Part shown: positions 1-64,000 of the stretch, piece after piece | How positions within the stretch are numbered: position 1 is the stretch's first letter | How the letters are laid out: each line of letters begins with the position of its first letter | Assembly (NCBI RefSeq): GCF_010723305.1 | Contig: NZ_BLKW01000002.1 | Span: forward strand, 1,736,001-1,800,000 | Direction of reading: 5' to 3' | Source of the DNA: Mycobacterium botniense | Lineage (GTDB): Bacteria > Actinomycetota > Actinomycetes > Mycobacteriales > Mycobacteriaceae | DNA: 64,000 nt | Position numbers and translations under genes: made by a program | The notes under the pieces: model-generated | Database searches by the model: none | Seen by the model: only the letters and a program-made list of their open reading frames with translations | What the model was told of the DNA's origin: nothing

Positions 1-265
1 GTTGTTACAGGGAGTCAACCCGGGCGCCTTCGTCAACGGCCTCACGGTGCTGACCCATCTCGGTGAGCTGGTGCTCTCCGAAGTGAAAGCGGTGTTATTC
101 GGAACTGTCGCCGGGCTGGTCGGCTGCTACCGCGGCTTGACGGTCAAGGGCGGACCGAAAGGCGTGGGTGTCGCGGTCAACGAGACTGTGGTGTACGCGT
201 TCGTCTGTCTGTTCGTGATCAACGTGGTCGTGACTGCGATCGGCGTGCGAGTGCTGGCCCGGTGA
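1..265 (+). CDS. yrbE4A: YrbE4A, Mce4 transporter permease (5'-truncated)
   Basis: C-terminal part (at least 87 residues) of an MlaE/YrbE-type integral membrane permease; the reading frame is open to the window edge, so the start lies upstream. The visible part carries the family signature around GLVGCYRGLTVKGGPKGVG, followed by the last membrane helix. With YrbE4B it should form the inner-membrane permease of the Mce4 importer, which takes up cholesterol in M. tuberculosis. It ends 7 bases before yrbE4B, as expected for one operon. The paralogue at 19098-19895 has the same C-terminal signature. Confidence 0.93.
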   Translation, partial: LLQGVNPGAFVNGLTVLTHLGELVLSEVKAVLFGTVAGLVGCYRGLTVKGGPKGVGVAVNETVVYAFVCLFVINVVVTAIGVRVLAR

Positions 266-272
266 GCAACCC

Positions 273-1115
273 ATGAGCTACGACACCACGCTACGGCTAC
301 GCCGCTTTGTGGCACGGTTTCAGGTTCCCGTCGACGACTTCGGCGAACAAGCGTTGTTCTACGGCATCTCGGTGCGCTTTATTCCCAATGCGCTCGGCCG
401 TTACCGCAGGGAGACGGTCCGGCTGGTGGCCGAAATGACGATGGGTACCGGCACCTTGGTGCTGATCGGGGGAACGGTCGGCGTCGCGGCGTTTTTGACG
501 CTGGCTTCCGGCGGCGTGATCGCGGTCCAGGGCTACGAATCGCTGGGCAATATCGGTATCGAAGCGCTGACCGGATTCCTGTCGGCGTTTCTCAATGTCC
601 GCATCGTCGCACCGGTCGTCGCCGGCATTGCGCTGGCCGCCACCATCGGCGCCGGCACCACAGCACAGCTCGGCGCGATGCGGGTCGCCGAGGAGATCGA
701 CGCCATCGAATCCATGGCGGTGAACTCGGTGTCCTACCTGGTTTCCACCCGGCTGATTGCCGGGCTGATCACGATCATCCCCCTGTATTCGCTGGCGGTG
801 CTGGCATCGTTTTTTGCGGCACGGTTCATCACGATTTTCGTCAACGGGCAATCGGCGGGCCTCTACGACCACTACTTCAACACGTTTCTGAGCCCCACGG
901 ATTTGCTGTGGTCGTTTCTGCAGGCGATCGTGATGTCGATCGCGGTGATGCTGGTCCATACCTACTACGGCTACAACGCATCCGGCGGCCCCATCGGTGT
1001 CGGCTTGGCTACCGGTCAGGCGGTGCGAACCTCGCTCGTTGTGGTCGTGGTCATTACTTTGTTCATTTCGCTGGCGGTTTACGGCGCATCCGGTAACTTC
1101 AACCTCTCTGGGTAA
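273..1115 (+). CDS. yrbE4B: YrbE4B, Mce4 transporter permease
   Basis: 280 residues, the length I recall for the M. tuberculosis protein. Several hydrophobic segments (about 65-95, 105-130, 155-185, 215-240, 250-270) and the MlaE-family loop EEIDAIESMAVNSVSYLVSTR-like around residues 135-155 identify a YrbE/MlaE permease. It pairs with YrbE4A as the membrane channel of the Mce4 lipid importer, energised by an MceG-type ATPase encoded elsewhere (not in this window). Start is the ATG at 273, just after yrbE4A; mce4A follows after 8 bases. Confidence 0.94.
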   Translation: MSYDTTLRLRRFVARFQVPVDDFGEQALFYGISVRFIPNALGRYRRETVRLVAEMTMGTGTLVLIGGTVGVAAFLTLASGGVIAVQGYESLGNIGIEALTGFLSAFLNVRIVAPVVAGIALAATIGAGTTAQLGAMRVAEEIDAIESMAVNSVSYLVSTRLIAGLITIIPLYSLAVLASFFAARFITIFVNGQSAGLYDHYFNTFLSPTDLLWSFLQAIVMSIAVMLVHTYYGYNASGGPIGVGLATGQAVRTSLVVVVVITLFISLAVYGASGNFNLSG

Positions 1116-1123
1116 CAAGGACT

Positions 1124-2326
1124 ATGGCAGGTACCGGGGCAAGGCGTACGAAGGTCAGGCTGGCGGCGGCGTTGCTGGCTTCCTTGTTGGCGGGCTTTGC
1201 GCTTCTGACGTATCTGTCGTACAACTCAGCGTTTCTCTCGACCGACCCTGTTTTTGTCACCGCACCGCGGGCGGGGCTGGTGATGGAACGCGACGGCAAG
1301 GTCAAATATCGCGGCATCCAGATCGGTAAGGTCAAAAACATCAGCTATGCGGGTGGTGAAGCGCAGTTGATGCTTGCCATCAACAGTCGTGAGCTTCATT
1401 ACATCCCCGCCAACGCGGCTGTCCGCATCGCCAGCAACACGGTCTTCGGCGCCAAGTCGGTGGAATTCATTCCGCCTAAATCGCCTTCGCCGTTCTCCCT
1501 GCGCCCCGGCGCGCACGTGCAAGCCACCGCGGTGTCGCTGGAAGTCAACACACTGTTTCAGTCGCTCATTGAGCTGTTGCACAAGATCGACCCGGTCGAG
1601 TTGAATGGGACCCTGAGCGCACTCGCAGAAGGCTTACGCGGTCACGGCAGCGACTTCGGCTCGTTGCTGTCTGGTCTGAATACCTTAGCAGCACAGGCAA
1701 ATCCGCAGCTGCCGACGCTGCAGCAGGACTTTCGGAATACCGCGAACGTGGCTAACATCTATGCTGATGCCGGTCCCGGCCTGACCCGCGTGCTCGACAA
1801 TGCGCCGGTGACCGCCAAGACGGTTGTGGACCAACGAGACAACCTCAACGATGTGCTGTTGGCGACCATCGGTCTTGCTAACAACGCCTACGAGACGTTG
1901 GGGCCAGCCGAGCAGCCTTTCATCGACGCCGTCAAACGGCTGCGTGCCCCGGCGAAGGTGATTCACGACTATTCACCCGAGTACGGTTGTCTGTTCAAGG
2001 GCATCGACCGCGGCATTAAGGAGTTCGCACCGCTGATCGGCGTCAAAAGGGCCGGCTTGTTTACCTCATCGAGCTTCGTGCTCGGTGCGCCGGGCTACAC
2101 CTATCCGGAGAGCCTGCCGATCGTCAACGGTTCCGGCGGCCCGAACTGCCGTGGATTGCCTGACATTCCCACTAAGCAGCACGGCGGCTCCTGGTACCGC
2201 GCACCGTTCCTGGTCACCGATAACGCCTACATCCCGTATCAGCCTTTCACTGAAATGCAAGTGGATGCGCCGTCGACACTGCAATTTTTGTTCAACGGTG
2301 CCTTCGCGGAACGGGACGAATTCTGA
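1124..2326 (+). CDS. mce4A: Mce4A, substrate-binding/channel subunit of the Mce4 importer
   Basis: 400 residues. One N-terminal membrane anchor (about 12-32) precedes an MCE/MlaD domain (about 40-115; TAPRAGLVMERDGKV then IQIGKVKNI) and a long helical MCE tail. Mce proteins form hetero-hexameric tubes that carry lipid between outer layer and inner membrane; Mce4 serves cholesterol uptake in M. tuberculosis. The unusual long C-terminal segment after residue 280, with conserved Cys around 290 and 340, is typical of MceA. Assignment to mce4 rests on length, order and the flanking Rv3491-otsA-type genes. Confidence 0.93.
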   Translation: MAGTGARRTKVRLAAALLASLLAGFALLTYLSYNSAFLSTDPVFVTAPRAGLVMERDGKVKYRGIQIGKVKNISYAGGEAQLMLAINSRELHYIPANAAVRIASNTVFGAKSVEFIPPKSPSPFSLRPGAHVQATAVSLEVNTLFQSLIELLHKIDPVELNGTLSALAEGLRGHGSDFGSLLSGLNTLAAQANPQLPTLQQDFRNTANVANIYADAGPGLTRVLDNAPVTAKTVVDQRDNLNDVLLATIGLANNAYETLGPAEQPFIDAVKRLRAPAKVIHDYSPEYGCLFKGIDRGIKEFAPLIGVKRAGLFTSSSFVLGAPGYTYPESLPIVNGSGGPNCRGLPDIPTKQHGGSWYRAPFLVTDNAYIPYQPFTEMQVDAPSTLQFLFNGAFAERDEF

Positions 2327-3372
2327 TGGCCCGCTACGAGTCACATCGGTCGATGATGGTTAAGGTCACTGTCTTCACCATCGCAATGTTGCTGGTCGCC
2401 GCCGGCCTGGTGGTGATCTTCGGCGAGTTCCGCTTTGGTCCCCAGTACACCTACCACGCCATCTTCACCGACGTCACCAGGTTAAAACCCGGGCAGAAGG
2501 TCCGCATCGCGGGTGTGCCGGTGGGCTCGGTGAAGCGCATCAAGCTCAATCCAAACAACAGCGTGGACGTGACATTCGGTGTGGACAAACGCTACACACT
2601 CTACACGTCGACACGCGCGGCGATCCGGTACGAAAATCTCGTCGGTGACCGTTATCTCGAGATCACCTCCGGCCCCGGTGAATTGCGCAAACTGCCTCCG
2701 GGCGCGACCATTAACCAAGAGCACACCCAACCGGCCCTGGATCTCGATGCCCTGCTTGGCGGTCTGCGTCCGGTCCTCAAAGGTCTGGATGCCGACAAAA
2801 TCAACGCCATCAGCAGCTACGTGATCGAGCTGCTACAAGGCCAGGGCGGGGCATTGTCAAACCTGCTCGCCAATACCAGCGCCCTCACATCGACGCTGAG
2901 CGCGCGCGACCGCCTCATCGGCGACGTGATCAACAACGTGAACACTGTGCTCGCCACTGTGGACCAGAAGAGTGCGCAGTTTTCCGCCAACGTCGACCAG
3001 CTTCAACGACTGATCACCGGGCTGGCGCAGGGCCGCGACCCCATCGCCGGCGCGATCGTACCGTTGGCCTCGGCCGAGTCGGATCTGACTGCGCTGCTGC
3101 AGAATTCGCGGCGACCGCTGCAGGGCATCATCGAAAATACCCGGCCACTGGCCACGGAGCTCGACGACCGCAAGGCCGAGGTGAACAACGACATCGAGCA
3201 GCTGGGCGAAGACTACCTGCGGTTGTCCGCGCTCGGCTCCTACGGGGCGTTTTTCAACATCTACTTCTGCTCGGTGACGATCAAGATCAACGGACCTGCA
3301 GGCAGCGACATCTTGATCCCCATGGGGGGCCAGGTTGATCCCAGCAAGGGGAGGTGCGCCTTTGTCAAATAG
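2326..3372 (+). CDS. mce4B: Mce4B, Mce4 importer subunit
   Basis: 348 residues. N-terminal hydrophobic anchor at about 12-32 and MCE domain at about 40-115 (FTDVTRLKPGQKVRIAGVPV), then the helical tail and an MceB-type C-terminus with two Cys (CSVTIKI and GRCAFVK). The ATG overlaps the mce4A stop by one base (TGATG), implying translational coupling. It is one of the six non-identical Mce subunits of the cholesterol-type importer. Confidence 0.92.
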   Translation: MARYESHRSMMVKVTVFTIAMLLVAAGLVVIFGEFRFGPQYTYHAIFTDVTRLKPGQKVRIAGVPVGSVKRIKLNPNNSVDVTFGVDKRYTLYTSTRAAIRYENLVGDRYLEITSGPGELRKLPPGATINQEHTQPALDLDALLGGLRPVLKGLDADKINAISSYVIELLQGQGGALSNLLANTSALTSTLSARDRLIGDVINNVNTVLATVDQKSAQFSANVDQLQRLITGLAQGRDPIAGAIVPLASAESDLTALLQNSRRPLQGIIENTRPLATELDDRKAEVNNDIEQLGEDYLRLSALGSYGAFFNIYFCSVTIKINGPAGSDILIPMGGQVDPSKGRCAFVK

Positions 3373-4423
3373 CACACGCGATCGTGACCCGGTTCGCACC
3401 GGCATCTTCGGTATGATCTTAGTGGCGTGTATTGTCTTGGTCGCGTTCGGCTATAGCGGGCTGCCATTCTGGCCTCAGGGCAAGCCCTACGATGCCTACT
3501 TCACCGACGCCGGCGGCATCGCACCCGGCAATGACGTCTACGTGTCAGGCGTGAAGGTCGGGCGGGTTGAGTCGGTCGGGCTGGCCGGAGATGCCGCCAA
3601 GGTGACGTTCACCGTCGATCGGCACATCATCGTCGGCGACCAGTCGCTTGCGTCGATCCGAACCGACACCATCCTCGGTGAGCGCTCCATCGCGGTGACC
3701 CCGGCCGGCGCGGGTCGTGCGAGGTCGATTCCGTTGAGCCGAACGACGACACCGTATACCCTCGGCTCCGCGCTCGAGGATCTCGGTCACACCGCCGGGG
3801 CGCTGGACAAGGGCCAGTTCGAAAAGTCGCTGCAGGTGCTCACCGAGGCGCTGCACGACGCCACCCCTCAGTTGCGCGCCGCACTGGACGGAGTCACGGC
3901 GCTGTCGCGCACGGTTAATCGTCGCGATGAGGCATTGGAAAGTCTGCTGGCGCATGCGAAGACGGTGACGTCGGTTTTGGCCAGGCGCGCTGAGCAGGTC
4001 AACCGCCTGATCATTGACGGCAACCAGTTGTTTGTGGCGCTGGATGCCCGCCGCGCTGCGCTGAACCAGTTGATTTCCGGTATCGACGATGTCGCCCAAC
4101 AGATCTCCGGATTCGTGGCCGATAACCGCAAAGAATTCGGCCCGGCTTTGAGCAAGCTCAACCTGGTTCTGGACAACCTCAACGAACGCCGCGACTACAT
4201 CAGCGAAGCGCTCAAACGCTTGCCCCCGTATGCCACCGCGCTCGGTGAGGTGGTGGGCTCCGGGCCGGGATTCAACGTGAACGTCTACAGTGTGCTTCCG
4301 GCGCCGATGGTGGCGATGGTGTTCGACCTGGTCTTCCAGCCCGGCAAATTCCCGGCCAGTCTGGCCGATTACCTGCGCGGGCTCATCCAAGAACGGTGGA
4401 TTCTGAGGCCCAAATCGCCATGA
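3362..4423 (+). CDS. mce4C: Mce4C, Mce4 importer subunit
   Basis: 353 residues from the start chosen here. A TTG at 3362 sits a few bases downstream of a strong AAGGGGAGG ribosome-binding site (3348-3356) and overlaps the mce4B stop by 11 bases. An upstream in-frame TTG (3335) would give 362 residues but has no such site. Anchor at about 12-32, MCE domain about 40-110 (FTDAGGIAPGNDVYVSGVKVG), helical tail with many heptad-like leucines. It lacks the proline-rich tail seen in the Mce2C paralogue at 23020. Confidence 0.9.
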   Translation: MSNSTRDRDPVRTGIFGMILVACIVLVAFGYSGLPFWPQGKPYDAYFTDAGGIAPGNDVYVSGVKVGRVESVGLAGDAAKVTFTVDRHIIVGDQSLASIRTDTILGERSIAVTPAGAGRARSIPLSRTTTPYTLGSALEDLGHTAGALDKGQFEKSLQVLTEALHDATPQLRAALDGVTALSRTVNRRDEALESLLAHAKTVTSVLARRAEQVNRLIIDGNQLFVALDARRAALNQLISGIDDVAQQISGFVADNRKEFGPALSKLNLVLDNLNERRDYISEALKRLPPYATALGEVVGSGPGFNVNVYSVLPAPMVAMVFDLVFQPGKFPASLADYLRGLIQERWILRPKSP

Positions 4424-5811
4424 CGAGTCGGTTCGCGCGCACCAGGATACTGCACACCGCCCTGGCCGGTGTCCTGATCGGGATGCTGGTGGGAGGTGTA
4501 TCAGTCCTGTTTTCTGATCGCGACACCCGCACCATTGTCGGCTATTTCACTTCAGCGGTGGGCCTCTACCCCGGCGACCAAGTCCGGGTTCTCGGTGTGC
4601 CCGTGGGCAAGGTGGACGCCATCGAGCCGCGGACCTCCGACGTCAAGATCACCATGTCGCTGCCCAAGAATCTGAAAGTGCCACAGGAAGCCCGAGCGGT
4701 CATCGTGGCGCCTAATGTTGTAGCCGCCCGCTTCATCCAGCTCACGCCCGCCTATACCGGAGGGCCGGCGCTGCCCGACGGTGCGAGCATCGGTCTTGAT
4801 CGCACGGCCGTTCCGGTTGAGTGGGATGAAGTTAAAGACGAACTGGCCAAGCTGGCCGGTCAGCTGGGCCCGGCTCCGGGTTCGAAGCAAGGCGCACTGG
4901 GCAAGCTCATCAACCAGGCCGCCGATACACTCGACGGCAACGGTGATTCGTTCCACGCTGCGCTGCAAGAACTGTCGAAAGCCGCTGGACTGCTGGGTGA
5001 TTCACGCACCGACCTTTTCGGCACGGTGAAAAACCTGCAGGTGCTGGTTGACGCGTTGTCGCACAGCAACGATCAAATCGTGCAGTTCTCCGGGCACCTG
5101 GCCTCGGTGTCGCAGGTCCTGGCGGACAGTTCCCGCAACCTCGGTACCACTTTGGGCACCCTCAATCAGGCGCTTGCCGATATCAAAGGTTTTCTGCACG
5201 AAAATGACTCGACATTGATCGGAACGGTCAACAAACTCAACGACTTGGCCAAGGTGCTGAGCGACCAGAGTGAGGATATCGAGCAAGTGCTGCACGTGGC
5301 TGGTCCCGGGATCAGCAACTTCTACAACATCTACGATCCCGCGCAAGGCACGCTGAACGGTCTGTTGTCGATACCGGAATTCGCCAACCCGGTGCAGTTT
5401 ATCTGCGGTGGCTCGTTCGAAACCGCGGCTGGCAAGTCGGCACCGGAATACTATAAGCGCGCCGAGCTCTGCCGCGAGCGGTTGGGGCCGGTGCTGCGCA
5501 GGTTGACGGTGAACTACCCGCCGTTCCTTTTTCACCCCATCAACTCGATCACGGCCTACAAGGGCCAGATTATCTATGACACGCCGGCCACCGAGGCTAA
5601 GTCTGAGACACCGATTCCGCAGTTGACGTGGATACCGCAGCCTGGGCTGCAGCCACCCAAACCGGACGATCTCAAGGATCTGATTGTGCCGCCTGCCCCG
5701 GCGACCAATCCCAGCGCGCCGTCGCCGGTCTCCGGGCCATATGGGCCCCCGCCGGGTCCGGCGCCGGCCGCGGCTCGACCGCTACCGGCGCAGCAGGGAG
5801 CAGGCTCATGA
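4420..5811 (+). CDS. mce4D: Mce4D, Mce4 importer subunit
   Basis: 463 residues. Start taken as the ATG at 4420 that overlaps the mce4C stop (ATGA); a GTG at 4396 is possible but less likely. N-terminal anchor about 8-30, MCE domain about 38-115 (GLYPGDQVRVLGVPVGKVD), helical tail, two Cys near 330-350, and a Pro/Ala/Gly-rich C-terminal tail (about 405-463) of the kind seen in MceC, D and F proteins. Functions as a subunit of the Mce4 tube. Confidence 0.92.
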   Translation: MTSRFARTRILHTALAGVLIGMLVGGVSVLFSDRDTRTIVGYFTSAVGLYPGDQVRVLGVPVGKVDAIEPRTSDVKITMSLPKNLKVPQEARAVIVAPNVVAARFIQLTPAYTGGPALPDGASIGLDRTAVPVEWDEVKDELAKLAGQLGPAPGSKQGALGKLINQAADTLDGNGDSFHAALQELSKAAGLLGDSRTDLFGTVKNLQVLVDALSHSNDQIVQFSGHLASVSQVLADSSRNLGTTLGTLNQALADIKGFLHENDSTLIGTVNKLNDLAKVLSDQSEDIEQVLHVAGPGISNFYNIYDPAQGTLNGLLSIPEFANPVQFICGGSFETAAGKSAPEYYKRAELCRERLGPVLRRLTVNYPPFLFHPINSITAYKGQIIYDTPATEAKSETPIPQLTWIPQPGLQPPKPDDLKDLIVPPAPATNPSAPSPVSGPYGPPPGPAPAAARPLPAQQGAGS

Positions 5812-6974
5812 AACCACACTGGTTGCGGGCTGGCGCATTGATCGCGGGCAGCGCCGCGGTCGCCGGCTGCCAGTTCGGCGGGCTGAATTCCATCGCGTTG
5901 CCGGGAACGGCCGGCCATGGCCGCGGTGCGTACACGATTACCGTCGAGCTGCCCGGTGTGGCGACGCTGCCCCAGAACTCTCCGGTCATGGTTGACGATG
6001 TCACCGTCGGCAGCGTCTCGGGCATCGATGCTGTGCAACGACCGGACGGAACTTTCTATGCAGCGGTCAAATTAGCCCTGGATCGCAACGTGGTGATGCC
6101 TGCGAACTCCACCGCCAGAGTCGCGCAGACATCGCTGTTGGGTTCACAGCACATCGAGCTCATTCGGCCGTCCAGCCAGGCGCCGATCGGCAGGCTGGTG
6201 AACGGTTCGACGATCCCAGAATCGCGCACAGGCCGTTATCCCACCACCGAGGAGGTGCTGTCGGCGCTGGGAGTGGTGGTCAACAAAGGCAATCTTGGTG
6301 CGCTGCAGGAGATCACCGACGAAGCCTATCAGGCAGTGGCCGGTCGCGAAGGTCAATTCGTCGACCTGTTGCCCAGGCTGGCCGAGTTGGCCGCGGGACT
6401 CAACCAGCAGGTCAATGACATCATCGCTGCCGTCGACGGGCTGAACCGCTTCTCTGCGATTCTGGCGCGCGACAAGGACAATTTGGGACGGGCGTTGGCA
6501 ACGCTGCCCGACGCGCTGCGGGTGCTCAACAAAAACCGGGACCGTATCGTGGAAGCGTTTGGTGCGCTGCAGAAATTGGCTGCGCTGGCCTCACACGTGC
6601 TGTCGCAAACTAAGGTGGACTTCGCCGAAGACCTCAAGGATCTGTATTCTGCTGCCAAAGCCCTCAACGATAACCGCAAAGAGTTTGTCACATCGCTGCA
6701 GCTGTTGTTGACGTTTCCTTTCCCGAACTTCGGTATCAAGCAAGCCGTCCGCGGGGACTACCTCAACGTGTTCACGACATTCGACCTGACGCTGCGTAGG
6801 ATCGGGGAGACATTCTTCACCACAGCGTATTTCGATCCGAACATGACTCATATGAGTGAAATCCTCAACCCGCCTGACTTTCTGATCGGCGAGCTGGCTA
6901 ACTTGTCGGGGCAAGCGGCCGATCCGTTCAAAATTCCTCCCGGGACAGCGTCGGGACAGCAGGGGCAACGGTGA
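5808..6974 (+). CDS. lprN: Mce4E / LprN, lipoprotein subunit of the Mce4 importer
   Basis: 388 residues. The ATG overlaps the mce4D stop (ATGA). The N-terminus is a lipoprotein signal peptide with lipobox AVAGC (Cys at about 21), the hallmark of MceE proteins, so the protein should be acylated and anchored outside the inner membrane. MCE domain at about 40-115 (VELPGVATLPQNSPVMVDDV) followed by the helical tail. A longer in-frame opening upstream to 5628 is a shadow of mce4D and would bury the signal peptide. Confidence 0.93.
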   Translation: MKPHWLRAGALIAGSAAVAGCQFGGLNSIALPGTAGHGRGAYTITVELPGVATLPQNSPVMVDDVTVGSVSGIDAVQRPDGTFYAAVKLALDRNVVMPANSTARVAQTSLLGSQHIELIRPSSQAPIGRLVNGSTIPESRTGRYPTTEEVLSALGVVVNKGNLGALQEITDEAYQAVAGREGQFVDLLPRLAELAAGLNQQVNDIIAAVDGLNRFSAILARDKDNLGRALATLPDALRVLNKNRDRIVEAFGALQKLAALASHVLSQTKVDFAEDLKDLYSAAKALNDNRKEFVTSLQLLLTFPFPNFGIKQAVRGDYLNVFTTFDLTLRRIGETFFTTAYFDPNMTHMSEILNPPDFLIGELANLSGQAADPFKIPPGTASGQQGQR

Positions 6975-8701
6975 TGACTGATCGGCTGACCAGGATCCAG
7001 CTGACCATATTTGCGATCGTCACGGCGATCACAGTCAGTCTGATGGCGATCTTTTATCTGCGTATGCCGGCCGCACTGGGCGTCGGCACTTATGCGGTGA
7101 CGGCGGACTTCGCCGCAGGCGGGGGCCTATACAAGAACGCGAACGTCACCTACCGCGGCGTCGCGGTAGGCAGGGTGGAGTCGGTCACGCTGAATTCTCA
7201 CGGGGTGGACGCCAGCATGCGGCTGAACAGCAACACTGCCATCCCGGCGAATGTCATTGCCAGCGTGCACAGCGTGTCAGCCATCGGTGAGCAGTACGTC
7301 GACTTGGTTTCCCCGGGCAAACCCGCCGCAGCCAAGTTGCACAACGGGTCCCGCATCGGAAGGGAAAACACTCGCATCAGTGAGGATATCTCCACCCTGC
7401 TTCGCAAGTCCGAGGCGCTGGTCAACAGTGTGGCTGATACCCGGTTACGTGAGTTGCTGCATGAGACCTTCACCGCGTTCAGCGGGACCGGCCCGCAGCT
7501 GGCACGACTGATCGAGTCGGCCCGGCTCCTGGTGGACGAGGCCAACGCCGTCTATCCGCAAACCTCGCAGCTGATAGATCACGTTGGCCCGTTCCTACAA
7601 GCACAGGTCCGCTCCGGTGACGACATCAGGTCGCTAGCCGACGCGCTGGCGAAGTTTACTTCCGAAGTGCGGCAGGCTGATCCGCAGCTGCGCGCTCTAC
7701 TGGCTTTGGTGCCCCCAGCGGCCGACGAGGCAAGCACGGCTTTCTCGGGAATCCGGCCATCCTTTCCGATGCTTGCGGCCAGCCTGGCCAACCTGGGTCG
7801 AGTCGGTGTCATCTACCACAAGACGCTTGAGCACTTGCTGGTGGTATTGCCGGCGCTCTTTGCCGCGATCACCACCGCTGCGGGCGGCGAACCTGAAGAC
7901 GAGGGCGCCAAGCTCGACTTCAAGATCGATTTGAACGACCCGCCGCCCTGCAATACCGGATTCATTCCGCCACCGCTGATCCGCACCCCCGCCGACGAGA
8001 CGTTGCGCGAGCTCCCGACGGACATGTACTGCAAAGTGGCGCAGAATGATCCGACTACGGTGCGTGGGGCGCGCAACTATCCGTGCCAAGAGTTCCCGGG
8101 CAAGCGCGCACCCACCGTGCAGCTGTGCCGTGACCCGCGCGGGTACGTGCCGATCGGGAGCAATCCCTGGCGCGGACCGCCTGTCCCTTATGGCACGCCG
8201 GTAACCGATGGGCGAAATATTCTGCCCCCCAATAAGTTCCCGTATATTCCTCCGGGCGCAGACCCCGACCCGGGCATTCCGATCGTGGGGCCACCGCCGC
8301 CCGGCCAGGTCGCGGGGCCGGGCCCAGCGCCGCACCAGCCGTGGCCGGTCCCGGCACCGCCGAACGACAATGGCCCTCCGCCACCGTATACAGCGTGGAT
8401 ACCGCCGGCTCCCTACCCGCCGCAGCCCCCGCAGCTGCCATACCCGGCGACGATCCCGCCGCCGCCACCACCGCTGGGCACCGGCCCGCCGGCACCCGAG
8501 ACCGGTCCTGCTGCGGGTCAGGCACCCCCACCGGGGCCGGAGCCGCAGGCCAGTGGCGCCTCCTACACCACCTACGACCAACAGACCGGAGCGTTCCAGG
8601 ATCCGGCAGGCGGCACCGGCATCTTCGCGCCCGGCGTCCACGGTGCTTCCCGCGCGGAGAACTGGGTGGACCTGATGCGTGATCCGAGGCAGCTGTCATG
8701 A
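6971..8701 (+). CDS. mce4F: Mce4F, Mce4 importer subunit
   Basis: 576 residues from the GTG at 6971 (ATG at 6974 is equally possible); it overlaps the mce4E stop. Anchor about 8-30, MCE domain about 36-110 (GGLYKNANVTYRGVAVGRVE), helical tail, then a Cys-containing MceF domain (about 315-400, four Cys: PPPCNTG, MYCKV, NYPCQE, QLCRD), then a very Pro-rich tail (about 430-530). The same four-Cys arrangement is present in Mce2F of this window, suggesting conserved disulfides outside the membrane. Confidence 0.93.
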   Translation: MMTDRLTRIQLTIFAIVTAITVSLMAIFYLRMPAALGVGTYAVTADFAAGGGLYKNANVTYRGVAVGRVESVTLNSHGVDASMRLNSNTAIPANVIASVHSVSAIGEQYVDLVSPGKPAAAKLHNGSRIGRENTRISEDISTLLRKSEALVNSVADTRLRELLHETFTAFSGTGPQLARLIESARLLVDEANAVYPQTSQLIDHVGPFLQAQVRSGDDIRSLADALAKFTSEVRQADPQLRALLALVPPAADEASTAFSGIRPSFPMLAASLANLGRVGVIYHKTLEHLLVVLPALFAAITTAAGGEPEDEGAKLDFKIDLNDPPPCNTGFIPPPLIRTPADETLRELPTDMYCKVAQNDPTTVRGARNYPCQEFPGKRAPTVQLCRDPRGYVPIGSNPWRGPPVPYGTPVTDGRNILPPNKFPYIPPGADPDPGIPIVGPPPPGQVAGPGPAPHQPWPVPAPPNDNGPPPPYTAWIPPAPYPPQPPQLPYPATIPPPPPPLGTGPPAPETGPAAGQAPPPGPEPQASGASYTTYDQQTGAFQDPAGGTGIFAPGVHGASRAENWVDLMRDPRQLS

Positions 8702-9378
8702 CGGGGCAGCAATCGACCACGCACCGGACCCGGCGACGGGCTTCCCGTGCGGCCGGCCCCGCGAAGGGCGAGGCGGCGGCCGAGACCACGGTCCGGGTTG
8801 AGGCGGCGACCGGGGCGACGCGGCGGCCCGCGGCGATTGTCGCACCGCCGCCGCGACGGCCTGCGCGGCGGCGGCTGGTCGGGTGGATCGCCGTGACCGC
8901 GGGTACGGTTGCGATCGGTGCGTTGGCAGCGGGCGTGGCGGCCTTAATCGTCCAGCAGCGGCACGCCGACGCCCAGCAGGCGCGCGAGCAGCGCTTCGTC
9001 GACACCGCGAAGCAAATGGTCGTCAACATGTTCAGCTACACCCCTGACACCATCGACCAGAGTGTGAACCGGTTCGTCGACGGCACCAGCGGGCCGTTGC
9101 GGGCGATGCTCAGCTCGAACAACAATGTCGAGAATCTCAAACTCTTGTTCCGCGACACCCAGGCGAGCTCGGAGGCGGTCATCAACGGTGCTGCTCTCGA
9201 AGGGGTGGACAACATCAGCAACAACGCGTCGGTGCTGGTATCGGTGCGAGTGACCGTCACCGATATTGACGGTGTGAACAAGCCGTCCATGCCCTATCGC
9301 CTGCGTGTCATCGTCCATGAGGACGACAGTGGGCGGATGACCGGTTATGACCTGAAGTATCCGGACGGAGGCAACTGA
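8698..9378 (+). CDS. mam4A: Mce-associated membrane protein (Mam4A-like)
   Basis: 226 residues. Basic, disordered N-terminus (1-60, many Arg/Ala/Pro), one membrane helix (about 62-85), then an extracytoplasmic domain of the Mce-associated/VirB8-like fold type. Overlaps the mce4F stop (ATGA). Position and size match Rv3493c. Mam/Omam proteins stabilise Mce complexes in mycobacteria, so a role in Mce4 assembly is inferred. Confidence 0.85.
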   Translation: MTGQQSTTHRTRRRASRAAGPAKGEAAAETTVRVEAATGATRRPAAIVAPPPRRPARRRLVGWIAVTAGTVAIGALAAGVAALIVQQRHADAQQAREQRFVDTAKQMVVNMFSYTPDTIDQSVNRFVDGTSGPLRAMLSSNNNVENLKLLFRDTQASSEAVINGAALEGVDNISNNASVLVSVRVTVTDIDGVNKPSMPYRLRVIVHEDDSGRMTGYDLKYPDGGN

Positions 9379-9860
9379 TGCGGTGGTGGACCGCCGTTGC
9401 CGCCGGTGCGTTGGCGGCGATCTATGTCGGGCTGGCCGCGGTGGGCGGCTGGTACTACTGGGATCGGGTACAGACACGGGGCGAGCAGTTGGCGCGGGCC
9501 CAGCTGCCCACCTTAGCCGCCCGCGAGATACCCGAGGTGTTCGGCTACGACTACCAGACCGTTGAACGTAGCCTCACTGGCGCCTACCCGTTGCTCACTC
9601 CGGGCTATCGGCAAGAGTTTCAAAAAAGTGTCAACCAGCAGATCATTCCGGAGGCCCGCAAGCGTGAGGTCGTCGTACAGGCCAGTGTCGTCGGTGCAGG
9701 AGTCATGGCGGCCAAACGCGACTCAGCTTCGGTGATGGTGTACATGAACCGCACTGTCACCGACAAGTCCCGACAGCCTCTCTACGATGGGAGCCGACTA
9801 CGGGTGGACTATAAAAAAGTTGGCGGCAAATGGCTGATCGACTACATCACACCGATCTAA
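9378..9860 (+). CDS. mam4B: Mce-associated membrane protein (Mam4B-like)
   Basis: 160 residues, the length I recall for Rv3492c. One N-terminal membrane helix (about 5-28) and a Mam-type soluble domain ending VGGKWLIDYITPI. Its ATG overlaps the upstream stop (TGATG), so it is the last gene of the mce4 operon. It ends 15 bases from the convergent gene at 9876-10439; no strong terminator hairpin was seen in that gap. Confidence 0.85.
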   Translation: MRWWTAVAAGALAAIYVGLAAVGGWYYWDRVQTRGEQLARAQLPTLAAREIPEVFGYDYQTVERSLTGAYPLLTPGYRQEFQKSVNQQIIPEARKREVVVQASVVGAGVMAAKRDSASVMVYMNRTVTDKSRQPLYDGSRLRVDYKKVGGKWLIDYITPI

Positions 9861-9875
9861 CCGGTGTGACAGCGT

Positions 9876-10439
9876 TCAGTAGCACATTGCAATATCGTTG
9901 CAGTACAGGGGATAACGTTGAGCGGGGGGGTCTAGAGGTGCCTGAAAACTCAGTGTGAACGGCTCCTTCGTCATTGCCGGCTGCAGGCCGCAAACGGCGT
10001 CATGCAAACTTGTATGCGTGCCGGTCAGTGTTTCGTCGTCAAAGGCATAGGTTTCGGTGGACGGCGCGGTGCTACCGTCTGGACACAGCACGCCGGCATC
10101 CTGTTTCACTTCGAAGGTCCATCGCTGGCCCACCAACCGTGCTCTGCCGCTGTAGTTCTGCAGCTTCTCCTCACGCTTGATGTTGCTGACCGTCGTGCTC
10201 ACCACATTGACAACACAAAAGTTCGCCTGAATCAGTGGGTTGGAATAGTCGGCGTAGTAGCGACTCCCGTTGACTTGATCACAGAGTGTGGACAACTTCC
10301 AGGTGGCTGGAGGTGCGCCTGCTTGCGTGTAGGTGTACACGCCGTCCGGTGGCGGCGCCACCGCGCCGGCCGGACTCGCCGAGGCCACGGCGGCTGCTGC
10401 GAAAACCGCCGCAGCCGCAAATCCCCGGTCGACGATCAC
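9876..10439 (-). CDS. Secreted hypothetical protein (Rv3491-like)
   Basis: 187 residues from a GTG at 10439 placed just after an AAAGGAGG ribosome-binding site; the longer opening to 10508 is not supported. A clear Sec signal peptide (residues 1 to about 26, Ala-rich, ending ASPAGAVA) is followed by a secreted domain with six Cys, probably three disulfides, and no catalytic motif I recognise. It is convergent with the mce4 operon and upstream of nothing else on its strand until otsA, the arrangement of Rv3491 in H37Rv. Function unknown. Confidence 0.82.
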   Translation of the reverse strand: MIVDRGFAAAAVFAAAAVASASPAGAVAPPPDGVYTYTQAGAPPATWKLSTLCDQVNGSRYYADYSNPLIQANFCVVNVVSTTVSNIKREEKLQNYSGRARLVGQRWTFEVKQDAGVLCPDGSTAPSTETYAFDDETLTGTHTSLHDAVCGLQPAMTKEPFTLSFQAPLDPPAQRYPLYCNDIAMCY

Positions 10440-10540
10440 CTGATGCCTCCTTTCGGGCCGGCGCTGGATGCTGAGTCGAGTATCGCAGGGTGGGCGCAGC
10501 GACACCATGGGTTCGGCACTCGCCGGGGCCGTCGGCGGGG

Positions 10541-11995
10541 TTAGCCTGACGGGTGAGCATCGGCGAGCGCGTTGAGAAACGAGCGCGCCCAGCGGTCGAC
10601 ATCATGAGTGAGCACCTGCCGTCGCAAGGCTCGCATCCGGCGCCGCCCTTCCTCGACGGGCTGGTTGAGCGCCGCCTCGATCGCGTCTTTGACCCCTTCG
10701 AGGTCGTGTGGATTGACGAGGTATGCCTGCTTGAGCTCGGCCGCCGCGCCGGTGAATTCACTGAGCACGAGCGCGCCGCCCAGGTCGCTGCGACAAGCGA
10801 CGTACTCCTTGGCCACCAAATTCATTCCGTCCCGCAACGGGGTCACCAGCATCACGTCGCCGGCTACGAAGAACGCGATGAGCTCGTCGCGGGGGACTGG
10901 ACGGTGAATGTAGTGCACGACCGGATGGCCGACCTCGCTGTACTCCCCGTTGATGTGGCCGACCTGCCGTTCGATGTCGTTACGCAGGATTTGATAACTC
11001 TCCACGCGTTCCCGGCTCGGGGTGGCGAGCTGGACCAAGACGGTGTCGTCGCGTTTGGCGCGACCCTCCGCGAGCAGTTCGGAAAAGGCTTTCAACCGGA
11101 CGTCGATGCCTTTGGTGTAGTCGAGCCGGTCGACGCCGAGCAGAATTTTGCGGGGATTGCCGAGTTCGGCGCGAATCTCGCGAGCCCGGCGACGGATGCG
11201 ACGGTCGCGGGCTCGCTGGTCGAGCGCGCTGGAATCGATGGAGATGGGAAACGCGCCCACCCGCACAGTGCGGGACCCGACTTGGGCCTCCCCGAGCCGC
11301 GAGCGCACCCCGACGGCTCCGCGCGAGGTGTTGGCGCCAATCAAGCGCCGGGCGAGGAACAAGAAGTTCTGGGCACCGCCGGCCAAGTGGAACCCCACCA
11401 AGTCGGCACCCAGCAGACCCTCGATGATCTCGGTGCGCCACGGCAGCTGCATGAACAGCTCCACCGGCGGGAAGGGAATGTGCAAAAAGAAACCAATGGT
11501 CACATCGGGTCGCAGGCTGCGCAGCATCTGGGGGACCAGTTGCAGCTGGTAGTCCTGCACCCATACGGTCGCCCCCCGCGCGGCGGCGCGGGAGGTGGCT
11601 TCGGCGAAGCGCCGGTTGACGTCAACATAGCGATCCCACCACTCCCGGTGATAAATCGGTTTGACGATGACGTCGTGGTATAGCGGCCACAGCGTGGCGT
11701 TGGAAAAGCCCTCGTAATACCCAGCGACGTCCTCGGCGCTGAGCCGAACCGGGTAGAGGCGCAGCTCGTCTTCGACGATGGGTTCTTCGTCGGCGTCGGT
11801 GATGCCCGGCCAGCCGATCCAGGCTCCTCGTTGACGTCGTAACAATGGCTCTAAGGCCGTGACCAGCCCGCCTGGGCTGCGTTTCCAGGTGGTGGCCCCA
11901 TCGGGTAGCCGCTCCATATCGATGGGCAGTCGGTTAGCGACCACCACGAAGTCGGAATCCCCGGAGCCGATGGTCAGGGCCTGCCCGGACGGCAT
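10541..11995 (-). CDS. otsA: Trehalose-6-phosphate synthase
   Basis: 484 residues of the GT20 family: makes trehalose-6-phosphate from a nucleotide-glucose donor and glucose-6-phosphate, feeding trehalose used for cell-envelope mycolate transfer. Motifs visible: VVANRLPI near the N-terminus, [11 protein letters not shown] with [18 protein letters not shown] and FFLHIPFPP in the acceptor-side half, [12 protein letters not shown], and the donor-site segment [12 protein letters not shown] plus [11 protein letters not shown] near the C-terminus. The ATG (11995) is directly adjacent to the stop of the 54-residue gene upstream, so the two are probably co-transcribed. Confidence 0.95.
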
Positions 11996-12160
11996 TTAGC
12001 TCTCGAGTTTCGACGGCCCAATACCGAGCATCGACAAGAAAATCCGGCACTCATCGGCATCGTTCGCGTAGGCAGCGACGACACGCCGCGCCTGGCGTGC
12101 GGTGCTGTCGGTCAACGGTTCCACATCTCCGATTTCGCCAGGGTCAGATTTACTAGGCAT
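11996..12160 (-). CDS. Small conserved protein upstream of otsA (Rv3489-like, 54 aa)
   Basis: A 54-residue frame (MPSKSDPGEIGDVEPLTDST to GIGPSKLES) whose TAA stop touches the otsA ATG with no intervening base. The length and position match Rv3489 of H37Rv. It is acidic at the N-terminus and has an RQARRVVAAYANDADECR helix-like segment in the middle; no known domain recognised. The zero-gap arrangement suggests translational coupling to otsA. Confidence 0.75.
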   Translation of the reverse strand: MPSKSDPGEIGDVEPLTDSTARQARRVVAAYANDADECRIFLSMLGIGPSKLES

Positions 12161-12465
12161 AAAACAACTCTAAGCGACGTCCGCAGAGCGCCGCAGCTCG
12201 CATCGTGTTGAGGTCCGGGATCCCGGCGCGGGGTGAACCGACCGGGGGTGCCTTTGCCGGGCTGGGCTGTGCTCAGCGTGCCGTGGCGTGTGCGCCGGGC
12301 TCGGCGCCGACCCGACAACGGGTGCGGTCGGGTCGAGCCGTAATGTTCACAGCGCCGGATCCGACCCGGATGCGACGGGCCGCGTTGCGGCATCACGATG
12401 AAGCGGAGCAACCTGATATAGCGCACCCTGGATACTGCGCATCGACATAAACGAAGGTGGGCGCG
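12161..12465. other. Divergent intergenic region, otsA operon / crotonase gene
   Basis: 305 bases between divergently transcribed genes. It must hold promoters for both directions. Apart from the GAAGGTGGG ribosome-binding site (12453-12460) of the plus-strand gene I see no convincing operator, repeat or coding sequence. Confidence 0.6.
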
Positions 12466-13401
12466 ATGGCAACCCGTGATCACGCCGGCACCAGTGCAGT
12501 TGACGGCAAGGCCGATGCCCTGGTGACCTACGAAACCCTTGACAACGGCAGGATCGCCCGGATCTGGCTCAACCGGCCCGAGGCACATAATGCCCAGAAC
12601 CGCACTTTGCTGGTTCAGCTTGACGAGGCGTTCGGTCGCGCCGAGGCCGATGACGCCGTTCGCGTGGTGATCCTGGCGGCGCGCGGCAAGAACTTCTCCG
12701 CTGGCCACGACTTGGGGTCAGAGGCAGCTATCCTCGAGCGGCAACCCGGGCCCGCGCAACATCCGAGCTTTCGTTCGCTTGGCGCCACCCGCGACCCCAT
12801 CGCTGAGAAGGTCTACCTGCAGGAGTGGCACTTCTACTTCCAAAACACTTGTCGCTGGCGTGATCTGCGCAAAATCACCATTGCTCAGGTTCAGGGCAAT
12901 GCGATCGCGGCCGGATTGATGCTGATCTGGGCGTGTGATCTGATTGTCGCCGCCGACAACGCGAAATTCAGCGACGTCGTCGCGGTCCGCTTAGGAATGC
13001 CCGGTGTCGAATACTTTGCCCACCCTTGGGAATTCGGGCCACGTAAAGCTAAAGAACTGCTTTTGACCGGTGATTCGTTGGACGCCGACGAAGCCTACCG
13101 GCTGGGCATGGTGTCGAAGGTCTTTCCGGTCGATGAGCTGGAGGAGAAGACGCTGGAATTCGCCCGGCGCATCGCTGAGCGGCCGACGATGGCGGCGCTG
13201 CTGGTCAAAGATTCGGTTAACGCCGCCTCCGATGCCATGGGATTCACCGAGGCGTTGCGCCACGCGTTCCACGTCCACGAGCTCGGTCACGCGCACTGGG
13301 CGGCACACAACCAGAACCGCTACCCGGTCGGGTTGCCGCCCGATGTGGAGGATTGGCGCACGGCCAAGCCGACGAAACCGGCCCGCCGAGACACGCCCTG
13401 A
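12466..13401 (+). CDS. Enoyl-CoA hydratase/isomerase family protein (crotonase)
   Basis: 311 residues. Start is the ATG at 12466 behind GAAGGTGGG; a GTG at 12457 is in frame but overlaps that site. Crotonase fold: first oxyanion-hole segment RGKNFSAGHDLGSE (about 69-82), second VQGNAIAAGLMLIWACDLIVAAD (about 143-165), and the C-terminal helix AEAYRLGMVSKVFP-like. Such enzymes hydrate or isomerise enoyl-CoA in beta-oxidation. The catalytic glutamates of true hydratases are not obvious in the second segment, so the exact reaction is open. Not tightly coupled to neighbours. Confidence 0.85.
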   Translation: MATRDHAGTSAVDGKADALVTYETLDNGRIARIWLNRPEAHNAQNRTLLVQLDEAFGRAEADDAVRVVILAARGKNFSAGHDLGSEAAILERQPGPAQHPSFRSLGATRDPIAEKVYLQEWHFYFQNTCRWRDLRKITIAQVQGNAIAAGLMLIWACDLIVAADNAKFSDVVAVRLGMPGVEYFAHPWEFGPRKAKELLLTGDSLDADEAYRLGMVSKVFPVDELEEKTLEFARRIAERPTMAALLVKDSVNAASDAMGFTEALRHAFHVHELGHAHWAAHNQNRYPVGLPPDVEDWRTAKPTKPARRDTP

Positions 13402-13607
13402 GCGCGCCGGCCGCCTCCGCCACCGGGCCTCAGGGACAGGGCACGGTGACGGCGCGGCCGCGTCGGCACGGGCCGGTGTGACGGTTGTGACTATTGCGGT
13501 TTGGCTGGGCCCGGTTCTGCGCGGCGCCGCGGGGGCAGAGCAACCGTGGTGGCCGGCCCATGGTTCGATTACCAGAACCTGTTTCAGTTTGGGTGTGAGG
13601 GGCTGGT

Positions 13608-14441
13608 ATGCGGCTTTCGTTCGAGCACCGGACATACCTGGTCACCGGCGGCGGCAGCGGCATCGGTAAAGCGGTGGCCGCCGGGCTGGTCACCGCTGGC
13701 GCGAACGTCCTGATCGTCGGTCGTCACGCTGATCGGCTGGCAGCGGCCGCCACCGAGATCGGCGCTGCCAGCTCCGGCGGGGGATCGATCCGTTACCAGC
13801 CCGCCGACGTCACCAACGAAGACGCGACCGCAGACGCCGTCGCCGCCGCGACAGCGTGGCACGGGCGGCTGCACGGGGTGGTGCATTGCGCGGGCGGCTC
13901 AGAGACCATCGGCCCGATCACCCGCATCGACTCGGACGCGTGGCGCCGCACGGTAGACCTCAATGTCAATGGCACCATGTACGTGCTCAAGCACGCCGCA
14001 CGCGAGTTGGTCCGCGGCGGTGGCGGCGCGTTCGTCGGAATCTCCTCGATCGCAGCGAGTAACACCCATCGTTGGTTCGGCGCCTACGGGGTGACCAAAT
14101 CCGCGGTCGACCACCTGATGAAGCTGGCCGCCGACGAACTCGGCCCGTCCTGGGTGCGGGTCAACGGCATCCGCCCCGGATTGATCCGCACAGACCTGGT
14201 CGCACCGATCACGAATTCCCCTGAGCTGAGCGAAGACTATCGAATCTGCACGCCGCTGCCGCGAGTCGGGGAAGTCGATGACGTCGCTAACTTGGCGATG
14301 TTTTTGCTCAGCGATGCCGCCGCCTGGATCACCGGTCAGATCATCAACGTCGACGGTGGACACGCGTTGCGCCGCGGCCCAGACTTTACCGCGATGCTGG
14401 AACCGGTGTTCGGGGCGGACGGGTTACGTGGAGTGGTCTGA
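13608..14441 (+). CDS. Short-chain dehydrogenase/reductase (SDR)
   Basis: 277 residues, classical SDR. Cofactor motif TGGGSGIG at about 14-21; NADP-leaning NVLIVGRHADR after beta-2; catalytic triad region with SSIAAS and YGVTK. C-terminal MLEPVFGADGLRGVV. Follows the crotonase by 206 bases on the same strand; the 3' end overlaps the convergent dehydrogenase gene by 18 bases. Likely oxidises or reduces a hydroxy/keto-acyl-CoA or alcohol; substrate unknown. Confidence 0.88.
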   Translation: MRLSFEHRTYLVTGGGSGIGKAVAAGLVTAGANVLIVGRHADRLAAAATEIGAASSGGGSIRYQPADVTNEDATADAVAAATAWHGRLHGVVHCAGGSETIGPITRIDSDAWRRTVDLNVNGTMYVLKHAARELVRGGGGAFVGISSIAASNTHRWFGAYGVTKSAVDHLMKLAADELGPSWVRVNGIRPGLIRTDLVAPITNSPELSEDYRICTPLPRVGEVDDVANLAMFLLSDAAAWITGQIINVDGGHALRRGPDFTAMLEPVFGADGLRGVV

Positions 14442-15317
14442 GTCCCCTCCGGCATCGCGGGCGGCAAGGGTGGCGATCGCCGACCAATCCAGGTGCCCGG
14501 CACCGGCTGCCACCAGGGCCAGGAAGCGATCCCGCAACAGGCTGGCGACCGGCAACGGTACCTGGAGGTCTTCCGCAGCGGCCAGCACCAGCTGGACGTC
14601 TTTGAGGCCGAGCCGTGCCATGAACCCGGCCGGCTCGAAATCCTGGCGGGCGATCAGTCCGCCGTAGGTCTGATAGGCCGGTGCGCTGAACAGACTCGCG
14701 GTGAGGATATCGATGTAATGCAGTGGGTCGACACCAGCTTTGCCTATCAACGTCATTGCCTCACCAAGCGACTCGATGACCGAAGCAATGAGGAAGTTGG
14801 CGGAGAGTTTGACCAGGTTGGCGGTGTGCGGATGCTCAGATACCACGAAGGTGCGCTGACCGAGCGCATCGAACAGGGGTGTCAGCGGATCGAGCACTTG
14901 CGGTGCACCCGCGGCAATGACGAAAAGCCTTGCTGCAGTGGCTGCTTCGGGCCGGCCAAGGACCGGCGCAGCGACATAGAGCTGCCCGGCCTCGTGATGC
15001 GCCGAGGTGAGTTTTTTGGACAGGTCCACACTGATCGTGCTCGAAGAAATATGGGTGGCGCCTGGTCTGAGCGACGCCAGGATGCCGTTTTCGCCGAACG
15101 CCACCTGCTCGACGGCTTTATCGTCGGCCAACATCGTGACCACGGCGTCACCGGCGCAGGCTTCGGCGACGGTGCGTGCCGGTGTGGCGCCCTGCTGAAC
15201 CAACGCGGTCATCTTTTCTGCGGTGCGGTTATAGACGGTGACGCGATGACCAGCTCTGATGAGGTTCGCGGCCATTCCGCGACCCATGTTGCCCAGTCCG
15301 ATGAATCCGATATCCAT
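14424..15317 (-). CDS. NAD(P)-dependent beta-hydroxyacid dehydrogenase (3-hydroxyisobutyrate dehydrogenase family)
   Basis: 297 residues. N-terminal Rossmann motif GFIGLGNMGRGMAANL (4-19), the substrate/cofactor segment around residues 115-130, and the catalytic-lysine segment NLVKLSANFLIAS (about 170). These enzymes oxidise beta-hydroxyacids such as 3-hydroxyisobutyrate, or act as imine/glyoxylate reductases; which cannot be told from sequence. Monocistronic, convergent with the upstream SDR. Confidence 0.87.
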   Translation of the reverse strand: MDIGFIGLGNMGRGMAANLIRAGHRVTVYNRTAEKMTALVQQGATPARTVAEACAGDAVVTMLADDKAVEQVAFGENGILASLRPGATHISSSTISVDLSKKLTSAHHEAGQLYVAAPVLGRPEAATAARLFVIAAGAPQVLDPLTPLFDALGQRTFVVSEHPHTANLVKLSANFLIASVIESLGEAMTLIGKAGVDPLHYIDILTASLFSAPAYQTYGGLIARQDFEPAGFMARLGLKDVQLVLAAAEDLQVPLPVASLLRDRFLALVAAGAGHLDWSAIATLAARDAGGDSDHST

Positions 15318-15543
15318 ACCTCCAGCATGCAGCGTCTTGCTGCGCGCGGCGTCAGGATCGAACCGATGGCGGGCAGAGGTTTCGGTTTTTGTACGGTTCA
15401 GGGTGTGACGTGGCAGGTCACGACGATGTGTCGATGTACGCTCCGACAGCGCGTTGTGAATCCCGGGCTCGGGTCGTTTTCTTGATTGTGAAATACGTTA
15501 TCAGCCAGTTCTTTTAGCTTGATCCACTAGACGGGAGATTCGA

Positions 15544-16335
15544 ATGAAGCGATTAGAGGCCAGTCGGGTCTTGGTCACCGGCGCGGCGTCGGGAATCGGC
15601 CGGGCCACCGCGCTGCGGCTGCTCGACGAAGGCGCTGCGGTGGTCGCCGCCGATATTGCGACCGGGGGCCTGGAGAAGACCCGCGCGCTGGCCGGTGAGG
15701 CCGGGACCGGTGAGCAACTGACCACTGTGGAGATGGACGTCGGTGCCGAAAACTCGGTGATCGACGGAGTGCGTGCGGCTGTCCGCGCGCTGGGCGGCCT
15801 GGACGCCCTGGTCAACGCGGCCGGGATGCTGCGCGCCGCGCACACCGAGCAGATGAGCCTGCAGCAGTGGAATCACATCATCACCGTCAACCTGACCGGC
15901 ACCTTCCTTGTCGTTCGCGAGGCACTGCCCGCCCTACTGGAAAACCCCCGCAGCACGGTGGTGAACTTCAGCTCCACCTCTGCCTGCTTTGCGCACCCGT
16001 ACATGGCGGCCTATGCGGCCAGCAAGGGTGGTGTGCAGTCTTTCACGCACGCATTAGCACTCGAATACGCGCGTCGGGGTTTGCGTGCAGTCTGCGTGGC
16101 ACCCGGCAGCATCAAAACCGGGATCACGGATACCACAGCGGGTTACATTCCGACTGACGCGGATTGGTCGTTGTTCAGCAGGCTGTCCCCGATCTTGCCC
16201 ACTACGCTGGAATCCAGCGGGGCGCCGATGGGCGATCCGGCTGCGGTCGCCGGTGTGGTCGCCATGCTGGTCTCTGAAGACGGGGCTTTCATCACGGGCA
16301 CCGAAATCCGCATCGACGGTGGTACGCACGCGTGA
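15544..16335 (+). CDS. Short-chain dehydrogenase/reductase (Rv3485c-like position)
   Basis: 263 residues with TGAASGIGRATA (12-23), DIATGG after beta-2 (NAD preference by the Asp), NAAG, SSTSA and the YAASK catalytic pair (about 157-161). Start ATG is preceded by GACGGGAGA. It lies next to and convergent with cpsA, the order of Rv3485c-Rv3484 in H37Rv. A broken duplicate, including part of the promoter region, lies at 32420-32991. Confidence 0.87.
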   Translation: MKRLEASRVLVTGAASGIGRATALRLLDEGAAVVAADIATGGLEKTRALAGEAGTGEQLTTVEMDVGAENSVIDGVRAAVRALGGLDALVNAAGMLRAAHTEQMSLQQWNHIITVNLTGTFLVVREALPALLENPRSTVVNFSSTSACFAHPYMAAYAASKGGVQSFTHALALEYARRGLRAVCVAPGSIKTGITDTTAGYIPTDADWSLFSRLSPILPTTLESSGAPMGDPAAVAGVVAMLVSEDGAFITGTEIRIDGGTHA

Positions 16336-16345
16336 GAGCCGGTAT

Positions 16346-17971
16346 TTAATTCACGCAGGGAACACCGCCGCCGTCGATGGGCGCGCCTCGATCGGGTGTG
16401 GGTTCGGTGGTGGTGGTGCGTGACGGGTGGTGCGGCCCGGAAACCGTCGAGGCCATAGTGATGTCATCGTGTGCCGGGGCGGAGTAGTCGCTGTCGACGA
16501 ACACCGCGACATGGCCGGGGTCCACGTGCGGATCCGGTCGGTCGGGCGCATCGATGCCAAGCAGGATCCCCACATTGCGGGCATCGGCGTCGGCACCGGC
16601 GCCGTAGGCGATCGTGGTGGCGCGGGGCTCGCCGGTGATCCGGTCACGGACCTGGCCTGTGGTGTAGCCGCTGCGCTTGAGCGTGCGCGACACTTCGCCG
16701 GCGAGCCCGCTGATGCTGCCGACATTGACCACGTCGACGATGGTGGAGCGGTTGGGTGCTGCCGATGCGGGGGTGGGCAGGGCGGTTCCGAAAGCGGCGG
16801 CCACCTCTGCCTTGATTGCTGCCGGGTCAACGATGTTGACATCTTGACCGTCGATGGTGTCGTAGCGAAGTACCGGCAGTGTGCGGTATTCCACGTGGGC
16901 GCCGGCCAGCGCGCCCATCCGGCGGAACTGGTTTTCATCCCACCCGGCAGAAAGCACCACATCTTTGCGCGCCACCGCCATCAGGCTTTTGAGCTTGCCC
17001 AGATCGGTGAAGGTGCCCGAATCCTGAAGTTGCCGCATCACCGACGCCAAGAACGCCTGCTGGCGATGGGTACGGTCGAGATCGCCGTTGTCCAGGCCAT
17101 GGCGCTGCCGGACGAACGCCAGGGCTTGTTCTGCGTCCAGCGTCTGACGGCCCGCCGGAAAGTCCGCGCCGGAATACGGGTCATAAACGGCGTGTTTGAG
17201 ACAGACCTCCACGCCGCCCAGACTCTGGGTCAGATCGTAGAACCCGGCCAGGTTGATCTCGGCGAAGTAGTCGATCGGAACCCCGGTCAGGTTGCGGACT
17301 GCACGTAACGTCGCGGCCCTGGCGGCTTCCCTTCCCCGGGTCTCCAATTGCCGCCGGTCGCTGACGCCTTGGTCCATGAGCTTCTGCTCGGTGTAGGCCT
17401 TGGTGAGTCCGTAGGCTTCCTTGATTTTGATGTGGCGGTATCCGGGAACTCCGGTGAAAGGCACGTAATCGTCGCGCGGGATGGAAAAGGCGACCACTTT
17501 GTCATCGGTGCCCACGTGCACCAGGATCAGCGTGTTCGTGTTGTAACCACCTGCGTCGGAGTCACCGGCGTGCAGGTGCTTCAAAATCGCCCACGGCAGG
17601 TCGTTACCGTCCTGGTCTTTTCTTGAGTCAAGGCCGATAAGCAGGATATTCATCGCGCCGCCGGTAGACCGCGGATCGTCGGACTGCAGGGCCTGCGAAA
17701 CGGTGATGCCCCCAAAAGCGCTGCGGGCCACCCACCACCCCGCGCCGGTGAGCGTCAACGCCGCCGCCGACACCAACGTCAAGGCGCCGCGCACCGCCAG
17801 GTGCCGGCGCGCGTGCCGGGGCGGGCGAACCGCATGCCGGCGGTGTTTGCCCCCTGACCGCGTCGATATCCCCACCACGGTATCGACTCTGCCATAACCA
17901 CTGCACCCGTCCGACACGCCGGTTTGTGACCAGCACAACGCTGCCGGCAGCCGTTCGACGCGGATATTCAT
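16346..17971 (-). CDS. cpsA: LytR-CpsA-Psr (LCP) family cell-wall ligase
   Basis: Up to 541 residues; the true start may lie 20-30 codons inside, since the first residues look non-native. Arg/His-rich cytoplasmic leader, one membrane helix (about 62-82), LCP domain (about 105-330; MNILLIGLDSRKD, FSIPRDDYVPF, QALAFVRQRHGLDNGDLDRT) and a C-terminal LytR_C domain (about 365-470), then a Thr/Pro-rich tail. LCP enzymes attach arabinogalactan to peptidoglycan in mycobacteria. Location beside the otsA/SDR block matches cpsA (Rv3484) rather than lcp1, but lcp paralogues cannot be separated with certainty here. Confidence 0.88.
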   Translation of the reverse strand: MNIRVERLPAALCWSQTGVSDGCSGYGRVDTVVGISTRSGGKHRRHAVRPPRHARRHLAVRGALTLVSAAALTLTGAGWWVARSAFGGITVSQALQSDDPRSTGGAMNILLIGLDSRKDQDGNDLPWAILKHLHAGDSDAGGYNTNTLILVHVGTDDKVVAFSIPRDDYVPFTGVPGYRHIKIKEAYGLTKAYTEQKLMDQGVSDRRQLETRGREAARAATLRAVRNLTGVPIDYFAEINLAGFYDLTQSLGGVEVCLKHAVYDPYSGADFPAGRQTLDAEQALAFVRQRHGLDNGDLDRTHRQQAFLASVMRQLQDSGTFTDLGKLKSLMAVARKDVVLSAGWDENQFRRMGALAGAHVEYRTLPVLRYDTIDGQDVNIVDPAAIKAEVAAAFGTALPTPASAAPNRSTIVDVVNVGSISGLAGEVSRTLKRSGYTTGQVRDRITGEPRATTIAYGAGADADARNVGILLGIDAPDRPDPHVDPGHVAVFVDSDYSAPAHDDITMASTVSGPHHPSRTTTTEPTPDRGAPIDGGGVPCVN

Positions 17972-17987
17972 CTGACCACTTGACGTC

Positions 17988-18001
17988 TGGTGTCTTCACC
18001 A
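17988..18001. promoter_or_regulatory. Inverted repeat, candidate Mce2R operator
   Basis: TGGTGTCTTCACCA is a 5+4+5 inverted repeat in the 43-base gap between divergent cpsA and mce2R. The TGGT...ACCA half-sites resemble sites bound by FadR-type GntR regulators. It ends 13 bases before the mce2R ATG, fitting autoregulation. Inference from position and symmetry only. Confidence 0.4.
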
Positions 18002-18014
18002 CCATACTGCTGGC

Positions 18015-18737
18015 ATGGCGCTAAGGCCGGTGAGTCGTCGATCAGTGCCCGAAGAGGTTTTCGAACAGATCACGGCCGATGTGCTCAGCGGGGAGATGCA
18101 ACCCGGTCAAGCGCTGCCCAGCGAGCGCCGTCTGGCGGAGATGCTCGGAGTGTCTCGGCCCGCGGTACGTGAGGCACTGAAACGGCTTTCGGCCGTCGGA
18201 CTCATCGAGGTGCGCCAAGGTGACGTCACCACCGTGCGTGACTTCCGTCGGCATGCCGGCATGGATCTGTTGCCGCGGTTACTGTTTCGCGACGGCAAGC
18301 TCGACGTCTCGGTTGCCCACAGTATGCTCGAAGCCCGGCTGCGCACGGGTCCCAAGGTCGCGGAGCTGGCAGCCGAACGGCACGGGCCTGAGTTGTCCGA
18401 CCTGCTTGACGAGTCGCTGCGCATACTCGAGACCGAAAACGATCCAACCGAGTGGCAACGCCACGCGCTCACATTTTGGGATCATGTTGTGGACGCGGCC
18501 GGTTCAATCGTATTTCGTTTGATGTACAACGAGTTCCGCGCTGCATATGAGCCTGCGCTGGCGGTGCTGGCGAGCGAGATCACGGCAGATATCAAGCGGC
18601 CCGATACCTACCGGAAGTTGGCCGACGCACTCTGCGCGGGCGACCCGGCCGGCGCGAAGCAGGCCGCCTACGACGTAATCGACCTGGCGAACACAACAAT
18701 CATGTCGGCACTCGAGCGTTTGGGCGGTCCACAATGA
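18015..18737 (+). CDS. mce2R: Mce2R, GntR/FadR-family regulator of the mce2 operon
   Basis: 240 residues, the length I recall for Rv0586. N-terminal winged helix-turn-helix (about 12-75: [24 protein letters not shown]) followed by a helical FCD ligand-binding domain (about 95-225). In M. tuberculosis Mce2R represses the mce2 operon directly downstream. The gene has the same orientation here but is separated from yrbE2A by 360 bases of decayed sequence. FCD regulators usually sense small carboxylic acids or acyl-CoA esters. Confidence 0.88.
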
Positions 18738-19097
18738 GTATTCTGGCTGCGCGTTCCCCGCGCCCAAGCCGCACGCCTACGACCGGTGTGGCCAGTTTCG
18801 GCTCACCAACGCGACACCGCGTTTCGCGGGTTCGGTGTGGCCGCTCGGTGCGCCGGGAATCGATCTGGCGCCCTTGCGATTTACGACGGCTTCGTCGGCA
18901 GCATGATTGTTCGGGAAGACGTATCGATCCGGCGACGTATGCGATGACCACCTTCAATGCGTGCTGTTGACCTATCAGCGTGACCACATGCTGGTAGATC
19001 AGGCCAGCGTCACGGTCACGACCGGACCAGGAGGATTCATGCGAGAAGAGCTGCCGTTGGCAGGCGCCAGGCACGGTCACTCCGGGGAACTGGTCCG
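18738..19097 (+). pseudogene. Decayed coding remnant between mce2R and yrbE2A
   Basis: 360 bases in which protein-like stretches continue only by switching frame: CGQFRLTNATPRFAGSVWPL, then AIYDGFVGSMIVREDV in a second frame, PATYAMTTFNAC in another, and LLTYQRDHMLVDQASVTV running to a stop overlapping the yrbE2A start. This looks like one former gene with several frameshifts. I do not recognise the family. It could instead be non-coding spacer; a homology search with the stitched translation would decide. Confidence 0.45.
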
Positions 19098-19895
19098 ATG
19101 ACCACCCACACCGCACTCGCCAACTATGTCCGTGACCAAATTCAGCCGGGGGCGGAAGCGGTTGGCGGGTTTTACCGGATGTGCGTGCTGACCGGGAAGG
19201 CACTGTGCCGACCGCGTTTCCAGTGGCGCGAGGCGATCCAGCAGGGCTGGTTCATCACGAGTGTCTCGTTATTGCCGACCATCGCCGTGGCGATTCCGCT
19301 TACCGTGCTCATTGTCTTTACCCTCAACATCTTGCTCGCCGAGTTCGGCGCCGCCGATATCTCGGGGGCGGGTGCTGCGCTGGGCGCGGTCACTCAGCTC
19401 GGCCCGATGACCACGGTGCTGGTGGTGGCCGGGGCCGGGGCAACAGCCATCTGCGCCGATCTGGGTGCGCGCACCATCCGCGAAGAGATCGACGCGATGG
19501 AGGTGCTCGGCATCGACCCCATCCAGCGGCTGGTGGTGCCCAGGGTGGTCGCCTCAACCTGCGTCGGGACCTTGCTCAACGGTGCCGTGATCACCATCGG
19601 GCTGGTCGGTGGTTTTCTCTTCGGCGTCTACATCCAGCACGTTTCGGCTGGTGCCTACGTTGCGACCCTCACCTTGGTCACTGGTTTGCCTGAGGTGATC
19701 ATCTCCGTGGTCAAGTCGGCCATGTTCGGTCTGATCGCCGGCCTGGTGGGCTGTTACCGCGGACTGACCACCAAGGGCGGAGCCAAGGGCGTCGGGACCG
19801 CCGTCAACGAGACCTTGGTGTTATGCGTACTCGCGCTGTTCGCCGTCAACGTGGTGCTGACCACGATCGGCGTGCGATTCGGGACGGGGCGCTGA
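19098..19895 (+). CDS. yrbE2A: YrbE2A, Mce2 transporter permease
   Basis: 265 residues, matching Rv0587 in length. MlaE/YrbE permease with five or so hydrophobic segments and the family loop EEIDAMEVLGIDPIQRLVVPR (about 132-152), plus the C-terminal GLVGCYRGLTTKGGAKGVG. Forms the inner-membrane permease with YrbE2B for the Mce2 lipid importer. First gene of an eight-gene operon. Confidence 0.93.
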   Translation: MTTHTALANYVRDQIQPGAEAVGGFYRMCVLTGKALCRPRFQWREAIQQGWFITSVSLLPTIAVAIPLTVLIVFTLNILLAEFGAADISGAGAALGAVTQLGPMTTVLVVAGAGATAICADLGARTIREEIDAMEVLGIDPIQRLVVPRVVASTCVGTLLNGAVITIGLVGGFLFGVYIQHVSAGAYVATLTLVTGLPEVIISVVKSAMFGLIAGLVGCYRGLTTKGGAKGVGTAVNETLVLCVLALFAVNVVLTTIGVRFGTGR

Positions 19896-19896
19896 C

Positions 19897-20775
19897 ATGT
19901 CCGAAGTGTCAGCGATTGGTGTGCTCCGGGCCCGCTACCCCCGGACCGTCGCCGCCGTGAACCGCTACGGCGGCGCCGCAGCCCGGACGCTCGAGCAGAT
20001 CGGGAGTTTCGCGCGGTTCACCCGCATCAGCGTCGGGCAGGTGTGGTGGGCGCTGAGCCGTTACCGCAGGGAGACGCTGCGGCTGATCGCCGAGATCGGC
20101 ATGGGCACCGGTGCGATGGCCGTCATCGGCGGCACCGTCGCGATCATCGGCTTGGTGACGTTGTCCGGTGGCTCACTGATCGCCATCCAGGGGTTTGCAT
20201 CGCTGGGCAATATCGGGGTCGAGGCGTTTACCGGATTCTTCGCCGCGTTGGCCAATACCCGTGTCGCGGCGCCAATCGTCGCCGGGGTGGCGCTGGCCGC
20301 GACGGTCGGCGCGGGCGCCACCGCCCAGCTGGGCGCCATGCGCATCAGCGAAGAAATCGACGCGCTGGAAGTCATGGGCATCAAATCGATCTCGTTTCTG
20401 GTGTCGACCCGGATCCTGGGGGGGCTGGTGGTGATCGTGCCGCTCTACGCCCTGGCGCTCGACATGGCTTTCACCTCGGGACAAGTCGTCACAACAGTGT
20501 TCTACGGGCAGTCAAACGGCACTTACGAACATTACTTTCGCACTTTCCTGCGTCCCGAGGATGTCGGTTGGTCGGTCGTGCAGGTCGTCGTCATCGCGGT
20601 GATCGTGATGATCACCCACTGCTATTACGGGTACACGGCCAGCGGCGGCCCGGTCGGCGTCGGCAGGGCCGTCGGTCGATCGATGCGTTTCTCGCTGGTG
20701 TCGGTGGTGATCGTTGTCCTACTCGCTGAGCTGGCGCTCTACGGCGTCAACCCGAACTTCAACCTGACCGTGTAA
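19897..20775 (+). CDS. yrbE2B: YrbE2B, Mce2 transporter permease
   Basis: 292 residues; MlaE/YrbE permease. Conserved loop EEIDALEVMGIKSISFLVSTR (about 151-171) and the C-terminal YGYTASGGPVGVGRAVG segment before the last helix. One base after yrbE2A. The N-terminus is about 15 residues longer than YrbE4B of this window. Confidence 0.93.
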   Translation: MSEVSAIGVLRARYPRTVAAVNRYGGAAARTLEQIGSFARFTRISVGQVWWALSRYRRETLRLIAEIGMGTGAMAVIGGTVAIIGLVTLSGGSLIAIQGFASLGNIGVEAFTGFFAALANTRVAAPIVAGVALAATVGAGATAQLGAMRISEEIDALEVMGIKSISFLVSTRILGGLVVIVPLYALALDMAFTSGQVVTTVFYGQSNGTYEHYFRTFLRPEDVGWSVVQVVVIAVIVMITHCYYGYTASGGPVGVGRAVGRSMRFSLVSVVIVVLLAELALYGVNPNFNLTV

Positions 20776-20780
20776 CCGCT

Positions 20781-21995
20781 ATGGCCGCGCCAGGGACGCC
20801 GACGAAGCTGCGCATCCAGCTTTACCTGGAGGGTGTCGTTCTGCTGTTAGTCGGCGCCGTGGTCCTTGCCCTGGTGTACATGCAGTTTCGGGGCGATTTC
20901 ACCCCCAAGGTCGAATTGACGATGGTTGCCTCGCGGGCGGGTCTGGTGATGGACTCCGGATCGAAGGTCACCTACAACGGTGTCGTAATCGGGCGGGTGG
21001 CCAGCATCTCGCAGCTTGAACGCGACGGCAAGCCGGCCGCCAAGTTCGTGCTGGACGTGGACCCGAAGTACATCCATCTGATTCCGGCCAATGTGGACGT
21101 CAAAATCGAGGCGGCCACCTTGTTCGGCAACAAATTCGTTGCGCTTACGTCACCGAAGAATCCAGTGCCACAACGGATTTCCCCAGGCGATGTGATCGAC
21201 GTGCAGTCTGTGACCACCGAGTTCAACACGTTGTTTGAGAGGCTCACCTCGATCTCCGAGAAAGTGGACCCGGTCAAACTGAATGCGACCTTGTCCGCGG
21301 TGGCGCAGGCACTGGACGGATTGGGCTCCAAGTTCGGGCAGTCGATCGTGAACGGCAACGCTATTCTGGAGCAGCTGAATCCGCGTATGCCGCAGATCCG
21401 CTATGACGTGCGACGGTTATCGGACCTTGCGGACATCTACGCGGCTGCATCGCCCGACCTGTGGGACTTTCTGCAGCACGCGGTGATTACGGCGCACACC
21501 CTCACAGCGCAGCAAGATGAACTGGATGCCGCGTTGTTAGCGGCGGTCGGGGCCGGCAACAACGGTGCTGGCATCTTGCGCAGGGGCGGGTCGTACCTCG
21601 TTCAGGGGGCCCGCGATTTGGTTCCTACCGCCCAGGTACTCGACACCTACAGCCCTGAACTGTTCTGTGCGGTCCGCAATCTTCACGATGTCGCTCCGAA
21701 GGTCGCCAAAGCAGTCGGCGGAAACGGCTATTCGCTGTCAGGTGTTGGGACGATCGTGGCCGCACCCAACCCGTACGTCTATCCGGATAATCTGCCGCGG
21801 ATGAACGCCCACGGCGGGCCTGGTGGGCGACCGGGCTGTTGGGAGACCATCACCCGGGATTTATGGCCGGCACCGTATCTGGTGATGGACACCGGCGCCA
21901 GCATGGCCCCCTACAACCACTTTGAGCTTGGCCAGCCCATGTTCACCGAATACGTATGGGGCCGCCAATACGGGGAGAACACCATCAACCCATGA
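20781..21995 (+). CDS. mce2A: Mce2A, Mce2 importer subunit
   Basis: 404 residues, the length I recall for Rv0589. Anchor about 12-35, MCE domain about 42-120 (MVASRAGLVMDSGSKVTYNG), helical tail, then the MceA-specific C-terminal region with Cys near residues 295 and 355. Subunit of the Mce2 lipid transporter, whose physiological substrate is not settled. Starts 5 bases after yrbE2B. Confidence 0.93.
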   Translation: MAAPGTPTKLRIQLYLEGVVLLLVGAVVLALVYMQFRGDFTPKVELTMVASRAGLVMDSGSKVTYNGVVIGRVASISQLERDGKPAAKFVLDVDPKYIHLIPANVDVKIEAATLFGNKFVALTSPKNPVPQRISPGDVIDVQSVTTEFNTLFERLTSISEKVDPVKLNATLSAVAQALDGLGSKFGQSIVNGNAILEQLNPRMPQIRYDVRRLSDLADIYAAASPDLWDFLQHAVITAHTLTAQQDELDAALLAAVGAGNNGAGILRRGGSYLVQGARDLVPTAQVLDTYSPELFCAVRNLHDVAPKVAKAVGGNGYSLSGVGTIVAAPNPYVYPDNLPRMNAHGGPGGRPGCWETITRDLWPAPYLVMDTGASMAPYNHFELGQPMFTEYVWGRQYGENTINP

Positions 21996-23023
21996 AAATC
22001 ACCGGCACCGCGATCAGACTTGGCACCTTGTGGTTGGTGCTACTGATGTTCACCGTGATGGTCGTTGTGGTATTCGGCCAGGTGCGGTTCAACCGCACCA
22101 CAGCGTACTCGGCGGTGTTCACCAGTGCCAGCGGACTACGGGCCGGGCAGTTTGTCCGAGCCGCGGGTGTGGAGGTCGGAAAGGTCTCCCGGGTGCGGCT
22201 GATCGACGGGGACAGGCGGGTGCTGGTCGATTTCACCGTTGACCGCTCGCTGCCTCTGGATCGGGCGACTACCGCATCGATCCGGTACCTCAACCTGATC
22301 GGCGACCGCTATCTGGAACTCAAACATGGCGACAGCGGTCAGCGACTGGCTCCGGGTGCCACCATTCCGGTCGAGCACACCCAGCCAGCCCTGGATCTGG
22401 ATGCGCTGATCGGGGGGTTTCGCCCTCTTTTCCGGTCGCTGGACCCGGACAAGGTCAACACCATCGCCCAGGCGATCATCACCGTGTTCCAGGGCCAGGG
22501 CGGAACGATCGTTGACATCATCGACCAGACCGCTTCTCTCACAGCGAGTTTAGCCGACCGTGACCACGCGATAGGCGAGGTCATCAACAACCTGAATACC
22601 GTGCTGGCTACTACCGTCAAGCGTCACAAGGAGTTCGACCAAGCAATCGGTGACTTCGAGGAGCTGATCACCGGACTGAAGAACAGGGCCGATCCCCTGG
22701 CGAGCGCGGTGGCGCACATCAGCAGCGCCGCCGGTACCCTGGCCGACCTGCTGGGTGAGGATCGCCCCTTGTTGCACGGCAGCATCGGATACCTCGACGG
22801 CCTCCAGCAGCCACTAATCGACCGGCTGGCGGACGTCGACGACGTGCTGGCAAAGCTACCGGCCGCGTATCGGATCATCGGCCGGGCGGGTGGTCTTTAC
22901 GGTGACTTCTTCAACTTCTACCTGTGCGACATTTCACTCAAGATCAACGGATTACAGCCCGGTGGTCCAGTACGCACCGTCAAGCTCTTTGGCCAGCCGA
23001 CTGGAAGGTGCACCCCGCAATGA
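21992..23023 (+). CDS. mce2B: Mce2B, Mce2 importer subunit (intact)
   Basis: 343 residues. ATG overlaps the mce2A stop (ATGA). Anchor about 8-30, MCE domain about 36-110 (SASGLRAGQFVRAAGVEVGKV), full helical tail and the MceB C-terminus with two Cys (YLCDIS, TGRCTPQ). As I recall, the H37Rv gene is divided into Rv0590 and Rv0590A; here it is one continuous frame. Confidence 0.92.
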   Translation: MKITGTAIRLGTLWLVLLMFTVMVVVVFGQVRFNRTTAYSAVFTSASGLRAGQFVRAAGVEVGKVSRVRLIDGDRRVLVDFTVDRSLPLDRATTASIRYLNLIGDRYLELKHGDSGQRLAPGATIPVEHTQPALDLDALIGGFRPLFRSLDPDKVNTIAQAIITVFQGQGGTIVDIIDQTASLTASLADRDHAIGEVINNLNTVLATTVKRHKEFDQAIGDFEELITGLKNRADPLASAVAHISSAAGTLADLLGEDRPLLHGSIGYLDGLQQPLIDRLADVDDVLAKLPAAYRIIGRAGGLYGDFFNFYLCDISLKINGLQPGGPVRTVKLFGQPTGRCTPQ

Positions 23024-24555
23024 GGACACTGACAGAATCCAACCGTGGCCGCATCGGGCTGATGGGTGTCGTGGTCACGCTTCTCGTTATCGCCGTGGGG
23101 CAAAGCTTCACCAGCGTGCCGATGCTATTCGCCACGCCCATCTACTACGCGCAATTCACCGACACCGGCGGTCTCGGCAAGGGTGACAAGGTGCAGATCG
23201 CCGGCGTCAACGTCGGTCTGGTTCGCTCCCTGGCTATTCAGGGCGACAAGGTCGTTATTGGATTTTCACTGCCGGGAAGAACTATCGGCACCCAAAGCCG
23301 CGCAGCTATTCGCACCGACACCATTCTCGGGCGCAGGAACTTGGAGATCGAGCCCCGCGGTTCAGATCCATTGCAGGCCAACAGCGTTCTGCCATCAGGT
23401 CAGACCACCACGCCGTACCAAATCTACGACGCATTCGTCGACGTGACGAAGGCAGCCACGGGCTGGGACATCGACGTCGTCAAACGCTCACTAGATGTGT
23501 TGTCTCACACTCTCGATCAGACCTCCCCTCATTTGAGTGCCGTTCTCAGCGGTGTCAAGGGTTTCTCCGACACCCTTGGCAAGCGGGACGAACAGCTTAA
23601 GCAGCTGTTGGCCAACGCCAACAAGGTCGCTTCCGTGCTGGGCGATCGCAGCGAACAGATTGATGCGTTACTGGTGAACGCCAACACCCTGCTGGCCGCG
23701 TTCAAACGACGCAGCCAAGAGCTGGAAGCCCTGTTGAGCCATGTGTCGGCAGTGTCAACCCAGATCGTGGGATTGGTTGCGGACAGCCCGAACCTGCACC
23801 ATGTGCTCAAGCAGTTGCGAACAGTTAGCGGTGAGCTGGTCAAGCGTAAAAACGATCTGTCCGATGTGTTGATAATGCTCAGCCGATACACCGCATCCCT
23901 GACCGAGGCTGTCGCTTCCGGCCCGTACTTCAAAGCTATCGCGGTAAACCTGCTGCCCCAGCAAATCCTGCAGCCGTGGGTGGATGCAGCGTTCAAAAAA
24001 CGGGGCATCGACCCCGAGGAGTTCTGGCGCAGCGCCGGGCTACCGGCATTCCGGTTCCCGGACCCCAACGGGATTCGCTTCCCCAACGGTGCACCGCCCC
24101 CGGCGCCGCCGGTGCTGGAGGGTACCCCGGAGCATCCCGGACCCGCGGTCCCGCCGGGATCGCCGTGCTCCTACACCCCGCCAGCCGACGCACTGCCGCG
24201 GCCCGCTAACCCGCTGCCGTGCGCCGTGTCGGACCAAGGCCCGTTCGGTTCGGTTCCCGCCGGCTTTCCGGCCCCGTTCGATGTGGCGGCCTCCGCGCCG
24301 AATCCTGACGGCTCGGCACCGACGCCGGGGGTGCCGATCGCCGGACGTCCCGGGCAACCACCACCGGACGTGCCGGGCACGGCGGTGCCGCTCGCGCCGG
24401 GACCTCCGGGCGCGCGCGAGCCGCAGGGGCCGCCCGGTCCCCTTCCGCCCCCGCCGACGCCGGTGCCGCCCGGACCGCCCGCACCGCCGGGGCCCGGACC
24501 TCAGCTGCCGGCGCCCTTCATCACACCCGGCGGGACGGGGGGCAGCAGCCAATGA
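23020..24555 (+). CDS. mce2C: Mce2C, Mce2 importer subunit with proline-rich tail
   Basis: 511 residues. Start is the ATG at 23020 overlapping the mce2B stop; the longer upstream opening is a shadow. Anchor about 10-32, MCE domain about 40-115 (TDTGGLGKGDKVQIAGVNVG), helical tail, then a Pro/Gly-rich segment of about 150 residues (about 360-511) that Mce4C of this window lacks. The tail may interact with the cell wall or other Mce subunits. Confidence 0.92.
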   Translation: MRTLTESNRGRIGLMGVVVTLLVIAVGQSFTSVPMLFATPIYYAQFTDTGGLGKGDKVQIAGVNVGLVRSLAIQGDKVVIGFSLPGRTIGTQSRAAIRTDTILGRRNLEIEPRGSDPLQANSVLPSGQTTTPYQIYDAFVDVTKAATGWDIDVVKRSLDVLSHTLDQTSPHLSAVLSGVKGFSDTLGKRDEQLKQLLANANKVASVLGDRSEQIDALLVNANTLLAAFKRRSQELEALLSHVSAVSTQIVGLVADSPNLHHVLKQLRTVSGELVKRKNDLSDVLIMLSRYTASLTEAVASGPYFKAIAVNLLPQQILQPWVDAAFKKRGIDPEEFWRSAGLPAFRFPDPNGIRFPNGAPPPAPPVLEGTPEHPGPAVPPGSPCSYTPPADALPRPANPLPCAVSDQGPFGSVPAGFPAPFDVAASAPNPDGSAPTPGVPIAGRPGQPPPDVPGTAVPLAPGPPGAREPQGPPGPLPPPPTPVPPGPPAPPGPGPQLPAPFITPGGTGGSSQ

Positions 24556-26123
24556 GCACCATCTTCGACATCCGTCAGCTTCGGCTGCCGAAAGTGTCCC
24601 GCAGGGCGATAGTGATTGCCTCGGTGGCGGTGATTTCGGCCCTTGTCGCAGCCGTTGCCGGTGCGCAGGTCTATAAGAAGCTCACCACCACCACGGTGGT
24701 CGCATATTTTTCCGAAGCCCTTGGTCTCTATCCGGGCGACAAAGTTCAGATCATGGGCGTGCGGGTGGGGTCGATCGACAAGATCGAACCCGAGGGCGAC
24801 GCCATGCGGATCACCCTGCACTACAGCCGCAAATACAAGGTGCCCGCCAAAGCCACCGCCTCGATCCTCAACCCATCCCTGGTCGCTTCCCGCAGCATCC
24901 AGCTCTCACCGCCCTACACCGGTGGACCGGTGCTGAAAGACGGCGCGGTGATCCCGGTCGAGCGTACCCAGGTGCCTGTCGAGTGGGACCAGCTGCGCGA
25001 CTCCCTGAACAACATCCTCCGACAGCTGGGCCCGACCGCACAGCATTCGAAGGGCCCGTTCGGTGACCTCATCGAATCGGCCGCGGACAGCTTGGCCGGC
25101 AAGGGAAAACAGGTCAACGAGACCCTGACCAGTTTGTCGCGCGCGCTCACCGCCCTCAACGAAGGTCGGGGAGACTTCGTGGCGGTAACGCGCAGCTTGG
25201 CACTATTCATTAGCGCGCTGTATCACAACGATCAACAGTTCGCGGCCCTCAACCACAACCTCGCCCAGTTCACCCGGTGGTTCACCACATCCGACCATGA
25301 ACTGGCCGACACCGTTCAGCGGGTCGACGACGCGCTGGTCACGGTTCGAAAGTTTCTCGACGACAACGGGTCAGTGCTGACTCACGACGTCAACAACCTC
25401 GCCGAGGCCACCACCGCGATCCTGCAACCCGAGCCGCGTGAGGGCCTGGAGACCGCCCTACACGCGCTGCCGGCTTTTGCCGGCAACTTCAACAACATCT
25501 ACCAGCCGGTCCACGGCGCGCTGGTGGGTATGGGTGTGTTCCCGAACTTCGCGAACCCCATCCAGGGCATCTGCAGCGCTATCCAAGCCGGCAGCCGGTT
25601 GGGTTATCAGGAATCAGCGGAGCTGTGCGCCCAGTATCTGGCGCCGATTCTGGACGCCGTCAAGTTCAACTACCTGCCGTTCGGCGTGAATTTGTGGAGT
25701 ACGGCCGCCACCCTGCCCAAGGAAGTGGCCTACTCCGAGGAGCGGCTGCGCCCGCCGCCCGGGTACAAAGACACGACCGTGCCGGGGATCTTTGCCCGAG
25801 ACACTCCGTTCTCGCACGGAAACCATGAGCCGGGTTGGATCGTCGCCCCCGGGATGCAGGGCACGCCGGTTCAACCGTTCACCGCGAACATGCTGACTCC
25901 CGAATCGCTAGCCGAACTTCTTGGTGGACCCGACATCACACCCCCACCCCCGGGAACCACTCTGCCCGGATCGCCGAATGCCTACGACGAGTCCAATCCG
26001 TTGCCGCCGCCGTGGTATCCGCAGCCCCCGCCGCCGCCCAAGGTGGTTCCCGCGCCGTCTTCGGGTGCGGCAGCCGGGCTGCCCGCACCCAATGGCTCCG
26101 CACCGAGTGGGCCGCGCCGATGA
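24552..26123 (+). CDS. mce2D: Mce2D, Mce2 importer subunit
   Basis: 523 residues. ATGA overlap with mce2C. Anchor about 16-38, MCE domain about 45-120 (LGLYPGDKVQIMGVRVGSID), helical tail, paired Cys around 342-362 (QGICSAI, AELCAQY), and a Pro-rich C-terminal tail (from about 455). These parts align feature by feature with Mce4D at 4420-5811. Confidence 0.92.
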   Translation: MSTIFDIRQLRLPKVSRRAIVIASVAVISALVAAVAGAQVYKKLTTTTVVAYFSEALGLYPGDKVQIMGVRVGSIDKIEPEGDAMRITLHYSRKYKVPAKATASILNPSLVASRSIQLSPPYTGGPVLKDGAVIPVERTQVPVEWDQLRDSLNNILRQLGPTAQHSKGPFGDLIESAADSLAGKGKQVNETLTSLSRALTALNEGRGDFVAVTRSLALFISALYHNDQQFAALNHNLAQFTRWFTTSDHELADTVQRVDDALVTVRKFLDDNGSVLTHDVNNLAEATTAILQPEPREGLETALHALPAFAGNFNNIYQPVHGALVGMGVFPNFANPIQGICSAIQAGSRLGYQESAELCAQYLAPILDAVKFNYLPFGVNLWSTAATLPKEVAYSEERLRPPPGYKDTTVPGIFARDTPFSHGNHEPGWIVAPGMQGTPVQPFTANMLTPESLAELLGGPDITPPPPGTTLPGSPNAYDESNPLPPPWYPQPPPPPKVVPAPSSGAAAGLPAPNGSAPSGPRR

Positions 26124-27277
26124 CCCGCGCAGCGACACGGCTGATCCTCGGCGCCGGGCACCGCGGGCTGGTCTTGCTGCTGGCCACGCTGATGCTGAGT
26201 TCATGTACGTGGCGTGGCATCGCGAACCTGCCGTTGCCAAGCGATCGCGGTACCGGTCCTCACCACCTGACGATCTACGTCCAGGTGCCCGACACGCTCG
26301 CGCTGAACACCAACAGCCGGGTGCGGGTCGCCGACGTCTGGGTCGGCACGGTACGTGATATCAGCCTGAAAAACTGGATCGCCACACTGACACTGGACCT
26401 CGATCCGACTGTGCAGCTACCGGCCAACGCGACCGCGAAGATCGGCCAGACCAGCCTACTGGGCACCCAGCACATCGAGTTGGCCGCTCCGGCCCACCCG
26501 TCGCCACGGCCATTGCGGAGTGGCGACACGATCGGGCTGAATCACTCCACGGCGTACCCCACCGTCGAGCGGACGTTGGCCAGCATCGCGGTCATCCTCA
26601 ACGGTGGCGGCATCCCACACCTTGAGCTCATCCAAAACGAGATTCTCAACGTCCTTGACGGCCACGTCGACCAGATCCGCGAATTCCTCACGCGGCTGGA
26701 CACGTTCACTGCCGAACTCAACCGTCAGCGCGAAGATCTCACCCGCGCGATCGACTCCACCAACCAGCTGCTGACAATTGTCGCGAAGCACGACGAGACC
26801 CTCGATCACGTGCTCACAGCGATCCCGCCGCTGATCCGGCATTTCGCCGACGCCCGCGATCTGTTCGCTGACGCCACCGAATCCCTGGGGCGGTTCAGCG
26901 ACGCCGCAAACCGCACCCTGTCCGCGACGCGACCCGGTCTGCACCAGGACTTGCAGTCGCTCCAGCGGCCGCTCAAGCAGCTGGGTCGGGCCTCTCCCTA
27001 TGCGGTTGGCGCGCTGAAGTTGTTGCTCACGGCGCCGTTCAACATCGACAACGTGCCCAAAGTGATCCGCGGCGACTACATCAACGTGTCGGCGACGGCC
27101 GACCTGACGCTGTCCACCCTCGATAACGCGCTGCTGAGCGGCACGGGCTTTTCCGGGATGCTGCGGGCACTGGAGCAGTCCTGGGGACGGGATCCGGGCA
27201 CCATGATCCCCGACGTGCGCTACACGCCGAACCCCAACGATGTGCCGGGCGGACCCCTGGTGGAACGGAGCGAATGA
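26120..27277 (+). CDS. lprL: Mce2E / LprL, lipoprotein subunit of the Mce2 importer
   Basis: 385 residues. The ATG at 26120 overlaps the mce2D stop; the longer opening from 25835 is a shadow. Signal peptide with lipobox MLSSC (Cys about 28) marks it as the acylated MceE subunit. MCE domain about 45-125 (VQVPDTLALNTNSRVRVADV) and helical tail follow. Orthologous position to lprL (Rv0593). Confidence 0.92.
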   Translation: MTRAATRLILGAGHRGLVLLLATLMLSSCTWRGIANLPLPSDRGTGPHHLTIYVQVPDTLALNTNSRVRVADVWVGTVRDISLKNWIATLTLDLDPTVQLPANATAKIGQTSLLGTQHIELAAPAHPSPRPLRSGDTIGLNHSTAYPTVERTLASIAVILNGGGIPHLELIQNEILNVLDGHVDQIREFLTRLDTFTAELNRQREDLTRAIDSTNQLLTIVAKHDETLDHVLTAIPPLIRHFADARDLFADATESLGRFSDAANRTLSATRPGLHQDLQSLQRPLKQLGRASPYAVGALKLLLTAPFNIDNVPKVIRGDYINVSATADLTLSTLDNALLSGTGFSGMLRALEQSWGRDPGTMIPDVRYTPNPNDVPGGPLVERSE

Positions 27278-27278
27278 G

Positions 27279-28829
27279 ATGCTGCCGCGCCTGCTCAAGA
27301 TCCAACTGGTGTTGCTGACCGGAATCTCGGTCGTCGCGGTGGTGGTCTTGGGCTGGTATTACCTGCGGATCCCCGCCCTTTTGGGTGTTGGTCGGTACAC
27401 GCTGTATGCCGATTTGCCGCAATCCGGCGGGCTTTACCGAACCGCCAACGTCACATACCGGGGCATGACCATCGGCAAGGTGATCGCTGTCGAACCCACG
27501 GAGCGGGGCGCACGGGCGGTGCTGAGCATTGATGCGGGCTATCAGATCCCGGTCGACGCCTCGGCAAACGTGCACTCGGTGTCGGCGGTGGGCGAGCAGT
27601 ACCTCGACCTGGTATCGGCCAGCAACCACGGTCCGTACTTCCGGACTGGGCAAACCATCCTCAAAAGCAAGGTGCCCAGCCAGATCGGCCCGGCATTAGA
27701 CGCCGCCAACCAGGGATTGGCGGCGCTGCCGATAAATAAGGTGGAATCGCTGCTCAATGAGACATCGCAGGCGGTGGGCGGGTTGGGGCCCTCCCTGCAG
27801 CGGCTCGTCGACGCTACTCAGGCCATCGCCCACGACGTCAAGGGCAGCATCAACGACATCAACACGATCATCATGCATTCAGCGCCAATCATCGACAGCC
27901 AGGCCAATTCCGGCGATGCGATCGCGCAGTGGGCAGCCGGCCTCGCCACCCTCGCCGCCCAGACCGCGCAGCAAGACCGCGCGGTGCGCAACATTCTGGC
28001 CAACACGGCACCGACGGTCGGCCAAGTCAGCGCGACGTTCGACAACGTTCGCGACTCGCTGCCGCAGACACTGGCCAACCTTGAGGTTGTGTTCGATCTG
28101 CTCAAGCGTTATCACAACGGCGTCGAACAGTTGCTGGTGTTTCTTCCGCAGTCGGCTGCGGTCTCGCAGGCCGCTACCTCCGCCTATCCCGATCATGCGT
28201 CGGTGGACGTTGCCTTGGCGATCAACCAACCACCGCCGTGCCTGACCGGATTCCTCCCGGCGTCGCAGTGGCGCTCACCAGCGGACACCAGCACCGCCCC
28301 GCTACCGGCCGGCACCTACTGCAAGATTCCGCAAGACACCCCCGCCAACGTGGTGCGCGGCGCCCGTAACTACCCATGCGTGGACGTGCCCGGCAAGCGG
28401 GCGGCCACCCCGCGGGAATGCCGCAGCCCCCAGCCCTATGTGCCGCTGGGCACCAATCCCTGGTACGGCGACCCCAACCAGATCCGCAACTGCCCCGCAC
28501 CCGGGGCGCGGTGTGACCAGCCAGTGGATCCGGGCCGGGTCATCCCCGCCCCATCGGTCAACAACGGCCTCAACCCGTTGCCGGCCGATCAGCTGCCCGC
28601 ACCCCCGCCTCCGGTCAGCGATCCACTGCAGCGACCGGGGTCGGGCACTGTCCGATGCAACGGGCAGCAACCCAACCCGTGTATCTATGTTCCGTTCGCG
28701 GCCCCCACAGCGATCTACGACGTGCAGAGCGGCGATGTTGTCGGTCCCGACGGTCTGACGTACACCGTTGACAGTCCGGGCAACCTCGGCGACGAGGGGT
28801 GGAAGCAGATGCTGGCGCCGGCGGGGTGA
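27279..28829 (+). CDS. mce2F: Mce2F, Mce2 importer subunit
   Basis: 516 residues, the length I recall for Rv0594. ATG at 27279 follows a GGAACGGAG ribosome-binding site and the mce2E stop. Anchor about 7-30, MCE domain about 36-110, helical tail, then the four-Cys MceF region (PPPCLTG, TYCKI, NYPCVD, RECRS) as in Mce4F, with two further Cys pairs and a moderately Pro-rich tail. Last gene of the mce2 operon; no mam genes follow, unlike mce4. Confidence 0.92.
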   Translation: MLPRLLKIQLVLLTGISVVAVVVLGWYYLRIPALLGVGRYTLYADLPQSGGLYRTANVTYRGMTIGKVIAVEPTERGARAVLSIDAGYQIPVDASANVHSVSAVGEQYLDLVSASNHGPYFRTGQTILKSKVPSQIGPALDAANQGLAALPINKVESLLNETSQAVGGLGPSLQRLVDATQAIAHDVKGSINDINTIIMHSAPIIDSQANSGDAIAQWAAGLATLAAQTAQQDRAVRNILANTAPTVGQVSATFDNVRDSLPQTLANLEVVFDLLKRYHNGVEQLLVFLPQSAAVSQAATSAYPDHASVDVALAINQPPPCLTGFLPASQWRSPADTSTAPLPAGTYCKIPQDTPANVVRGARNYPCVDVPGKRAATPRECRSPQPYVPLGTNPWYGDPNQIRNCPAPGARCDQPVDPGRVIPAPSVNNGLNPLPADQLPAPPPPVSDPLQRPGSGTVRCNGQQPNPCIYVPFAAPTAIYDVQSGDVVGPDGLTYTVDSPGNLGDEGWKQMLAPAG

Positions 28830-29358
28830 ACAGTCGAGTTCCGCCTTGCGCGCACCCAGACGCACGAAAATGACCTCTCCGCAGATGTCGTGTGGACGGT
28901 TCGGCCAGCTGCCCATGTCCCATGCCAAGCACATGGAGGAGGGCATCATGCCCAAGACGCCCCCCTCGAAGGCAACCGCGGACATGTCATACCAGCATCC
29001 GGTTGCTCAAATACTTTGGTGCGCATGCTGATCTCGATCGTGCTGGATCACCGCGCGGAGTGCTGCGAACTGATCGCGAAGCTCAATGCGCCGTTACGGC
29101 AGCAACCCGAAGCGGATCGGACCCAGATCCGAGATCCGCACCGAGCGGTGAACTCCGGGCCGGAAACACCAGGGTGTTGCGGCAGGCACCCGCCCAGGTC
29201 ATCGAGCAACGGCCCGGCCCGGTTCGCGAGTGACCCGATCAGGCTGATACCGGGGCTACCGGCATTCCGCTCAATGGGTCAATGAGATGACGATCTTGCG
29301 CTCGTCGGGCTCGCCGGGACGTTAGCCTTTTATCGTTCCGACAACGGCGGAGGATCCG
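28830..29358. other. Intergenic region after mce2
   Basis: 529 bases with no convincing gene. Short open frames on both strands (for example 28890-29285 plus) have no start context or recognisable similarity. An AGGAGGGC followed by ATG near 28947 would open only 27 codons. The region may contain the decayed end of the ancestral mce2 flank. The GGCGGAGG ribosome-binding site of the next gene is at 29345-29352. Confidence 0.55.
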
Positions 29359-30633
29359 ATGGCTGCAACCTGGGACACGATCGATCGCTACGTCGTCATC
29401 TCGACGGACACTCATGCCGGCGCCGATCTTCACGACTACAAACGGTATCTGCCGGCGCGTCTGCACGACGAATTCGACGCCTGGGCCACGACGTACATGA
29501 GCCCGTTCGACGACCTGATCATCGCCACCGCCAACCGAAACTGGGACCACGAATTCCGGATGGCAGAAATGGACGCCGACGGAGTGGCCGCCGAGGTGCT
29601 GCTGCCGAACACTGTTCCGCCATTCTTCCCGACCACCCCCAACATCACAATCAACCTGCCCCGCACCCGCGAAGAGTTCGAGAAGCGTTGGGCCGGTGTG
29701 CAGGCCCACAACCGCTGGCAAGTCGACTTCTGTTCGCTCGCTCCGGCCCGGCGTCGCGGGTTGATCCAGATCTTTCCCAACGATGTCGACCTGGCATTGG
29801 AGGAGATACGCTGGGGCGCCGGGCAGGACTGCTTCGGCGGCGTGCTCATCCCGCCCGTCTCGCCCGGTGACTCGCAGGTCGCCCCGCTTTTTCATACCCG
29901 CTACGAACCGATCTGGGCGCTGTGCGCCGACCTGGACCTGACGGTTGTGCAGCACGCGGGAGCCGGTAGCCCCGAGATGCCGATGGACCAGCCGGCATCC
30001 AATGCGGTGCTGATCACCGAGATGGCGCTGTGGGCCCAGCGCACCCTGGGCCATCTCATATTGGCTGGCGTATTCGAACGTTATCCGACACTACGATTCG
30101 TGCCAACCGAGCAGGGCACGCTGTGGGTGCAGCAGCAGCTGGCCGTGCTCGACGCCATGGTGCCCACCATGAAATCGGAGGCCCACAACCGCACCTACGG
30201 CATGTTCGGGGGGTCGTCTGTCGACGCGTTGACACTGACCCCGAGCGAATACGCCCAGCGGAACTGTTATCTGGCCTGCGCGTTGGCCCCCTATGACTCC
30301 GCAACGATCGATTTCATGGGGGCCGACCACATCATGTGGGGCAGTGACTACCCGCACGAAGAGGGCTTAGCGCCCCACTCCAAGCTGGCCATCCGCTGGG
30401 CCCTGCACGACAGGTCGCAAGATGAGTGCCGAAAGATCTTGGGCGGCAACGCCGCTCGGCTATACCGTTTCGACCTTGATGCGTTGGTTCCGGTGGCCAC
30501 CAAAATCGGGCCGACAGTCGCCGAGGTGCACACACCGCTTGGCGACACCGGTTATCGCGCGCCGGCCGCTTTCGGCTACCGGCCGTTTGAAGGTGGCCTG
30601 GCCCTCAAGCGTCTGGCACCCGAACGCAGCTAA
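29359..30633 (+). CDS. Amidohydrolase-2 family protein
   Basis: 424 residues, TIM-barrel amidohydrolase of the ACMSD-related (Amidohydro_2) family, which includes non-oxidative decarboxylases and hydrolases. Starts ISTDTHAGADLHDYKRYLP where the usual HxH metal motif is replaced by DTHAG. Later landmarks are LTVVQHAGAGS (His), GVFERYPTLRFVPTEQG, and WGSDYPHEEG with the metal Asp. ATG has a GGCGGAGG site. Paralogous to the two genes at 35316-37812. Standing alone here; possibly part of the same pathway. Confidence 0.83.
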   Translation: MAATWDTIDRYVVISTDTHAGADLHDYKRYLPARLHDEFDAWATTYMSPFDDLIIATANRNWDHEFRMAEMDADGVAAEVLLPNTVPPFFPTTPNITINLPRTREEFEKRWAGVQAHNRWQVDFCSLAPARRRGLIQIFPNDVDLALEEIRWGAGQDCFGGVLIPPVSPGDSQVAPLFHTRYEPIWALCADLDLTVVQHAGAGSPEMPMDQPASNAVLITEMALWAQRTLGHLILAGVFERYPTLRFVPTEQGTLWVQQQLAVLDAMVPTMKSEAHNRTYGMFGGSSVDALTLTPSEYAQRNCYLACALAPYDSATIDFMGADHIMWGSDYPHEEGLAPHSKLAIRWALHDRSQDECRKILGGNAARLYRFDLDALVPVATKIGPTVAEVHTPLGDTGYRAPAAFGYRPFEGGLALKRLAPERS

Positions 30634-30908
30634 CGTCGCAGCAACCATGGGTTCGCCACCGGCCCCGGCTCGGCTGGGCGTGGCCTTTGCGTGTCGCGGG
30701 CCGAACGGCGCGCCCCGCGGATAGTGGACGCACAGACTAAGCCGAAAGAGCCCGGCACCAGCGCACCCTCTCAGTTCCTCAGTGGCGCAATCGATCTTCT
30801 CCCTGGCGACGGTGAGCAGCTGCTTGAAGGCGAGTTGCGCCAACTGCCGATGTCGGCGGTCTAGACCTGCACATAGCCGAGGCTCTTGAGTTCACTCACC
30901 GCGGCGTC

Positions 30909-32090
30909 TTAGATCATGGCCCGCAGCGGGCCCTGCGGTTCGATACCCAGCGAGCTTAGCGCCGAGGCGTGGAACACGGTGCCGGGCACGTGGATGGCGT
31001 GGGCGAGACCGGCGTGCGCGTCGCGCCAATAGCGTTGCAGCGGTTTGTCCATCCGCAAGGCGTTGCCCCCGGAGCGGGAGAAAATCTGGTCGACGGCCAT
31101 GACCGCACGCCACGCCGCACGGATCTGGGTGCGACGTCCGGCAGCGCGGTCCTGAAACGACACGTCCTTGCCGGCTTCGACGATATCGTAGATGCGGTCC
31201 ACATTGGCCAGCAGTTCCTGGCGGGCGGCGTTGATGTCGGCGGCGGCTTCGCCGATCGCGTACATGACGTATGGATCGTCCTTGATCGCGGTGCCGGTCG
31301 CTCCCACCCGGTCTCGTTGATAGTCCAGGTGGGCGGCCAATGCCCCTTCGGCGATGCCGACGACCGCCGCCGTGATCCCCAGCGGGAACATCGTCGACCA
31401 CGGCATCAGATACAGCGGCTTGGTCATGCCGGCCTTACGTTGCGCAGTGCCGTCCATGACCTCGGTGGCATCCATCGTCCGGTAGTCGGGCACAAACGCG
31501 TCGCGCACGATGATGTCCTTGGAGCCGGTGCCGCGCAGCCCCACGACGTTCCACGAGTCCTCGACGATCTGGTAGTCCTTGCGCGGCAGGATCATGTGCA
31601 GCATCTGCGGAGGCATGACCGGCGTGCCGTCGGCGTCGCCGAGCATGGCGCCCAGGATGATCCAGTCGCACTGATCGGTGCCGGAGCTGAACTGCCAGTG
31701 ACCGCTAAAAAGGTAGCCGCCGTCGACGGGTTTGGCCACGCCCTGCGGCGCATACGGGGACGCCACCCAGGTGTCGAAGTCATCGGCCCAGATCTCCTCA
31801 GCCACCCGTGGATCGGCATAGGCCAGCTGGTAGGGGTGCACCGCCACCACACCGGTGATCCAGCCGGCGGCGGGATCAAGGGCGGCGGTGGCCATCACGG
31901 TCTCGGCGAACTCGCGAGGATGGACCTCGTAGCCGCCGTACTTCGCGGTTTGCAGCAGCCGGATCGACCCGACCTCTTTCATCGCTTTGGTGGTCTGATC
32001 GGTCAGCCGGCCGATGCGCTCCGCCTCGACGGCCTGCTCGCGCAGCTGGTCGGCGATGTCCATCACCCGGTCGATTACTCGTTTGGTCAT
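30909..32090 (-). CDS. Acyl-CoA dehydrogenase-fold flavoprotein (HsaA/group D monooxygenase-like)
   Basis: 393 residues from the ATG at 32090. Acyl-CoA dehydrogenase fold: N-terminal helical domain, central beta domain (FSGHWQFSSGTDQCDWIILGA about 150-170), C-terminal helical domain with RSGGNALRMDKPLQRYWRDA. The active-site Glu of true dehydrogenases is not apparent and the overall pattern resembles HsaA-type flavin monooxygenases that hydroxylate phenolic steroid intermediates. The TAA stop is followed in frame by 15 sense codons (DAAVSELKSLGYVQV) and a TAG, so the C-terminus may have been shortened by a nonsense mutation. Confidence 0.8.
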   Translation of the reverse strand: MTKRVIDRVMDIADQLREQAVEAERIGRLTDQTTKAMKEVGSIRLLQTAKYGGYEVHPREFAETVMATAALDPAAGWITGVVAVHPYQLAYADPRVAEEIWADDFDTWVASPYAPQGVAKPVDGGYLFSGHWQFSSGTDQCDWIILGAMLGDADGTPVMPPQMLHMILPRKDYQIVEDSWNVVGLRGTGSKDIIVRDAFVPDYRTMDATEVMDGTAQRKAGMTKPLYLMPWSTMFPLGITAAVVGIAEGALAAHLDYQRDRVGATGTAIKDDPYVMYAIGEAAADINAARQELLANVDRIYDIVEAGKDVSFQDRAAGRRTQIRAAWRAVMAVDQIFSRSGGNALRMDKPLQRYWRDAHAGLAHAIHVPGTVFHASALSSLGIEPQGPLRAMI

Positions 32091-32453
32091 GCTGTCGTCC
32101 TTACGTCGAGGGTCGCGATCGATGGTCTGCTGCCCGTGATGATGACATCTTTGATGCTCGCGGTGAGCGGAAAAGCTGTTCCGGGGACCCGCGGTGTCGG
32201 GCCCACACGCAGGCTGCCATCGTCGCCGCATGAGCCGATCCGTGAACCGGCCCAGCCTGACCCCTGAGAATCCGTGCGTTGCTCGATGGTCGGGTGCGGA
32301 TCACGACCGTTCACCACAGCCATACACCGGAAAGTGTGCTGACGTCGGACACCACCGCGTGCGGCGGCCGGAGGCCAAGACTGGGGGAGCAAGGGTGGAC
32401 CGCCAGGCCAACCGTCACATACGTTATGGGCCAGTACGCCGGCGGGGGAACAC
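32091..32453. other. Intergenic region between divergent genes
   Basis: 363 bases with promoters for the minus-strand flavoprotein and the plus-strand genes. A 16-base segment at 32420-32435 (TACGTTATGGGCCAGT) nearly repeats 15494-15509 upstream of the intact SDR, so promoter sequence was duplicated together with that gene. Nothing else recognised. Confidence 0.6.
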
Positions 32454-32991
32454 ATGAAGCGACTTGAGGGCGGCCGCCTCCGGCTGACCGGCGCCGCCCG
32501 CGGTAACGAGCAGTCCACCGCGCTGCGGCTGCTGGAGAAGTACGCGGTCATGGGGCCGCCGGCATCGCCGCTGACGGTCTGGACCAAATCCGCGCCCAGG
32601 ATGCGGGCGAGAGGGGAGCGGTTCACCACTGCGGGAACGTCGGCGACGAGAAATCCGTGATCGACTCGACCCGTCCCGGTATGACGGCCTGCCGGCAAGG
32701 GCAATGTCGAGTTTTTACCCAAGCCCTCGCGCGACTATGCGCGCCAGGGTCTGCGCGCGGTGTGCGTCGCCCCCGCCCGTATCACGATCTCCGATGTCAA
32801 GGGGGATTACATTCCGCCCGATACGGATTGGTCGTTCGCTAAGCTGTCACCGATCTTGCTCACCAGACTGGAATCCAGCGGGGCGTCAGCGGGTGATCCT
32901 GCGGGCCGTTACCGGCGTGGTCGGCGCGCTGGCGTCCGAGGGCGGCGCGTTCACCGGCACCGAAATCCGAGACGGGGGAACCCACGCATGA
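32454..32991 (+). pseudogene. Broken duplicate of the SDR gene at 15544-16335
   Basis: Begins MKRLEGGRLRLTGAARG, matching MKRLEASRVLVTGAASG of the intact copy, and ends with segments matching its C-terminus (LRAVCVAPARI; GYIPPDTDWS; LSPILLTRLESSGA; then GAFTGTEIRDGGTHA in another frame). The centre, including the YAASK catalytic residues, is lost and at least two frameshifts are present (one near 32905). A shared DNA run TGGAATCCAGCGGGGC supports common descent. Its stop overlaps the start of the following hydrolase (ATGA), a former operon junction. Not a working enzyme. Confidence 0.85.
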
Positions 32992-33860
32992 CAGCTGATC
33001 TGAGCTACGACACCACCCGTCGCGAGATCGCGACCGAGGCAGGTGTTTTGCGCTATCACGAGGCCGGCGAGGGGCCGCCGCTGCTGCTGTTACACGGCTC
33101 CGGGGCCGGAGTGACGGGATGGCGCAATTTCCGGGGGGTGCTGCCCGCGTTCGCCGCGCACTTCCGTTGTCTGATCCTGGAATTCCCCGGCTTCGGTATC
33201 AGCGACGACTTCGGGGGCCACCCTTTGCTCACCGCGTTCGACGCGGTGGTCCGGTTCGTCGACGCGCTCGGTCTGGACACCGTCGATATCCTGGGCAACT
33301 CGATGGGCGGCGGCGTGGCAATCAACTACGCGCTCGCCCATCCCGAGCGGGTGCGCCGGCTGGTGACCATCGGCGGTATCGGCCTCAACATCTTCAGCCC
33401 GGGTCCCGCGGAAGGGATCCGGTTGCTGCAGGAATTCGTCGACGACCCGACCCGTGAACGACTGATCCGCTGGCTGCACTCGATGGTCTACGACCCTGCG
33501 GTGGTCACCGAGGAACTCATCGAGGAGCGCTGGCGCCATGCCACCGATCCTGAAACGCTGGCCGCCGCGCGCAGAATGTACGGCAAAGAGGCGTTCACGC
33601 AGCTGACCAAGGCCATGGAATCGTCCCCGGGACCGCAGCCGTGGGCGGTGATGCATCGGCTTACGGCGCCGACGTTGATCACCTGGGGCCGCGATGACCG
33701 GGTGAGCCCGCTGGACATGGCGCTGATCCCGATGCGCACCATCCCCAACGCCGAACTGCACGTGTTTCCCAAGTGCGGGCACTGGACAATGATCGAGGCC
33801 AAAGACGCGTTCGAAACCGTCGTGTTGGCTTTCTTGCTCCGCAAGGGCACCGCGCGGTAG
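32988..33860 (+). CDS. Alpha/beta-hydrolase, HsaD-like (meta-cleavage product hydrolase family)
   Basis: 290 residues, close to HsaD in length. Start is the ATG at 32988 behind GGGGGAA; the in-frame extension to 32760 belongs to the SDR relic. Oxyanion region LLLHGSGAGVTGW (about 30-42), nucleophile elbow GNSMGGG (about 103-109), acid WGRDDRVSPLD (about 230-240), and CGHWTMIE for the His. Sequence resembles C-C bond hydrolases of aromatic/steroid meta-cleavage (HsaD, BphD). No extradiol dioxygenase lies nearby, so the substrate may differ. Confidence 0.86.
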   Translation: MTADLSYDTTRREIATEAGVLRYHEAGEGPPLLLLHGSGAGVTGWRNFRGVLPAFAAHFRCLILEFPGFGISDDFGGHPLLTAFDAVVRFVDALGLDTVDILGNSMGGGVAINYALAHPERVRRLVTIGGIGLNIFSPGPAEGIRLLQEFVDDPTRERLIRWLHSMVYDPAVVTEELIEERWRHATDPETLAAARRMYGKEAFTQLTKAMESSPGPQPWAVMHRLTAPTLITWGRDDRVSPLDMALIPMRTIPNAELHVFPKCGHWTMIEAKDAFETVVLAFLLRKGTAR

Positions 33861-34188
33861 CGCCGATCAGGGTTGCCGGCTGCTCGCCCCGCGCAGCGCG
33901 TATCGCTTCTTGCGTAGTGGACGGCTGATGCGAGGCCGGTTTCACGAGCGCATCACCGGTGTGGTTGAGTAAACCTGCCAACTGTCGGGGCAGCAACGTG
34001 ACTCGGGCCATCGGGTCGTCGGTGAGCGAAGCCGCGGGTTGGCGTGGCAAGGGTGAATCACTGGGTGCGGGTGTCGCCCTGGTGGACCGTACGCAGGGTT
34101 GGCGCCGGCGTATGGTGCGACGGTGGCCGCGCGTTACTGTGCTTTGGTCGGCCTCCGCAACAAGCCGATAGAAAAGTTGGGCGCAGTC
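33861..34188. other. Intergenic region upstream of HadAB-like gene
   Basis: 328 bases. Short open frames on both strands do not resemble proteins. No hairpin terminator or operator stands out; presumably holds the promoter of the gene at 34189. Confidence 0.55.
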
Positions 34189-35220
34189 ATGACCACAGCA
34201 GCAGAGACGTCGGCGATCGAATCGCGCGTCGGCCACTACTACCAGATGGACCGCACCTATCTGGTCGGCCGCGAAAAGCTACGCGAGTACGCCCGGGCAG
34301 TGCAGGACTATCACCCCGCCCACTGGGATGTCGCCGCCGCCGCGGAATTGGGCTATCCGGATTTGGTGGCACCGCTGACCTTCACGTCGGTCCCGGGCAT
34401 GGCCTGCAACCGCCGCATGTTCGAGTCGGTGGTGGTCGGCTACCACACCTATGTGCAGACCGAAGAAGTCTTCGAGCAGCACCGGCCGATCGTCGCCGGC
34501 GACGAGCTGCAGGTCGATGTCGAACTGTCGTCGGTGCGACGGATCGCCGGCCGCGACCTGATCACGGTGACCAATACCTTCACTGATAGGGCCGGTGAAC
34601 GCGTGCACACTCTGCACACCACCGTCGTTGGCGTCACCGCTGAGGATGTCGATCCGGCGATCAAAACGGCCGCACAGAACGCGATGATGCACGACGTGAA
34701 CATCGCCGCAATCGGTGAATCCGATGCTGATTACGTGAAGACGGTGCGCCCCGAAGGCGAAGTCCGGATCGCTGCAGGTGGCATCACCCGCACACCGGGG
34801 ACGTTGTTCTTCGACGAGGTGCGGGTCGGCGACGAGCTACCGGTGCACCATGCGCGGCTGTCCCGCGGTGACCTGGTGAACTATGCCGGTGTGGCCGGCG
34901 ACGCCAACCCGATCCACTGGGACGAAGACATCGCCAAGCTGGCCGGGCTGCCCGATGTGATCGCCCACGGGATGCTCACCATGGGTTTGGGTGCCGGATT
35001 CGTCTCGGCGTGGTCGGGCGACCCCGGTGCGGTGACCCGCTATGCGGTGCGGCTGTCGCAGCCCGCGATCGTGTCGGCCGCCGAAGGCGCAGACATCGAA
35101 TTCAGCGGCCGGATCAAATCGTTGGACCCGGCAACCCGCTCCGGTGTCGTCATCGTCTCCGCGAAGTCGGGTGGCCGCAAAATATTCGGCCTGGCGACGT
35201 TGACCGTCCGCTTCCGCTGA
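34189..35220 (+). CDS. Fused HadA/HadB-like (3R)-hydroxyacyl dehydratase
   Basis: 343 residues, two hot-dog domains in one chain. Residues about 15-155 resemble HadA (REKLREYARAVQDYHPAHWD, LGYPDLVAPLTFTSV, IVAGDELQVDVEL) and residues about 205-340 resemble HadB (LSRGDLVNYAGVAGDANPIH, IAHGMLTMGLGAGFVSAW), with the hydratase-2 Asp and His in GDANPIHWD of the second domain. In M. tuberculosis HadA and HadB are separate proteins dehydrating FAS-II intermediates; a fused form isolated from FAS-II genes more likely hydrates or dehydrates a catabolic acyl-CoA. Start ATG at 34189. Confidence 0.87.
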   Translation: MTTAAETSAIESRVGHYYQMDRTYLVGREKLREYARAVQDYHPAHWDVAAAAELGYPDLVAPLTFTSVPGMACNRRMFESVVVGYHTYVQTEEVFEQHRPIVAGDELQVDVELSSVRRIAGRDLITVTNTFTDRAGERVHTLHTTVVGVTAEDVDPAIKTAAQNAMMHDVNIAAIGESDADYVKTVRPEGEVRIAAGGITRTPGTLFFDEVRVGDELPVHHARLSRGDLVNYAGVAGDANPIHWDEDIAKLAGLPDVIAHGMLTMGLGAGFVSAWSGDPGAVTRYAVRLSQPAIVSAAEGADIEFSGRIKSLDPATRSGVVIVSAKSGGRKIFGLATLTVRFR

Positions 35221-35315
35221 CCCCGCGGTTGGGATCCACGTGCCCGATGTCGTGTGACGGGGCGGCGCCTACCCCAATCAGCGGCCCCGCAGTGCGGCCA
35301 TGGACAGCATTCGTG

Positions 35316-36584
35316 TCATGTCTCCACAAGGTGGGGGGAAGGCTCCGCCCCCGTCAACCAGTGGCGGCCGACCCGGCGGGCGGTTTCCCACTTGGGGATG
35401 CTCACTGCATCGTCTTGGCCGAGGTCCTCGGGGGTCGGCCCGATGCGTTGGGCCAGGGGAGCGAGGGCGTTCAGGTCGAAGTTGTACACCTCGGCTGCTG
35501 CCAGGCCCAGCATCTGGCGGGTTTCCTCGATGGGGACGTCCCAAAAAGAGCGCCGCAGCCATTCACGGGTATGCGGCCAAGTTCCCTCCGGATGGGGGAA
35601 GTCATTGCCCCACAACATGTTTGGCACACCGATCTCGTAGCGCCGCGCCAGCTCCCTGCGCTCCGTGGTGGTGGCCCCGATGAAACAGTTGCGGTCGAAG
35701 TAGGCTGAGGGCGGCATCGTCAGATCGCCCTCCATCAGATGGCTCATCTTCTTGGCCGAGTGCTCGCGCAAATACCGCGTATCCATCAGCCAGAGCAGGT
35801 CGTTGGCCCAGAATGCGCCACACTCCGTGACTCCCCATCGCAGCCGGGGGAAGCGCTCGAACACGCCTGACCACAGTGCGAACCACAGCGGCCGGGCCCC
35901 CCACCAGCGCACCTCGGTGACATAGATGCCCAGATGTCCGCCGTACTCCTCCTGCGGGGCGGGACCGGAGTGGGTGTGCACCGGCATCTGCAGGTCCTGG
36001 CAGGCGGCCCAGACCTTGTCGTAGCGACGGTCGTGGTAGGGCGGGTAGCCGACCCAGCGCGCGGGGATCAGAATCCCGCCCCGCAACCCCGATTCCGCGG
36101 CTCGGGTGATTTCGGCCACCGCCGCGTCGACATCCGCCAGTATCGGCACGACCGCGACCCCGGCCCGCCGCTCGGGGCTGTGGCTGCACAGCTCGGCCAG
36201 CCAGCGGTTGTGCGCCCGGGCCCCGGCCATGGCACGCCCCGGGTCGAGCTCGCCCGATTGGCCCAGACCGGCCCCGAACGGGGCCCCGGCGACCCCGGTT
36301 ACGGCGTCGGCGTCGGGGAAGATAACCTCGCCGGCCACCCCGTCGCCGTCGAGTTCCTTGTCCCGCAGCCCGACATCCCATCCGCCGGCGATACCCTCTC
36401 CATGCTCGGCGAACCACGCCTGCGCGAATTGCTCATCGATGAACTCGCCAACCTGCGGCGCGGCAGCCTTTTCGGCCAGGTACGCCTCGAACTCCTCCCG
36501 ATACTCCGGGTCGACATATTCGCGGTACCGTTCGGTGGGCAGCTCGGCGTGACAGTCCGCGGAGATGATCACATAGGGGTCCAC
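35316..36584 (-). CDS. Amidohydrolase-2 family protein
   Basis: 422 residues from a GTG at 36584 with AAAGGACG upstream. N-terminus DPYVIISADCHAELPTERY has DCHAE in place of the HxH metal motif; MPVHTHSGPAP supplies the mid-barrel His; LWGNDFPHPEG supplies the metal Asp. An insert around residues 60-85 distinguishes it from the neighbour. Last gene of a four-gene operon (39566 to 35316); 13 bases after the previous amidohydrolase. Members of this family decarboxylate or hydrolyse ring compounds; exact reaction unknown. Confidence 0.83.
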   Translation of the reverse strand: MDPYVIISADCHAELPTERYREYVDPEYREEFEAYLAEKAAAPQVGEFIDEQFAQAWFAEHGEGIAGGWDVGLRDKELDGDGVAGEVIFPDADAVTGVAGAPFGAGLGQSGELDPGRAMAGARAHNRWLAELCSHSPERRAGVAVVPILADVDAAVAEITRAAESGLRGGILIPARWVGYPPYHDRRYDKVWAACQDLQMPVHTHSGPAPQEEYGGHLGIYVTEVRWWGARPLWFALWSGVFERFPRLRWGVTECGAFWANDLLWLMDTRYLREHSAKKMSHLMEGDLTMPPSAYFDRNCFIGATTTERRELARRYEIGVPNMLWGNDFPHPEGTWPHTREWLRRSFWDVPIEETRQMLGLAAAEVYNFDLNALAPLAQRIGPTPEDLGQDDAVSIPKWETARRVGRHWLTGAEPSPHLVET

Positions 36585-36597
36585 AGGCGTCCTTTCG

Positions 36598-37812
36598 TTA
36601 CCAGGCACGGATGGGGTCAGGCTCGAAGACGGTGCTGCGCGCATCGGCGGGTACGGCCGCCAGCGGCTCGGCCACCTCGGCCACGGTCGGGCCGATCCGG
36701 TCCACGAGGGGCGCGAGCGCCTGGAGGTCGAAGCCATAGACGCTCGCCGCAGTACCGCCCACCATGGCCGCCACCTCGTCGGCCGGGACACCGCTGAAGG
36801 TATGGCGCAGCGCCTCGCGCGTGTAGGGAGCGGTGCCCTCGAAATGTGGGTAATCACTTCCCCACATGATCTTCTCGACGCCGATTCGGTGGCGCTCGGC
36901 GCATTCGACGGGTCGCATGAAGCTGGCGCCGACATAACACTGGCGGGCCCAGTACTGGCTGGGCTTAAGGGGTAATGAGCCGGCGGTCGGCCCGGCGAAC
37001 CGAGCGATCGCCGAGCTCGCTCGCCCATAACGCGCGACCGCGACGTCGAGCGAGTCGAGGGTCGCCGGTATCCAGCCGGCGCCCTGCTCGGTGAAGACCA
37101 CGGTGAGGTCCGGATGGCGATCGAGTACGCCACTGAAGATCAGATGCCACAGCGCCCGATGCGCCCACCAGTGCGTCTCGTACACCCACACCGCGAACGA
37201 GCTGCCCCACCCGTCGGTCGGGCTCGGCCCGGCGTTGCCACCGTGGTGGTTGACCACCACGCCCGCTTGCTCGCACGCCGCCCACAGCGGCTCCCAGTGC
37301 TCGGCGTAGAGCGGAGGGATGCCGCTGCCGGGGACGACTCCGGGCAGCAGCACACCGCCGCGCAGCCCCAGTTTCGCGATCTGGGCAATTTCGGTGACAG
37401 CCTCGTCGAGATCGCCGAGCAGGATCTGGCCTACCCCGGCGCGCCGCTCGGGCGAGGCGGAGCAGAAGTCGGCCAGCCAGCGATTGTGCGCACGCAGTCC
37501 GGCCCAGCGCAGCTCAAGCTCGCGGACGGTCTCCGGCGGGGGTGCGGCCAGGCTCGCCTGGGGGAAGAACGGCGGCACCGTATTGGGGAAGATGACCTCC
37601 CCCGCAATGCCTTCCCGGTCCAGATCAGCGTTGCGCCGGTCGCTGTTCCAATTGCGTTCGGCGTCGGGTTCGGTGAGGTCGGCGAACGGGTTGACGTATG
37701 TCTTTGCCCAGCCGTCGAATTCGTCGCGGTACTGCGGATCGAGGTACTCGCGGTAGTCGAGCAGATCCGCACCGGCGTGGCAGTCGGCCGAGATGACCGT
37801 ATACCGATCCAT
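36598..37812 (-). CDS. Amidohydrolase-2 family protein
   Basis: 404 residues. MDRYTVISADCHAGADLLDY, VVVNHHGGNAGPS and MWGSDYPHFEG mark the TIM-barrel amidohydrolase, again with DCHAG instead of HxH. N-terminal part is close to the protein at 29359 (HAGADL.DY, NTVPPFFP). Three bases after the acetoacetate-decarboxylase-like gene. Two paralogous copies in tandem suggest two successive steps or a hetero-oligomer. Confidence 0.84.
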   Translation of the reverse strand: MDRYTVISADCHAGADLLDYREYLDPQYRDEFDGWAKTYVNPFADLTEPDAERNWNSDRRNADLDREGIAGEVIFPNTVPPFFPQASLAAPPPETVRELELRWAGLRAHNRWLADFCSASPERRAGVGQILLGDLDEAVTEIAQIAKLGLRGGVLLPGVVPGSGIPPLYAEHWEPLWAACEQAGVVVNHHGGNAGPSPTDGWGSSFAVWVYETHWWAHRALWHLIFSGVLDRHPDLTVVFTEQGAGWIPATLDSLDVAVARYGRASSAIARFAGPTAGSLPLKPSQYWARQCYVGASFMRPVECAERHRIGVEKIMWGSDYPHFEGTAPYTREALRHTFSGVPADEVAAMVGGTAASVYGFDLQALAPLVDRIGPTVAEVAEPLAAVPADARSTVFEPDPIRAW

Positions 37813-37815
37813 GCG

Positions 37816-38631
37816 CTATACCCGCGCGGGCTCGGGTCCAGGGGCCGCGAGCAATGCTTCGTTGTCATAGGGCTCGTCGTAGCGCTGGTGCACATACGGC
37901 AGCAGCCACTCCTGCGGTACCCGCGCGGCGATCCGTCCCACCTGGACGGTGCGCCGGCGACACCAGGTGATCGAGCTGATCTGGCGGACCACGATGTCGG
38001 CCACCGGATCCAGTGGCGACTCCCCCAATTCGATTGTGCCGTCGATGTTTTCGAACAGCTCGTAGTGGCGGTGATATTCACCGTAGACCAGGTGCGGATC
38101 GGTGATACCGCTGCCGTCGGGAGCCCGCAGGAACTTGAAGTAGAACTCGGTGTCGACCTGGTCGGGTGGCAACTGCGCCGGGCCAGTGACCTGACCGTTC
38201 ACTCGGATGAGCTGATAGCCTAGCCGGTCAACTGTCGCGGTGACGCGATCGTCGTCACGCTGCACGTCGATGTGAGCCAATTTCTTGGGTTCGCCGAATG
38301 TTTCGCGCCCACCCGTGACCGATTGCTCGGTGGACTGGGGCATGAAGAGGGGATAGTCGCCGTGCAGCTCGCCATGCCGGGCGGTCACCGAAAACACCGC
38401 CGATCCGAATGGCGGTCTGCCCTCGATCCGGACCCGCTGAAGCTGAACGCGCACCAATGGCTCGGCCGCCGGTTCCAGCGGCTTGGGCAAGACGGCCGCG
38501 ACAATCTCCGGATCGGTGAGGTACGTGACAGTCACCGCTTCGGTGGCGATCGGCGCCTTGGTGGCGTCGACCTCGTGATCGACTTGCGCCTCGGGCGGGC
38601 GAGGGCCATACCGAATTATCTTGGTGCTCAA
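37816..38631 (-). CDS. Acetoacetate decarboxylase family protein
   Basis: 271 residues. The segment GGRETFGEPKKLAHI (about 110-124) matches the family region that carries the Schiff-base lysine, so decarboxylase or related aldolase-type chemistry is possible. Start is TTG at 38631, fixed by an AAGGAGGAAA site six bases away and a TTGA overlap with the SDR stop. Second gene of the IclR-adjacent operon. Many family members act on beta-keto acids; some are lyases or hydratases instead. Confidence 0.82.
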   Translation of the reverse strand: MSTKIIRYGPRPPEAQVDHEVDATKAPIATEAVTVTYLTDPEIVAAVLPKPLEPAAEPLVRVQLQRVRIEGRPPFGSAVFSVTARHGELHGDYPLFMPQSTEQSVTGGRETFGEPKKLAHIDVQRDDDRVTATVDRLGYQLIRVNGQVTGPAQLPPDQVDTEFYFKFLRAPDGSGITDPHLVYGEYHRHYELFENIDGTIELGESPLDPVADIVVRQISSITWCRRRTVQVGRIAARVPQEWLLPYVHQRYDEPYDNEALLAAPGPEPARV

Positions 38632-39566
38632 TGCTTTCCTCCTTCGGTAGCGGGCGTCTTCGCGGCGCTCTGGCTGAGCACGTCGACCAGGTAGTCGGGG
38701 TTGCTGCGAGCAAGGATCGACGTCGCCTTGCGGCGCACGACGTCCTCAGCGGGTGTGGGGGGACCCATCATCCAGAAGCGGTCTGCCCGGATTCCCTCGA
38801 CGACCTGGTCAGCGACCGTCTCGAGCGGAGTGAACTCGATACGTGCGCCGGCGGCCTCGAAGCGGGCCACAACGTCTGCCAGCGTGTGCTCGGGTGTGCG
38901 ACGTTTCTGTGTCGGGGCGTAGCGCTGCGGCCGGTGCCGCCACGACTCCCAAATGCCGGTGTTCAAAAAACCGCCCGGGAAAAGAACGTGCGCCCGCACC
39001 CGCGTCCCGGTCATCTGCAGGTGGGTGTAGAGGCTTTCGGTCAGGCAGAGCACCGCGGCCTTGGTCATCGGGTAGACCGCCGTGGCCGGTCCGCCCATGG
39101 CCCCCCGGGCGATCGGCGCGAACCCGCCGTTGCCCGAACAGGTGTTGATCACATGTCCGTCGCCCTGCCCCAGCAGCATCGGCACGAACGCCTTGATCCC
39201 GTGGATGACGCCGAGCACGTTGACGTCGATCCCCCAGCGCCAATCGGCCAGGTCGTGTTCCCACATATACCCTTCGGAGACCGCGCCGGTGCCCGCGTTG
39301 TTACACACCACGTGCACCGCGCCGAAGCGATCGAGCGTCTCCTTGGCGAGCGACTCGACCGAGGAATAGTCGGTCACATCGGTAACCACGCCAGCGGCCT
39401 CGATGCCCTCGCCCGCGAGTGCCCGGGTTGCCTGGTCCAGCGGTTCTTTGCGGACATCGGCCAGTACCACCTTCATACCTTCCTGGCCGAAGCGCCTGCC
39501 CAGGGCCCGGCCGATGCCGCCGGCTCCACCGGTGACGACCGCCACCCTGCCTTGAAGATCCGTCAT
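38628..39566 (-). CDS. Short-chain dehydrogenase/reductase
   Basis: 312 residues from the ATG at 39566 (39575 is an alternative adding three residues). TGGAGGIGRALG cofactor motif (11-22), NNAG, then a catalytic region with a longer loop between TCSGNGG and YPMTK than in most SDRs, and a C-terminal extension (about 240-312). First gene of the four-gene operon; its 5' region overlaps the inverted repeats facing the IclR gene, so it is likely controlled by it. Confidence 0.87.
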   Translation of the reverse strand: MTDLQGRVAVVTGGAGGIGRALGRRFGQEGMKVVLADVRKEPLDQATRALAGEGIEAAGVVTDVTDYSSVESLAKETLDRFGAVHVVCNNAGTGAVSEGYMWEHDLADWRWGIDVNVLGVIHGIKAFVPMLLGQGDGHVINTCSGNGGFAPIARGAMGGPATAVYPMTKAAVLCLTESLYTHLQMTGTRVRAHVLFPGGFLNTGIWESWRHRPQRYAPTQKRRTPEHTLADVVARFEAAGARIEFTPLETVADQVVEGIRADRFWMMGPPTPAEDVVRRKATSILARSNPDYLVDVLSQSAAKTPATEGGKH

Positions 39567-39580
39567 TGTGGCCATGGTCA

Positions 39581-39625
39581 CATGGTCGCTTATGACACCG
39601 CAAGCAGTCGCATTATGCGACCATG
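39581..39625. promoter_or_regulatory. Inverted repeats between SDR operon and iclR-type gene, candidate operator
   Basis: Two nested symmetries lie in the 64-base divergent gap. GTCGCATTATGCGAC (39607-39621) is a perfect 15-base palindrome with a central T. CATGGTCGC (39581-39589) and GCGACCATG (39617-39625) form longer-range 9-base arms. A partial second copy, GTCGCTTATGAC (39585-39596), precedes the palindrome. This is the expected place and form for an IclR-family operator controlling both directions. Confidence 0.55.
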
Positions 39626-39630
39626 GCGCT

Positions 39631-40563
39631 ATGGCTCCGCGTCCCTCACCCCAGACCGAACGGGTCGTGAAGCTGTTCGAGCATCTCGCGGGGGATGCGA
39701 GCCGGGGGATGACGTTGGCCGACGTATCGCGGCACTTGAGCGTCCATAAGGCCAGCTGCCACTCGATGCTGTCCGAACTGCTCCGGGCCGGTTGGTTGCT
39801 GCGCGACCCTGTTCGCAAGACCTACCACCTCGGTCCGGCTCTGGTCCGGCTCGGCCGGGAGGCGGCCAGCCGTTATCCGGCTCTGGTGTTGGCCCGCTCT
39901 GTGATGGCTGAGCTGGCGGCCGCGACCGGCGCGCACTGCATTGCCTTCTCGGTCAGCGATGACCACTCCACCGTCGTCGATCAGGTCCGAAGCCCTCGCG
40001 GCGGCGGTCACCCGATGCCCATCGGCACCCAGTTCCCCCACCGCCCGCCATACGGGGCGTCGATCGTTGCCTGGGCCGGGCCGGATGTGCGAGGGCGCTG
40101 GCTGGCCGCCCTGCCCGAGGACGTGCGCGACCGCTACCGCCGGGCTGTCACCGCCGCCCGGCAGCGGGGCTACGCGGTGGGTCTTCACATCCTGCCCGAT
40201 CTGCGCTTGCAGGAACTGGCGCAGATCGTGCGCAGCGCCGAGGTACGGTCCACCCGGCTGAGCCAGCTGGCGCAGGCGTTAACCGACGAACTCATCCACA
40301 CCGAAGAGTGGTTCCCGATCAGCCTGGCCGCAGACCGCACCTACGAGGTGAGTCACATCGACTCGCCAGTTCTGGAGGATGGATCGCGCATCGCCCTGAT
40401 GCTGAGCCTGGTTCCCAGCACCGGGCCGATGAGCGGCGCGGCGGTCACTCGTCTGGGGGCGCAGCTCTCGTCTGCAACCCGCCGGCTTAGCGCCGCCCTA
40501 ACCAAAGAGTCCCATCTCTCTGGTCGTTCGTCAGGTGACAACCCGGTACTCGACGCGGGTTGA
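39631..40563 (+). CDS. IclR-family transcriptional regulator
   Basis: 310 residues. N-terminal winged helix (about 8-70: MTLADVSRHLSVHKASCHSMLSELLRAGWL) followed by the IclR effector domain (about 80-250). IclR proteins control aromatic and short-chain acid catabolism. Divergent from the SDR/decarboxylase/amidohydrolase operon with palindromes between; convergent with the SnoaL-like gene at 40619, 55 bases away. Start ATG at 39631 follows the palindrome by 9 bases. Confidence 0.87.
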   Translation: MAPRPSPQTERVVKLFEHLAGDASRGMTLADVSRHLSVHKASCHSMLSELLRAGWLLRDPVRKTYHLGPALVRLGREAASRYPALVLARSVMAELAAATGAHCIAFSVSDDHSTVVDQVRSPRGGGHPMPIGTQFPHRPPYGASIVAWAGPDVRGRWLAALPEDVRDRYRRAVTAARQRGYAVGLHILPDLRLQELAQIVRSAEVRSTRLSQLAQALTDELIHTEEWFPISLAADRTYEVSHIDSPVLEDGSRIALMLSLVPSTGPMSGAAVTRLGAQLSSATRRLSAALTKESHLSGRSSGDNPVLDAG

Positions 40564-40618
40564 GCGTTACCCGGGTCCAGCTCGACGGTCCCGGGTCAGG
40601 AGAGTGCAACCACAGAGG

Positions 40619-41167
40619 TCAGACGGCCCTGAGCGGATTGTGCCGCTCCCGCCGGTTGACCAGCGGCCGCTGATACGACGGATCCGCCTTGCTGCGCGAC
40701 GGCGCACCGTTGTCGTGGATATCGGGGACGTCGGCGAAGGGCAGTGGCATGGCCGGGACTATGCTTGACCATTCGATGACGTTGATACGCACTACAATCC
40801 GCCAGGATCCGTCACGCCGCTCAAGCCGGTCGATATAACGCCCCCCAGCCATCCAGTTAGTCTCGTCGCGGTTGCGTGCGACGAATAGGTAATACGTTTC
40901 GCTGTGGGCGGTTTCGCCGTCGATCTCGCAGGTGTGGTTGAGGAGGTTGTGATGTGTGGCCACTTGGCCCTTCTCATGCAGAGCCGAAGCCCACTCGTAA
41001 AGATCCGACGGGCCGCCGACGAAATCGCCTGCGGCGATGACCGCATCCGGGTGAAACGCGGACAGCAGAAGATCCCGGTCGAAACGGTCCATGCCGCGGC
41101 TGAACCGCGTCAGGCAATCCAGGATGTCATGCCGGTCCAGTACGCGCGCAACACGATCAGCGTCCAC
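40619..41167 (-). CDS. SnoaL-like / NTF2-fold protein
   Basis: 182 residues. N-terminal RHDILDCLTRFSRGMDRFDRD and central THHNLLNHTCEIDGETAHSE identify the SnoaL-like cone fold used by polyketide cyclases, ketosteroid-isomerase relatives and small ring-dioxygenase subunits. It overlaps the preceding SDR by 11 bases and is the last gene of the nine-gene operon starting at 51532. It could be a dehydratase/isomerase step or a partner of the Rieske oxygenase; the latter is less likely because of distance. Confidence 0.8.
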   Translation of the reverse strand: MDADRVARVLDRHDILDCLTRFSRGMDRFDRDLLLSAFHPDAVIAAGDFVGGPSDLYEWASALHEKGQVATHHNLLNHTCEIDGETAHSETYYLFVARNRDETNWMAGGRYIDRLERRDGSWRIVVRINVIEWSSIVPAMPLPFADVPDIHDNGAPSRSKADPSYQRPLVNRRERHNPLRAV

Positions 41168-42044
41168 GGGTGTCCTCCGCGATCGGGCGCCAAATCGGCG
41201 CGCCGCGCTCGGCCCGCAGCGACGGAATGACCCGGCCGTCCACGTCGGTGATGCCGTAGTCCCGGGCGATCTCCGCAGTGATGAACGTGCCTCCCGACCG
41301 CGTGATCACGTCGGGATCGGCGGCGAGTGCCGCGATCACCCGGCCGGGAAATTCAGGTGAGCAACCGACCGCCGGATTCGTGGCCGTCAGACCCCGCATC
41401 GCAGGCTCGCGCGCGAGATTGCGTTGCGCGCGTTCGGTAAACGTCAGGCCCTGCCACAACGAGAGCGACGCGACATGGTGTGGCCGCAATTCGATAGCCA
41501 TGTCGCGCGCCATCCGGTCGACGGCGGTCTTGCACGTCCCGAATACCACGCCGTACGTGTAGGTCACCCCAACATAGCCGGAGATAGCGACGATCAACCC
41601 CGACTGCTGGCCGACCATGATCTTGGCCGCATGCCAAGCCGCGACGAAGTTCGACCGCACACCGACCTCGACCATCTCCCAGTTCGACAGCGGCTTTTCC
41701 CAGAACGGTGCGGGCTCGGTCAAATCCTCCGGGATCGCAAAAGCGTTGTTGACGAGGATATCGAGCCTGCCCTGTTCACAACGGATTTGGTTGAACAGCG
41801 CCGCGACCTGATCATCGTCGGCGTGGTCGACTTGAACCGCGACCCCCGTGCCGCCGCGGCGGCAAACTTCCGCCGCAGTCTCGCCCACAGTGCCCGGCAA
41901 CGGGCCCGAGCCGGGGACGACGGTACGGCCCGTGATGTACACCGTCGCTCCTTCGGCTCCCAGCGCCACCGCGATACCCTTGCCGATCCCACGGCTGGCG
42001 CCGGTCACCAGCGCGACTTTCCCTGTCAGCGAACCCACCGCCAA
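41157..42044 (-). CDS. SDR-like protein with catalytic Tyr replaced by Phe
   Basis: 295 residues, DHRS1-like SDR. TGASRGIGKGIA (14-25), GRT after beta-2 (NADP preference) and NNAF are present. At the active site the family YxxxK reads FGTCK in GVVFGTCKTAVDRM, so the proton-donating Tyr is Phe; a Tyr occurs four and six residues earlier (VTYTYG). Either a nearby Tyr substitutes, or the protein is not a conventional dehydrogenase. Lies 55 bases after the aldehyde dehydrogenase. Confidence 0.85.
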   Translation of the reverse strand: MAVGSLTGKVALVTGASRGIGKGIAVALGAEGATVYITGRTVVPGSGPLPGTVGETAAEVCRRGGTGVAVQVDHADDDQVAALFNQIRCEQGRLDILVNNAFAIPEDLTEPAPFWEKPLSNWEMVEVGVRSNFVAAWHAAKIMVGQQSGLIVAISGYVGVTYTYGVVFGTCKTAVDRMARDMAIELRPHHVASLSLWQGLTFTERAQRNLAREPAMRGLTATNPAVGCSPEFPGRVIAALAADPDVITRSGGTFITAEIARDYGITDVDGRVIPSLRAERGAPIWRPIAEDTRGR

Positions 42045-42099
42045 AACACCTCGCTTTGATCTCCGACGGGCCGCCCGATGTCGTGCGGATCCGGTCCCG

Positions 42100-43536
42100 C
42101 TACCCGGCAGCGTTGTCCGGCGCGTACCCGAGCACGCTCTTGGTCTCCAGGTACTCGTGGAAGCCGAACTCGCTCCATTCGCGGCCGTTGCCGCTGCACT
42201 TGTAGCCGCCGAACGGCGCGTTCATGTCGAAGGCGTGGTTGATCGTCACCCAGCCGGCGCGGATTTTGCTGGCCACCGCCCGGGCCTTGTTGAGGTCGGC
42301 TCCCGAAACATAGCCGGCCAGACCGTAGTCGGTGTCGTTGGCGATCTCGATGGCATGGTCGATGTCGTCATAGCCCAGGATGCACAGCACGGGGCCGAAG
42401 ATTTCCTCGCGCGCGATGGTCATGTCGTTGGTGACGTCGGCGAAGACGGTGGGTTTGGCGTAGTAGCCTTTGTCCAGGCCGTCGGGCCGGCCAGGGCCGC
42501 CGGTGACCAGGGTGGCGCCCTCGTCGATGCCTTTCTGGATCAAGCGCTGCACCTTGTCGAATTGCGCCCGCGAGGCAAGCGGTCCGATGGCGTGGCTGTC
42601 GTCAGGATCGCCGACCTTGACTTGCTCGGCGGCTTCCCGCGCCACTGCGACGGCTTCCGCCATGCGCGATTTCGGCACCAGCATGCGCGAGGGCGCGTTA
42701 CAGCTCTGGCCGGTGTTGAGCATCATGTTGGTCACACCGGCCCGGACGCTGTTCTCGAATTCCGCATCGTCGAGCACGATGTTGGGGCTCTTGCCGCCGA
42801 GCTCCTGGGTAACCCGTTTGACCGTGCTGGCGGCCCTGGCGGCCACGTCGATGCCGGCGCGCGTCGAACCGGTGAACGAGACCATATCGATGCCGGGGTG
42901 GCTGGACAAGGCGACCCCTACCCCCGCGCCGTCCCCGTTGATGAGGTTGTACACGCCCGCCGGCACGCCCGCGGCGTCGAGAATCTCGGTGAATATGTAA
43001 GCCGAGTACGGCGCCACCTCGGACGGTTTCAATATCATCGTGCAGCCGGTCGCCAGCGCCGGATACACCTTCACCGCGATCTGGTTGAGCGGCCAGTTCC
43101 ACGGGGTGATCAGCCCGCACACCCCGACCGGCTCCTTGACCACCAAGGTTGCCCCGTGCTGTTGCTCGAACGCGAAGTTCTTCAGCACGTCGATGGCGGT
43201 CACCAGGTGACCCAGGCCAAGCTGCACCTGGGGCCCGGCGGCCAACGACGGCGGAGCGCCCATCTCCTCGGTCACCGCCTCCGCCAGATCGTCTGCACGC
43301 TTTTGATATTCGGCAAGAATCGCCTGCAGCAGCTCGAGGCGCTCTTCCCGGCTGCTCTCGGACCAGCCGGCGAAGGCGCGCCGCGCCGCGGTTACCGCCA
43401 CCTCGACGTCATCGGCCGAGCCGAGTGAGATCCGGCCCGTCACCTGTTCGGTCGCGGGATTTTCGACATCGAACGGGTGCGGCCGCACCGGATCCACCCA
43501 CTGGCCGTCGATATAGAACTTCAGATACTCGCGCAT
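42100..43536 (-). CDS. Aldehyde dehydrogenase (NAD(P)-dependent)
   Basis: 478 residues, full ALDH length; start ATG at 43536 behind GAGGGAAGGTGG. Motifs: WNWPLNQ (oxyanion/cofactor Asn), FTGSTRAG cofactor loop, catalytic Glu in ELGGKSPNIV, catalytic Cys in NTGQSCNAPSR, and EEIFGPVLC. Oxidises an aldehyde to the acid. It follows the ThDP enzyme by 27 bases, so the aldehyde may be the product of that lyase. Confidence 0.92.
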   Translation of the reverse strand: MREYLKFYIDGQWVDPVRPHPFDVENPATEQVTGRISLGSADDVEVAVTAARRAFAGWSESSREERLELLQAILAEYQKRADDLAEAVTEEMGAPPSLAAGPQVQLGLGHLVTAIDVLKNFAFEQQHGATLVVKEPVGVCGLITPWNWPLNQIAVKVYPALATGCTMILKPSEVAPYSAYIFTEILDAAGVPAGVYNLINGDGAGVGVALSSHPGIDMVSFTGSTRAGIDVAARAASTVKRVTQELGGKSPNIVLDDAEFENSVRAGVTNMMLNTGQSCNAPSRMLVPKSRMAEAVAVAREAAEQVKVGDPDDSHAIGPLASRAQFDKVQRLIQKGIDEGATLVTGGPGRPDGLDKGYYAKPTVFADVTNDMTIAREEIFGPVLCILGYDDIDHAIEIANDTDYGLAGYVSGADLNKARAVASKIRAGWVTINHAFDMNAPFGGYKCSGNGREWSEFGFHEYLETKSVLGYAPDNAAG

Positions 43537-43563
43537 AACGCCACCTTCCCTCAAATCCTGCCT

Positions 43564-45270
43564 CTATTGAGTGCCCTCGGCGTACCAGGTCCGGAATTCG
43601 CCGTAATTCGGCATTTCCTCCGAGTTCGCTTTGGGGTCGATCTCGACGTGCACGACTGCCGGCCGCCCGCTGGCGTAAGCCCGCTTGATCGCCGGGCCGA
43701 TGTCCTGCTCATACTCGACGTATTCGCCATGGCAGTCCAGGCCTTCGGCGATCTTGTCGAAGCGCACGTTTTTGCTCCAGTGCACCCCGGGCTGCGGCGA
43801 CGGCTGTTCGAAAGTGCGTTTGTAAACACCGACTTCCAGGCCCCACTGGTGGTCGACTCCCACGATGCACACCAGCGGTAGTCCCAGCCGCGCCGCGGTC
43901 TCCAATTCGGCGATGTGAAACAGAAACGACGAGTCGCTGGTGATCAGCATGACCGGTCGTTTGCCGCCATCGGCCACCGAAGCGCCGACGGCATACGGCA
44001 ATCCGGTGCCGAGGTGGCCGAAGTTCTGGTTCCAGATGACGTCGTGCGGTCTGGCCTGCGAGTAGGTCCATTGGAAGATAACCGTCGCGCCGCCGTCACG
44101 CACCAGGATGCCGTCGGACGGGAAGGCTTTCGTCGCCTCGACCACAAACCGCGCGGGATGGATGGGAGTGCTGCCGCTGGGCGCGGTTTGCGCCAACTCG
44201 GCCCGGCGGTCGGCATCCTGTTTGATCCAGCGGGCCAGATCGGCTGACGATGCGCGGGGGCTGTCTTGTAACGCAGCCACCAGCTGCGGCACGACGGCTC
44301 GCAGGTCGCCCACCAGCGCCACGTCCACCGGCCGGTTCACCCCGATCGCCGCCGGATCCTGCTCGACGTAGATCCATTTGCGGATCGGGTCGTTTTGCGC
44401 CCAATGCCGCGTCTTGCCGTAGTGGACCGGCTCGCCAAGTTCGGTGCCCAGCGCCACACACAGGTCGGAGGCGGTTACCGCCTCGACCGCGGCCGGAGAA
44501 AACCCGTAGGGAAAGGTGCGGTCCTCCAGCCCCGGGATGAAGGAGGTGCCGCCGGAGGTTTGGATCACCGGGCAGGCCATGAGCTCGGCGAGCGCTTTGA
44601 CCGGCCCGCCGCTGCGCGACGTGTGCACACCGTGCCCGACCAGCAGGATCGGGGCTTTGGCCGCCTGCACCAGCTGTGCGGCCTGAGCGATTTCCCGCGC
44701 GCCCGCGCCCTGGTCGACCAGGCGATAGGCGCTGGGCGGTGCCGGTGCCGGCACGTCCAGTTCGTGCAGCAGCACATGGGCCGGGTACTCGATGTAGGCC
44801 GGACCCGGGGTACCCGACATCGCGCGGCGGATCGCCTCGTGAACGATTTCGTCGGTCTGGTCGGCGTACTCGATCGAGGCGCTGTATTTCACCGAGGGCT
44901 CCACCAGGGCCTCCTGGCGGACGAACTGGATGCGCCCACGCCGCACCCGCCGCTCGGTGATGCGGGCCCGTTGCCCACCGATGAAGATGACCGGCGAGTT
45001 TTCCACCTTGGCGCACATCATCGCTCCGGCTAAGTTGGCCACGCCGGGTCCGAGCGTTCCGATGCACAGGCCCGGCTTACCCGTCATTCGTGCGGCCGCC
45101 TCGGCCATGAATCCAGCGCTTTCCTCGTGATGCGGGGCGACCACAGCCCAGCCGCGTCTGTCGGCTTCCAGGAACATATGCACGAAGTTCGGGTCAGGGA
45201 TACCGAACACGGTGTTGACACCCTCGGCCTCGAAGAGGTCCAAGATGCGGCGGTAGACGGGCACACCCAT
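43564..45270 (-). CDS. Thiamine-diphosphate-dependent enzyme (acetolactate synthase-like)
   Basis: 568 residues, three-domain ThDP enzyme. The N-terminal Pyr domain has the catalytic Glu in PHHEESAGFMAEAAARMTG and GTLGPGVANLAGAM; a central domain spans about 190-330. The C-terminal PP domain carries SDSSFLFHI and VGVDHQWG where most members have GDG...NN, so the metal-binding motif is altered (Asp kept, Asn replaced by Asp). Possible roles: carboligase, 2-oxoacid decarboxylase, or 2-hydroxyacyl-CoA lyase. Placement between a CoA transferase and an aldehyde dehydrogenase favours a lyase producing an aldehyde. Confidence 0.82.
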   Translation of the reverse strand: MGVPVYRRILDLFEAEGVNTVFGIPDPNFVHMFLEADRRGWAVVAPHHEESAGFMAEAAARMTGKPGLCIGTLGPGVANLAGAMMCAKVENSPVIFIGGQRARITERRVRRGRIQFVRQEALVEPSVKYSASIEYADQTDEIVHEAIRRAMSGTPGPAYIEYPAHVLLHELDVPAPAPPSAYRLVDQGAGAREIAQAAQLVQAAKAPILLVGHGVHTSRSGGPVKALAELMACPVIQTSGGTSFIPGLEDRTFPYGFSPAAVEAVTASDLCVALGTELGEPVHYGKTRHWAQNDPIRKWIYVEQDPAAIGVNRPVDVALVGDLRAVVPQLVAALQDSPRASSADLARWIKQDADRRAELAQTAPSGSTPIHPARFVVEATKAFPSDGILVRDGGATVIFQWTYSQARPHDVIWNQNFGHLGTGLPYAVGASVADGGKRPVMLITSDSSFLFHIAELETAARLGLPLVCIVGVDHQWGLEVGVYKRTFEQPSPQPGVHWSKNVRFDKIAEGLDCHGEYVEYEQDIGPAIKRAYASGRPAVVHVEIDPKANSEEMPNYGEFRTWYAEGTQ

Positions 45271-45272
45271 GA

Positions 45273-46490
45273 TCAGCGCTCCTTTCCGTGCCGGGCAGAC
45301 GTGAAGTCACCCTCGTGCCTGGTGTGCCCGCTGAGTTCGGTGCTGCCCATGCTGATCTCCTCGAGCACTTCGTCGGTATGGGCGCCCAATTCCGGGGCCG
45401 GCCCGCTGACTCGGCCCGGGGTGCGCGAAAACCACGTCGGCACACCAGGAAAGCGCAACCTTCCGTGCGGGCTATCGACCGTCTCGAACAGCCCGACAGC
45501 GTTCAGGTGCGGGTTGTCGAACAGCGCGTCGGGTGTGCGGATGGGTGCCGCAGGGATTTCCAGCGTGCGGAACAACGTCAGCCATTCCTCGGTGGTGCGC
45601 TCGCGCATCGTCTGGGCCACCAGACCATATACCGTGTCGATCTGGCGGGCCCGCTGCTCGAGCGTGGCATAGCGATCGCTGGCCCATGGCGGCTGAACGG
45701 CGTCGATGAACGCCGACCAATGCTTGTCGGTGTAGATCAGCGCCGAAATGTAGCCGTCGCTGGTCTGATAGGGGCGACGGTTGGGAGCCAGCGCCCGGGG
45801 ATAGCCGGCCGGTCCGAGGGGCGGCTCAAAAATCGCGCCGTTGGCATGTTCGACCAGCATGAACGACGCCATGGTTTCGAACATCGACACCTCCACCTCT
45901 TGGCCCTCGCCGGTGCGCTCGCGGTGGAACAGCGCCATCATGGTGGCGTAGAGCGCCGTCAGGCCGGCAACCTTGTCGGCCATGATGGTGCCCACGTAGC
46001 TGGCCTCGCCGGTCAGCATCTGTTGGACGGCCGGCAGCCCACATTCGGCCTGGATAGTGTCGTCGTAGGCTGGCAGATCTCGGTCGGGCCCGCGGCGGCT
46101 ATAACCGTAGCAATTGGTGTAGACGATCGCCGGGTTGATCGCGGCGACGTCGTCGTACCCGAAGCCCAGCTTGGCGATTGCTTTGGCCCGCATCGAATGG
46201 ATGAACACATCCGCTGTTTCGATGAGCGCCCGCAGCGCGGCTTTGCCGGTCTCGGAGCGCAGGTCAAGCACGATGCTGCGCTTTCCACGGTTGACATTGA
46301 CGAACACACCACTCATTCCCGGCGCGGGCCCCACCGTGACGTAACGGGTGACATCGCCGCCGGGTGGTTCGATCTTGATCACATCGGCGCCCATGTCGGC
46401 CATGATCTGGGTGCAGTAGGGCCCCATCACCATCGCAGTGAGGTCGAGCACCCGCACGCCCGCCAGCGGGCCGGTGACCGGCCTAGCCAT
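45273..46490 (-). CDS. CaiB/BaiF (type III) CoA transferase
   Basis: 405 residues. N-terminal GPLAGVRVLDLTAMVMGPYC, GADVIKIEPPGGD, NRGKRSIVLDLRS and GEGQEVEVSMFETM are classic for the family, which moves CoA between acids or racemises 2-methylacyl-CoA. It overlaps the upstream SDR by 8 bases and ends 2 bases before the ThDP gene, so the products are likely made together. Probably activates a pathway acid to its CoA ester. Confidence 0.9.
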   Translation of the reverse strand: MARPVTGPLAGVRVLDLTAMVMGPYCTQIMADMGADVIKIEPPGGDVTRYVTVGPAPGMSGVFVNVNRGKRSIVLDLRSETGKAALRALIETADVFIHSMRAKAIAKLGFGYDDVAAINPAIVYTNCYGYSRRGPDRDLPAYDDTIQAECGLPAVQQMLTGEASYVGTIMADKVAGLTALYATMMALFHRERTGEGQEVEVSMFETMASFMLVEHANGAIFEPPLGPAGYPRALAPNRRPYQTSDGYISALIYTDKHWSAFIDAVQPPWASDRYATLEQRARQIDTVYGLVAQTMRERTTEEWLTLFRTLEIPAAPIRTPDALFDNPHLNAVGLFETVDSPHGRLRFPGVPTWFSRTPGRVSGPAPELGAHTDEVLEEISMGSTELSGHTRHEGDFTSARHGKER

Positions 46491-47418
46491 GAGTGGCCCC
46501 GTCGCGGATGTACCGCCTGGCCATCCGGAAACTGTAGTCGATGTGGTCGGCGTGGCCGTTGGGCAAGACCGGGAAAATCACTGGTCCGGCCATGTCACGG
46601 ATCGCATCAATCTGTTCGCCGACGGTCTCGATCGACCATGAATCGCGGTATATGCCAGGAGTTTCAGCGACAACGGCCCGCGCCATCCGGCCAGCGATCG
46701 CGATCAACACCTCGCCGCTGATCGAGCAACATTCGTGGGCGAGCCACCCCACCGCGGGTGCCACCAACTCCGGGCCCCACGGCGGGTAGCCCACGGTGTC
46801 ACGGCCCTGAGCCATTCTCGTCTCCGCTGCAGGCACAATGACGTTGCATTTCACGTTATGCGTGCTGCCTTCCAGTGCCACCACGTGGGACAGGCCGATC
46901 ACTCCGGATTTGGCGGCCGCGTAATTGGCGATACCGTGGTTGCCGTACAGCCCGCCGATTGAGGACGTCAACACGATGCGGCCGTAGCCGGCCTCGCGCA
47001 TGTGCGGAAACGCCGGCCGAACAACATGAAAAGCACCACGCAGGTGGACGTCCAGTACCGCTTCGAAGTCCTCGTAGCTCATTTCTTGTAACGTTGCGCT
47101 GCGGACGTTGCCGGCGTTGTGGATGATGATGTCCAGCCGGCCGTACCGCTCAAGCGCCGCAGCGATGATCGCCGCACCACCGGCTGGGGTCGTCACCGAC
47201 TCGGTGCACGCGACCGCCTCACCGCCTGCCGACTTGATCTCGTGCACCACTTCGTTCGCGGGACCGGGGTCGATCCCGTCACCGGTGAGCGTTCCGCCGG
47301 GATCGTTGACCACGACATTCGCCCCCCGTGCGGCCAGTAACCGGGCATAGGCCCGGCCAAGGCCACGCCCGGCGCCCGTCACGACCGCGACTCGATTGTC
47401 GAATCTCAGCTCAGACAT
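46483..47418 (-). CDS. Short-chain dehydrogenase/reductase (HSD17B4/MFE-2-like)
   Basis: 311 residues. TGAGRGLGRAYA (15-26) followed by VVNDPGGTLTGDG, NAGN, SSIGGLYGNHG and YAAAK. The Asp in VNDPGG and the NHG.ANYAAAK pattern resemble the 3-hydroxyacyl-CoA dehydrogenase unit of peroxisomal-type multifunctional enzymes, so beta-oxidation of a bulky acyl-CoA is plausible. Its ATG directly follows the monooxygenase stop. Confidence 0.87.
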   Translation of the reverse strand: MSELRFDNRVAVVTGAGRGLGRAYARLLAARGANVVVNDPGGTLTGDGIDPGPANEVVHEIKSAGGEAVACTESVTTPAGGAAIIAAALERYGRLDIIIHNAGNVRSATLQEMSYEDFEAVLDVHLRGAFHVVRPAFPHMREAGYGRIVLTSSIGGLYGNHGIANYAAAKSGVIGLSHVVALEGSTHNVKCNVIVPAAETRMAQGRDTVGYPPWGPELVAPAVGWLAHECCSISGEVLIAIAGRMARAVVAETPGIYRDSWSIETVGEQIDAIRDMAGPVIFPVLPNGHADHIDYSFRMARRYIRDGATHG

Positions 47419-49266
47419 TTATGTTCCGAGTTCAAGGCCGTCGAGATCGCCCGTTTTGCGCCATTGTTCGAGCAACTCGCCGAAGGCGTAGAAGCCGGGT
47501 CCGTAAGGTTCGCCGAGGTGGGTACGGATACCTTCGCCACCGCCGCCGCCTTCGTTGTTATAGTAGCCCGGCGTGCAGGTTTGGTCGAATGCCGAAGTGT
47601 CTACAGCGGTTTCGCGGATGACCTGAATCCACTGGTCCTGGGCCCGCTGGCTGGGCTCGACGGTGACGGCGCCGCGTTTCTGGGCTTCGGCGATGATGTA
47701 AGCGATATGCTCGGCCTGCTGCTCGAGCATGGCGGTGGTGTTGGCCGCGACACCGCCCTGGATGAAGCCGGTGTGGAATTGGTTGGGGAACCCGCGGGCC
47801 GTCATGCCGTGCAGCGTCTTGTAACCGTCGCGCCAGTAATCGAAGAGCGACAACCCGCCGCGGCCCTCGATCGTGTCGATCGCGTAGCGGCGGCTGATCT
47901 CCGTGGTGATCTCGAATCCGCTGGCGTAGATAATGCAGTCGGCTTCGTACTCGACTCCTCCGGCAACGACTCCCTTTTCGGTGATCCGTTCCACACCCTT
48001 GGATTCCGACACGTCGACCAGAGTGACATTAGGCCGGTTGAACGTGGGCAGGTAGTCGTCGTTGGAACAAGGCCGTTTGCACAGAAACCGGTAGTAGGGT
48101 TTGAGCGCCTCGGCGGTACGCTTATCCTTGACGATGCTCTCGATGCGGCGCCGCAGCCTTTCCATAACCTTGTAGTCTTCCTCTTCCCGGATCGCCATTA
48201 TCTGTTCCACGGTCAGCGACGCAGGGTCATCCATGGCGGCGATTCGCGCGGTCATGTTGCGGCCCAGCTCAGTCCAGAAATCACAGACCAGGTCCGGCTC
48301 GTCGAACACCACTCCTTCGAACGGGCTCCAGCGGTGGAAATTGCGCTGTCGCTCCTTCTGCCAGCCCGGTTTGAGTGTCTTCACCCATTCAGGATCGGTC
48401 GGTGTATTGCCCCGCGAGTCGACCGATGAAGGCGTGCGTTGGAACACATACAGGTGCTTGGCGTAACGGCCGAGGAACGGGACGATTTGAATGCCGCTGG
48501 CACCCGTGCCGATCAGTGCGACACATTTGTCGGCCAGCTTGTAGAGGCCACCCGTCGAATCCCCGCCGGTGTACTCGTAATCCCAGCGGGACGAATGGAA
48601 CTGGTGACCTTTGAAGTTCTGGATCCCGGGAATGCCGGGAAGTTTAGGTCGGTTGAAGGAGCCATTGGCCATGACGACGAAGCGGGCGCGGATGTCGTCG
48701 TCGCGGTCGGTGCTGATCCGCCAGCGCTTGATTGCTTCGTCCCAGCGCAGCGCGCGCACGGCAGTCGAGAAGATCGCTGAATCATAAAGGCCGAAGTGCT
48801 TTCCGATACGCTGGCAGTGGGCCCTGATCTCTGGGCCGTCGGCGTACTTCTTGGTTGGGATGTAGTCCAGTTCTTCCAACAACGGCATATAGCAATAGGA
48901 GTCGTTATCGCATTGGATGCCGGGGAAACGGTTCCAGTACCAGACGCCGCCGAAGTCTCCCCCCATCTCGATGATGTGCACGTCTTCCACGCCGGCCTTC
49001 TTCAGATAGGCACCGGCCAGCAGACCGGCGATCCCACCGCCCAGGACAGCGACATAGATGTCCTCGCGAATCGGATCGCGCACGACCGGCGGCGTGTACG
49101 GGTCGATCTCGTAGAACTTGGCGAGCTCGCCGGTCAGTTCCAGATATTGCTGAGAACCCTCTGGCCGAAGCCGCTTTTCACGCTCCTGACGGTATTTCTC
49201 CCGCAGCGCATCGATATCGATGTCGTCAGGCGTTTGTGTCGGTTGCTCGCAGTCGGGCGTCGTCAT
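47419..49266 (-). CDS. Type I Baeyer-Villiger monooxygenase (FAD/NADPH)
   Basis: 615 residues from the ATG at 49266 with an AAGGAGC site. First Rossmann motif GGGIAG (76-81), second GTGASG (253-258), and between them the Baeyer-Villiger fingerprint FKGHQFHSSRWD (218-229, FxGxxxHxxxWD). It inserts oxygen beside a ketone to give an ester or lactone. The roughly 70-residue extension before the first Rossmann motif is seen in larger members that accept cyclic or steroid-like ketones. A lactonase-like beta-propeller protein is encoded divergently at 51695. The longer opening to 49680 is a shadow. Confidence 0.92.
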   Translation of the reverse strand: MTTPDCEQPTQTPDDIDIDALREKYRQEREKRLRPEGSQQYLELTGELAKFYEIDPYTPPVVRDPIREDIYVAVLGGGIAGLLAGAYLKKAGVEDVHIIEMGGDFGGVWYWNRFPGIQCDNDSYCYMPLLEELDYIPTKKYADGPEIRAHCQRIGKHFGLYDSAIFSTAVRALRWDEAIKRWRISTDRDDDIRARFVVMANGSFNRPKLPGIPGIQNFKGHQFHSSRWDYEYTGGDSTGGLYKLADKCVALIGTGASGIQIVPFLGRYAKHLYVFQRTPSSVDSRGNTPTDPEWVKTLKPGWQKERQRNFHRWSPFEGVVFDEPDLVCDFWTELGRNMTARIAAMDDPASLTVEQIMAIREEEDYKVMERLRRRIESIVKDKRTAEALKPYYRFLCKRPCSNDDYLPTFNRPNVTLVDVSESKGVERITEKGVVAGGVEYEADCIIYASGFEITTEISRRYAIDTIEGRGGLSLFDYWRDGYKTLHGMTARGFPNQFHTGFIQGGVAANTTAMLEQQAEHIAYIIAEAQKRGAVTVEPSQRAQDQWIQVIRETAVDTSAFDQTCTPGYYNNEGGGGGEGIRTHLGEPYGPGFYAFGELLEQWRKTGDLDGLELGT

Positions 49267-49328
49267 CGGGCGCCGCTCCTTTTCATCGCTCCGCTCTGCA
49301 TCGTCGCCGGGGCGGTCATCCGTTCTCC

Positions 49329-50687
49329 TCACAGCTCGCGCGGTTCGCCGGTTCCCATATATTTCGACAGTTGATAGTGCAGGTTGACGGTGCTGCGTTC
49401 CATATACGGGTTGGGTTTGGTGCCCTTGAAGCCGAGCGATTTCATCCCCTGCTGCACCGCGGCCATATTGGCGAAGTCCTGTGGAAAAACGGTGCGCCAG
49501 CTGGGATCTCCCGGTGGGAGGTACTCCCACTCGGTGTGTGGCTCTTGGCCCTCGGGATAGAGCTCGTAGCAGGAGGCTTCGAAGATGCATTTGTTCGGGT
49601 CGTATCCGTAGGGCCGGGCACTGTAGCACAGCGCGGTGGTCAAGCCTTGGCCGATCTGGAAATTGGGGAATATCTGCCACGCCGTACCGCTGGCGGCCAG
49701 GTGTTCGGGATCGATGGTCGGCCAGATCACCCCGCGGGCAGCGTCGTCGCGGCGCGCGGCCGACAGCCAGTGCTCGAGCACCTGGTCCGCCGGGGTGCCC
49801 TCCGGAAGTTCGTCGACCAGCCTGCGTGCGGCATCCACCAATGTTTTGGTGGTGGTGGCGTCGGTTTCTTCCAGGGTGTAGACCTGCATCTGCGCGGTTG
49901 AGATTCGCGGGTCGGTGCCGGTGCCGAGCCGGATTTTCGACTTGGTTTTTTCCAGATCCTTCGGGGCGTCATAGCCAATGTTGCTATGCCGCCCGTGGAC
50001 TTTGGCCCAGCCGCGAAAGCTGCCGAACTTGTTGAACTGCGGGTGTGTGGTCGCGACGTGGTAGGTCTCGTTGAAGGCCTCCATCGCTACTTTCCAATTG
50101 CACTCAAAATGCAGCCATCTGCGCCACTTGCAACGCATTTTGTCCAACTGAAACGGGTCCAGCATGGTGGCGGCGGGCTCGAGATAATCACGCAACGGCT
50201 CGCAGTCGGGATCCATGTTGATCCACACCCACCCGCCCCAGGTATCGACGTTGACGGGCGCCAGGTGGGTGTTTTCCGGTGTCAGCGCACCCTGCCAGTC
50301 TTGTTTTTCGGGCACATGGGTGCAGCTGCCCTCCAGGTCGTATGTCCACCCGTGGAATCCGCAGACGAACGATTTCTTGCGGCCGCAAGCGTTTTTCGCG
50401 CCCTCAGGGATATCGACCAGACGGCGCCCGCGATGCATGCACACGTTGTGGTGAGCTTTGAATGTGCTGGGCCCGGTGCGCACCACCACGATGGAATCGT
50501 CGAGGATGTCATAGGTCAGGTAGCTGCCCACCTGGGGGAGGTCTTCGACCCGGCCGACCTGCTGCCACACCTTGCGCCACAGTTTGTCGCGCTCGGCGCG
50601 CGCATAATCCTCGGAGAGGTAGGCCTCGACCCCGATTGTGACCGGTGCGGACAGCTGCTCGGCTGCGTGCACTTCGGTGTCGGTCAT
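49329..50687 (-). CDS. Rieske non-heme iron oxygenase, alpha subunit
   Basis: 452 residues. Rieske [2Fe-2S] ligands C83, H85, C109, H112 (CMHRGR and CGFHGW) and the mononuclear-iron site NETYHVATTH with H210 and H215; Glu208 stands where dioxygenases have the bridging Asp. Such proteins hydroxylate or demethylate aromatic or steroid-like substrates and need a ferredoxin/reductase, which is not in this window. Overlaps the upstream SDR by 4 bases. Confidence 0.93.
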   Translation of the reverse strand: MTDTEVHAAEQLSAPVTIGVEAYLSEDYARAERDKLWRKVWQQVGRVEDLPQVGSYLTYDILDDSIVVVRTGPSTFKAHHNVCMHRGRRLVDIPEGAKNACGRKKSFVCGFHGWTYDLEGSCTHVPEKQDWQGALTPENTHLAPVNVDTWGGWVWINMDPDCEPLRDYLEPAATMLDPFQLDKMRCKWRRWLHFECNWKVAMEAFNETYHVATTHPQFNKFGSFRGWAKVHGRHSNIGYDAPKDLEKTKSKIRLGTGTDPRISTAQMQVYTLEETDATTTKTLVDAARRLVDELPEGTPADQVLEHWLSAARRDDAARGVIWPTIDPEHLAASGTAWQIFPNFQIGQGLTTALCYSARPYGYDPNKCIFEASCYELYPEGQEPHTEWEYLPPGDPSWRTVFPQDFANMAAVQQGMKSLGFKGTKPNPYMERSTVNLHYQLSKYMGTGEPREL

Positions 50688-51532
50688 CGCATGCTCCTTA
50701 GCGCCGCTCGGAACGACTCGTCCTTGAGAAACAACGACGTGTTGTCAGCGTCCAAATGGGACCACTTGAGGTCGAGGCCCCCGTCGACCAGCAGGGTCTG
50801 TCCGGTGATGTAGCTGGAAAGATCGGACAACAAAAACAGGATGGCGCCAGCGATCTCCTGCGCACGGCCACGCCGCCCCATCGCGATGGCGCGACGGTCA
50901 CGTTCCGGGTCGTGGTCGACATAGGTGCCCGAGGCCGGTGTCGCGGTGATCCCGGGCGCCACCGCGTTCACCCGGATGTTGTCCAGCGCCAACTCGAGCG
51001 CCATCGTGCGCGTCATCGCCGCCACCGCCGCCTTGGCTGTGCCGTAGGCAATGTGAAATGGTGCGGTGTTCATGCCGCTGATCGAGGACAACGAGACGAT
51101 CGCACCGGGCTTGCCCTGTTTTTTCAGCTCCGCCGCGACCGCCCGGCTCATAAAGAACGCGGTTTCGAGGTTCGCAGTGAACAATTCCCGCCAGTCGCTG
51201 CGGGTCACCCGGGTGGCGGGCATCCAGGTCGAGGGCGCCGCGCCACCGGCGATATTGACCAACCCATAAAGCTCGCCGACGGTGCCCCGCACGCGATCGA
51301 TGACGGTATCGATGCCCTCATCGGTCGACGCGTCGGCGGAGACCGGTATGACGGGAAGGCCTTGCCGGGCCAGGGGAGTGACGTGCTCGTCGAGGTTCGC
51401 GGTGGATCGGCTCACCGCGATCACGGTGGCCCCTGCCGCGGCAGCCATCGACGTCACTGTGGTACCGATGCCGCCGCCACCGGCGCCCGACACCACGACG
51501 ACGCGGCCGTCCAACCTCAACGGATCATGCAT
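50684..51532 (-). CDS. Short-chain dehydrogenase/reductase
   Basis: 282 residues, first gene of the nine-gene minus operon. The cofactor loop SGAGGGGIGTTV has one extra Gly compared with the usual TGxxxGIG. SSISGM and YGTAK give the catalytic Ser, Tyr and Lys. The ATG at 51532 is only 7 bases from the palindrome at 51540-51553, so binding there would block expression. Confidence 0.86.
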   Translation of the reverse strand: MHDPLRLDGRVVVVSGAGGGGIGTTVTSMAAAAGATVIAVSRSTANLDEHVTPLARQGLPVIPVSADASTDEGIDTVIDRVRGTVGELYGLVNIAGGAAPSTWMPATRVTRSDWRELFTANLETAFFMSRAVAAELKKQGKPGAIVSLSSISGMNTAPFHIAYGTAKAAVAAMTRTMALELALDNIRVNAVAPGITATPASGTYVDHDPERDRRAIAMGRRGRAQEIAGAILFLLSDLSSYITGQTLLVDGGLDLKWSHLDADNTSLFLKDESFRAALRSMR

Positions 51533-51539
51533 AGAGCGA

Positions 51540-51553
51540 TTTGTCCGGACAAA
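51540..51553. promoter_or_regulatory. Perfect palindrome, candidate GntR operator
   Basis: TTTGTCCGGACAAA is a perfect 14-base palindrome in the 162-base divergent region. A near copy of its core, TTGTCTGGAC, lies at 51637-51646 (core here TTGTCCGGAC, 51541-51550), 96 bases away and on the side of the plus-strand operon. Two sites flanking a divergent promoter region fit control of both operons by the GntR protein encoded at 53308. Confidence 0.55.
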
Positions 51554-51694
51554 ATATGTTACTCTCCATTTTGTAGAACACTATTCCGCTGAAGCTTAGA
51601 CTGCGTCAAGTGCCGATTATGCTGCTGCCTGAATAGTTGTCTGGACTAGTACATCTGACACCATCGGACGCGCGCATGGAAGGATCCCGCGAGG

Positions 51695-53311
51695 ATGACC
51701 ATGTCACCGGAAACGGGCCGATACGGCGTTATGAGCCCGCCGCAGGTGGCCGAGGGGTGGCGACTCGAGCGGGTCACCGCGCCCAGCCGGCTGTTCGGCG
51801 CCAATGGTCTGTGCGCCGGTCCGGACGATCGCATCTACATCGCGCAGGTAACCGGTAGCCAGATCAGCGCGCTGGATCTGCGCACCGGGGACGTGGGTGT
51901 CGTGAGCCCCAAGGGCGGTGACATCGTTGCGCCCGACGACGTTGCTTTCGACAGCGGCGGCAATCTGTACACCACCGAGGTCATGGACGGCCGGGTGAGT
52001 GTACTGGACCCCAGTGGGCGCCCGCGGGTGCTGCGCGACGATATCCCGGCCGCCAACGGCATCACGTTTCACCAAGGACGGTTATTCATCAGCGAGTGCC
52101 GTGTGGGTGGACGCATCCTCGAAATGGATCTCGGCGGCGGTGAACCCCGCGTGCTGTTGGAGAATGTCCCGCTGCCTAACGCGATGGAGGTCGGCCCCGA
52201 CGGCCTGCTGTACTTCCCGGTGATGGGCGCCAACCAGATCTGGCGCATCGATCTGGATGGTGGCGAACCACAGTGCGTTGCAGGAGATCTCGGTGTCCCA
52301 GATGCGGTGAAGTTCGATTCCGAGGGTTTCATCGTGTCCACCCAGGTGGCCAGCGGGCAGGTGCTGCGCATCGATCCGCGCAGCGGTGAGCGCAGCGTCC
52401 TCGCCGCGCTCAGCCCCGGGCTGGACAACCTCACCTTCGCCGGCGATCGGCTGCTGGTGTCGAACTTCACCGGCGAGATCACCGAGATTCTGCCCAGCGG
52501 TGCGACACGCGCCGTGTTGCCCGGCGGACTGAACTGGCCGCTGGACCTGGCGGTGGGCGATGACGCGAACCTCTACATCGCCGACGGCACGTTCTTCTAC
52601 GTGCGACATCCGGATGCGAGGTTGCACGCGGTCGGGATGTTGTTCTCTCCGGGCTATCCCGGGTTCGTGCGCGGCGTGGCACCGGCCGGCGCCGGGCAGT
52701 TCGTGGTGACGACCTCGGGCGGTCAGGTGGCCCGCTACCGGCCCGCCGCCGGCGAGAGCGAGGTGTTGGTGGATGGATTCGATCAACTCTACGGTGTGGC
52801 AATCGCTTCATCAGGTATCGCGTTCGCCGAACTGGGCACCGGACGGGTGTTGTCGCTGCGCGCAGGCAGGGTCGAGACGCTGGCGTCCGGCCTGCATGAG
52901 CCGGTTGGTGTGGCGATTGCCGCCGACGGCTCTGCTCTGGTCACCGAATCCGGTGCCGGGCGGGTGGTCCGGCTGACCGGCTCACACCCAGAGCCGGTGC
53001 TCGACGAATTAGGCTGCCCCCAAGGTATTCTGGCGACTGACGGTCGGATCTACATCGTCGACGCCAGCGCCAAGGAGTTGATCGAATTCGACCTGGACAC
53101 CGGGGCCCGCCGCACGATTGCCGCCGAGTTGCCGGTCGGAGCGCCGCCCGGTGTGGTGCCCAAACCGCTTAAAGGCTTACCGCCGTTCTCCGGCCCGCAG
53201 GGTCCATTCGCGGGGATCACAGCCGGGCCGGACGGCACCCTGTTTGTCTCCGCCGACGCGGAGGGCAGCGTCCTGGCATTGCACCCACCAGCTGCCGAGG
53301 ATCGCCGGTGA
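51695..53311 (+). CDS. SMP-30/gluconolactonase-like beta-propeller protein
   Basis: 538 residues with repeated blade motifs (NGLCAGPDDRIYIAQ, DDVAFDSGGNLYTTE, NAMEVGPDGLLYFPV, VGVAIAADGSALVTE, AGITAGPDGTLFVSA), enough for two propeller domains or one large one. No signal peptide. Family members are Ca-dependent lactonases or strictosidine-synthase relatives; next to a Baeyer-Villiger enzyme a lactone-opening role is attractive but unproven. First gene of the plus-strand operon. Confidence 0.78.
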   Translation: MTMSPETGRYGVMSPPQVAEGWRLERVTAPSRLFGANGLCAGPDDRIYIAQVTGSQISALDLRTGDVGVVSPKGGDIVAPDDVAFDSGGNLYTTEVMDGRVSVLDPSGRPRVLRDDIPAANGITFHQGRLFISECRVGGRILEMDLGGGEPRVLLENVPLPNAMEVGPDGLLYFPVMGANQIWRIDLDGGEPQCVAGDLGVPDAVKFDSEGFIVSTQVASGQVLRIDPRSGERSVLAALSPGLDNLTFAGDRLLVSNFTGEITEILPSGATRAVLPGGLNWPLDLAVGDDANLYIADGTFFYVRHPDARLHAVGMLFSPGYPGFVRGVAPAGAGQFVVTTSGGQVARYRPAAGESEVLVDGFDQLYGVAIASSGIAFAELGTGRVLSLRAGRVETLASGLHEPVGVAIAADGSALVTESGAGRVVRLTGSHPEPVLDELGCPQGILATDGRIYIVDASAKELIEFDLDTGARRTIAAELPVGAPPGVVPKPLKGLPPFSGPQGPFAGITAGPDGTLFVSADAEGSVLALHPPAAEDRR

Positions 53312-54045
53312 CCGTCAGCCCCACCGACCACCGCTACCTTCAGGTCGCGCGCACGCTGCGCAAGGAGATCGTCGAGGGAATTTACCCCGTAGGCACCCAG
53401 TTGCCCACTGAACATGAACTGTGCCAGCGGTTTAACGTGAGCCGCTACACCGTGCGGGAGGCGCTGCGCCGGCTCAGGGAAGACAACCTCGTCGTCTCGC
53501 GGCCGCGCGCGGGAACACTCGTCGTACCCCGCCCGGCGTCGAATTCGTATGCCCAGGATGTCAAGTCGATCAACGACCTGCTCGCTTTCGCGACCGGCAC
53601 CCAGTTCGCCATCGACTCGACCGCAATGGTGAGCGTCAACGACGATCTCGCCGGGCACACCGGGTTGCCGGTGGGCACCCAGTGGCTGGCCATCCGCGGA
53701 TATCGGCAGGCCGAGGAGGACTCGGCGCCGATCTGCCGCACTGAGTACTACATCAACCGGGCCTTCGCCGCGGTCGGCAGGTTACTGCAACGTCACACCG
53801 GCCCGGCTTTCCCACTGATCGAGGATCTGTTCGGAGTGAGTATCGTCGAGGTGCATCAGGAGATTGGCGCGGTGGTGCTCTCGCCCGGGGTGGCCGATCG
53901 GCTCAGGGTCGAGCCGGGAATCGCGGGGCTAGAGATCCGCCGCACCTACACGACGTCGGAAGGTGAGGTCGCCCAGGTGACGATCAACACGCATCCGTCC
54001 TCGCGTTTCCGGTATTCGATGACGATGCACCGGATCAAAGACTAG
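53308..54045 (+). CDS. GntR-family regulator with UTRA domain (HutC type)
   Basis: 245 residues. N-terminal winged helix (about 10-75: QLPTEHELCQRFNVSRYTVREALRRL) and a C-terminal UTRA effector-binding domain (about 95-240). Overlaps the propeller gene stop (GTGA). Likely represses both divergent operons through the sites at 51540-51553 and 51637-51646; UTRA domains bind small metabolites such as pathway intermediates. Confidence 0.9.
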   Translation: MTVSPTDHRYLQVARTLRKEIVEGIYPVGTQLPTEHELCQRFNVSRYTVREALRRLREDNLVVSRPRAGTLVVPRPASNSYAQDVKSINDLLAFATGTQFAIDSTAMVSVNDDLAGHTGLPVGTQWLAIRGYRQAEEDSAPICRTEYYINRAFAAVGRLLQRHTGPAFPLIEDLFGVSIVEVHQEIGAVVLSPGVADRLRVEPGIAGLEIRRTYTTSEGEVAQVTINTHPSSRFRYSMTMHRIKD

Positions 54046-54052
54046 GTTACCG

Positions 54053-55630
54053 GTGACAGTGCACACCGCTGCTGACCCTTACGCCCGCGGGTGGTGGGTC
54101 AATAGCACACTGGCTGATGCGCTGCGCGAATCCGCGGAACGAACTCCACAGCGCGTGGCGGTGGTCGACGGCGCATGCCGTCTGGACTGCGGAAGCCTCT
54201 ATTGTCAAGCGGCGACGCTGGCGCAGGCGCTGCTGGGGCGTATGCCGGTGGGCAGCGTGGTGTCGTTCATGCTGCCCAACTGGCACGAAGCGGTGGTCAT
54301 CTACCTGGCCGCCACGCTGGCCGGGATGGTGGTGAACCCCATCCTGCCGTCGCTGCGAGATCGCGAGCTGCGGTTCATCCTCGGTGACGCCCAAAGCCGC
54401 ATGATCTTTGTGCCATCCCGTTTCGGCCGCCGCGACTACATGCCCATGCTTAGCCGGGTCACGTCCGAGTTAGACACCCGCCCTGAGGTTGTCGTCGTGC
54501 GCGGTGATCCTGGCGATCACACCGCATACCCATCGCTGATCGATGAGCAGGCGCCGGCACGCGAGTTGCCGGCGCTGCAGGCCGACGCGGTACGTATGAT
54601 TCTCTACACATCGGGTACCACGGGACGGCCGAAAGGTGTGCTCCATAGCCATAATTCATTGCACGCGTTGATTTGTCAGATCCAGGAGCATTGGCTGGTC
54701 GAGCCTGGCGACCGGTTCTTGGTTCCCTCCCCGATCGCTCACATCGGTGGTTCGATCTACGCCTTCGAATGTCCGCTTCTGCTCGGCACGACCGCGGTGC
54801 TGATGGATCGGTGGGACGCGGATGCTGCCGTGCGGCTCATGCAGGCCGAGCACTGCACTCATATCGCAGGAGCGACACCGTTTTTGGAGCAGCTCCTCGA
54901 CGCGGCACAGCGGGCCGATACTCGGCTACCCGACCTGAAATTGTTCGTGTGTGGCGGCGCATCGGTACCCGCATCGTTGATCCGCAGCGCCGCAGCCTAT
55001 TTCGAGCGAGCCGTCGTCACCCGCGTCTACGGCTCGACGGAGGTGCCCGTCACGACGATCGGCGCGCCGACTGACCCGGACCGCGCCGCCGACACGGATG
55101 GCCGTCCCGGCTTGGCTGAGGTCAAGATCGCTGCAGCTGACGACGCATCGGTCGGTGCAGGCGAGATTCTCGCCCGCGGACCCCAGATGCTGGTCGGATA
55201 CCTGCATCCCGAGGACGAAGTAGAGTCGTTCGATACCGAAGGCTATTTCCGCACCGGGGACATAGGCCGCTGGGTTGACGGGCGGTATCTGGTCGTTACC
55301 GGCCGAGCCAAGGACATCATCATCCGCAAGGGCGAAAATATTTCGCCGAAAGAGATCGAGGACATCCTTATCGGTCATCCGGGCATCGCCGAGGTCGCTG
55401 TCGTCGGCCTGCCCGACGCGGCGACCGGCGAGCGGGCCTGCGCGGTGATCGTGCCCACCAGCGCACCGCCTCCCGACCTCGCCGCCTTGCGCGACTTTCT
55501 GGAAGCGCACGGCGTGGCTACGTTCAAAGTGCCGGAGCAAGTCGTCATCTGGGACGCCTTGCCGAAGAATGACGCGGGAAAAGTAGTGAAACAACACATC
55601 AAGGCGGCGCTTATGAAGGCGGACAGATGA
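54053..55630 (+). CDS. AMP-dependent acyl-CoA synthetase
   Basis: 525 residues. P-loop-like motif [12 protein letters not shown] (about 183-194), YGSTE (about 330), TGD and [20 protein letters not shown] hinge, and the C-terminal catalytic lysine in NDAGKVVK. Activates a carboxylic acid to acyl-CoA through an acyl-adenylate. GTG start 7 bases after the regulator. Resembles FadD/cyclohexanecarboxylate-type ligases; probably activates the pathway substrate or an acid intermediate. Confidence 0.9.
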
Positions 55631-55631
55631 C

Positions 55632-56405
55632 ATGCAGGTAGCGATCGTCACCGGCGCGAGCGGCGCCATCGGCTTTGGATGCGCGATTAAACTCGCCGGA
55701 GCGGGTGCCGCCGTGCTCGGAACGGGGCGGGATCGGAGCCGTCTGGACCAGCTGGAGAAGGCTATCGGCGATCCCGAGCGGGTCAGGACCGTGGCCGTGG
55801 ATCTCACCGACGACGACGCGCCGCGCCGCATCGTGGATGCCGCTGTCGAACGCTGGGGCCGTGTCGACTTTCTGATCAACAACGCCGGGGTGGGCAGCCC
55901 CACCCCGCTGCACGATACCGACGACGAAACCCTGGACCATTTTCTCGGACTGATGCTGCGCGCACCGTTCCGTTTGGCACGGGATGTGTTGCCGCATATG
56001 CAGCCCGGCTCGGCCATCATCAATATCACATCGACATTCGCTGTGGTGGGAGGTTTGCGCGGCGGCGCCTACTCTGCGGCCAAGGGCGGACTGACAGCGC
56101 TGACCACCCATATTGCCTGTCAATACGGTTCGCGTGGAATCCGGTGTAACGCGGTGGCGCCCGGTGTGATCGAAACGCCCATGACCGAAGCCCGCCTGCG
56201 GGATCAGCGCTTCCGCAGACTCAATATCGAGATGACCCCACATCAGCGGCTGGGCACGGTCGAGGATGTGGCGAGCACTGTGGCGTTTTTGTGTTCGCCC
56301 GGCGGCAGTTTCATCAACGGGCAGACGATTGTGGTCGACGGTGGCTGGAGTTCCACCAGATACCTCTCGGAGTTCGCACTGACGTCGCAGTGGACGGCCC
56401 GGTGA
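55632..56405 (+). CDS. Short-chain dehydrogenase/reductase
   Basis: 257 residues. [12 protein letters not shown] (8-19) departs slightly from TGxxxGIG; GRDRSR after beta-2 suggests NADP; NNAG, TSTFA and YSAAK are present; ends in [13 protein letters not shown] plus a short tail. One base after the acyl-CoA synthetase stop, so last gene of the plus-strand operon. It ends 63 bases before the tRNA-Thr 3' end. Confidence 0.87.
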
Positions 56406-56468
56406 ATCTGTTCGCGGCGCCCGCATCGATGTCCGCACGGGCCGGCCGGTGCAGCCCTTTCCGCGTCG

Positions 56469-56540
56469 AGCCTCCTGTCAGGATCGAACTGACGACCGCT
56501 CGCTTACAAGGCGAGTGCTCTACCACTGAGCTAAGGAGGC
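56469..56540 (-). tRNA. tRNA-Thr (anticodon TGT)
   Basis: 72 bases, cloverleaf by eye: acceptor GCCTCCT pairs with AGGAGGC, discriminator T; anticodon stem CTCGC/GCGAG encloses loop CTTGTAA with anticodon TGT; T arm contains GTTCGATCC. No encoded CCA. It is transcribed toward the catabolic island, its 3' end facing it. Confidence 0.96.
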
Positions 56541-56567
56541 CGGTCTGACGAAAGTCAGCGTATCGGC

Positions 56568-57293
56568 TCACTGATTCTGGTCGATGATGCGCTGGGAACG
56601 CACCGGTCGGGACGGTGAGCGGCGCGGCCAGGGCCGCGGCAACGGGATGCGCTCGGCGATGTTGCTCAGCGGGTTGACGACCATGGTCAGGGAGATGACC
56701 GCCTCTTGCAGGGTGGCGATGGCGGGTTCTAGCGCTTCCATCCCCGGGGCCAATCGGCTGAGGGTGTCGGCAACGTCCGCCAATTGTTCCAGCGGCCCGT
56801 TTTTCGCCGTCAGCTTGTCGACCAGGCCTCCCTCGGCGAGCAACCGGTCGGCCAGCCCATCCTCGGCCAGTACGCGTTCGATCAGCCCATCGTCGGCGAG
56901 CAGCTGATCCGCGATCCCGCCGGGCTTCAGCGCGCGCTCCAACACGCCGCCCTCCTCGGTGAGGCGATCGAGCAGGCCGCCCGGGGCGGTCAACACGTCG
57001 ATCAACCCGCCGGGACGCAGCAGCCGGTCCACCGGGCCGTCGGGCGCCAGCGCGCGGCCCAGCGGGGCATCGTCGTCCAACAACTGAGCCAGCCGATTCG
57101 CCCGTGTGATCGCATCCTCGATCCCCAGCAGCTGAGCGACCGGATTCGACCTGTTCTGGGTGTGGCCGGGGCCTAGTGTGCGTCTCGCCAGCCCTACCGC
57201 CGAGGCTGCGACGCTCACGGTTACGTCGGCTGCCGCCAGCCCGACACGCGCAGGGGCGGTGACGATCGAAATCACGCTTTTGCCGAGGCTCAT
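56568..57293 (-). CDS. Hypothetical protein with decapeptide repeats (Rv0756c-like)
   Basis: 241 residues from the ATG at 57293, the length I recall for Rv0756c, which also sits divergently beside phoP. The N-terminus (about 5-38) is hydrophobic and Ala/Val-rich. Residues 78-167 consist of nine consecutive 10-residue repeats of the form (hydrophobic)-(D/E)-x-L-(L/T)-x-x-x-G-(G/D/P)-(L/I), such as VDRLLRPGGL and ADRLLAEGGL. A helix (about 185-205, ALEPAIATLQEAV) and a basic, Arg/Pro-rich C-terminus follow. No known fold recognised; the repeats suggest an elongated or solenoid scaffold. Confidence 0.85.
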   Translation of the reverse strand: MSLGKSVISIVTAPARVGLAAADVTVSVAASAVGLARRTLGPGHTQNRSNPVAQLLGIEDAITRANRLAQLLDDDAPLGRALAPDGPVDRLLRPGGLIDVLTAPGGLLDRLTEEGGVLERALKPGGIADQLLADDGLIERVLAEDGLADRLLAEGGLVDKLTAKNGPLEQLADVADTLSRLAPGMEALEPAIATLQEAVISLTMVVNPLSNIAERIPLPRPWPRRSPSRPVRSQRIIDQNQ

Positions 57294-57362
57294 TCCCCGA
57301 GTGTATTCGCGCCGGTCGAGCCCACTCGTTTGCAGCATCGTCGAAGCATGCTGGCATCAGAT

Positions 57363-57380
57363 TCACAGCTCGTGCACAGC
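57363..57380 (+). promoter_or_regulatory. PhoP-box-like direct repeat upstream of phoP
   Basis: TCACAGC-TCGT-GCACAGC: two 7-base units, differing at one base, separated by 4. This matches the direct-repeat form reported for M. tuberculosis PhoP binding (TCACAGC N4 TCACAGC). It ends 44 bases before the phoP ATG, consistent with autoregulation, and also faces the divergent gene at 56568-57293. Confidence 0.7.
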
Positions 57381-57424
57381 TGTTGTCGAGGTTACTTTCA
57401 ACCAAGTGCGAGGAAATTGACTTC

Positions 57425-58144
57425 ATGACCGTGGCCACTACACGCGAAACCACCCCTGAGGCTCGTGTCCTGATCGTCGACGACGAGGACAATATTGTCG
57501 AACTGCTGTCGGTGAGCCTGAAATTCCAGGGTTTCGAGGTTTACACCGCAACCAACGGGCCCGCGGCGCTGGACCGGGCCCGGGAAACCCGGCCGGATGC
57601 GGTGATCCTCGATGTGATGATGCCGGGAATGGACGGTTTCGGGGTATTGCGCCGGCTGCGTGCCGACGGCATCGACGCGCCCGCGCTGTTCCTGACCGCC
57701 CGCGATTCGTTGCAGGACAAGATCGCGGGCCTCACCCTCGGTGGTGACGACTACGTGACGAAACCGTTCAGCTTGGAGGAAGTGGTCGCCCGATTGCGGG
57801 TCATCTTGCGACGCGCCGGCAAAGTGACCGGTGAACCGCGCAGCACCCGCCTGAAGTTCGCCGATATCGAACTCGACGAAGAGACCCATGAAGTATGGAA
57901 GGCCGGACAGCCGGTATCGCTGTCGCCCACCGAGTTCACCCTGCTGCGCTACTTCGTCATCAACGCGGGCACGGTGCTGAGCAAACCGAAAATCCTCGAC
58001 CACGTCTGGCGTTACGATTTCGGTGGTGACGTCAACGTCGTGGAATCCTATGTTTCGTATCTGCGCCGCAAGATCGACACCGGCGAGAAGCGTTTGCTGC
58101 ATACGCTGCGCGGGGTCGGATATGTGCTGCGGGAGCCGCGATGA
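57425..58144 (+). CDS. phoP: Response regulator PhoP
   Basis: 239 residues from the ATG at 57425; slightly shorter at the N-terminus than the M. tuberculosis protein as annotated. Receiver domain with acidic pair in VDDEDN, phosphoacceptor Asp in VILDVMMPGMDG, and conserved Thr and Lys (FLTARDS, VTKPFS). OmpR-type winged-helix DNA-binding domain with WRYDFGGDVNVVESYVSYLR. Nearly identical to what I recall of M. tuberculosis PhoP, which controls virulence lipids, ESX-1 and low-pH responses. Confidence 0.97.
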   Translation: MTVATTRETTPEARVLIVDDEDNIVELLSVSLKFQGFEVYTATNGPAALDRARETRPDAVILDVMMPGMDGFGVLRRLRADGIDAPALFLTARDSLQDKIAGLTLGGDDYVTKPFSLEEVVARLRVILRRAGKVTGEPRSTRLKFADIELDEETHEVWKAGQPVSLSPTEFTLLRYFVINAGTVLSKPKILDHVWRYDFGGDVNVVESYVSYLRRKIDTGEKRLLHTLRGVGYVLREPR

Positions 58145-58193
58145 GCAGCGATGCGCTTGTGTCACACGATGACGCGCCGTAGGCGAGCACAGG

Positions 58194-59627
58194 ATGGGCA
58201 AATACCGTCGACAAGCGATGCCGCTGCGGGTGAGCCTGGTGGCGGCCACTCTGCTTCTTGTCGCGTGTGGCTTGCTGGTGCAGGGAATCGCGGTCACCTC
58301 GATCCTGCATCACGAGCTGTTTAACCGCGTCGACCAGACCCTGCTCGACGCGTCGCGCGGTTGGGCCCTGGCCCCACGGCGGGTACCTCCGCCCCCGGAT
58401 GAGGGCCCTAACGCCGCCCGTCCGCCGTCAAACTTTTATGTGCGCGAGGTCGACCCGGATGGCCGCACCTCGGTGAGCGTCAATGATCGCAACGGCGAAC
58501 CAGCACTGCCCGCTAACAACGACGTGGGCCCGAACCCGACGACAGTCGGCTCCGTCGACGGGTCGGGTGTGCAGTGGCGGGCCGTGTCGGTGCGTGGGCC
58601 CCGGGGCGGGTTTATCACTGTCGCACGCGACCTGTCCGATGTTCAGTCCACCATCCGGGCGCTGTTATGGTCACGGATCGCCATTGGGGCTGTTATATTG
58701 GCGATCCTCGGTGCGGCCGGATATTTCGTGGTGGATCGCAGTCTGCGGCCGCTGGCCGAAGTGGAACAGATCGCGGCGGCGATTGCCGCCGGTCAGCTGG
58801 ATCGTCGTGTGCCCGAACGTGATCCGCGCACCGAGGTGGGCCGGCTGACGTTGGCGCTGAACGGTATGCTCGCGCAGATTCAACGGGCGCTGGCCTCCTC
58901 AGAGGCTTCGGCGGACAAAGCCCGCAGTTCCGAGGAGCGGATGCGCCGGTTCATCACCGACGCCAGCCACGAACTGCGGACCCCGCTGACCACGATCCGC
59001 GGTTTCGCGGAACTGTACCGTCAGGGCGCCGCCCGCGACATGGAGATGCTGATGTTGCGGATCGAAAGCGAAGCACGCCGGATGGGCCAGCTGGTCGACG
59101 ACTTGCTTTTGCTGGCGCGGCTGGACGCACACCGGCCGTTGGAACGGCATCGGGTGGACCTGCTGGCGCTGGCGACCGACGCCGTGCACGATGCACAGGC
59201 GATCGCCCCCAAGCGCAAGATCACGATGGAAGTCTTTGACGGTCCGGGCACCCCGGAGGTGCTCGGCGACGAGTCCCGGTTGCGCCAGGTGTTGAGCAAC
59301 CTGGTGGTCAACGCGCTGCAGCACACCCCGGAAAGCGCTGATGTCACCGTCCGGGTTGGCACTGTCGGCGACGATGCGGTGGTGGAGGTGGCCGACACCG
59401 GCCCCGGTATGAGCCAACAGGACGCGTTGCGGGTTTTCGAACGGTTCTACCGCACCGACTCGTCGCGGGCGCGCTCCAGCGGCGGCACCGGGTTAGGGCT
59501 GTCGATTGTCGACTCGCTAGTACATGCCCATGGCGGTGACGTTACGGTGACCACCGCCCCCGGAGAAGGCTGCCGCTTCTGCGTCTCCTTGCCGCGCGTC
59601 GCCGATGTTCCTGCGCAGGTGGGCTGA
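58194..59627 (+). CDS. phoR: Sensor histidine kinase PhoR
   Basis: 477 residues. Two membrane helices (about 12-33 and 155-180) flank an extracytoplasmic sensor with NNDVGPNPTTV; HAMP (about 180-235); phosphoacceptor His in DASHELRTPLTTIRGFAELY; ATPase motifs LVVNALQHTP (N), ADTGPGM (G1), GGTGLGLSIV (G2). The cytoplasmic part matches M. tuberculosis PhoR closely while the sensor domain is more divergent (VPPPPDEGPNAARPPS region). 49 bases after phoP. Confidence 0.97.
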   Translation: MGKYRRQAMPLRVSLVAATLLLVACGLLVQGIAVTSILHHELFNRVDQTLLDASRGWALAPRRVPPPPDEGPNAARPPSNFYVREVDPDGRTSVSVNDRNGEPALPANNDVGPNPTTVGSVDGSGVQWRAVSVRGPRGGFITVARDLSDVQSTIRALLWSRIAIGAVILAILGAAGYFVVDRSLRPLAEVEQIAAAIAAGQLDRRVPERDPRTEVGRLTLALNGMLAQIQRALASSEASADKARSSEERMRRFITDASHELRTPLTTIRGFAELYRQGAARDMEMLMLRIESEARRMGQLVDDLLLLARLDAHRPLERHRVDLLALATDAVHDAQAIAPKRKITMEVFDGPGTPEVLGDESRLRQVLSNLVVNALQHTPESADVTVRVGTVGDDAVVEVADTGPGMSQQDALRVFERFYRTDSSRARSSGGTGLGLSIVDSLVHAHGGDVTVTTAPGEGCRFCVSLPRVADVPAQVG

Positions 59628-59630
59628 TAT

Positions 59631-60035
59631 TCACCCCAGTTCGGCGAGCGCCGCCTTGATCTTGGTCTGCGCCTCATCGAGTGATTCCGGTGAGGGGTGG
59701 CGGTCGACGTTGGCGAAGCCGAAGTCACTGAGGTGCCGGGTCGGGAAGACGTGGACATGTAGGTGCGGCACCTCCAGCCCGGCGATAATCACCCCGGCCC
59801 GCTCGGTGCCGAACGCCCGGCACACCGCCTTGCCGATCAGCTGGGCCACCGCCATGATGCGGCCGAACAAGGCGCTGTCGACTTCCTGCCAGTGGTCGAT
59901 CTCGGCGCGCGGCACCACGAGTGTATGTCCTTGTGTCATCGGCTCGATTGTCAGAAAGGCGACGGTCTCGTCGTCCTCGTAGACGAAGCGGGCGGGCAGT
60001 TCTCCGTTGATGATCTTAGTGAAAACGGTGGCCAT
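59631..60035 (-). CDS. HIT-family nucleotide hydrolase/transferase (Rv0759c-like)
   Basis: 134 residues from the ATG at 60035. Histidine-triad motif HLHVHVFP near residue 97, plus [17 protein letters not shown] at the N-terminus and [13 protein letters not shown] proteins cleave nucleotide phosphoramidates or related conjugates. Convergent with phoR with a 3-base gap, the arrangement of Rv0758-Rv0759c. Confidence 0.93.
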
Positions 60036-60133
60036 GACTGTCAGCATATGAGCCCCGCCGTTGTTCGTCGGCAGTGATGCTCGTGTGAGCGTCCCGGCAT
60101 TTCGCCGGGCGAGCCAGCACATAAGACTGCACA

Positions 60134-61024
60134 TCACCCCGGCCGAGACGCAGCGTCAGGGCGAAAGAGGTTGTGCAGCTCCTGCACCGACCATGGCGGT
60201 GAGTCGTGGTGATCGCGGTAACCGATGACCGCAGGGGTAGGCCGCGGCAAGCGGCCGACAAATCCACCCGCTGCGACAAGGATTTCGCCGGTCAGATGGG
60301 CAGCGAGATTGCTGGCCAGATACACATACAGCGGCGCGGTGTAATCCGGCGGCGCGGCATCAAGCGCGGCGCGCATCGTGGCCTCATCGACAAGACCGCG
60401 GCGGTGCAGGTCTGTGATCTGAGCTTCGTACTGCGGCCCGCTCGACAACCGTGTCCTGGCCCCAGGGCACACCACATTAGCGCGCACCCGGCGTTGTTTC
60501 AGCTCAGCGGCAATCGCCAAGGTCAGGCTGGTGACCGCGCCCTTGCCGGCCGGATACCCTGTGCCGCCGTAGTCACCCAAAAACGCAAATGAGCCGGTGT
60601 TGACGATGCTGCCAGCGCCCTGCTCGACCATCCTGGGTGCTGCGGCGCGGCACGTCGCGAACACGGTGCCCAGGTGCGCCTCGAGCAGTTCATCGAACTC
60701 GGCCGGACTGATATCGACGATCGACGAACCCACCGGCTCGGCGATGCCCGCACAGTTCACTAGAATATGGATTCCGCCGAATTCACCAATGCACTTGTCG
60801 ATCAACGCTTCTGCTGCTGCCTGATCGGACGGCGAACCGGCGTGCGCGATCGCCCGGCCACCGCATGCGGTGATCGCGTCGGCGGCTTTACCGGCGGCGC
60901 CGGGGTCGCGACCGTTGACCACCACGCCGGCACCGTGTCGTGCCAGCAGGGCGGCAACCGCTGCGCCGATACCGCGGGAGCCGCCGACCACCACAGCGCC
61001 CTGGCCGGCCAGCAGGTCGGTCAC
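60134..61024 (-). CDS. Short-chain dehydrogenase/reductase
   Basis: 296 residues from a GTG at 61024 that overlaps the upstream stop (GTGA). Atypical cofactor loop [32 protein letters not shown] and YPAGK, so the catalytic Ser-Tyr-Lys are present. The C-terminal extension (about 235-296) resembles SDRs of steroid/terpenoid metabolism. As I recall, no SDR separates Rv0759c and Rv0760c in H37Rv, so this is a lineage-specific gene in an otherwise conserved block. Confidence 0.85.
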
Positions 61025-61446
61025 ACGTCTGCGCCGAATGTCATAGCGTCCATGTTCCAATAGCCGCGCATATTGGTGATTAAGCCGGCGTTGTTCACCC
61101 GGTAGGTGAACACCCCGCGTACAGTGCTGGTGACTCCGTTGTCAAACACGCTGCGCAGCAGCAGGATGTGCGCGATCTCATGGGGAGAGCTGGACGGGAA
61201 CGTCTCTTCGCAGGTAATTGTCAGTTGATTCGCCGCGATGTTGGCGTCATAGAACGCGGCAACCGCATCCTTACCCCGTGCGCCCTGCCCGTCGGGGTTG
61301 GTAGGCGCCTTGCCGATCGGGTCTTCGATGACGATATCGTCGGCCATCAGTGCCAGCCAACCCTCCCGGTCGTGGGCTTGCACGCACCGCCACGAAGCCT
61401 GCGAGGCAATAAGTGCCGGTGACTGCTCAATCGTTTCCTGGGACAC
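61021..61446 (-). CDS. Ketosteroid-isomerase-like NTF2-fold protein (Rv0760c ortholog)
   Basis: 141 residues from a GTG at 61446 behind GAGAGGAGAGAA. ALIASQASWRCVQAHDREGW, ADDIVIEDPIGKAPTNPDG, CEETFPSSSPHEIAHIL and RGVFTYRVNNAGLITNMRGY correspond almost residue by residue to what I remember of Rv0760c, which has a ketosteroid-isomerase fold and binds steroid-like ligands. Co-transcribed with the SDR and the upstream FadH-like reductase (18 bases away). Confidence 0.93.
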   Translation of the reverse strand: MSQETIEQSPALIASQASWRCVQAHDREGWLALMADDIVIEDPIGKAPTNPDGQGARGKDAVAAFYDANIAANQLTITCEETFPSSSPHEIAHILLLRSVFDNGVTSTVRGVFTYRVNNAGLITNMRGYWNMDAMTFGADV

Positions 61447-61463
61447 TTTTCTCTCCTCTCCCG

Positions 61464-63518
61464 TCAGATGGCACAAGCGACACGTGCGCCATCCTCGGTG
61501 GCCTTGCGGATGAGACCAAGGCCGGTGCAATCACCGGCGGCACGCACATCGGCGCCGGGCATGCCGGCCACCAGGGCGTCGAACAACGTGGTGTCGGGTT
61601 CCAGTCTTCCGGCCACCACGACGCTATCGGCGGACAGTTCGCGGGTCGCGCCTGCCGCAGGTGTGAAAACGACGCTTCGGGGTGTGATCCGTTCGACGGG
61701 TGCCTGGACGTGCACGGTGACGCCCAGCCTGTCGAGACGATTCATGTGCTCGGTTCTGCGCTTATCGCCGACTTCAGCGGCTATCGTCGCGCCGGGCTCA
61801 AGTACCGAGACGAGACGTCCACGGCTGGCGAGAAACTCGGCCAATTCAAGAGCAACCAGGTCAGCGCCGATGATGGCGACCCGCCGACCGAACGGCATCC
61901 AGGCTCGGGTCGCGGCGCGCACCGCCCCGGGGCGCACCAGACGCTGGCGCCACCCGCCCAGCAGCCGGGCACTGAGCCGCGCCCAGGCCGGATCCGTCGG
62001 TCCGGCATGGCCGCCGAGCAGTTCCCGCAGCGCCGGTCCGCTGCATACGTGCGGGAGATCATCACCGGGGATTGTCGGCAGGACAACCCGGCCACCGGTC
62101 GCAACAACCACCGCCTCCGGCGCGAACTCGACGATCTCGCCGACTGAAACAGCATGGCCCAGATGCACTTTGACAGTACTCAAGTCGATTTCTTGAAGAA
62201 GATACTGCAAAAACGGCTCGTTCTCCGGATGCAGGATTGACGCCCAGCGCAGTGAGCCGCCCAGCTGGCCGGTGCGCTCGAACAGCGTCACCCGGTGCCC
62301 GCGTTCGGCGGCGACCCGGGCAGCTTCCAGGCCCGCAGGTCCACCGCCGATCACCGCCACCCGCTTGGTCTGCGAGGCCCGCCTTACCGCCAGTTCACGT
62401 TCCTTGCCGGTGCGGGGATTGACCGCGCAGTCAACCGAAAACCGCTGTTCCATGGCGTCAATGCAGTTTTCGCAGGAGATGCATTTGCGCACCCGGTGCA
62501 CCTGTCCGGACGCCACTTTGCGGAGCAGGTCGGCGTCGGCGAGCAGCGGACGTCCCATCGCGATGAAATCAGCCCGCCCGTCGGCCAGGATTTTCTCCGC
62601 CCGCAGTGGGTCGTGGATGCGGCCCACAGCAATCACCGGGACGTCGACCACTTCTTTGACCGCGGCTGCAGCACCGACGTTGAGCTCATCGCCGTCGTCG
62701 GCGCCGTTGACCATCTGCGTGACCAGCCGATCGATGACTCCTCCACTGACATGAAAAGCGTCCACCCCGGCGGCCACGAGTTGTGGCGCCATCTGCGCGG
62801 TTTCATAAATCGGCCGTCCGCCGGCTACGCGCTCATACCCGGAGACGCGCAGCGTGATCGGCAGCGCGTCGCCGATTTCCGAGCGGATCGCGGCCAGTGC
62901 CTCCAGCACCACCCGAAAACGCCCCGCCACCGCATCGCCGCGATAGTCGTCAGTCCTCCTATTACGCTGCGGGGCAAGGAAAGAACCCAACAGCATGTAG
63001 CCGTGGGCGGCGTGCAGCTCGATGCCGTCATATCCGGCCTCGGCGGCGCGTCGCGATGCCGCCTTGAACAAGTCGAGCACGTCGACAAGTTGCTGTTTGG
63101 TGATCTCGGCCGACGGGCGGCCGGTCAGATATGACGGAATCACCGATGGTCCCAGTGCCGTGACGCCATGTATCTCGGGTCCGAGGCTATCGGGGCCGGC
63201 GTGCACGATTTGCGGCTGGATTTTGGCACCGTGTTCGTGCACCGCCTGCACTAGCGCGCGGTGCGCCTTCACGGCGGTGTCGGTCCCCAGCTGCAGGCCG
63301 CCGGGAGTTTCCGGATGTTTAGGGTCGATCCCGGTGGCGCCTAACGTGATCAGCCCCACTCCTCCCCGAGCGCGCGCGGCGAAGTAGTCGCAGGTGCGCG
63401 GCGACGGCAGACCGTCGGATGTCCCGTACATGGTCTCCATCGGAGACATCACCAGCCGGTTGCGCACCGACATGGTGCCGATCCGTCCCGGCCGCAGGAG
63501 ATGAGGAAATGTGTTCAC
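61464..63518 (-). CDS. NADH:flavin oxidoreductase / 2,4-dienoyl-CoA reductase-like (FadH-type)
   Basis: 684 residues in two parts. N-terminal old-yellow-enzyme barrel (1-330; FMN site around RNRLVMSPMETMYG, HAAHGYMLLGSFLAPQRNRR), a 4Fe-4S cysteine cluster CISCENCIDAMEQRFSVDC, then an FAD/NAD(P) domain (GGGPAGLEAARVAAERGH; second Rossmann segment VAIIGADLVALELAEFL). This arrangement is shared by 2,4-dienoyl-CoA reductase and trimethylamine dehydrogenase relatives. GTG start overlaps the stop of the upstream gene. Confidence 0.9.
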   Translation of the reverse strand: MNTFPHLLRPGRIGTMSVRNRLVMSPMETMYGTSDGLPSPRTCDYFAARARGGVGLITLGATGIDPKHPETPGGLQLGTDTAVKAHRALVQAVHEHGAKIQPQIVHAGPDSLGPEIHGVTALGPSVIPSYLTGRPSAEITKQQLVDVLDLFKAASRRAAEAGYDGIELHAAHGYMLLGSFLAPQRNRRTDDYRGDAVAGRFRVVLEALAAIRSEIGDALPITLRVSGYERVAGGRPIYETAQMAPQLVAAGVDAFHVSGGVIDRLVTQMVNGADDGDELNVGAAAAVKEVVDVPVIAVGRIHDPLRAEKILADGRADFIAMGRPLLADADLLRKVASGQVHRVRKCISCENCIDAMEQRFSVDCAVNPRTGKERELAVRRASQTKRVAVIGGGPAGLEAARVAAERGHRVTLFERTGQLGGSLRWASILHPENEPFLQYLLQEIDLSTVKVHLGHAVSVGEIVEFAPEAVVVATGGRVVLPTIPGDDLPHVCSGPALRELLGGHAGPTDPAWARLSARLLGGWRQRLVRPGAVRAATRAWMPFGRRVAIIGADLVALELAEFLASRGRLVSVLEPGATIAAEVGDKRRTEHMNRLDRLGVTVHVQAPVERITPRSVVFTPAAGATRELSADSVVVAGRLEPDTTLFDALVAGMPGADVRAAGDCTGLGLIRKATEDGARVACAI

Positions 63519-64000
63519 CGCGACGATCGCAGGCGCTGAGAAACCGGGGCGCTGTCAGCGGGCAGAGCAAAGCGGCCCGCGAATGCCCGCAGCGGCAGGT
63601 CCGCGCTGGTAATGATGCCGGGCGGTGCATCCACGACCGCCCGGATCGCGTTAAGCGCAGGCATGCCGGTGACGGTCATGCCGACGGATGCGAACGCTTC
63701 CGGGCTCGAGAAGTCGCTGCCTGCCTTGGGCAAGATCTGATGTTTGCTGTAGATGCACGGATCACCCTGGATCTTGGTAATGTAGCAGCCCTGAATATCC
63801 CAGTGCGGCATCGTGTGTGGTGTCATCTGCCATTCCAGATGTAACTCCACGCGCGGTAGCCCGCCAACCATGCCGACATATTGAAACGCTGCACCGCCCA
63901 GCGAGCCGGCCGGCAAACGGTACCATCCCAGATCCACGTCTTTGGTGCACGCACCCAGCTGGTAGGAGAATCGGACCTCGTCTAAGGCGATCCCGAGGCA
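63515..64000 (-). CDS. C-terminal part of a DapB-like / amine dehydrogenase-type NAD(P) protein (5'-truncated by window)
   Basis: 161 residues, open to the window edge. The segments LHLEWQMTPHTMPHWDIQG, ITKIQGDPCIY, VGMTVTGMPALNAIRAV and APPGIITSADLPL resemble the C-terminal half of mycobacterial dihydrodipicolinate-reductase-like proteins, whose N-terminal Rossmann domain would lie outside the window. Its stop overlaps the start of the FadH-like gene. Function not assignable beyond a probable NAD(P)-dependent step. Confidence 0.7.
   Translation of the reverse strand, partial: CLGIALDEVRFSYQLGACTKDVDLGWYRLPAGSLGGAAFQYVGMVGGLPRVELHLEWQMTPHTMPHWDIQGCYITKIQGDPCIYSKHQILPKAGSDFSSPEAFASVGMTVTGMPALNAIRAVVDAPPGIITSADLPLRAFAGRFALPADSAPVSQRLRSSR

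Follow-up and report, generated by a model that had tools for sequence, protein, structure and literature searches.

Two neighbouring, separately controlled cassettes in a predicted catabolic block of Mycobacterium botniense

Does the 18-gene block at 35316..56405 of the window (the whole analysed stretch of 64,000 nucleotides from M. botniense) constitute one self-contained catabolic island with a single pathway, as the original prediction held? The 18 ORFs lie where they were predicted, in operons of four, nine and four genes with a divergent IclR gene. The predicted enzyme inventory is borne out by Pfam: a Rieske oxygenase, a BVMO, five SDRs, a class III CoA transferase, an AMP-binding ligase, a ThDP enzyme, an ALDH, an ADC-like enzyme, two PF04909 proteins, an SMP-30/NHL propeller, SnoaL_4, IclR and GntR. 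In relatives, however, the block falls into two cassettes that are located apart. For both BVMO and ALDH the longest ORF begins too early; their likely starts are 49266 and 43536, respectively.

Cassette B, 35316-40563, four genes and IclR:
35316..36584, minus, AH1, PF04909 protein (Pfam) with the dinuclear-oxygenase ligand set; best PDB matches PtmU3 and DitZ
36598..37812, minus, AH2, PF04909 protein, predicted dinuclear oxygenase, nearest PtmU3
37816..38631, minus, ADC-like decarboxylase (Pfam PF06314)
38628..39566, minus, SDR1, PRK06194-type short-chain dehydrogenase, NF004843 above the NCBIfam cut-off
39631..40563, plus, IclR-family regulator (PF09339), start placed by the conserved MAPRPSPQTERVV in the intergenic alignment

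Cassette A, 40619-56405, nine- and four-gene operons with GntR, built around RHO and BVMO:
40619..41167, minus, SnoaL_4/NTF2-like protein (Pfam), within the operon, rare in the genus
41157..42044, minus, SDR2 (Pfam), within the operon, rare in the genus
42100..43536, minus, aldehyde dehydrogenase (ALDH; PF00171), exchangeable part
43564..45270, minus, ThDP-dependent enzyme (PF02776/PF00205/PF02775), exchangeable part
45273..46490, minus, class III CoA transferase (CoAT3; PF02515), best PDB match formyl-CoA transferase
46483..47418, minus, SDR3 (Pfam), core, adjoins BVMO in relatives
47419..49266, minus, type I Baeyer-Villiger monooxygenase (BVMO), fingerprint FKGHQFHSSRWD, core
49329..50687, minus, Rieske ring-hydroxylating-type oxygenase alpha subunit (RHO; PF00355 and PF00848), core
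50684..51532, minus, SDR4 (Pfam), core, opens the RHO operon in relatives
51695..53311, plus, SGL, SMP-30/NHL protein (PF08450)
53308..54045, plus, GntR/UTRA (HutC-type) regulator (PF00392 and PF07702)
54053..55630, plus, acyl-CoA synthetase (ACS; PF00501 and PF13193)
55632..56405, plus, SDR5 (Pfam)

The RHO of cassette A is present in 228 of 297 genomes of the genus (E <= 1e-150), and cassette B, followed through its ADC-like protein (E <= 1e-40), in 53 of the 297. A neighbourhood search showed that the predicted co-conservation is true inside each half and fails between the halves. In 20 B loci, each covered over 20 kb, no cassette A gene was found at high identity. The single-island reading was dropped, as relatives do not maintain one block. 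The idea of one pathway in one island fares no better, the halves differing in genomic place, operators and distribution in other genomes. A search for the ADC-like protein in 72,556 plasmid records gave no match at E 1e-40. Linkage to a tRNA integration site was likewise set aside for want of support; a tRNA-Thr lies at 56468-56540, but no tRNA is found in eight stretches of the two nearest relatives.

Nor is the block self-contained, since genes linked to cassette B in some relatives fall outside its coordinates, at 29359-35220:
29359..30633, plus, L1, third PF04909 dinuclear-oxygenase-like gene (Pfam), ligands invariant
30909..32231, minus, L2, HsaA-like flavin monooxygenase, adjoins cassette B in genomes G190 and G332
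32760..33860, plus, L3, HsaD-like alpha/beta hydrolase, with no link to cassette B in relatives
34099..35220, plus, fused HadA/HadB-like (MaoC) hydratase, NF040620 above cut-off

An L1 homologue adjoins cassette B in seven of the 20 B loci and the hydratase in three (G226, G100 and G332). L2 reaches 381.7 bits with the HsaA model NF045629 (cut-off 450) and L3 280.2 bits with the HsaD model NF045632 (cut-off 400), both under threshold. Import by the adjacent Mce operon, raised as a possibility, is not supported, and the association is weak in relatives: Mce/YrbE homologues of the window's genes occur in one of 20 A loci (G013, 54-63% identity) and one of eight further stretches (G111, 51-62%), and a MceA homologue in two of 24 B or between-cassette stretches (65-66%).

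The two regulators each have a candidate operator, as predicted, and both palindromes are backed by conservation:
39607..39621, no strand, palindrome GTCGCATTATGCGAC, candidate IclR operator by conservation
51541..51552, no strand, operator site 1, TTGTCCGGACAA, between the promoter-like element and the SDR4 start
51580..51609, minus, promoter-like element of the SDR4-RHO operon, TTGACG-18-AATAGT
51637..51648, no strand, operator site 2, TTGTCTGGACTA, 96 bp from site 1

In the M. botniense genome, TTGTCYGGACWA is found at the two places in the SDR4-SGL gap and nowhere else (three strand matches, against four for the reversed control pattern), and it is present in all 37 named loci that hold SGL. 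GTCGCATTATGCGAC has its only match at zero to one mismatch at 39607-39621; at two mismatches there are 12 matches, against 22 for the control. All 15 B loci that have IclR contain this palindrome, as does one of the five that lack the regulator. The sigma-70 scan gave three hits versus 3.4 expected from shuffles; the promoter-like stretch is conserved in an alignment of 26 sequences. Each cassette's operator is found at one promoter region of the M. botniense genome, with no site shared by both. GTCGCAYTATGCGAC is the putative IclR target and TTGTCYGGACWA the putative GntR target.

Genome G022 carries cassette A in two parts, at loci separated by 3.3 Mb of the contig, and each part has one TTGTCYGGACWA site, upstream of SDR4 and between SGL and CoAT3, respectively. 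The same operator at both distant loci indicates that cassette A is one regulon. A plasmid copy in M. branderi has one site, 140 bp before ThDP. No match to this operator was found in G385, G092 or G083, nor in the plasmids of Rhodococcus and Sphingobium, and the claim of operator-based regulation is therefore confined to the genus. The description of the block as doubly regulated and catabolic is supported, and the candidate operators could serve directly as reporters in a search for the compound that induces the genes.

Could the 18 genes nevertheless serve one complete pathway, in which cassette B hydroxylates, oxidises and decarboxylates a precursor to the ketone that the BVMO of cassette A would attack? 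The ADC-like enzyme would indeed give a ketone. RHO occurs in 51 of 53 genomes with cassette B and in 177 of 244 without it (Fisher p 5e-5, kinship ignored). In seven of 15 other genomes with both cassettes on one contig, these lie no more than 65 kb apart (ADC-to-ThDP distance 37-64 kb). On the contrary, 177 of the 228 genomes with RHO lack cassette B, the regulators and operators differ with no common site, and the 20 B loci of 20 kb are without cassette A genes at high identity. A single pathway is hence considered unlikely; given the proximity and the co-occurrence, the cassettes may still be functionally linked. The explanation that we favour, by a little better than an even chance when taken as a whole, is that the block represents two neighbouring, separately controlled catabolic cassettes.

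In the operon of cassette A, SnoaL_4 was detected in one of 80 named loci, with related proteins in G385, G092 and M. moriokaense L072, and SDR2, whose YxxxK motif reads FxxxK in the motif scan, in two of the 80. Acyl-CoA dehydrogenase-type families are found in 16 of 25 relatives' stretches, in 14 of these between CoAT3 and ThDP. The best PDB match of RHO is carnitine monooxygenase (94.8 bits), with others close behind.

In type I BVMOs, two Rossmann motifs flank the fingerprint FxGxxxHxxxW(P/D). The motif scan located FKGHQFHSSRWD together with GGGIAG and GTGASG in the BVMO of the window, which places it in this type. Its best PDB match is 5mq6, which we take to be PockeMO, with 398.7 bits versus 266.6 for the next entry and about 214 for steroid monooxygenase. 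It scores 693.3 bits with the pentalenolactone D synthase model PtlE (NF045818), below the cut-off of 1100. By sequence, the enzyme appears to be of the bulky-ketone type, closest to 5mq6. Bulky ketones are named as substrates of the PockeMO clade in the relevant part of PMC6058054.

SGL meets Pfam PF08450 and has conserved Asp/Asn positions. Lactonases of the SMP-30/gluconolactonase family are single six-bladed propellers with Glu/Asn/Asp metal ligands. The AlphaFold model of SGL (pLDDT 87.7, 47 strands) looks like a double propeller, and its best fold matches are two-propeller proteins, receptors rather than lactonases, at a low whole-chain TM-score of 0.35. As modelled, SGL is probably a tandem double beta-propeller.

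The ThDP enzyme is present in 154 of the 297 genomes (E <= 1e-150); other genomes have a luciferase-like monooxygenase (LLM). Among the 228 genomes with RHO, 152 have ThDP, 75 have LLM, none has both and one has neither, an exclusion that depends on the cut-off of E <= 1e-150; across all 297, ThDP without RHO is found in two genomes and LLM without RHO in none. ALDH was not found in the sampled stretches of the 25 LLM-type loci.

Gene trees were built from 71 stretches, with 67 RHO and 68 BVMO rows (55% identity, 60% coverage). In these, the ThDP label of G022 was set by hand, as its ThDP gene sits at a separate locus, and one RHO row from Sphingobium carries no label. The well-supported branches force at least five switches in the RHO tree, or four in the BVMO tree. 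The two trees conflict: the RHO of the window falls with those of G100 and G226, its BVMO with that of G226 only, and some of the switches may thus reflect exchange of RHO or BVMO genes. Since the trees need several switches, ThDP with ALDH and LLM probably do the same job. The shared step, deduced from the mutual exclusion and not from residues, is likely an oxidative C-C cleavage beside a carbonyl.

The identity of the ThDP enzyme bears on a different reading, alpha-oxidation, in which a 2-hydroxyacyl-CoA lyase would release formyl-CoA and an aldehyde, ALDH would yield the shortened acid and CoAT3 would recycle CoA from formyl-CoA. The nearest PDB entry is indeed a 2-hydroxyacyl-CoA lyase/synthase (195.6 bits), though an ancestral acetolactate synthase is about as near (191.2 bits) and acetolactate synthase models rank first in NCBIfam; the best match of CoAT3 is a formyl-CoA transferase, and an actinobacterial lyase cluster with GntR is described in the part of PMC7176365 on that cluster. 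However, the lyase model NF058623 gives 174 bits, missing its cut-off of 600. CoAT3 is retained in 25 of 25 LLM-type loci, where ThDP is absent, and is therefore not tied to the lyase; moreover, LLM is no obvious replacement for a CoA-ester lyase. Alpha-oxidation seems improbable on this balance.

Equally doubtful is degradation of a steroid side chain or ring, with BVMO and LLM as steroid Baeyer-Villiger enzymes like those of the Caenibius pdc cluster and the HsaA/HsaD-like genes (30909-33860) in the same pathway. The HsaA- and HsaD-like genes lie close to cassette B, relatives have acyl-CoA dehydrogenase genes in the operon, and both the pdc BVMO and LLM oxidise progesterone and are functionally redundant, according to the portion of PMC12239570 that treats them. 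Against it, LLM co-occurs with BVMO in the sampled loci and excludes ThDP instead, the BVMO is closer to 5mq6 than to steroid monooxygenase, and the HsaA and HsaD cut-offs are missed.

In cassette B, the genes that had been called amidohydrolase-like carry the ligand set of dinuclear oxygenases instead, and on this ground the reading as plain hydrolases was rejected. The six ligands D-x-H, H, E, D-x-x-H, as listed in the relevant parts of PMC7782822 and PMC10127204, are invariant in AH1, AH2, L1 and their relatives, in each of 20 sequences and likewise in all 25 of a second, wider set that overlaps the first. In a PDB fold search with the AH2 AlphaFold model (pLDDT 88.3), ranks 1-7 were chains of PtmU3, DitZ, SfbO and TruffO, and a decarboxylase of the same fold followed at rank 9 with a similar E-value. 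As the six-ligand site of dinuclear-metal oxygenases is kept, proteins of the AH1/AH2 type are probably hydroxylases of the PtmU3/AibH2 kind. SDR1 shows the motifs TGGAGGIG and YPMTK, and the GEPKK of the ADC-like enzyme keeps the KK pair that aligns with the PKK of ADC (alignment to 3bgt). No small Rieske ferredoxin gene was found near cassette B; the Rieske domains closest to it belong to RHO and to a frame of 388 residues some 58 kb away, and the sole small Rieske frame of the genome (130 residues) is about 238 kb distant.

On the favoured reading of two cassettes, cassette A, the GntR regulon, would break down a bulky ring ketone, or an acid yielding one. RHO and SDR4 would jointly oxygenate one carbon of a ring, giving a ketone or an alpha-hydroxyketone. 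BVMO would insert oxygen into a C-C(=O) bond, and the lactone or ester would be opened by SGL or a host hydrolase. ThDP and ALDH would then break the C-C bond beside the carbonyl and convert the aldehyde to an acid, a step performed in other species by the luciferase-like flavin monooxygenase. SDR3 and SDR5 may oxidise alcohols, and CoAT3 and ACS would form the CoA thioesters for beta-oxidation; in many relatives this operon includes acyl-CoA dehydrogenase genes. GntR would repress both divergent operons through the two operators 96 bp apart. The predicted logic of oxygenation, oxygen insertion, opening, activation, cleavage and oxidation is plausible for cassette A alone, not for the whole block. 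Cassette B, under IclR, would be a separate route, in which the dinuclear-metal PF04909 pair hydroxylates an acid or CoA ester, SDR1 produces a beta-keto acid and decarboxylation of this acid by the ADC-like enzyme yields a ketone. Our best guess for the substrate is a polycyclic terpenoid or steroid-like compound.

A joint reading is offered tentatively, at less than an even chance. The ThDP lyase with ALDH on one side and LLM on the other would be interchangeable and mutually exclusive answers to a single step of ring or chain cleavage, swapped several times in an otherwise constant Rieske-BVMO cassette of about three-quarters of the sampled mycobacterial genomes, and the adjoining diiron or Mn/Fe PF04909 pair would supply the decarboxylase with beta-keto acids, in a new route of hydroxylation, oxidation and decarboxylation. 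The mutual exclusion can be regarded as a natural experiment on how one enzyme replaces another and, if ThDP and LLM are equivalent, it hints at an undescribed route for breaking down bulky ring compounds.

In agreement with the original prediction, no characterised pathway with this gene set was found in open-access full text among the matches listed; DitZ searched by name likewise gave no paper that looked related among the matches listed. With cassette A undescribed in the open-access literature found and its RHO in 228 of 297 genomes, environmental mycobacteria may have a common carbon source that is not yet recognised. By its ligand residues, cassette B would add a conserved mycobacterial operon to the few known dinuclear PF04909 oxygenases.

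Compared with known systems, the PockeMO/PntE/PtlE clade provides the best PDB and NCBIfam matches of the BVMO and acts on bulky substrates, although the BVMO stays below the equivalog threshold of PtlE (693 against 1100 bits). The actinobacterial 2-hydroxyacyl-CoA lyase cluster (PMC7176365) likewise combines a ThDP enzyme and GntR with an aldehyde dehydrogenase and CoA activation, but the genes listed in the part concerned include no Rieske oxygenase or BVMO, and the cut-off of its ThDP family is far above the score of the enzyme here. The pdc progesterone cluster of Caenibius tardaugens resembles the LLM-type relatives in combining a type I BVMO and LLM in one regulated cluster; as described in the pertinent part of PMC12239570, it comprises four genes (BVMO, LLM and two regulators), whereas in the sampled mycobacteria LLM excludes ThDP. 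AH1 and AH2 resemble PtmU3, AibH2 and SfbO in the PF04909 fold, the D-x-H, H, E, D-x-x-H ligands, the PtmU3-type Glu and the top fold matches. In AibH1H2 one partner is mononuclear, whereas here two adjacent paralogues both have full sites. AibH2-like genes have an adjacent small Rieske ferredoxin gene in about 90% of cases (PMC10401708); here no small Rieske protein adjoins the pair, which shares its operon with an SDR and an ADC-like decarboxylase.

The 18 genes predicted between 35316 and 56405 of the window, as well as their order, were recovered by the ORF listing and codon position statistics, with Pfam and NCBIfam supplying the domain assignments. They are arranged as follows:

From 35316, minus strand: AH1 and AH2 (PF04909 proteins), ADC (ADC-like decarboxylase) and SDR1.
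Between SDR1 and SnoaL, plus strand: IclR.
SnoaL (40619) to SDR4 (51532), minus strand: nine genes.
Ending at 56405, plus strand: four genes, SGL (an SMP-30/NHL propeller protein), GntR, ACS (acyl-CoA synthetase) and SDR5.

Inside each operon, most adjacent genes overlap or are separated by a few bases. In SDR2 (41157-42044), FxxxK replaces the usual YxxxK, and because of this motif the protein may not be an active dehydrogenase.

The genes and their dual control are real, but they do not form the single self-contained island of the original prediction, as the neighborhood comparison places cassette A (40619-56405) and cassette B (35316-40563, AH1 to IclR) apart in relatives. A search with the ThDP-dependent enzyme (ThDP) covered 100 genomes, the own genome among them, and neighborhoods of 34-40 kb were compared in 20. 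The arrangement of SDR5-ACS-GntR-SGL divergent to SDR4-RHO-BVMO-SDR3-CoAT3-ThDP-ALDH (RHO, Rieske oxygenase; BVMO, Baeyer-Villiger monooxygenase; CoAT3, class III CoA transferase) recurs in most of these 20, two of which (G016 and G022) retain just the CoAT3-ThDP part and the SGL operon; none has a high-identity match to AH1, AH2, ADC, SDR1 or IclR. A scan of the genome collection found 363 relatives. In the best 80 of these, analyzed as named loci at a threshold of ≥50% identity and with 10 kb flanks that truncate many loci, ThDP was counted in 80, CoAT3 in 76, ALDH in 67, BVMO in 65, SDR3 in 64, RHO in 63, SDR4 in 48, SGL, GntR and ACS in 37 each, SDR2 and SDR5 in two each, SnoaL in one, and the cassette B genes in none. 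Conversely, ADC is present in 53 of 297 same-genus genomes, and all 20 B loci chosen from these 53 keep SDR1-ADC-AH2-AH1 together and lack any high-identity match to a cassette A gene.

A loose association of the two cassettes exists, since ADC and ThDP lie 37 to 64 kb apart in 7 of the 15 genomes, besides the window, that carry both on one contig; in the other eight the distance exceeds 0.8 Mb, even if the contig is assumed to be circular. Both genes occur in 40 genomes when the two genome searches are combined. In the two closest relatives compared (G226 and G100), the edge-to-edge gap is 20-26 kb and A is oriented with SDR5 toward B, and B with AH1 toward A, whereas in the window it is SnoaL at the end of A that adjoins IclR. 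Among genomes with both cassettes on one contig, this junction at 40.6 kb is found in the window only.

The claim of double regulation held, as there are two separate conserved candidate operators, one per cassette. In cassette A, the alignment of the SDR4-SGL gap from 25 named loci and the window (26 sequences) showed two sites resembling TTGTCYGGACWA, together with a conserved element, GAGAACACTATTCC. The TTGTCYGGACWA-type pattern is confined to these two places in the own genome (three strand matches vs. four for the reversed control pattern), and 2.92 Mb of partly overlapping, related fetched loci contained 97 sites vs. 0 in one mononucleotide shuffle. Every one of the 37 SGL-containing named loci carries one site or more, and 20 of them carry two; no site was found in the 43 whose stretch has no SGL, in G385, G092 and G083, or in the plasmids of Rhodococcus and Sphingobium. 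The cassette of G022 is divided between a locus with CoAT3 to ThDP and another, 3.3 Mb off on the contig, with SDR4-RHO-BVMO-SDR3-ALDH; both loci carry a single site, located on the promoter side. One site also precedes ThDP in the Mycobacterium branderi plasmid copy, and all five tested loci with a luciferase-like monooxygenase (LLM) contain the pair of sites, spaced 95-96 bp apart and with no more than one mismatch. Because the split loci, the plasmid and the LLM-type loci all carry the site, cassette A is one regulon within the genus, whichever cleavage system is present. From gene position, we infer GntR as the binder of this candidate operator. The plasmid copy (megaplasmid pJCM12687, L167, 11518) consists of ThDP-ALDH-RHO-BVMO-SDR3-CoAT3; its gene table names no GntR/UTRA gene beside the cassette and an FCD-domain regulator further on, and the regulator may act from the chromosome.

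In cassette B, GTCGCAYTATGCGA (at most one mismatch) is present in all 15 B loci with IclR. IclR was not detected in the other five; four of these do not have the site, and G190 does, in a locus with 500 masked bases. The own genome contains a single place that matches with 0-1 mismatch; when up to two mismatches are allowed the count is 12, below the 22 of the control. In L053 (G201), which has neither IclR nor this operator, the start of SDR1 contains several copies of a short AAGGTCGGACGCCTTGTTCC-related repeat, the only case in 21 aligned sequences.

What stands out most is that two unrelated systems strictly alternate in a mycobacterial cassette that is very common. At E ≤ 1e-150, RHO was found in 228 of the 297 genomes, ThDP in 154 and LLM in 75. 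Within the RHO-positive genomes, 152 have ThDP, 75 have LLM, none has both and one (G152) has neither; ThDP occurs without RHO in two genomes (G185 and G307), LLM in none. In G201 and G111, LLM is flanked immediately by RHO and BVMO, and match coordinates place it beside RHO in further genomes (e.g., G262, G188, and G006). No ALDH was detected in the stretches fetched for 25 LLM-type loci, 20 of them just 9 kb long. The system label has to change 9 times in the RHO tree (67 proteins) and 6 times in the BVMO tree (68 proteins), with 5 and 4 changes, respectively, forced by well-supported branches, and single-change trees made up 0% of 200 bootstraps. The two trees conflict in places, so exchange of genes also contributed to this history. 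Most simply, ThDP with ALDH would do the same overall job as LLM, and their common step would be an oxidative split beside a carbonyl. Cleavage of a diketone or acyloin by a ThDP enzyme could yield an aldehyde, which ALDH would then oxidize, and a luciferase-type monooxygenase could carry out a Baeyer-Villiger oxidation, a reaction that PMC12239570 demonstrates for one LLM. Single in-frame stop codons in the ThDP match of G290 and the RHO match of G168 reflect gene decay or sequencing error.

As regards the surroundings, two MCE-type operons (273-8701 and 19098-28829) with MlaE permeases and MCE proteins (Pfam, seven genes tested) lie within 29 kb, and the interval that separates them contains a trehalose-phosphate-synthase-family gene (10541-11995). 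Near cassette B (30909-33860), genes of an HsaA-like monooxygenase and an HsaD-like hydrolase, both under curated cut-offs, suggest a phenol ring-cleavage step. A tRNA-Thr (56468-56540) immediately follows cassette A; no tRNA was found in eight stretches from the two nearest relatives. A FadH/OYE-type flavoenzyme (61464-63518) is related to enzymes associated with mycofactocin and to bile-acid enzymes, with scores below cut-offs.

Of 25 stretches, 16 contain members of four acyl-CoA dehydrogenase-type families (f11-f14), located between CoAT3 and ThDP in 14 of the 16, and some also have an enoyl-CoA hydratase (f34) or a Gfo/Idh/MocA protein (f20); domains were checked in G016 and G013. The RHO-BVMO-ThDP combination is also found on plasmids of Rhodococcus USK13 and Sphingobium RAC03 (53-70% identity in the latter). 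Two contigs labeled Acidobacteria (L107 and L117) encode a ThDP protein 80-81% identical to that of the window, either misbinned actinobacterial DNA or a recent transfer. SGL is probably a tandem double propeller and, given this predicted fold, the label of lactonase is a guess. Searches of open-access full text listed no paper recognized as describing the gene set. The Rieske motif is present in RHO, whose closest solved structure, by a small margin, is carnitine monooxygenase; for BVMO it is 5mq6, which we take to be PockeMO. PMC6058054 assigns PntE and PockeMO to a bulky-substrate clade. Our best guess for the substrate is a polycyclic terpenoid or steroid-like compound.

In cassette B, the ADC-like protein keeps the lysine pair that matches ADC in the alignment. 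Hypothetically, hydroxylation, oxidation by SDR1 and decarboxylation would convert an acid to a ketone; no small Rieske protein is located near cassette B in the own genome. The AH2 model (pLDDT 88.3) retrieved chains of PtmU3, DitZ, SfbO and TruffO as its first seven PDB fold matches, with an uncharacterized amidohydrolase and a decarboxylase close behind, and the best 120 of 5828 AH2 relatives come from Mycobacterium, Acidimicrobiales and Streptomyces. The best solved-structure matches of AH1, AH2 and L1, a PF04909 protein outside the 18 genes, are PtmU3 and DitZ. The metal ligands reported for AibH2 and LynB7 in PMC7782822 and PMC10127204 do not vary across an alignment of 20 proteins from the three paralog groups, and neither does the extra Glu of PtmU3.
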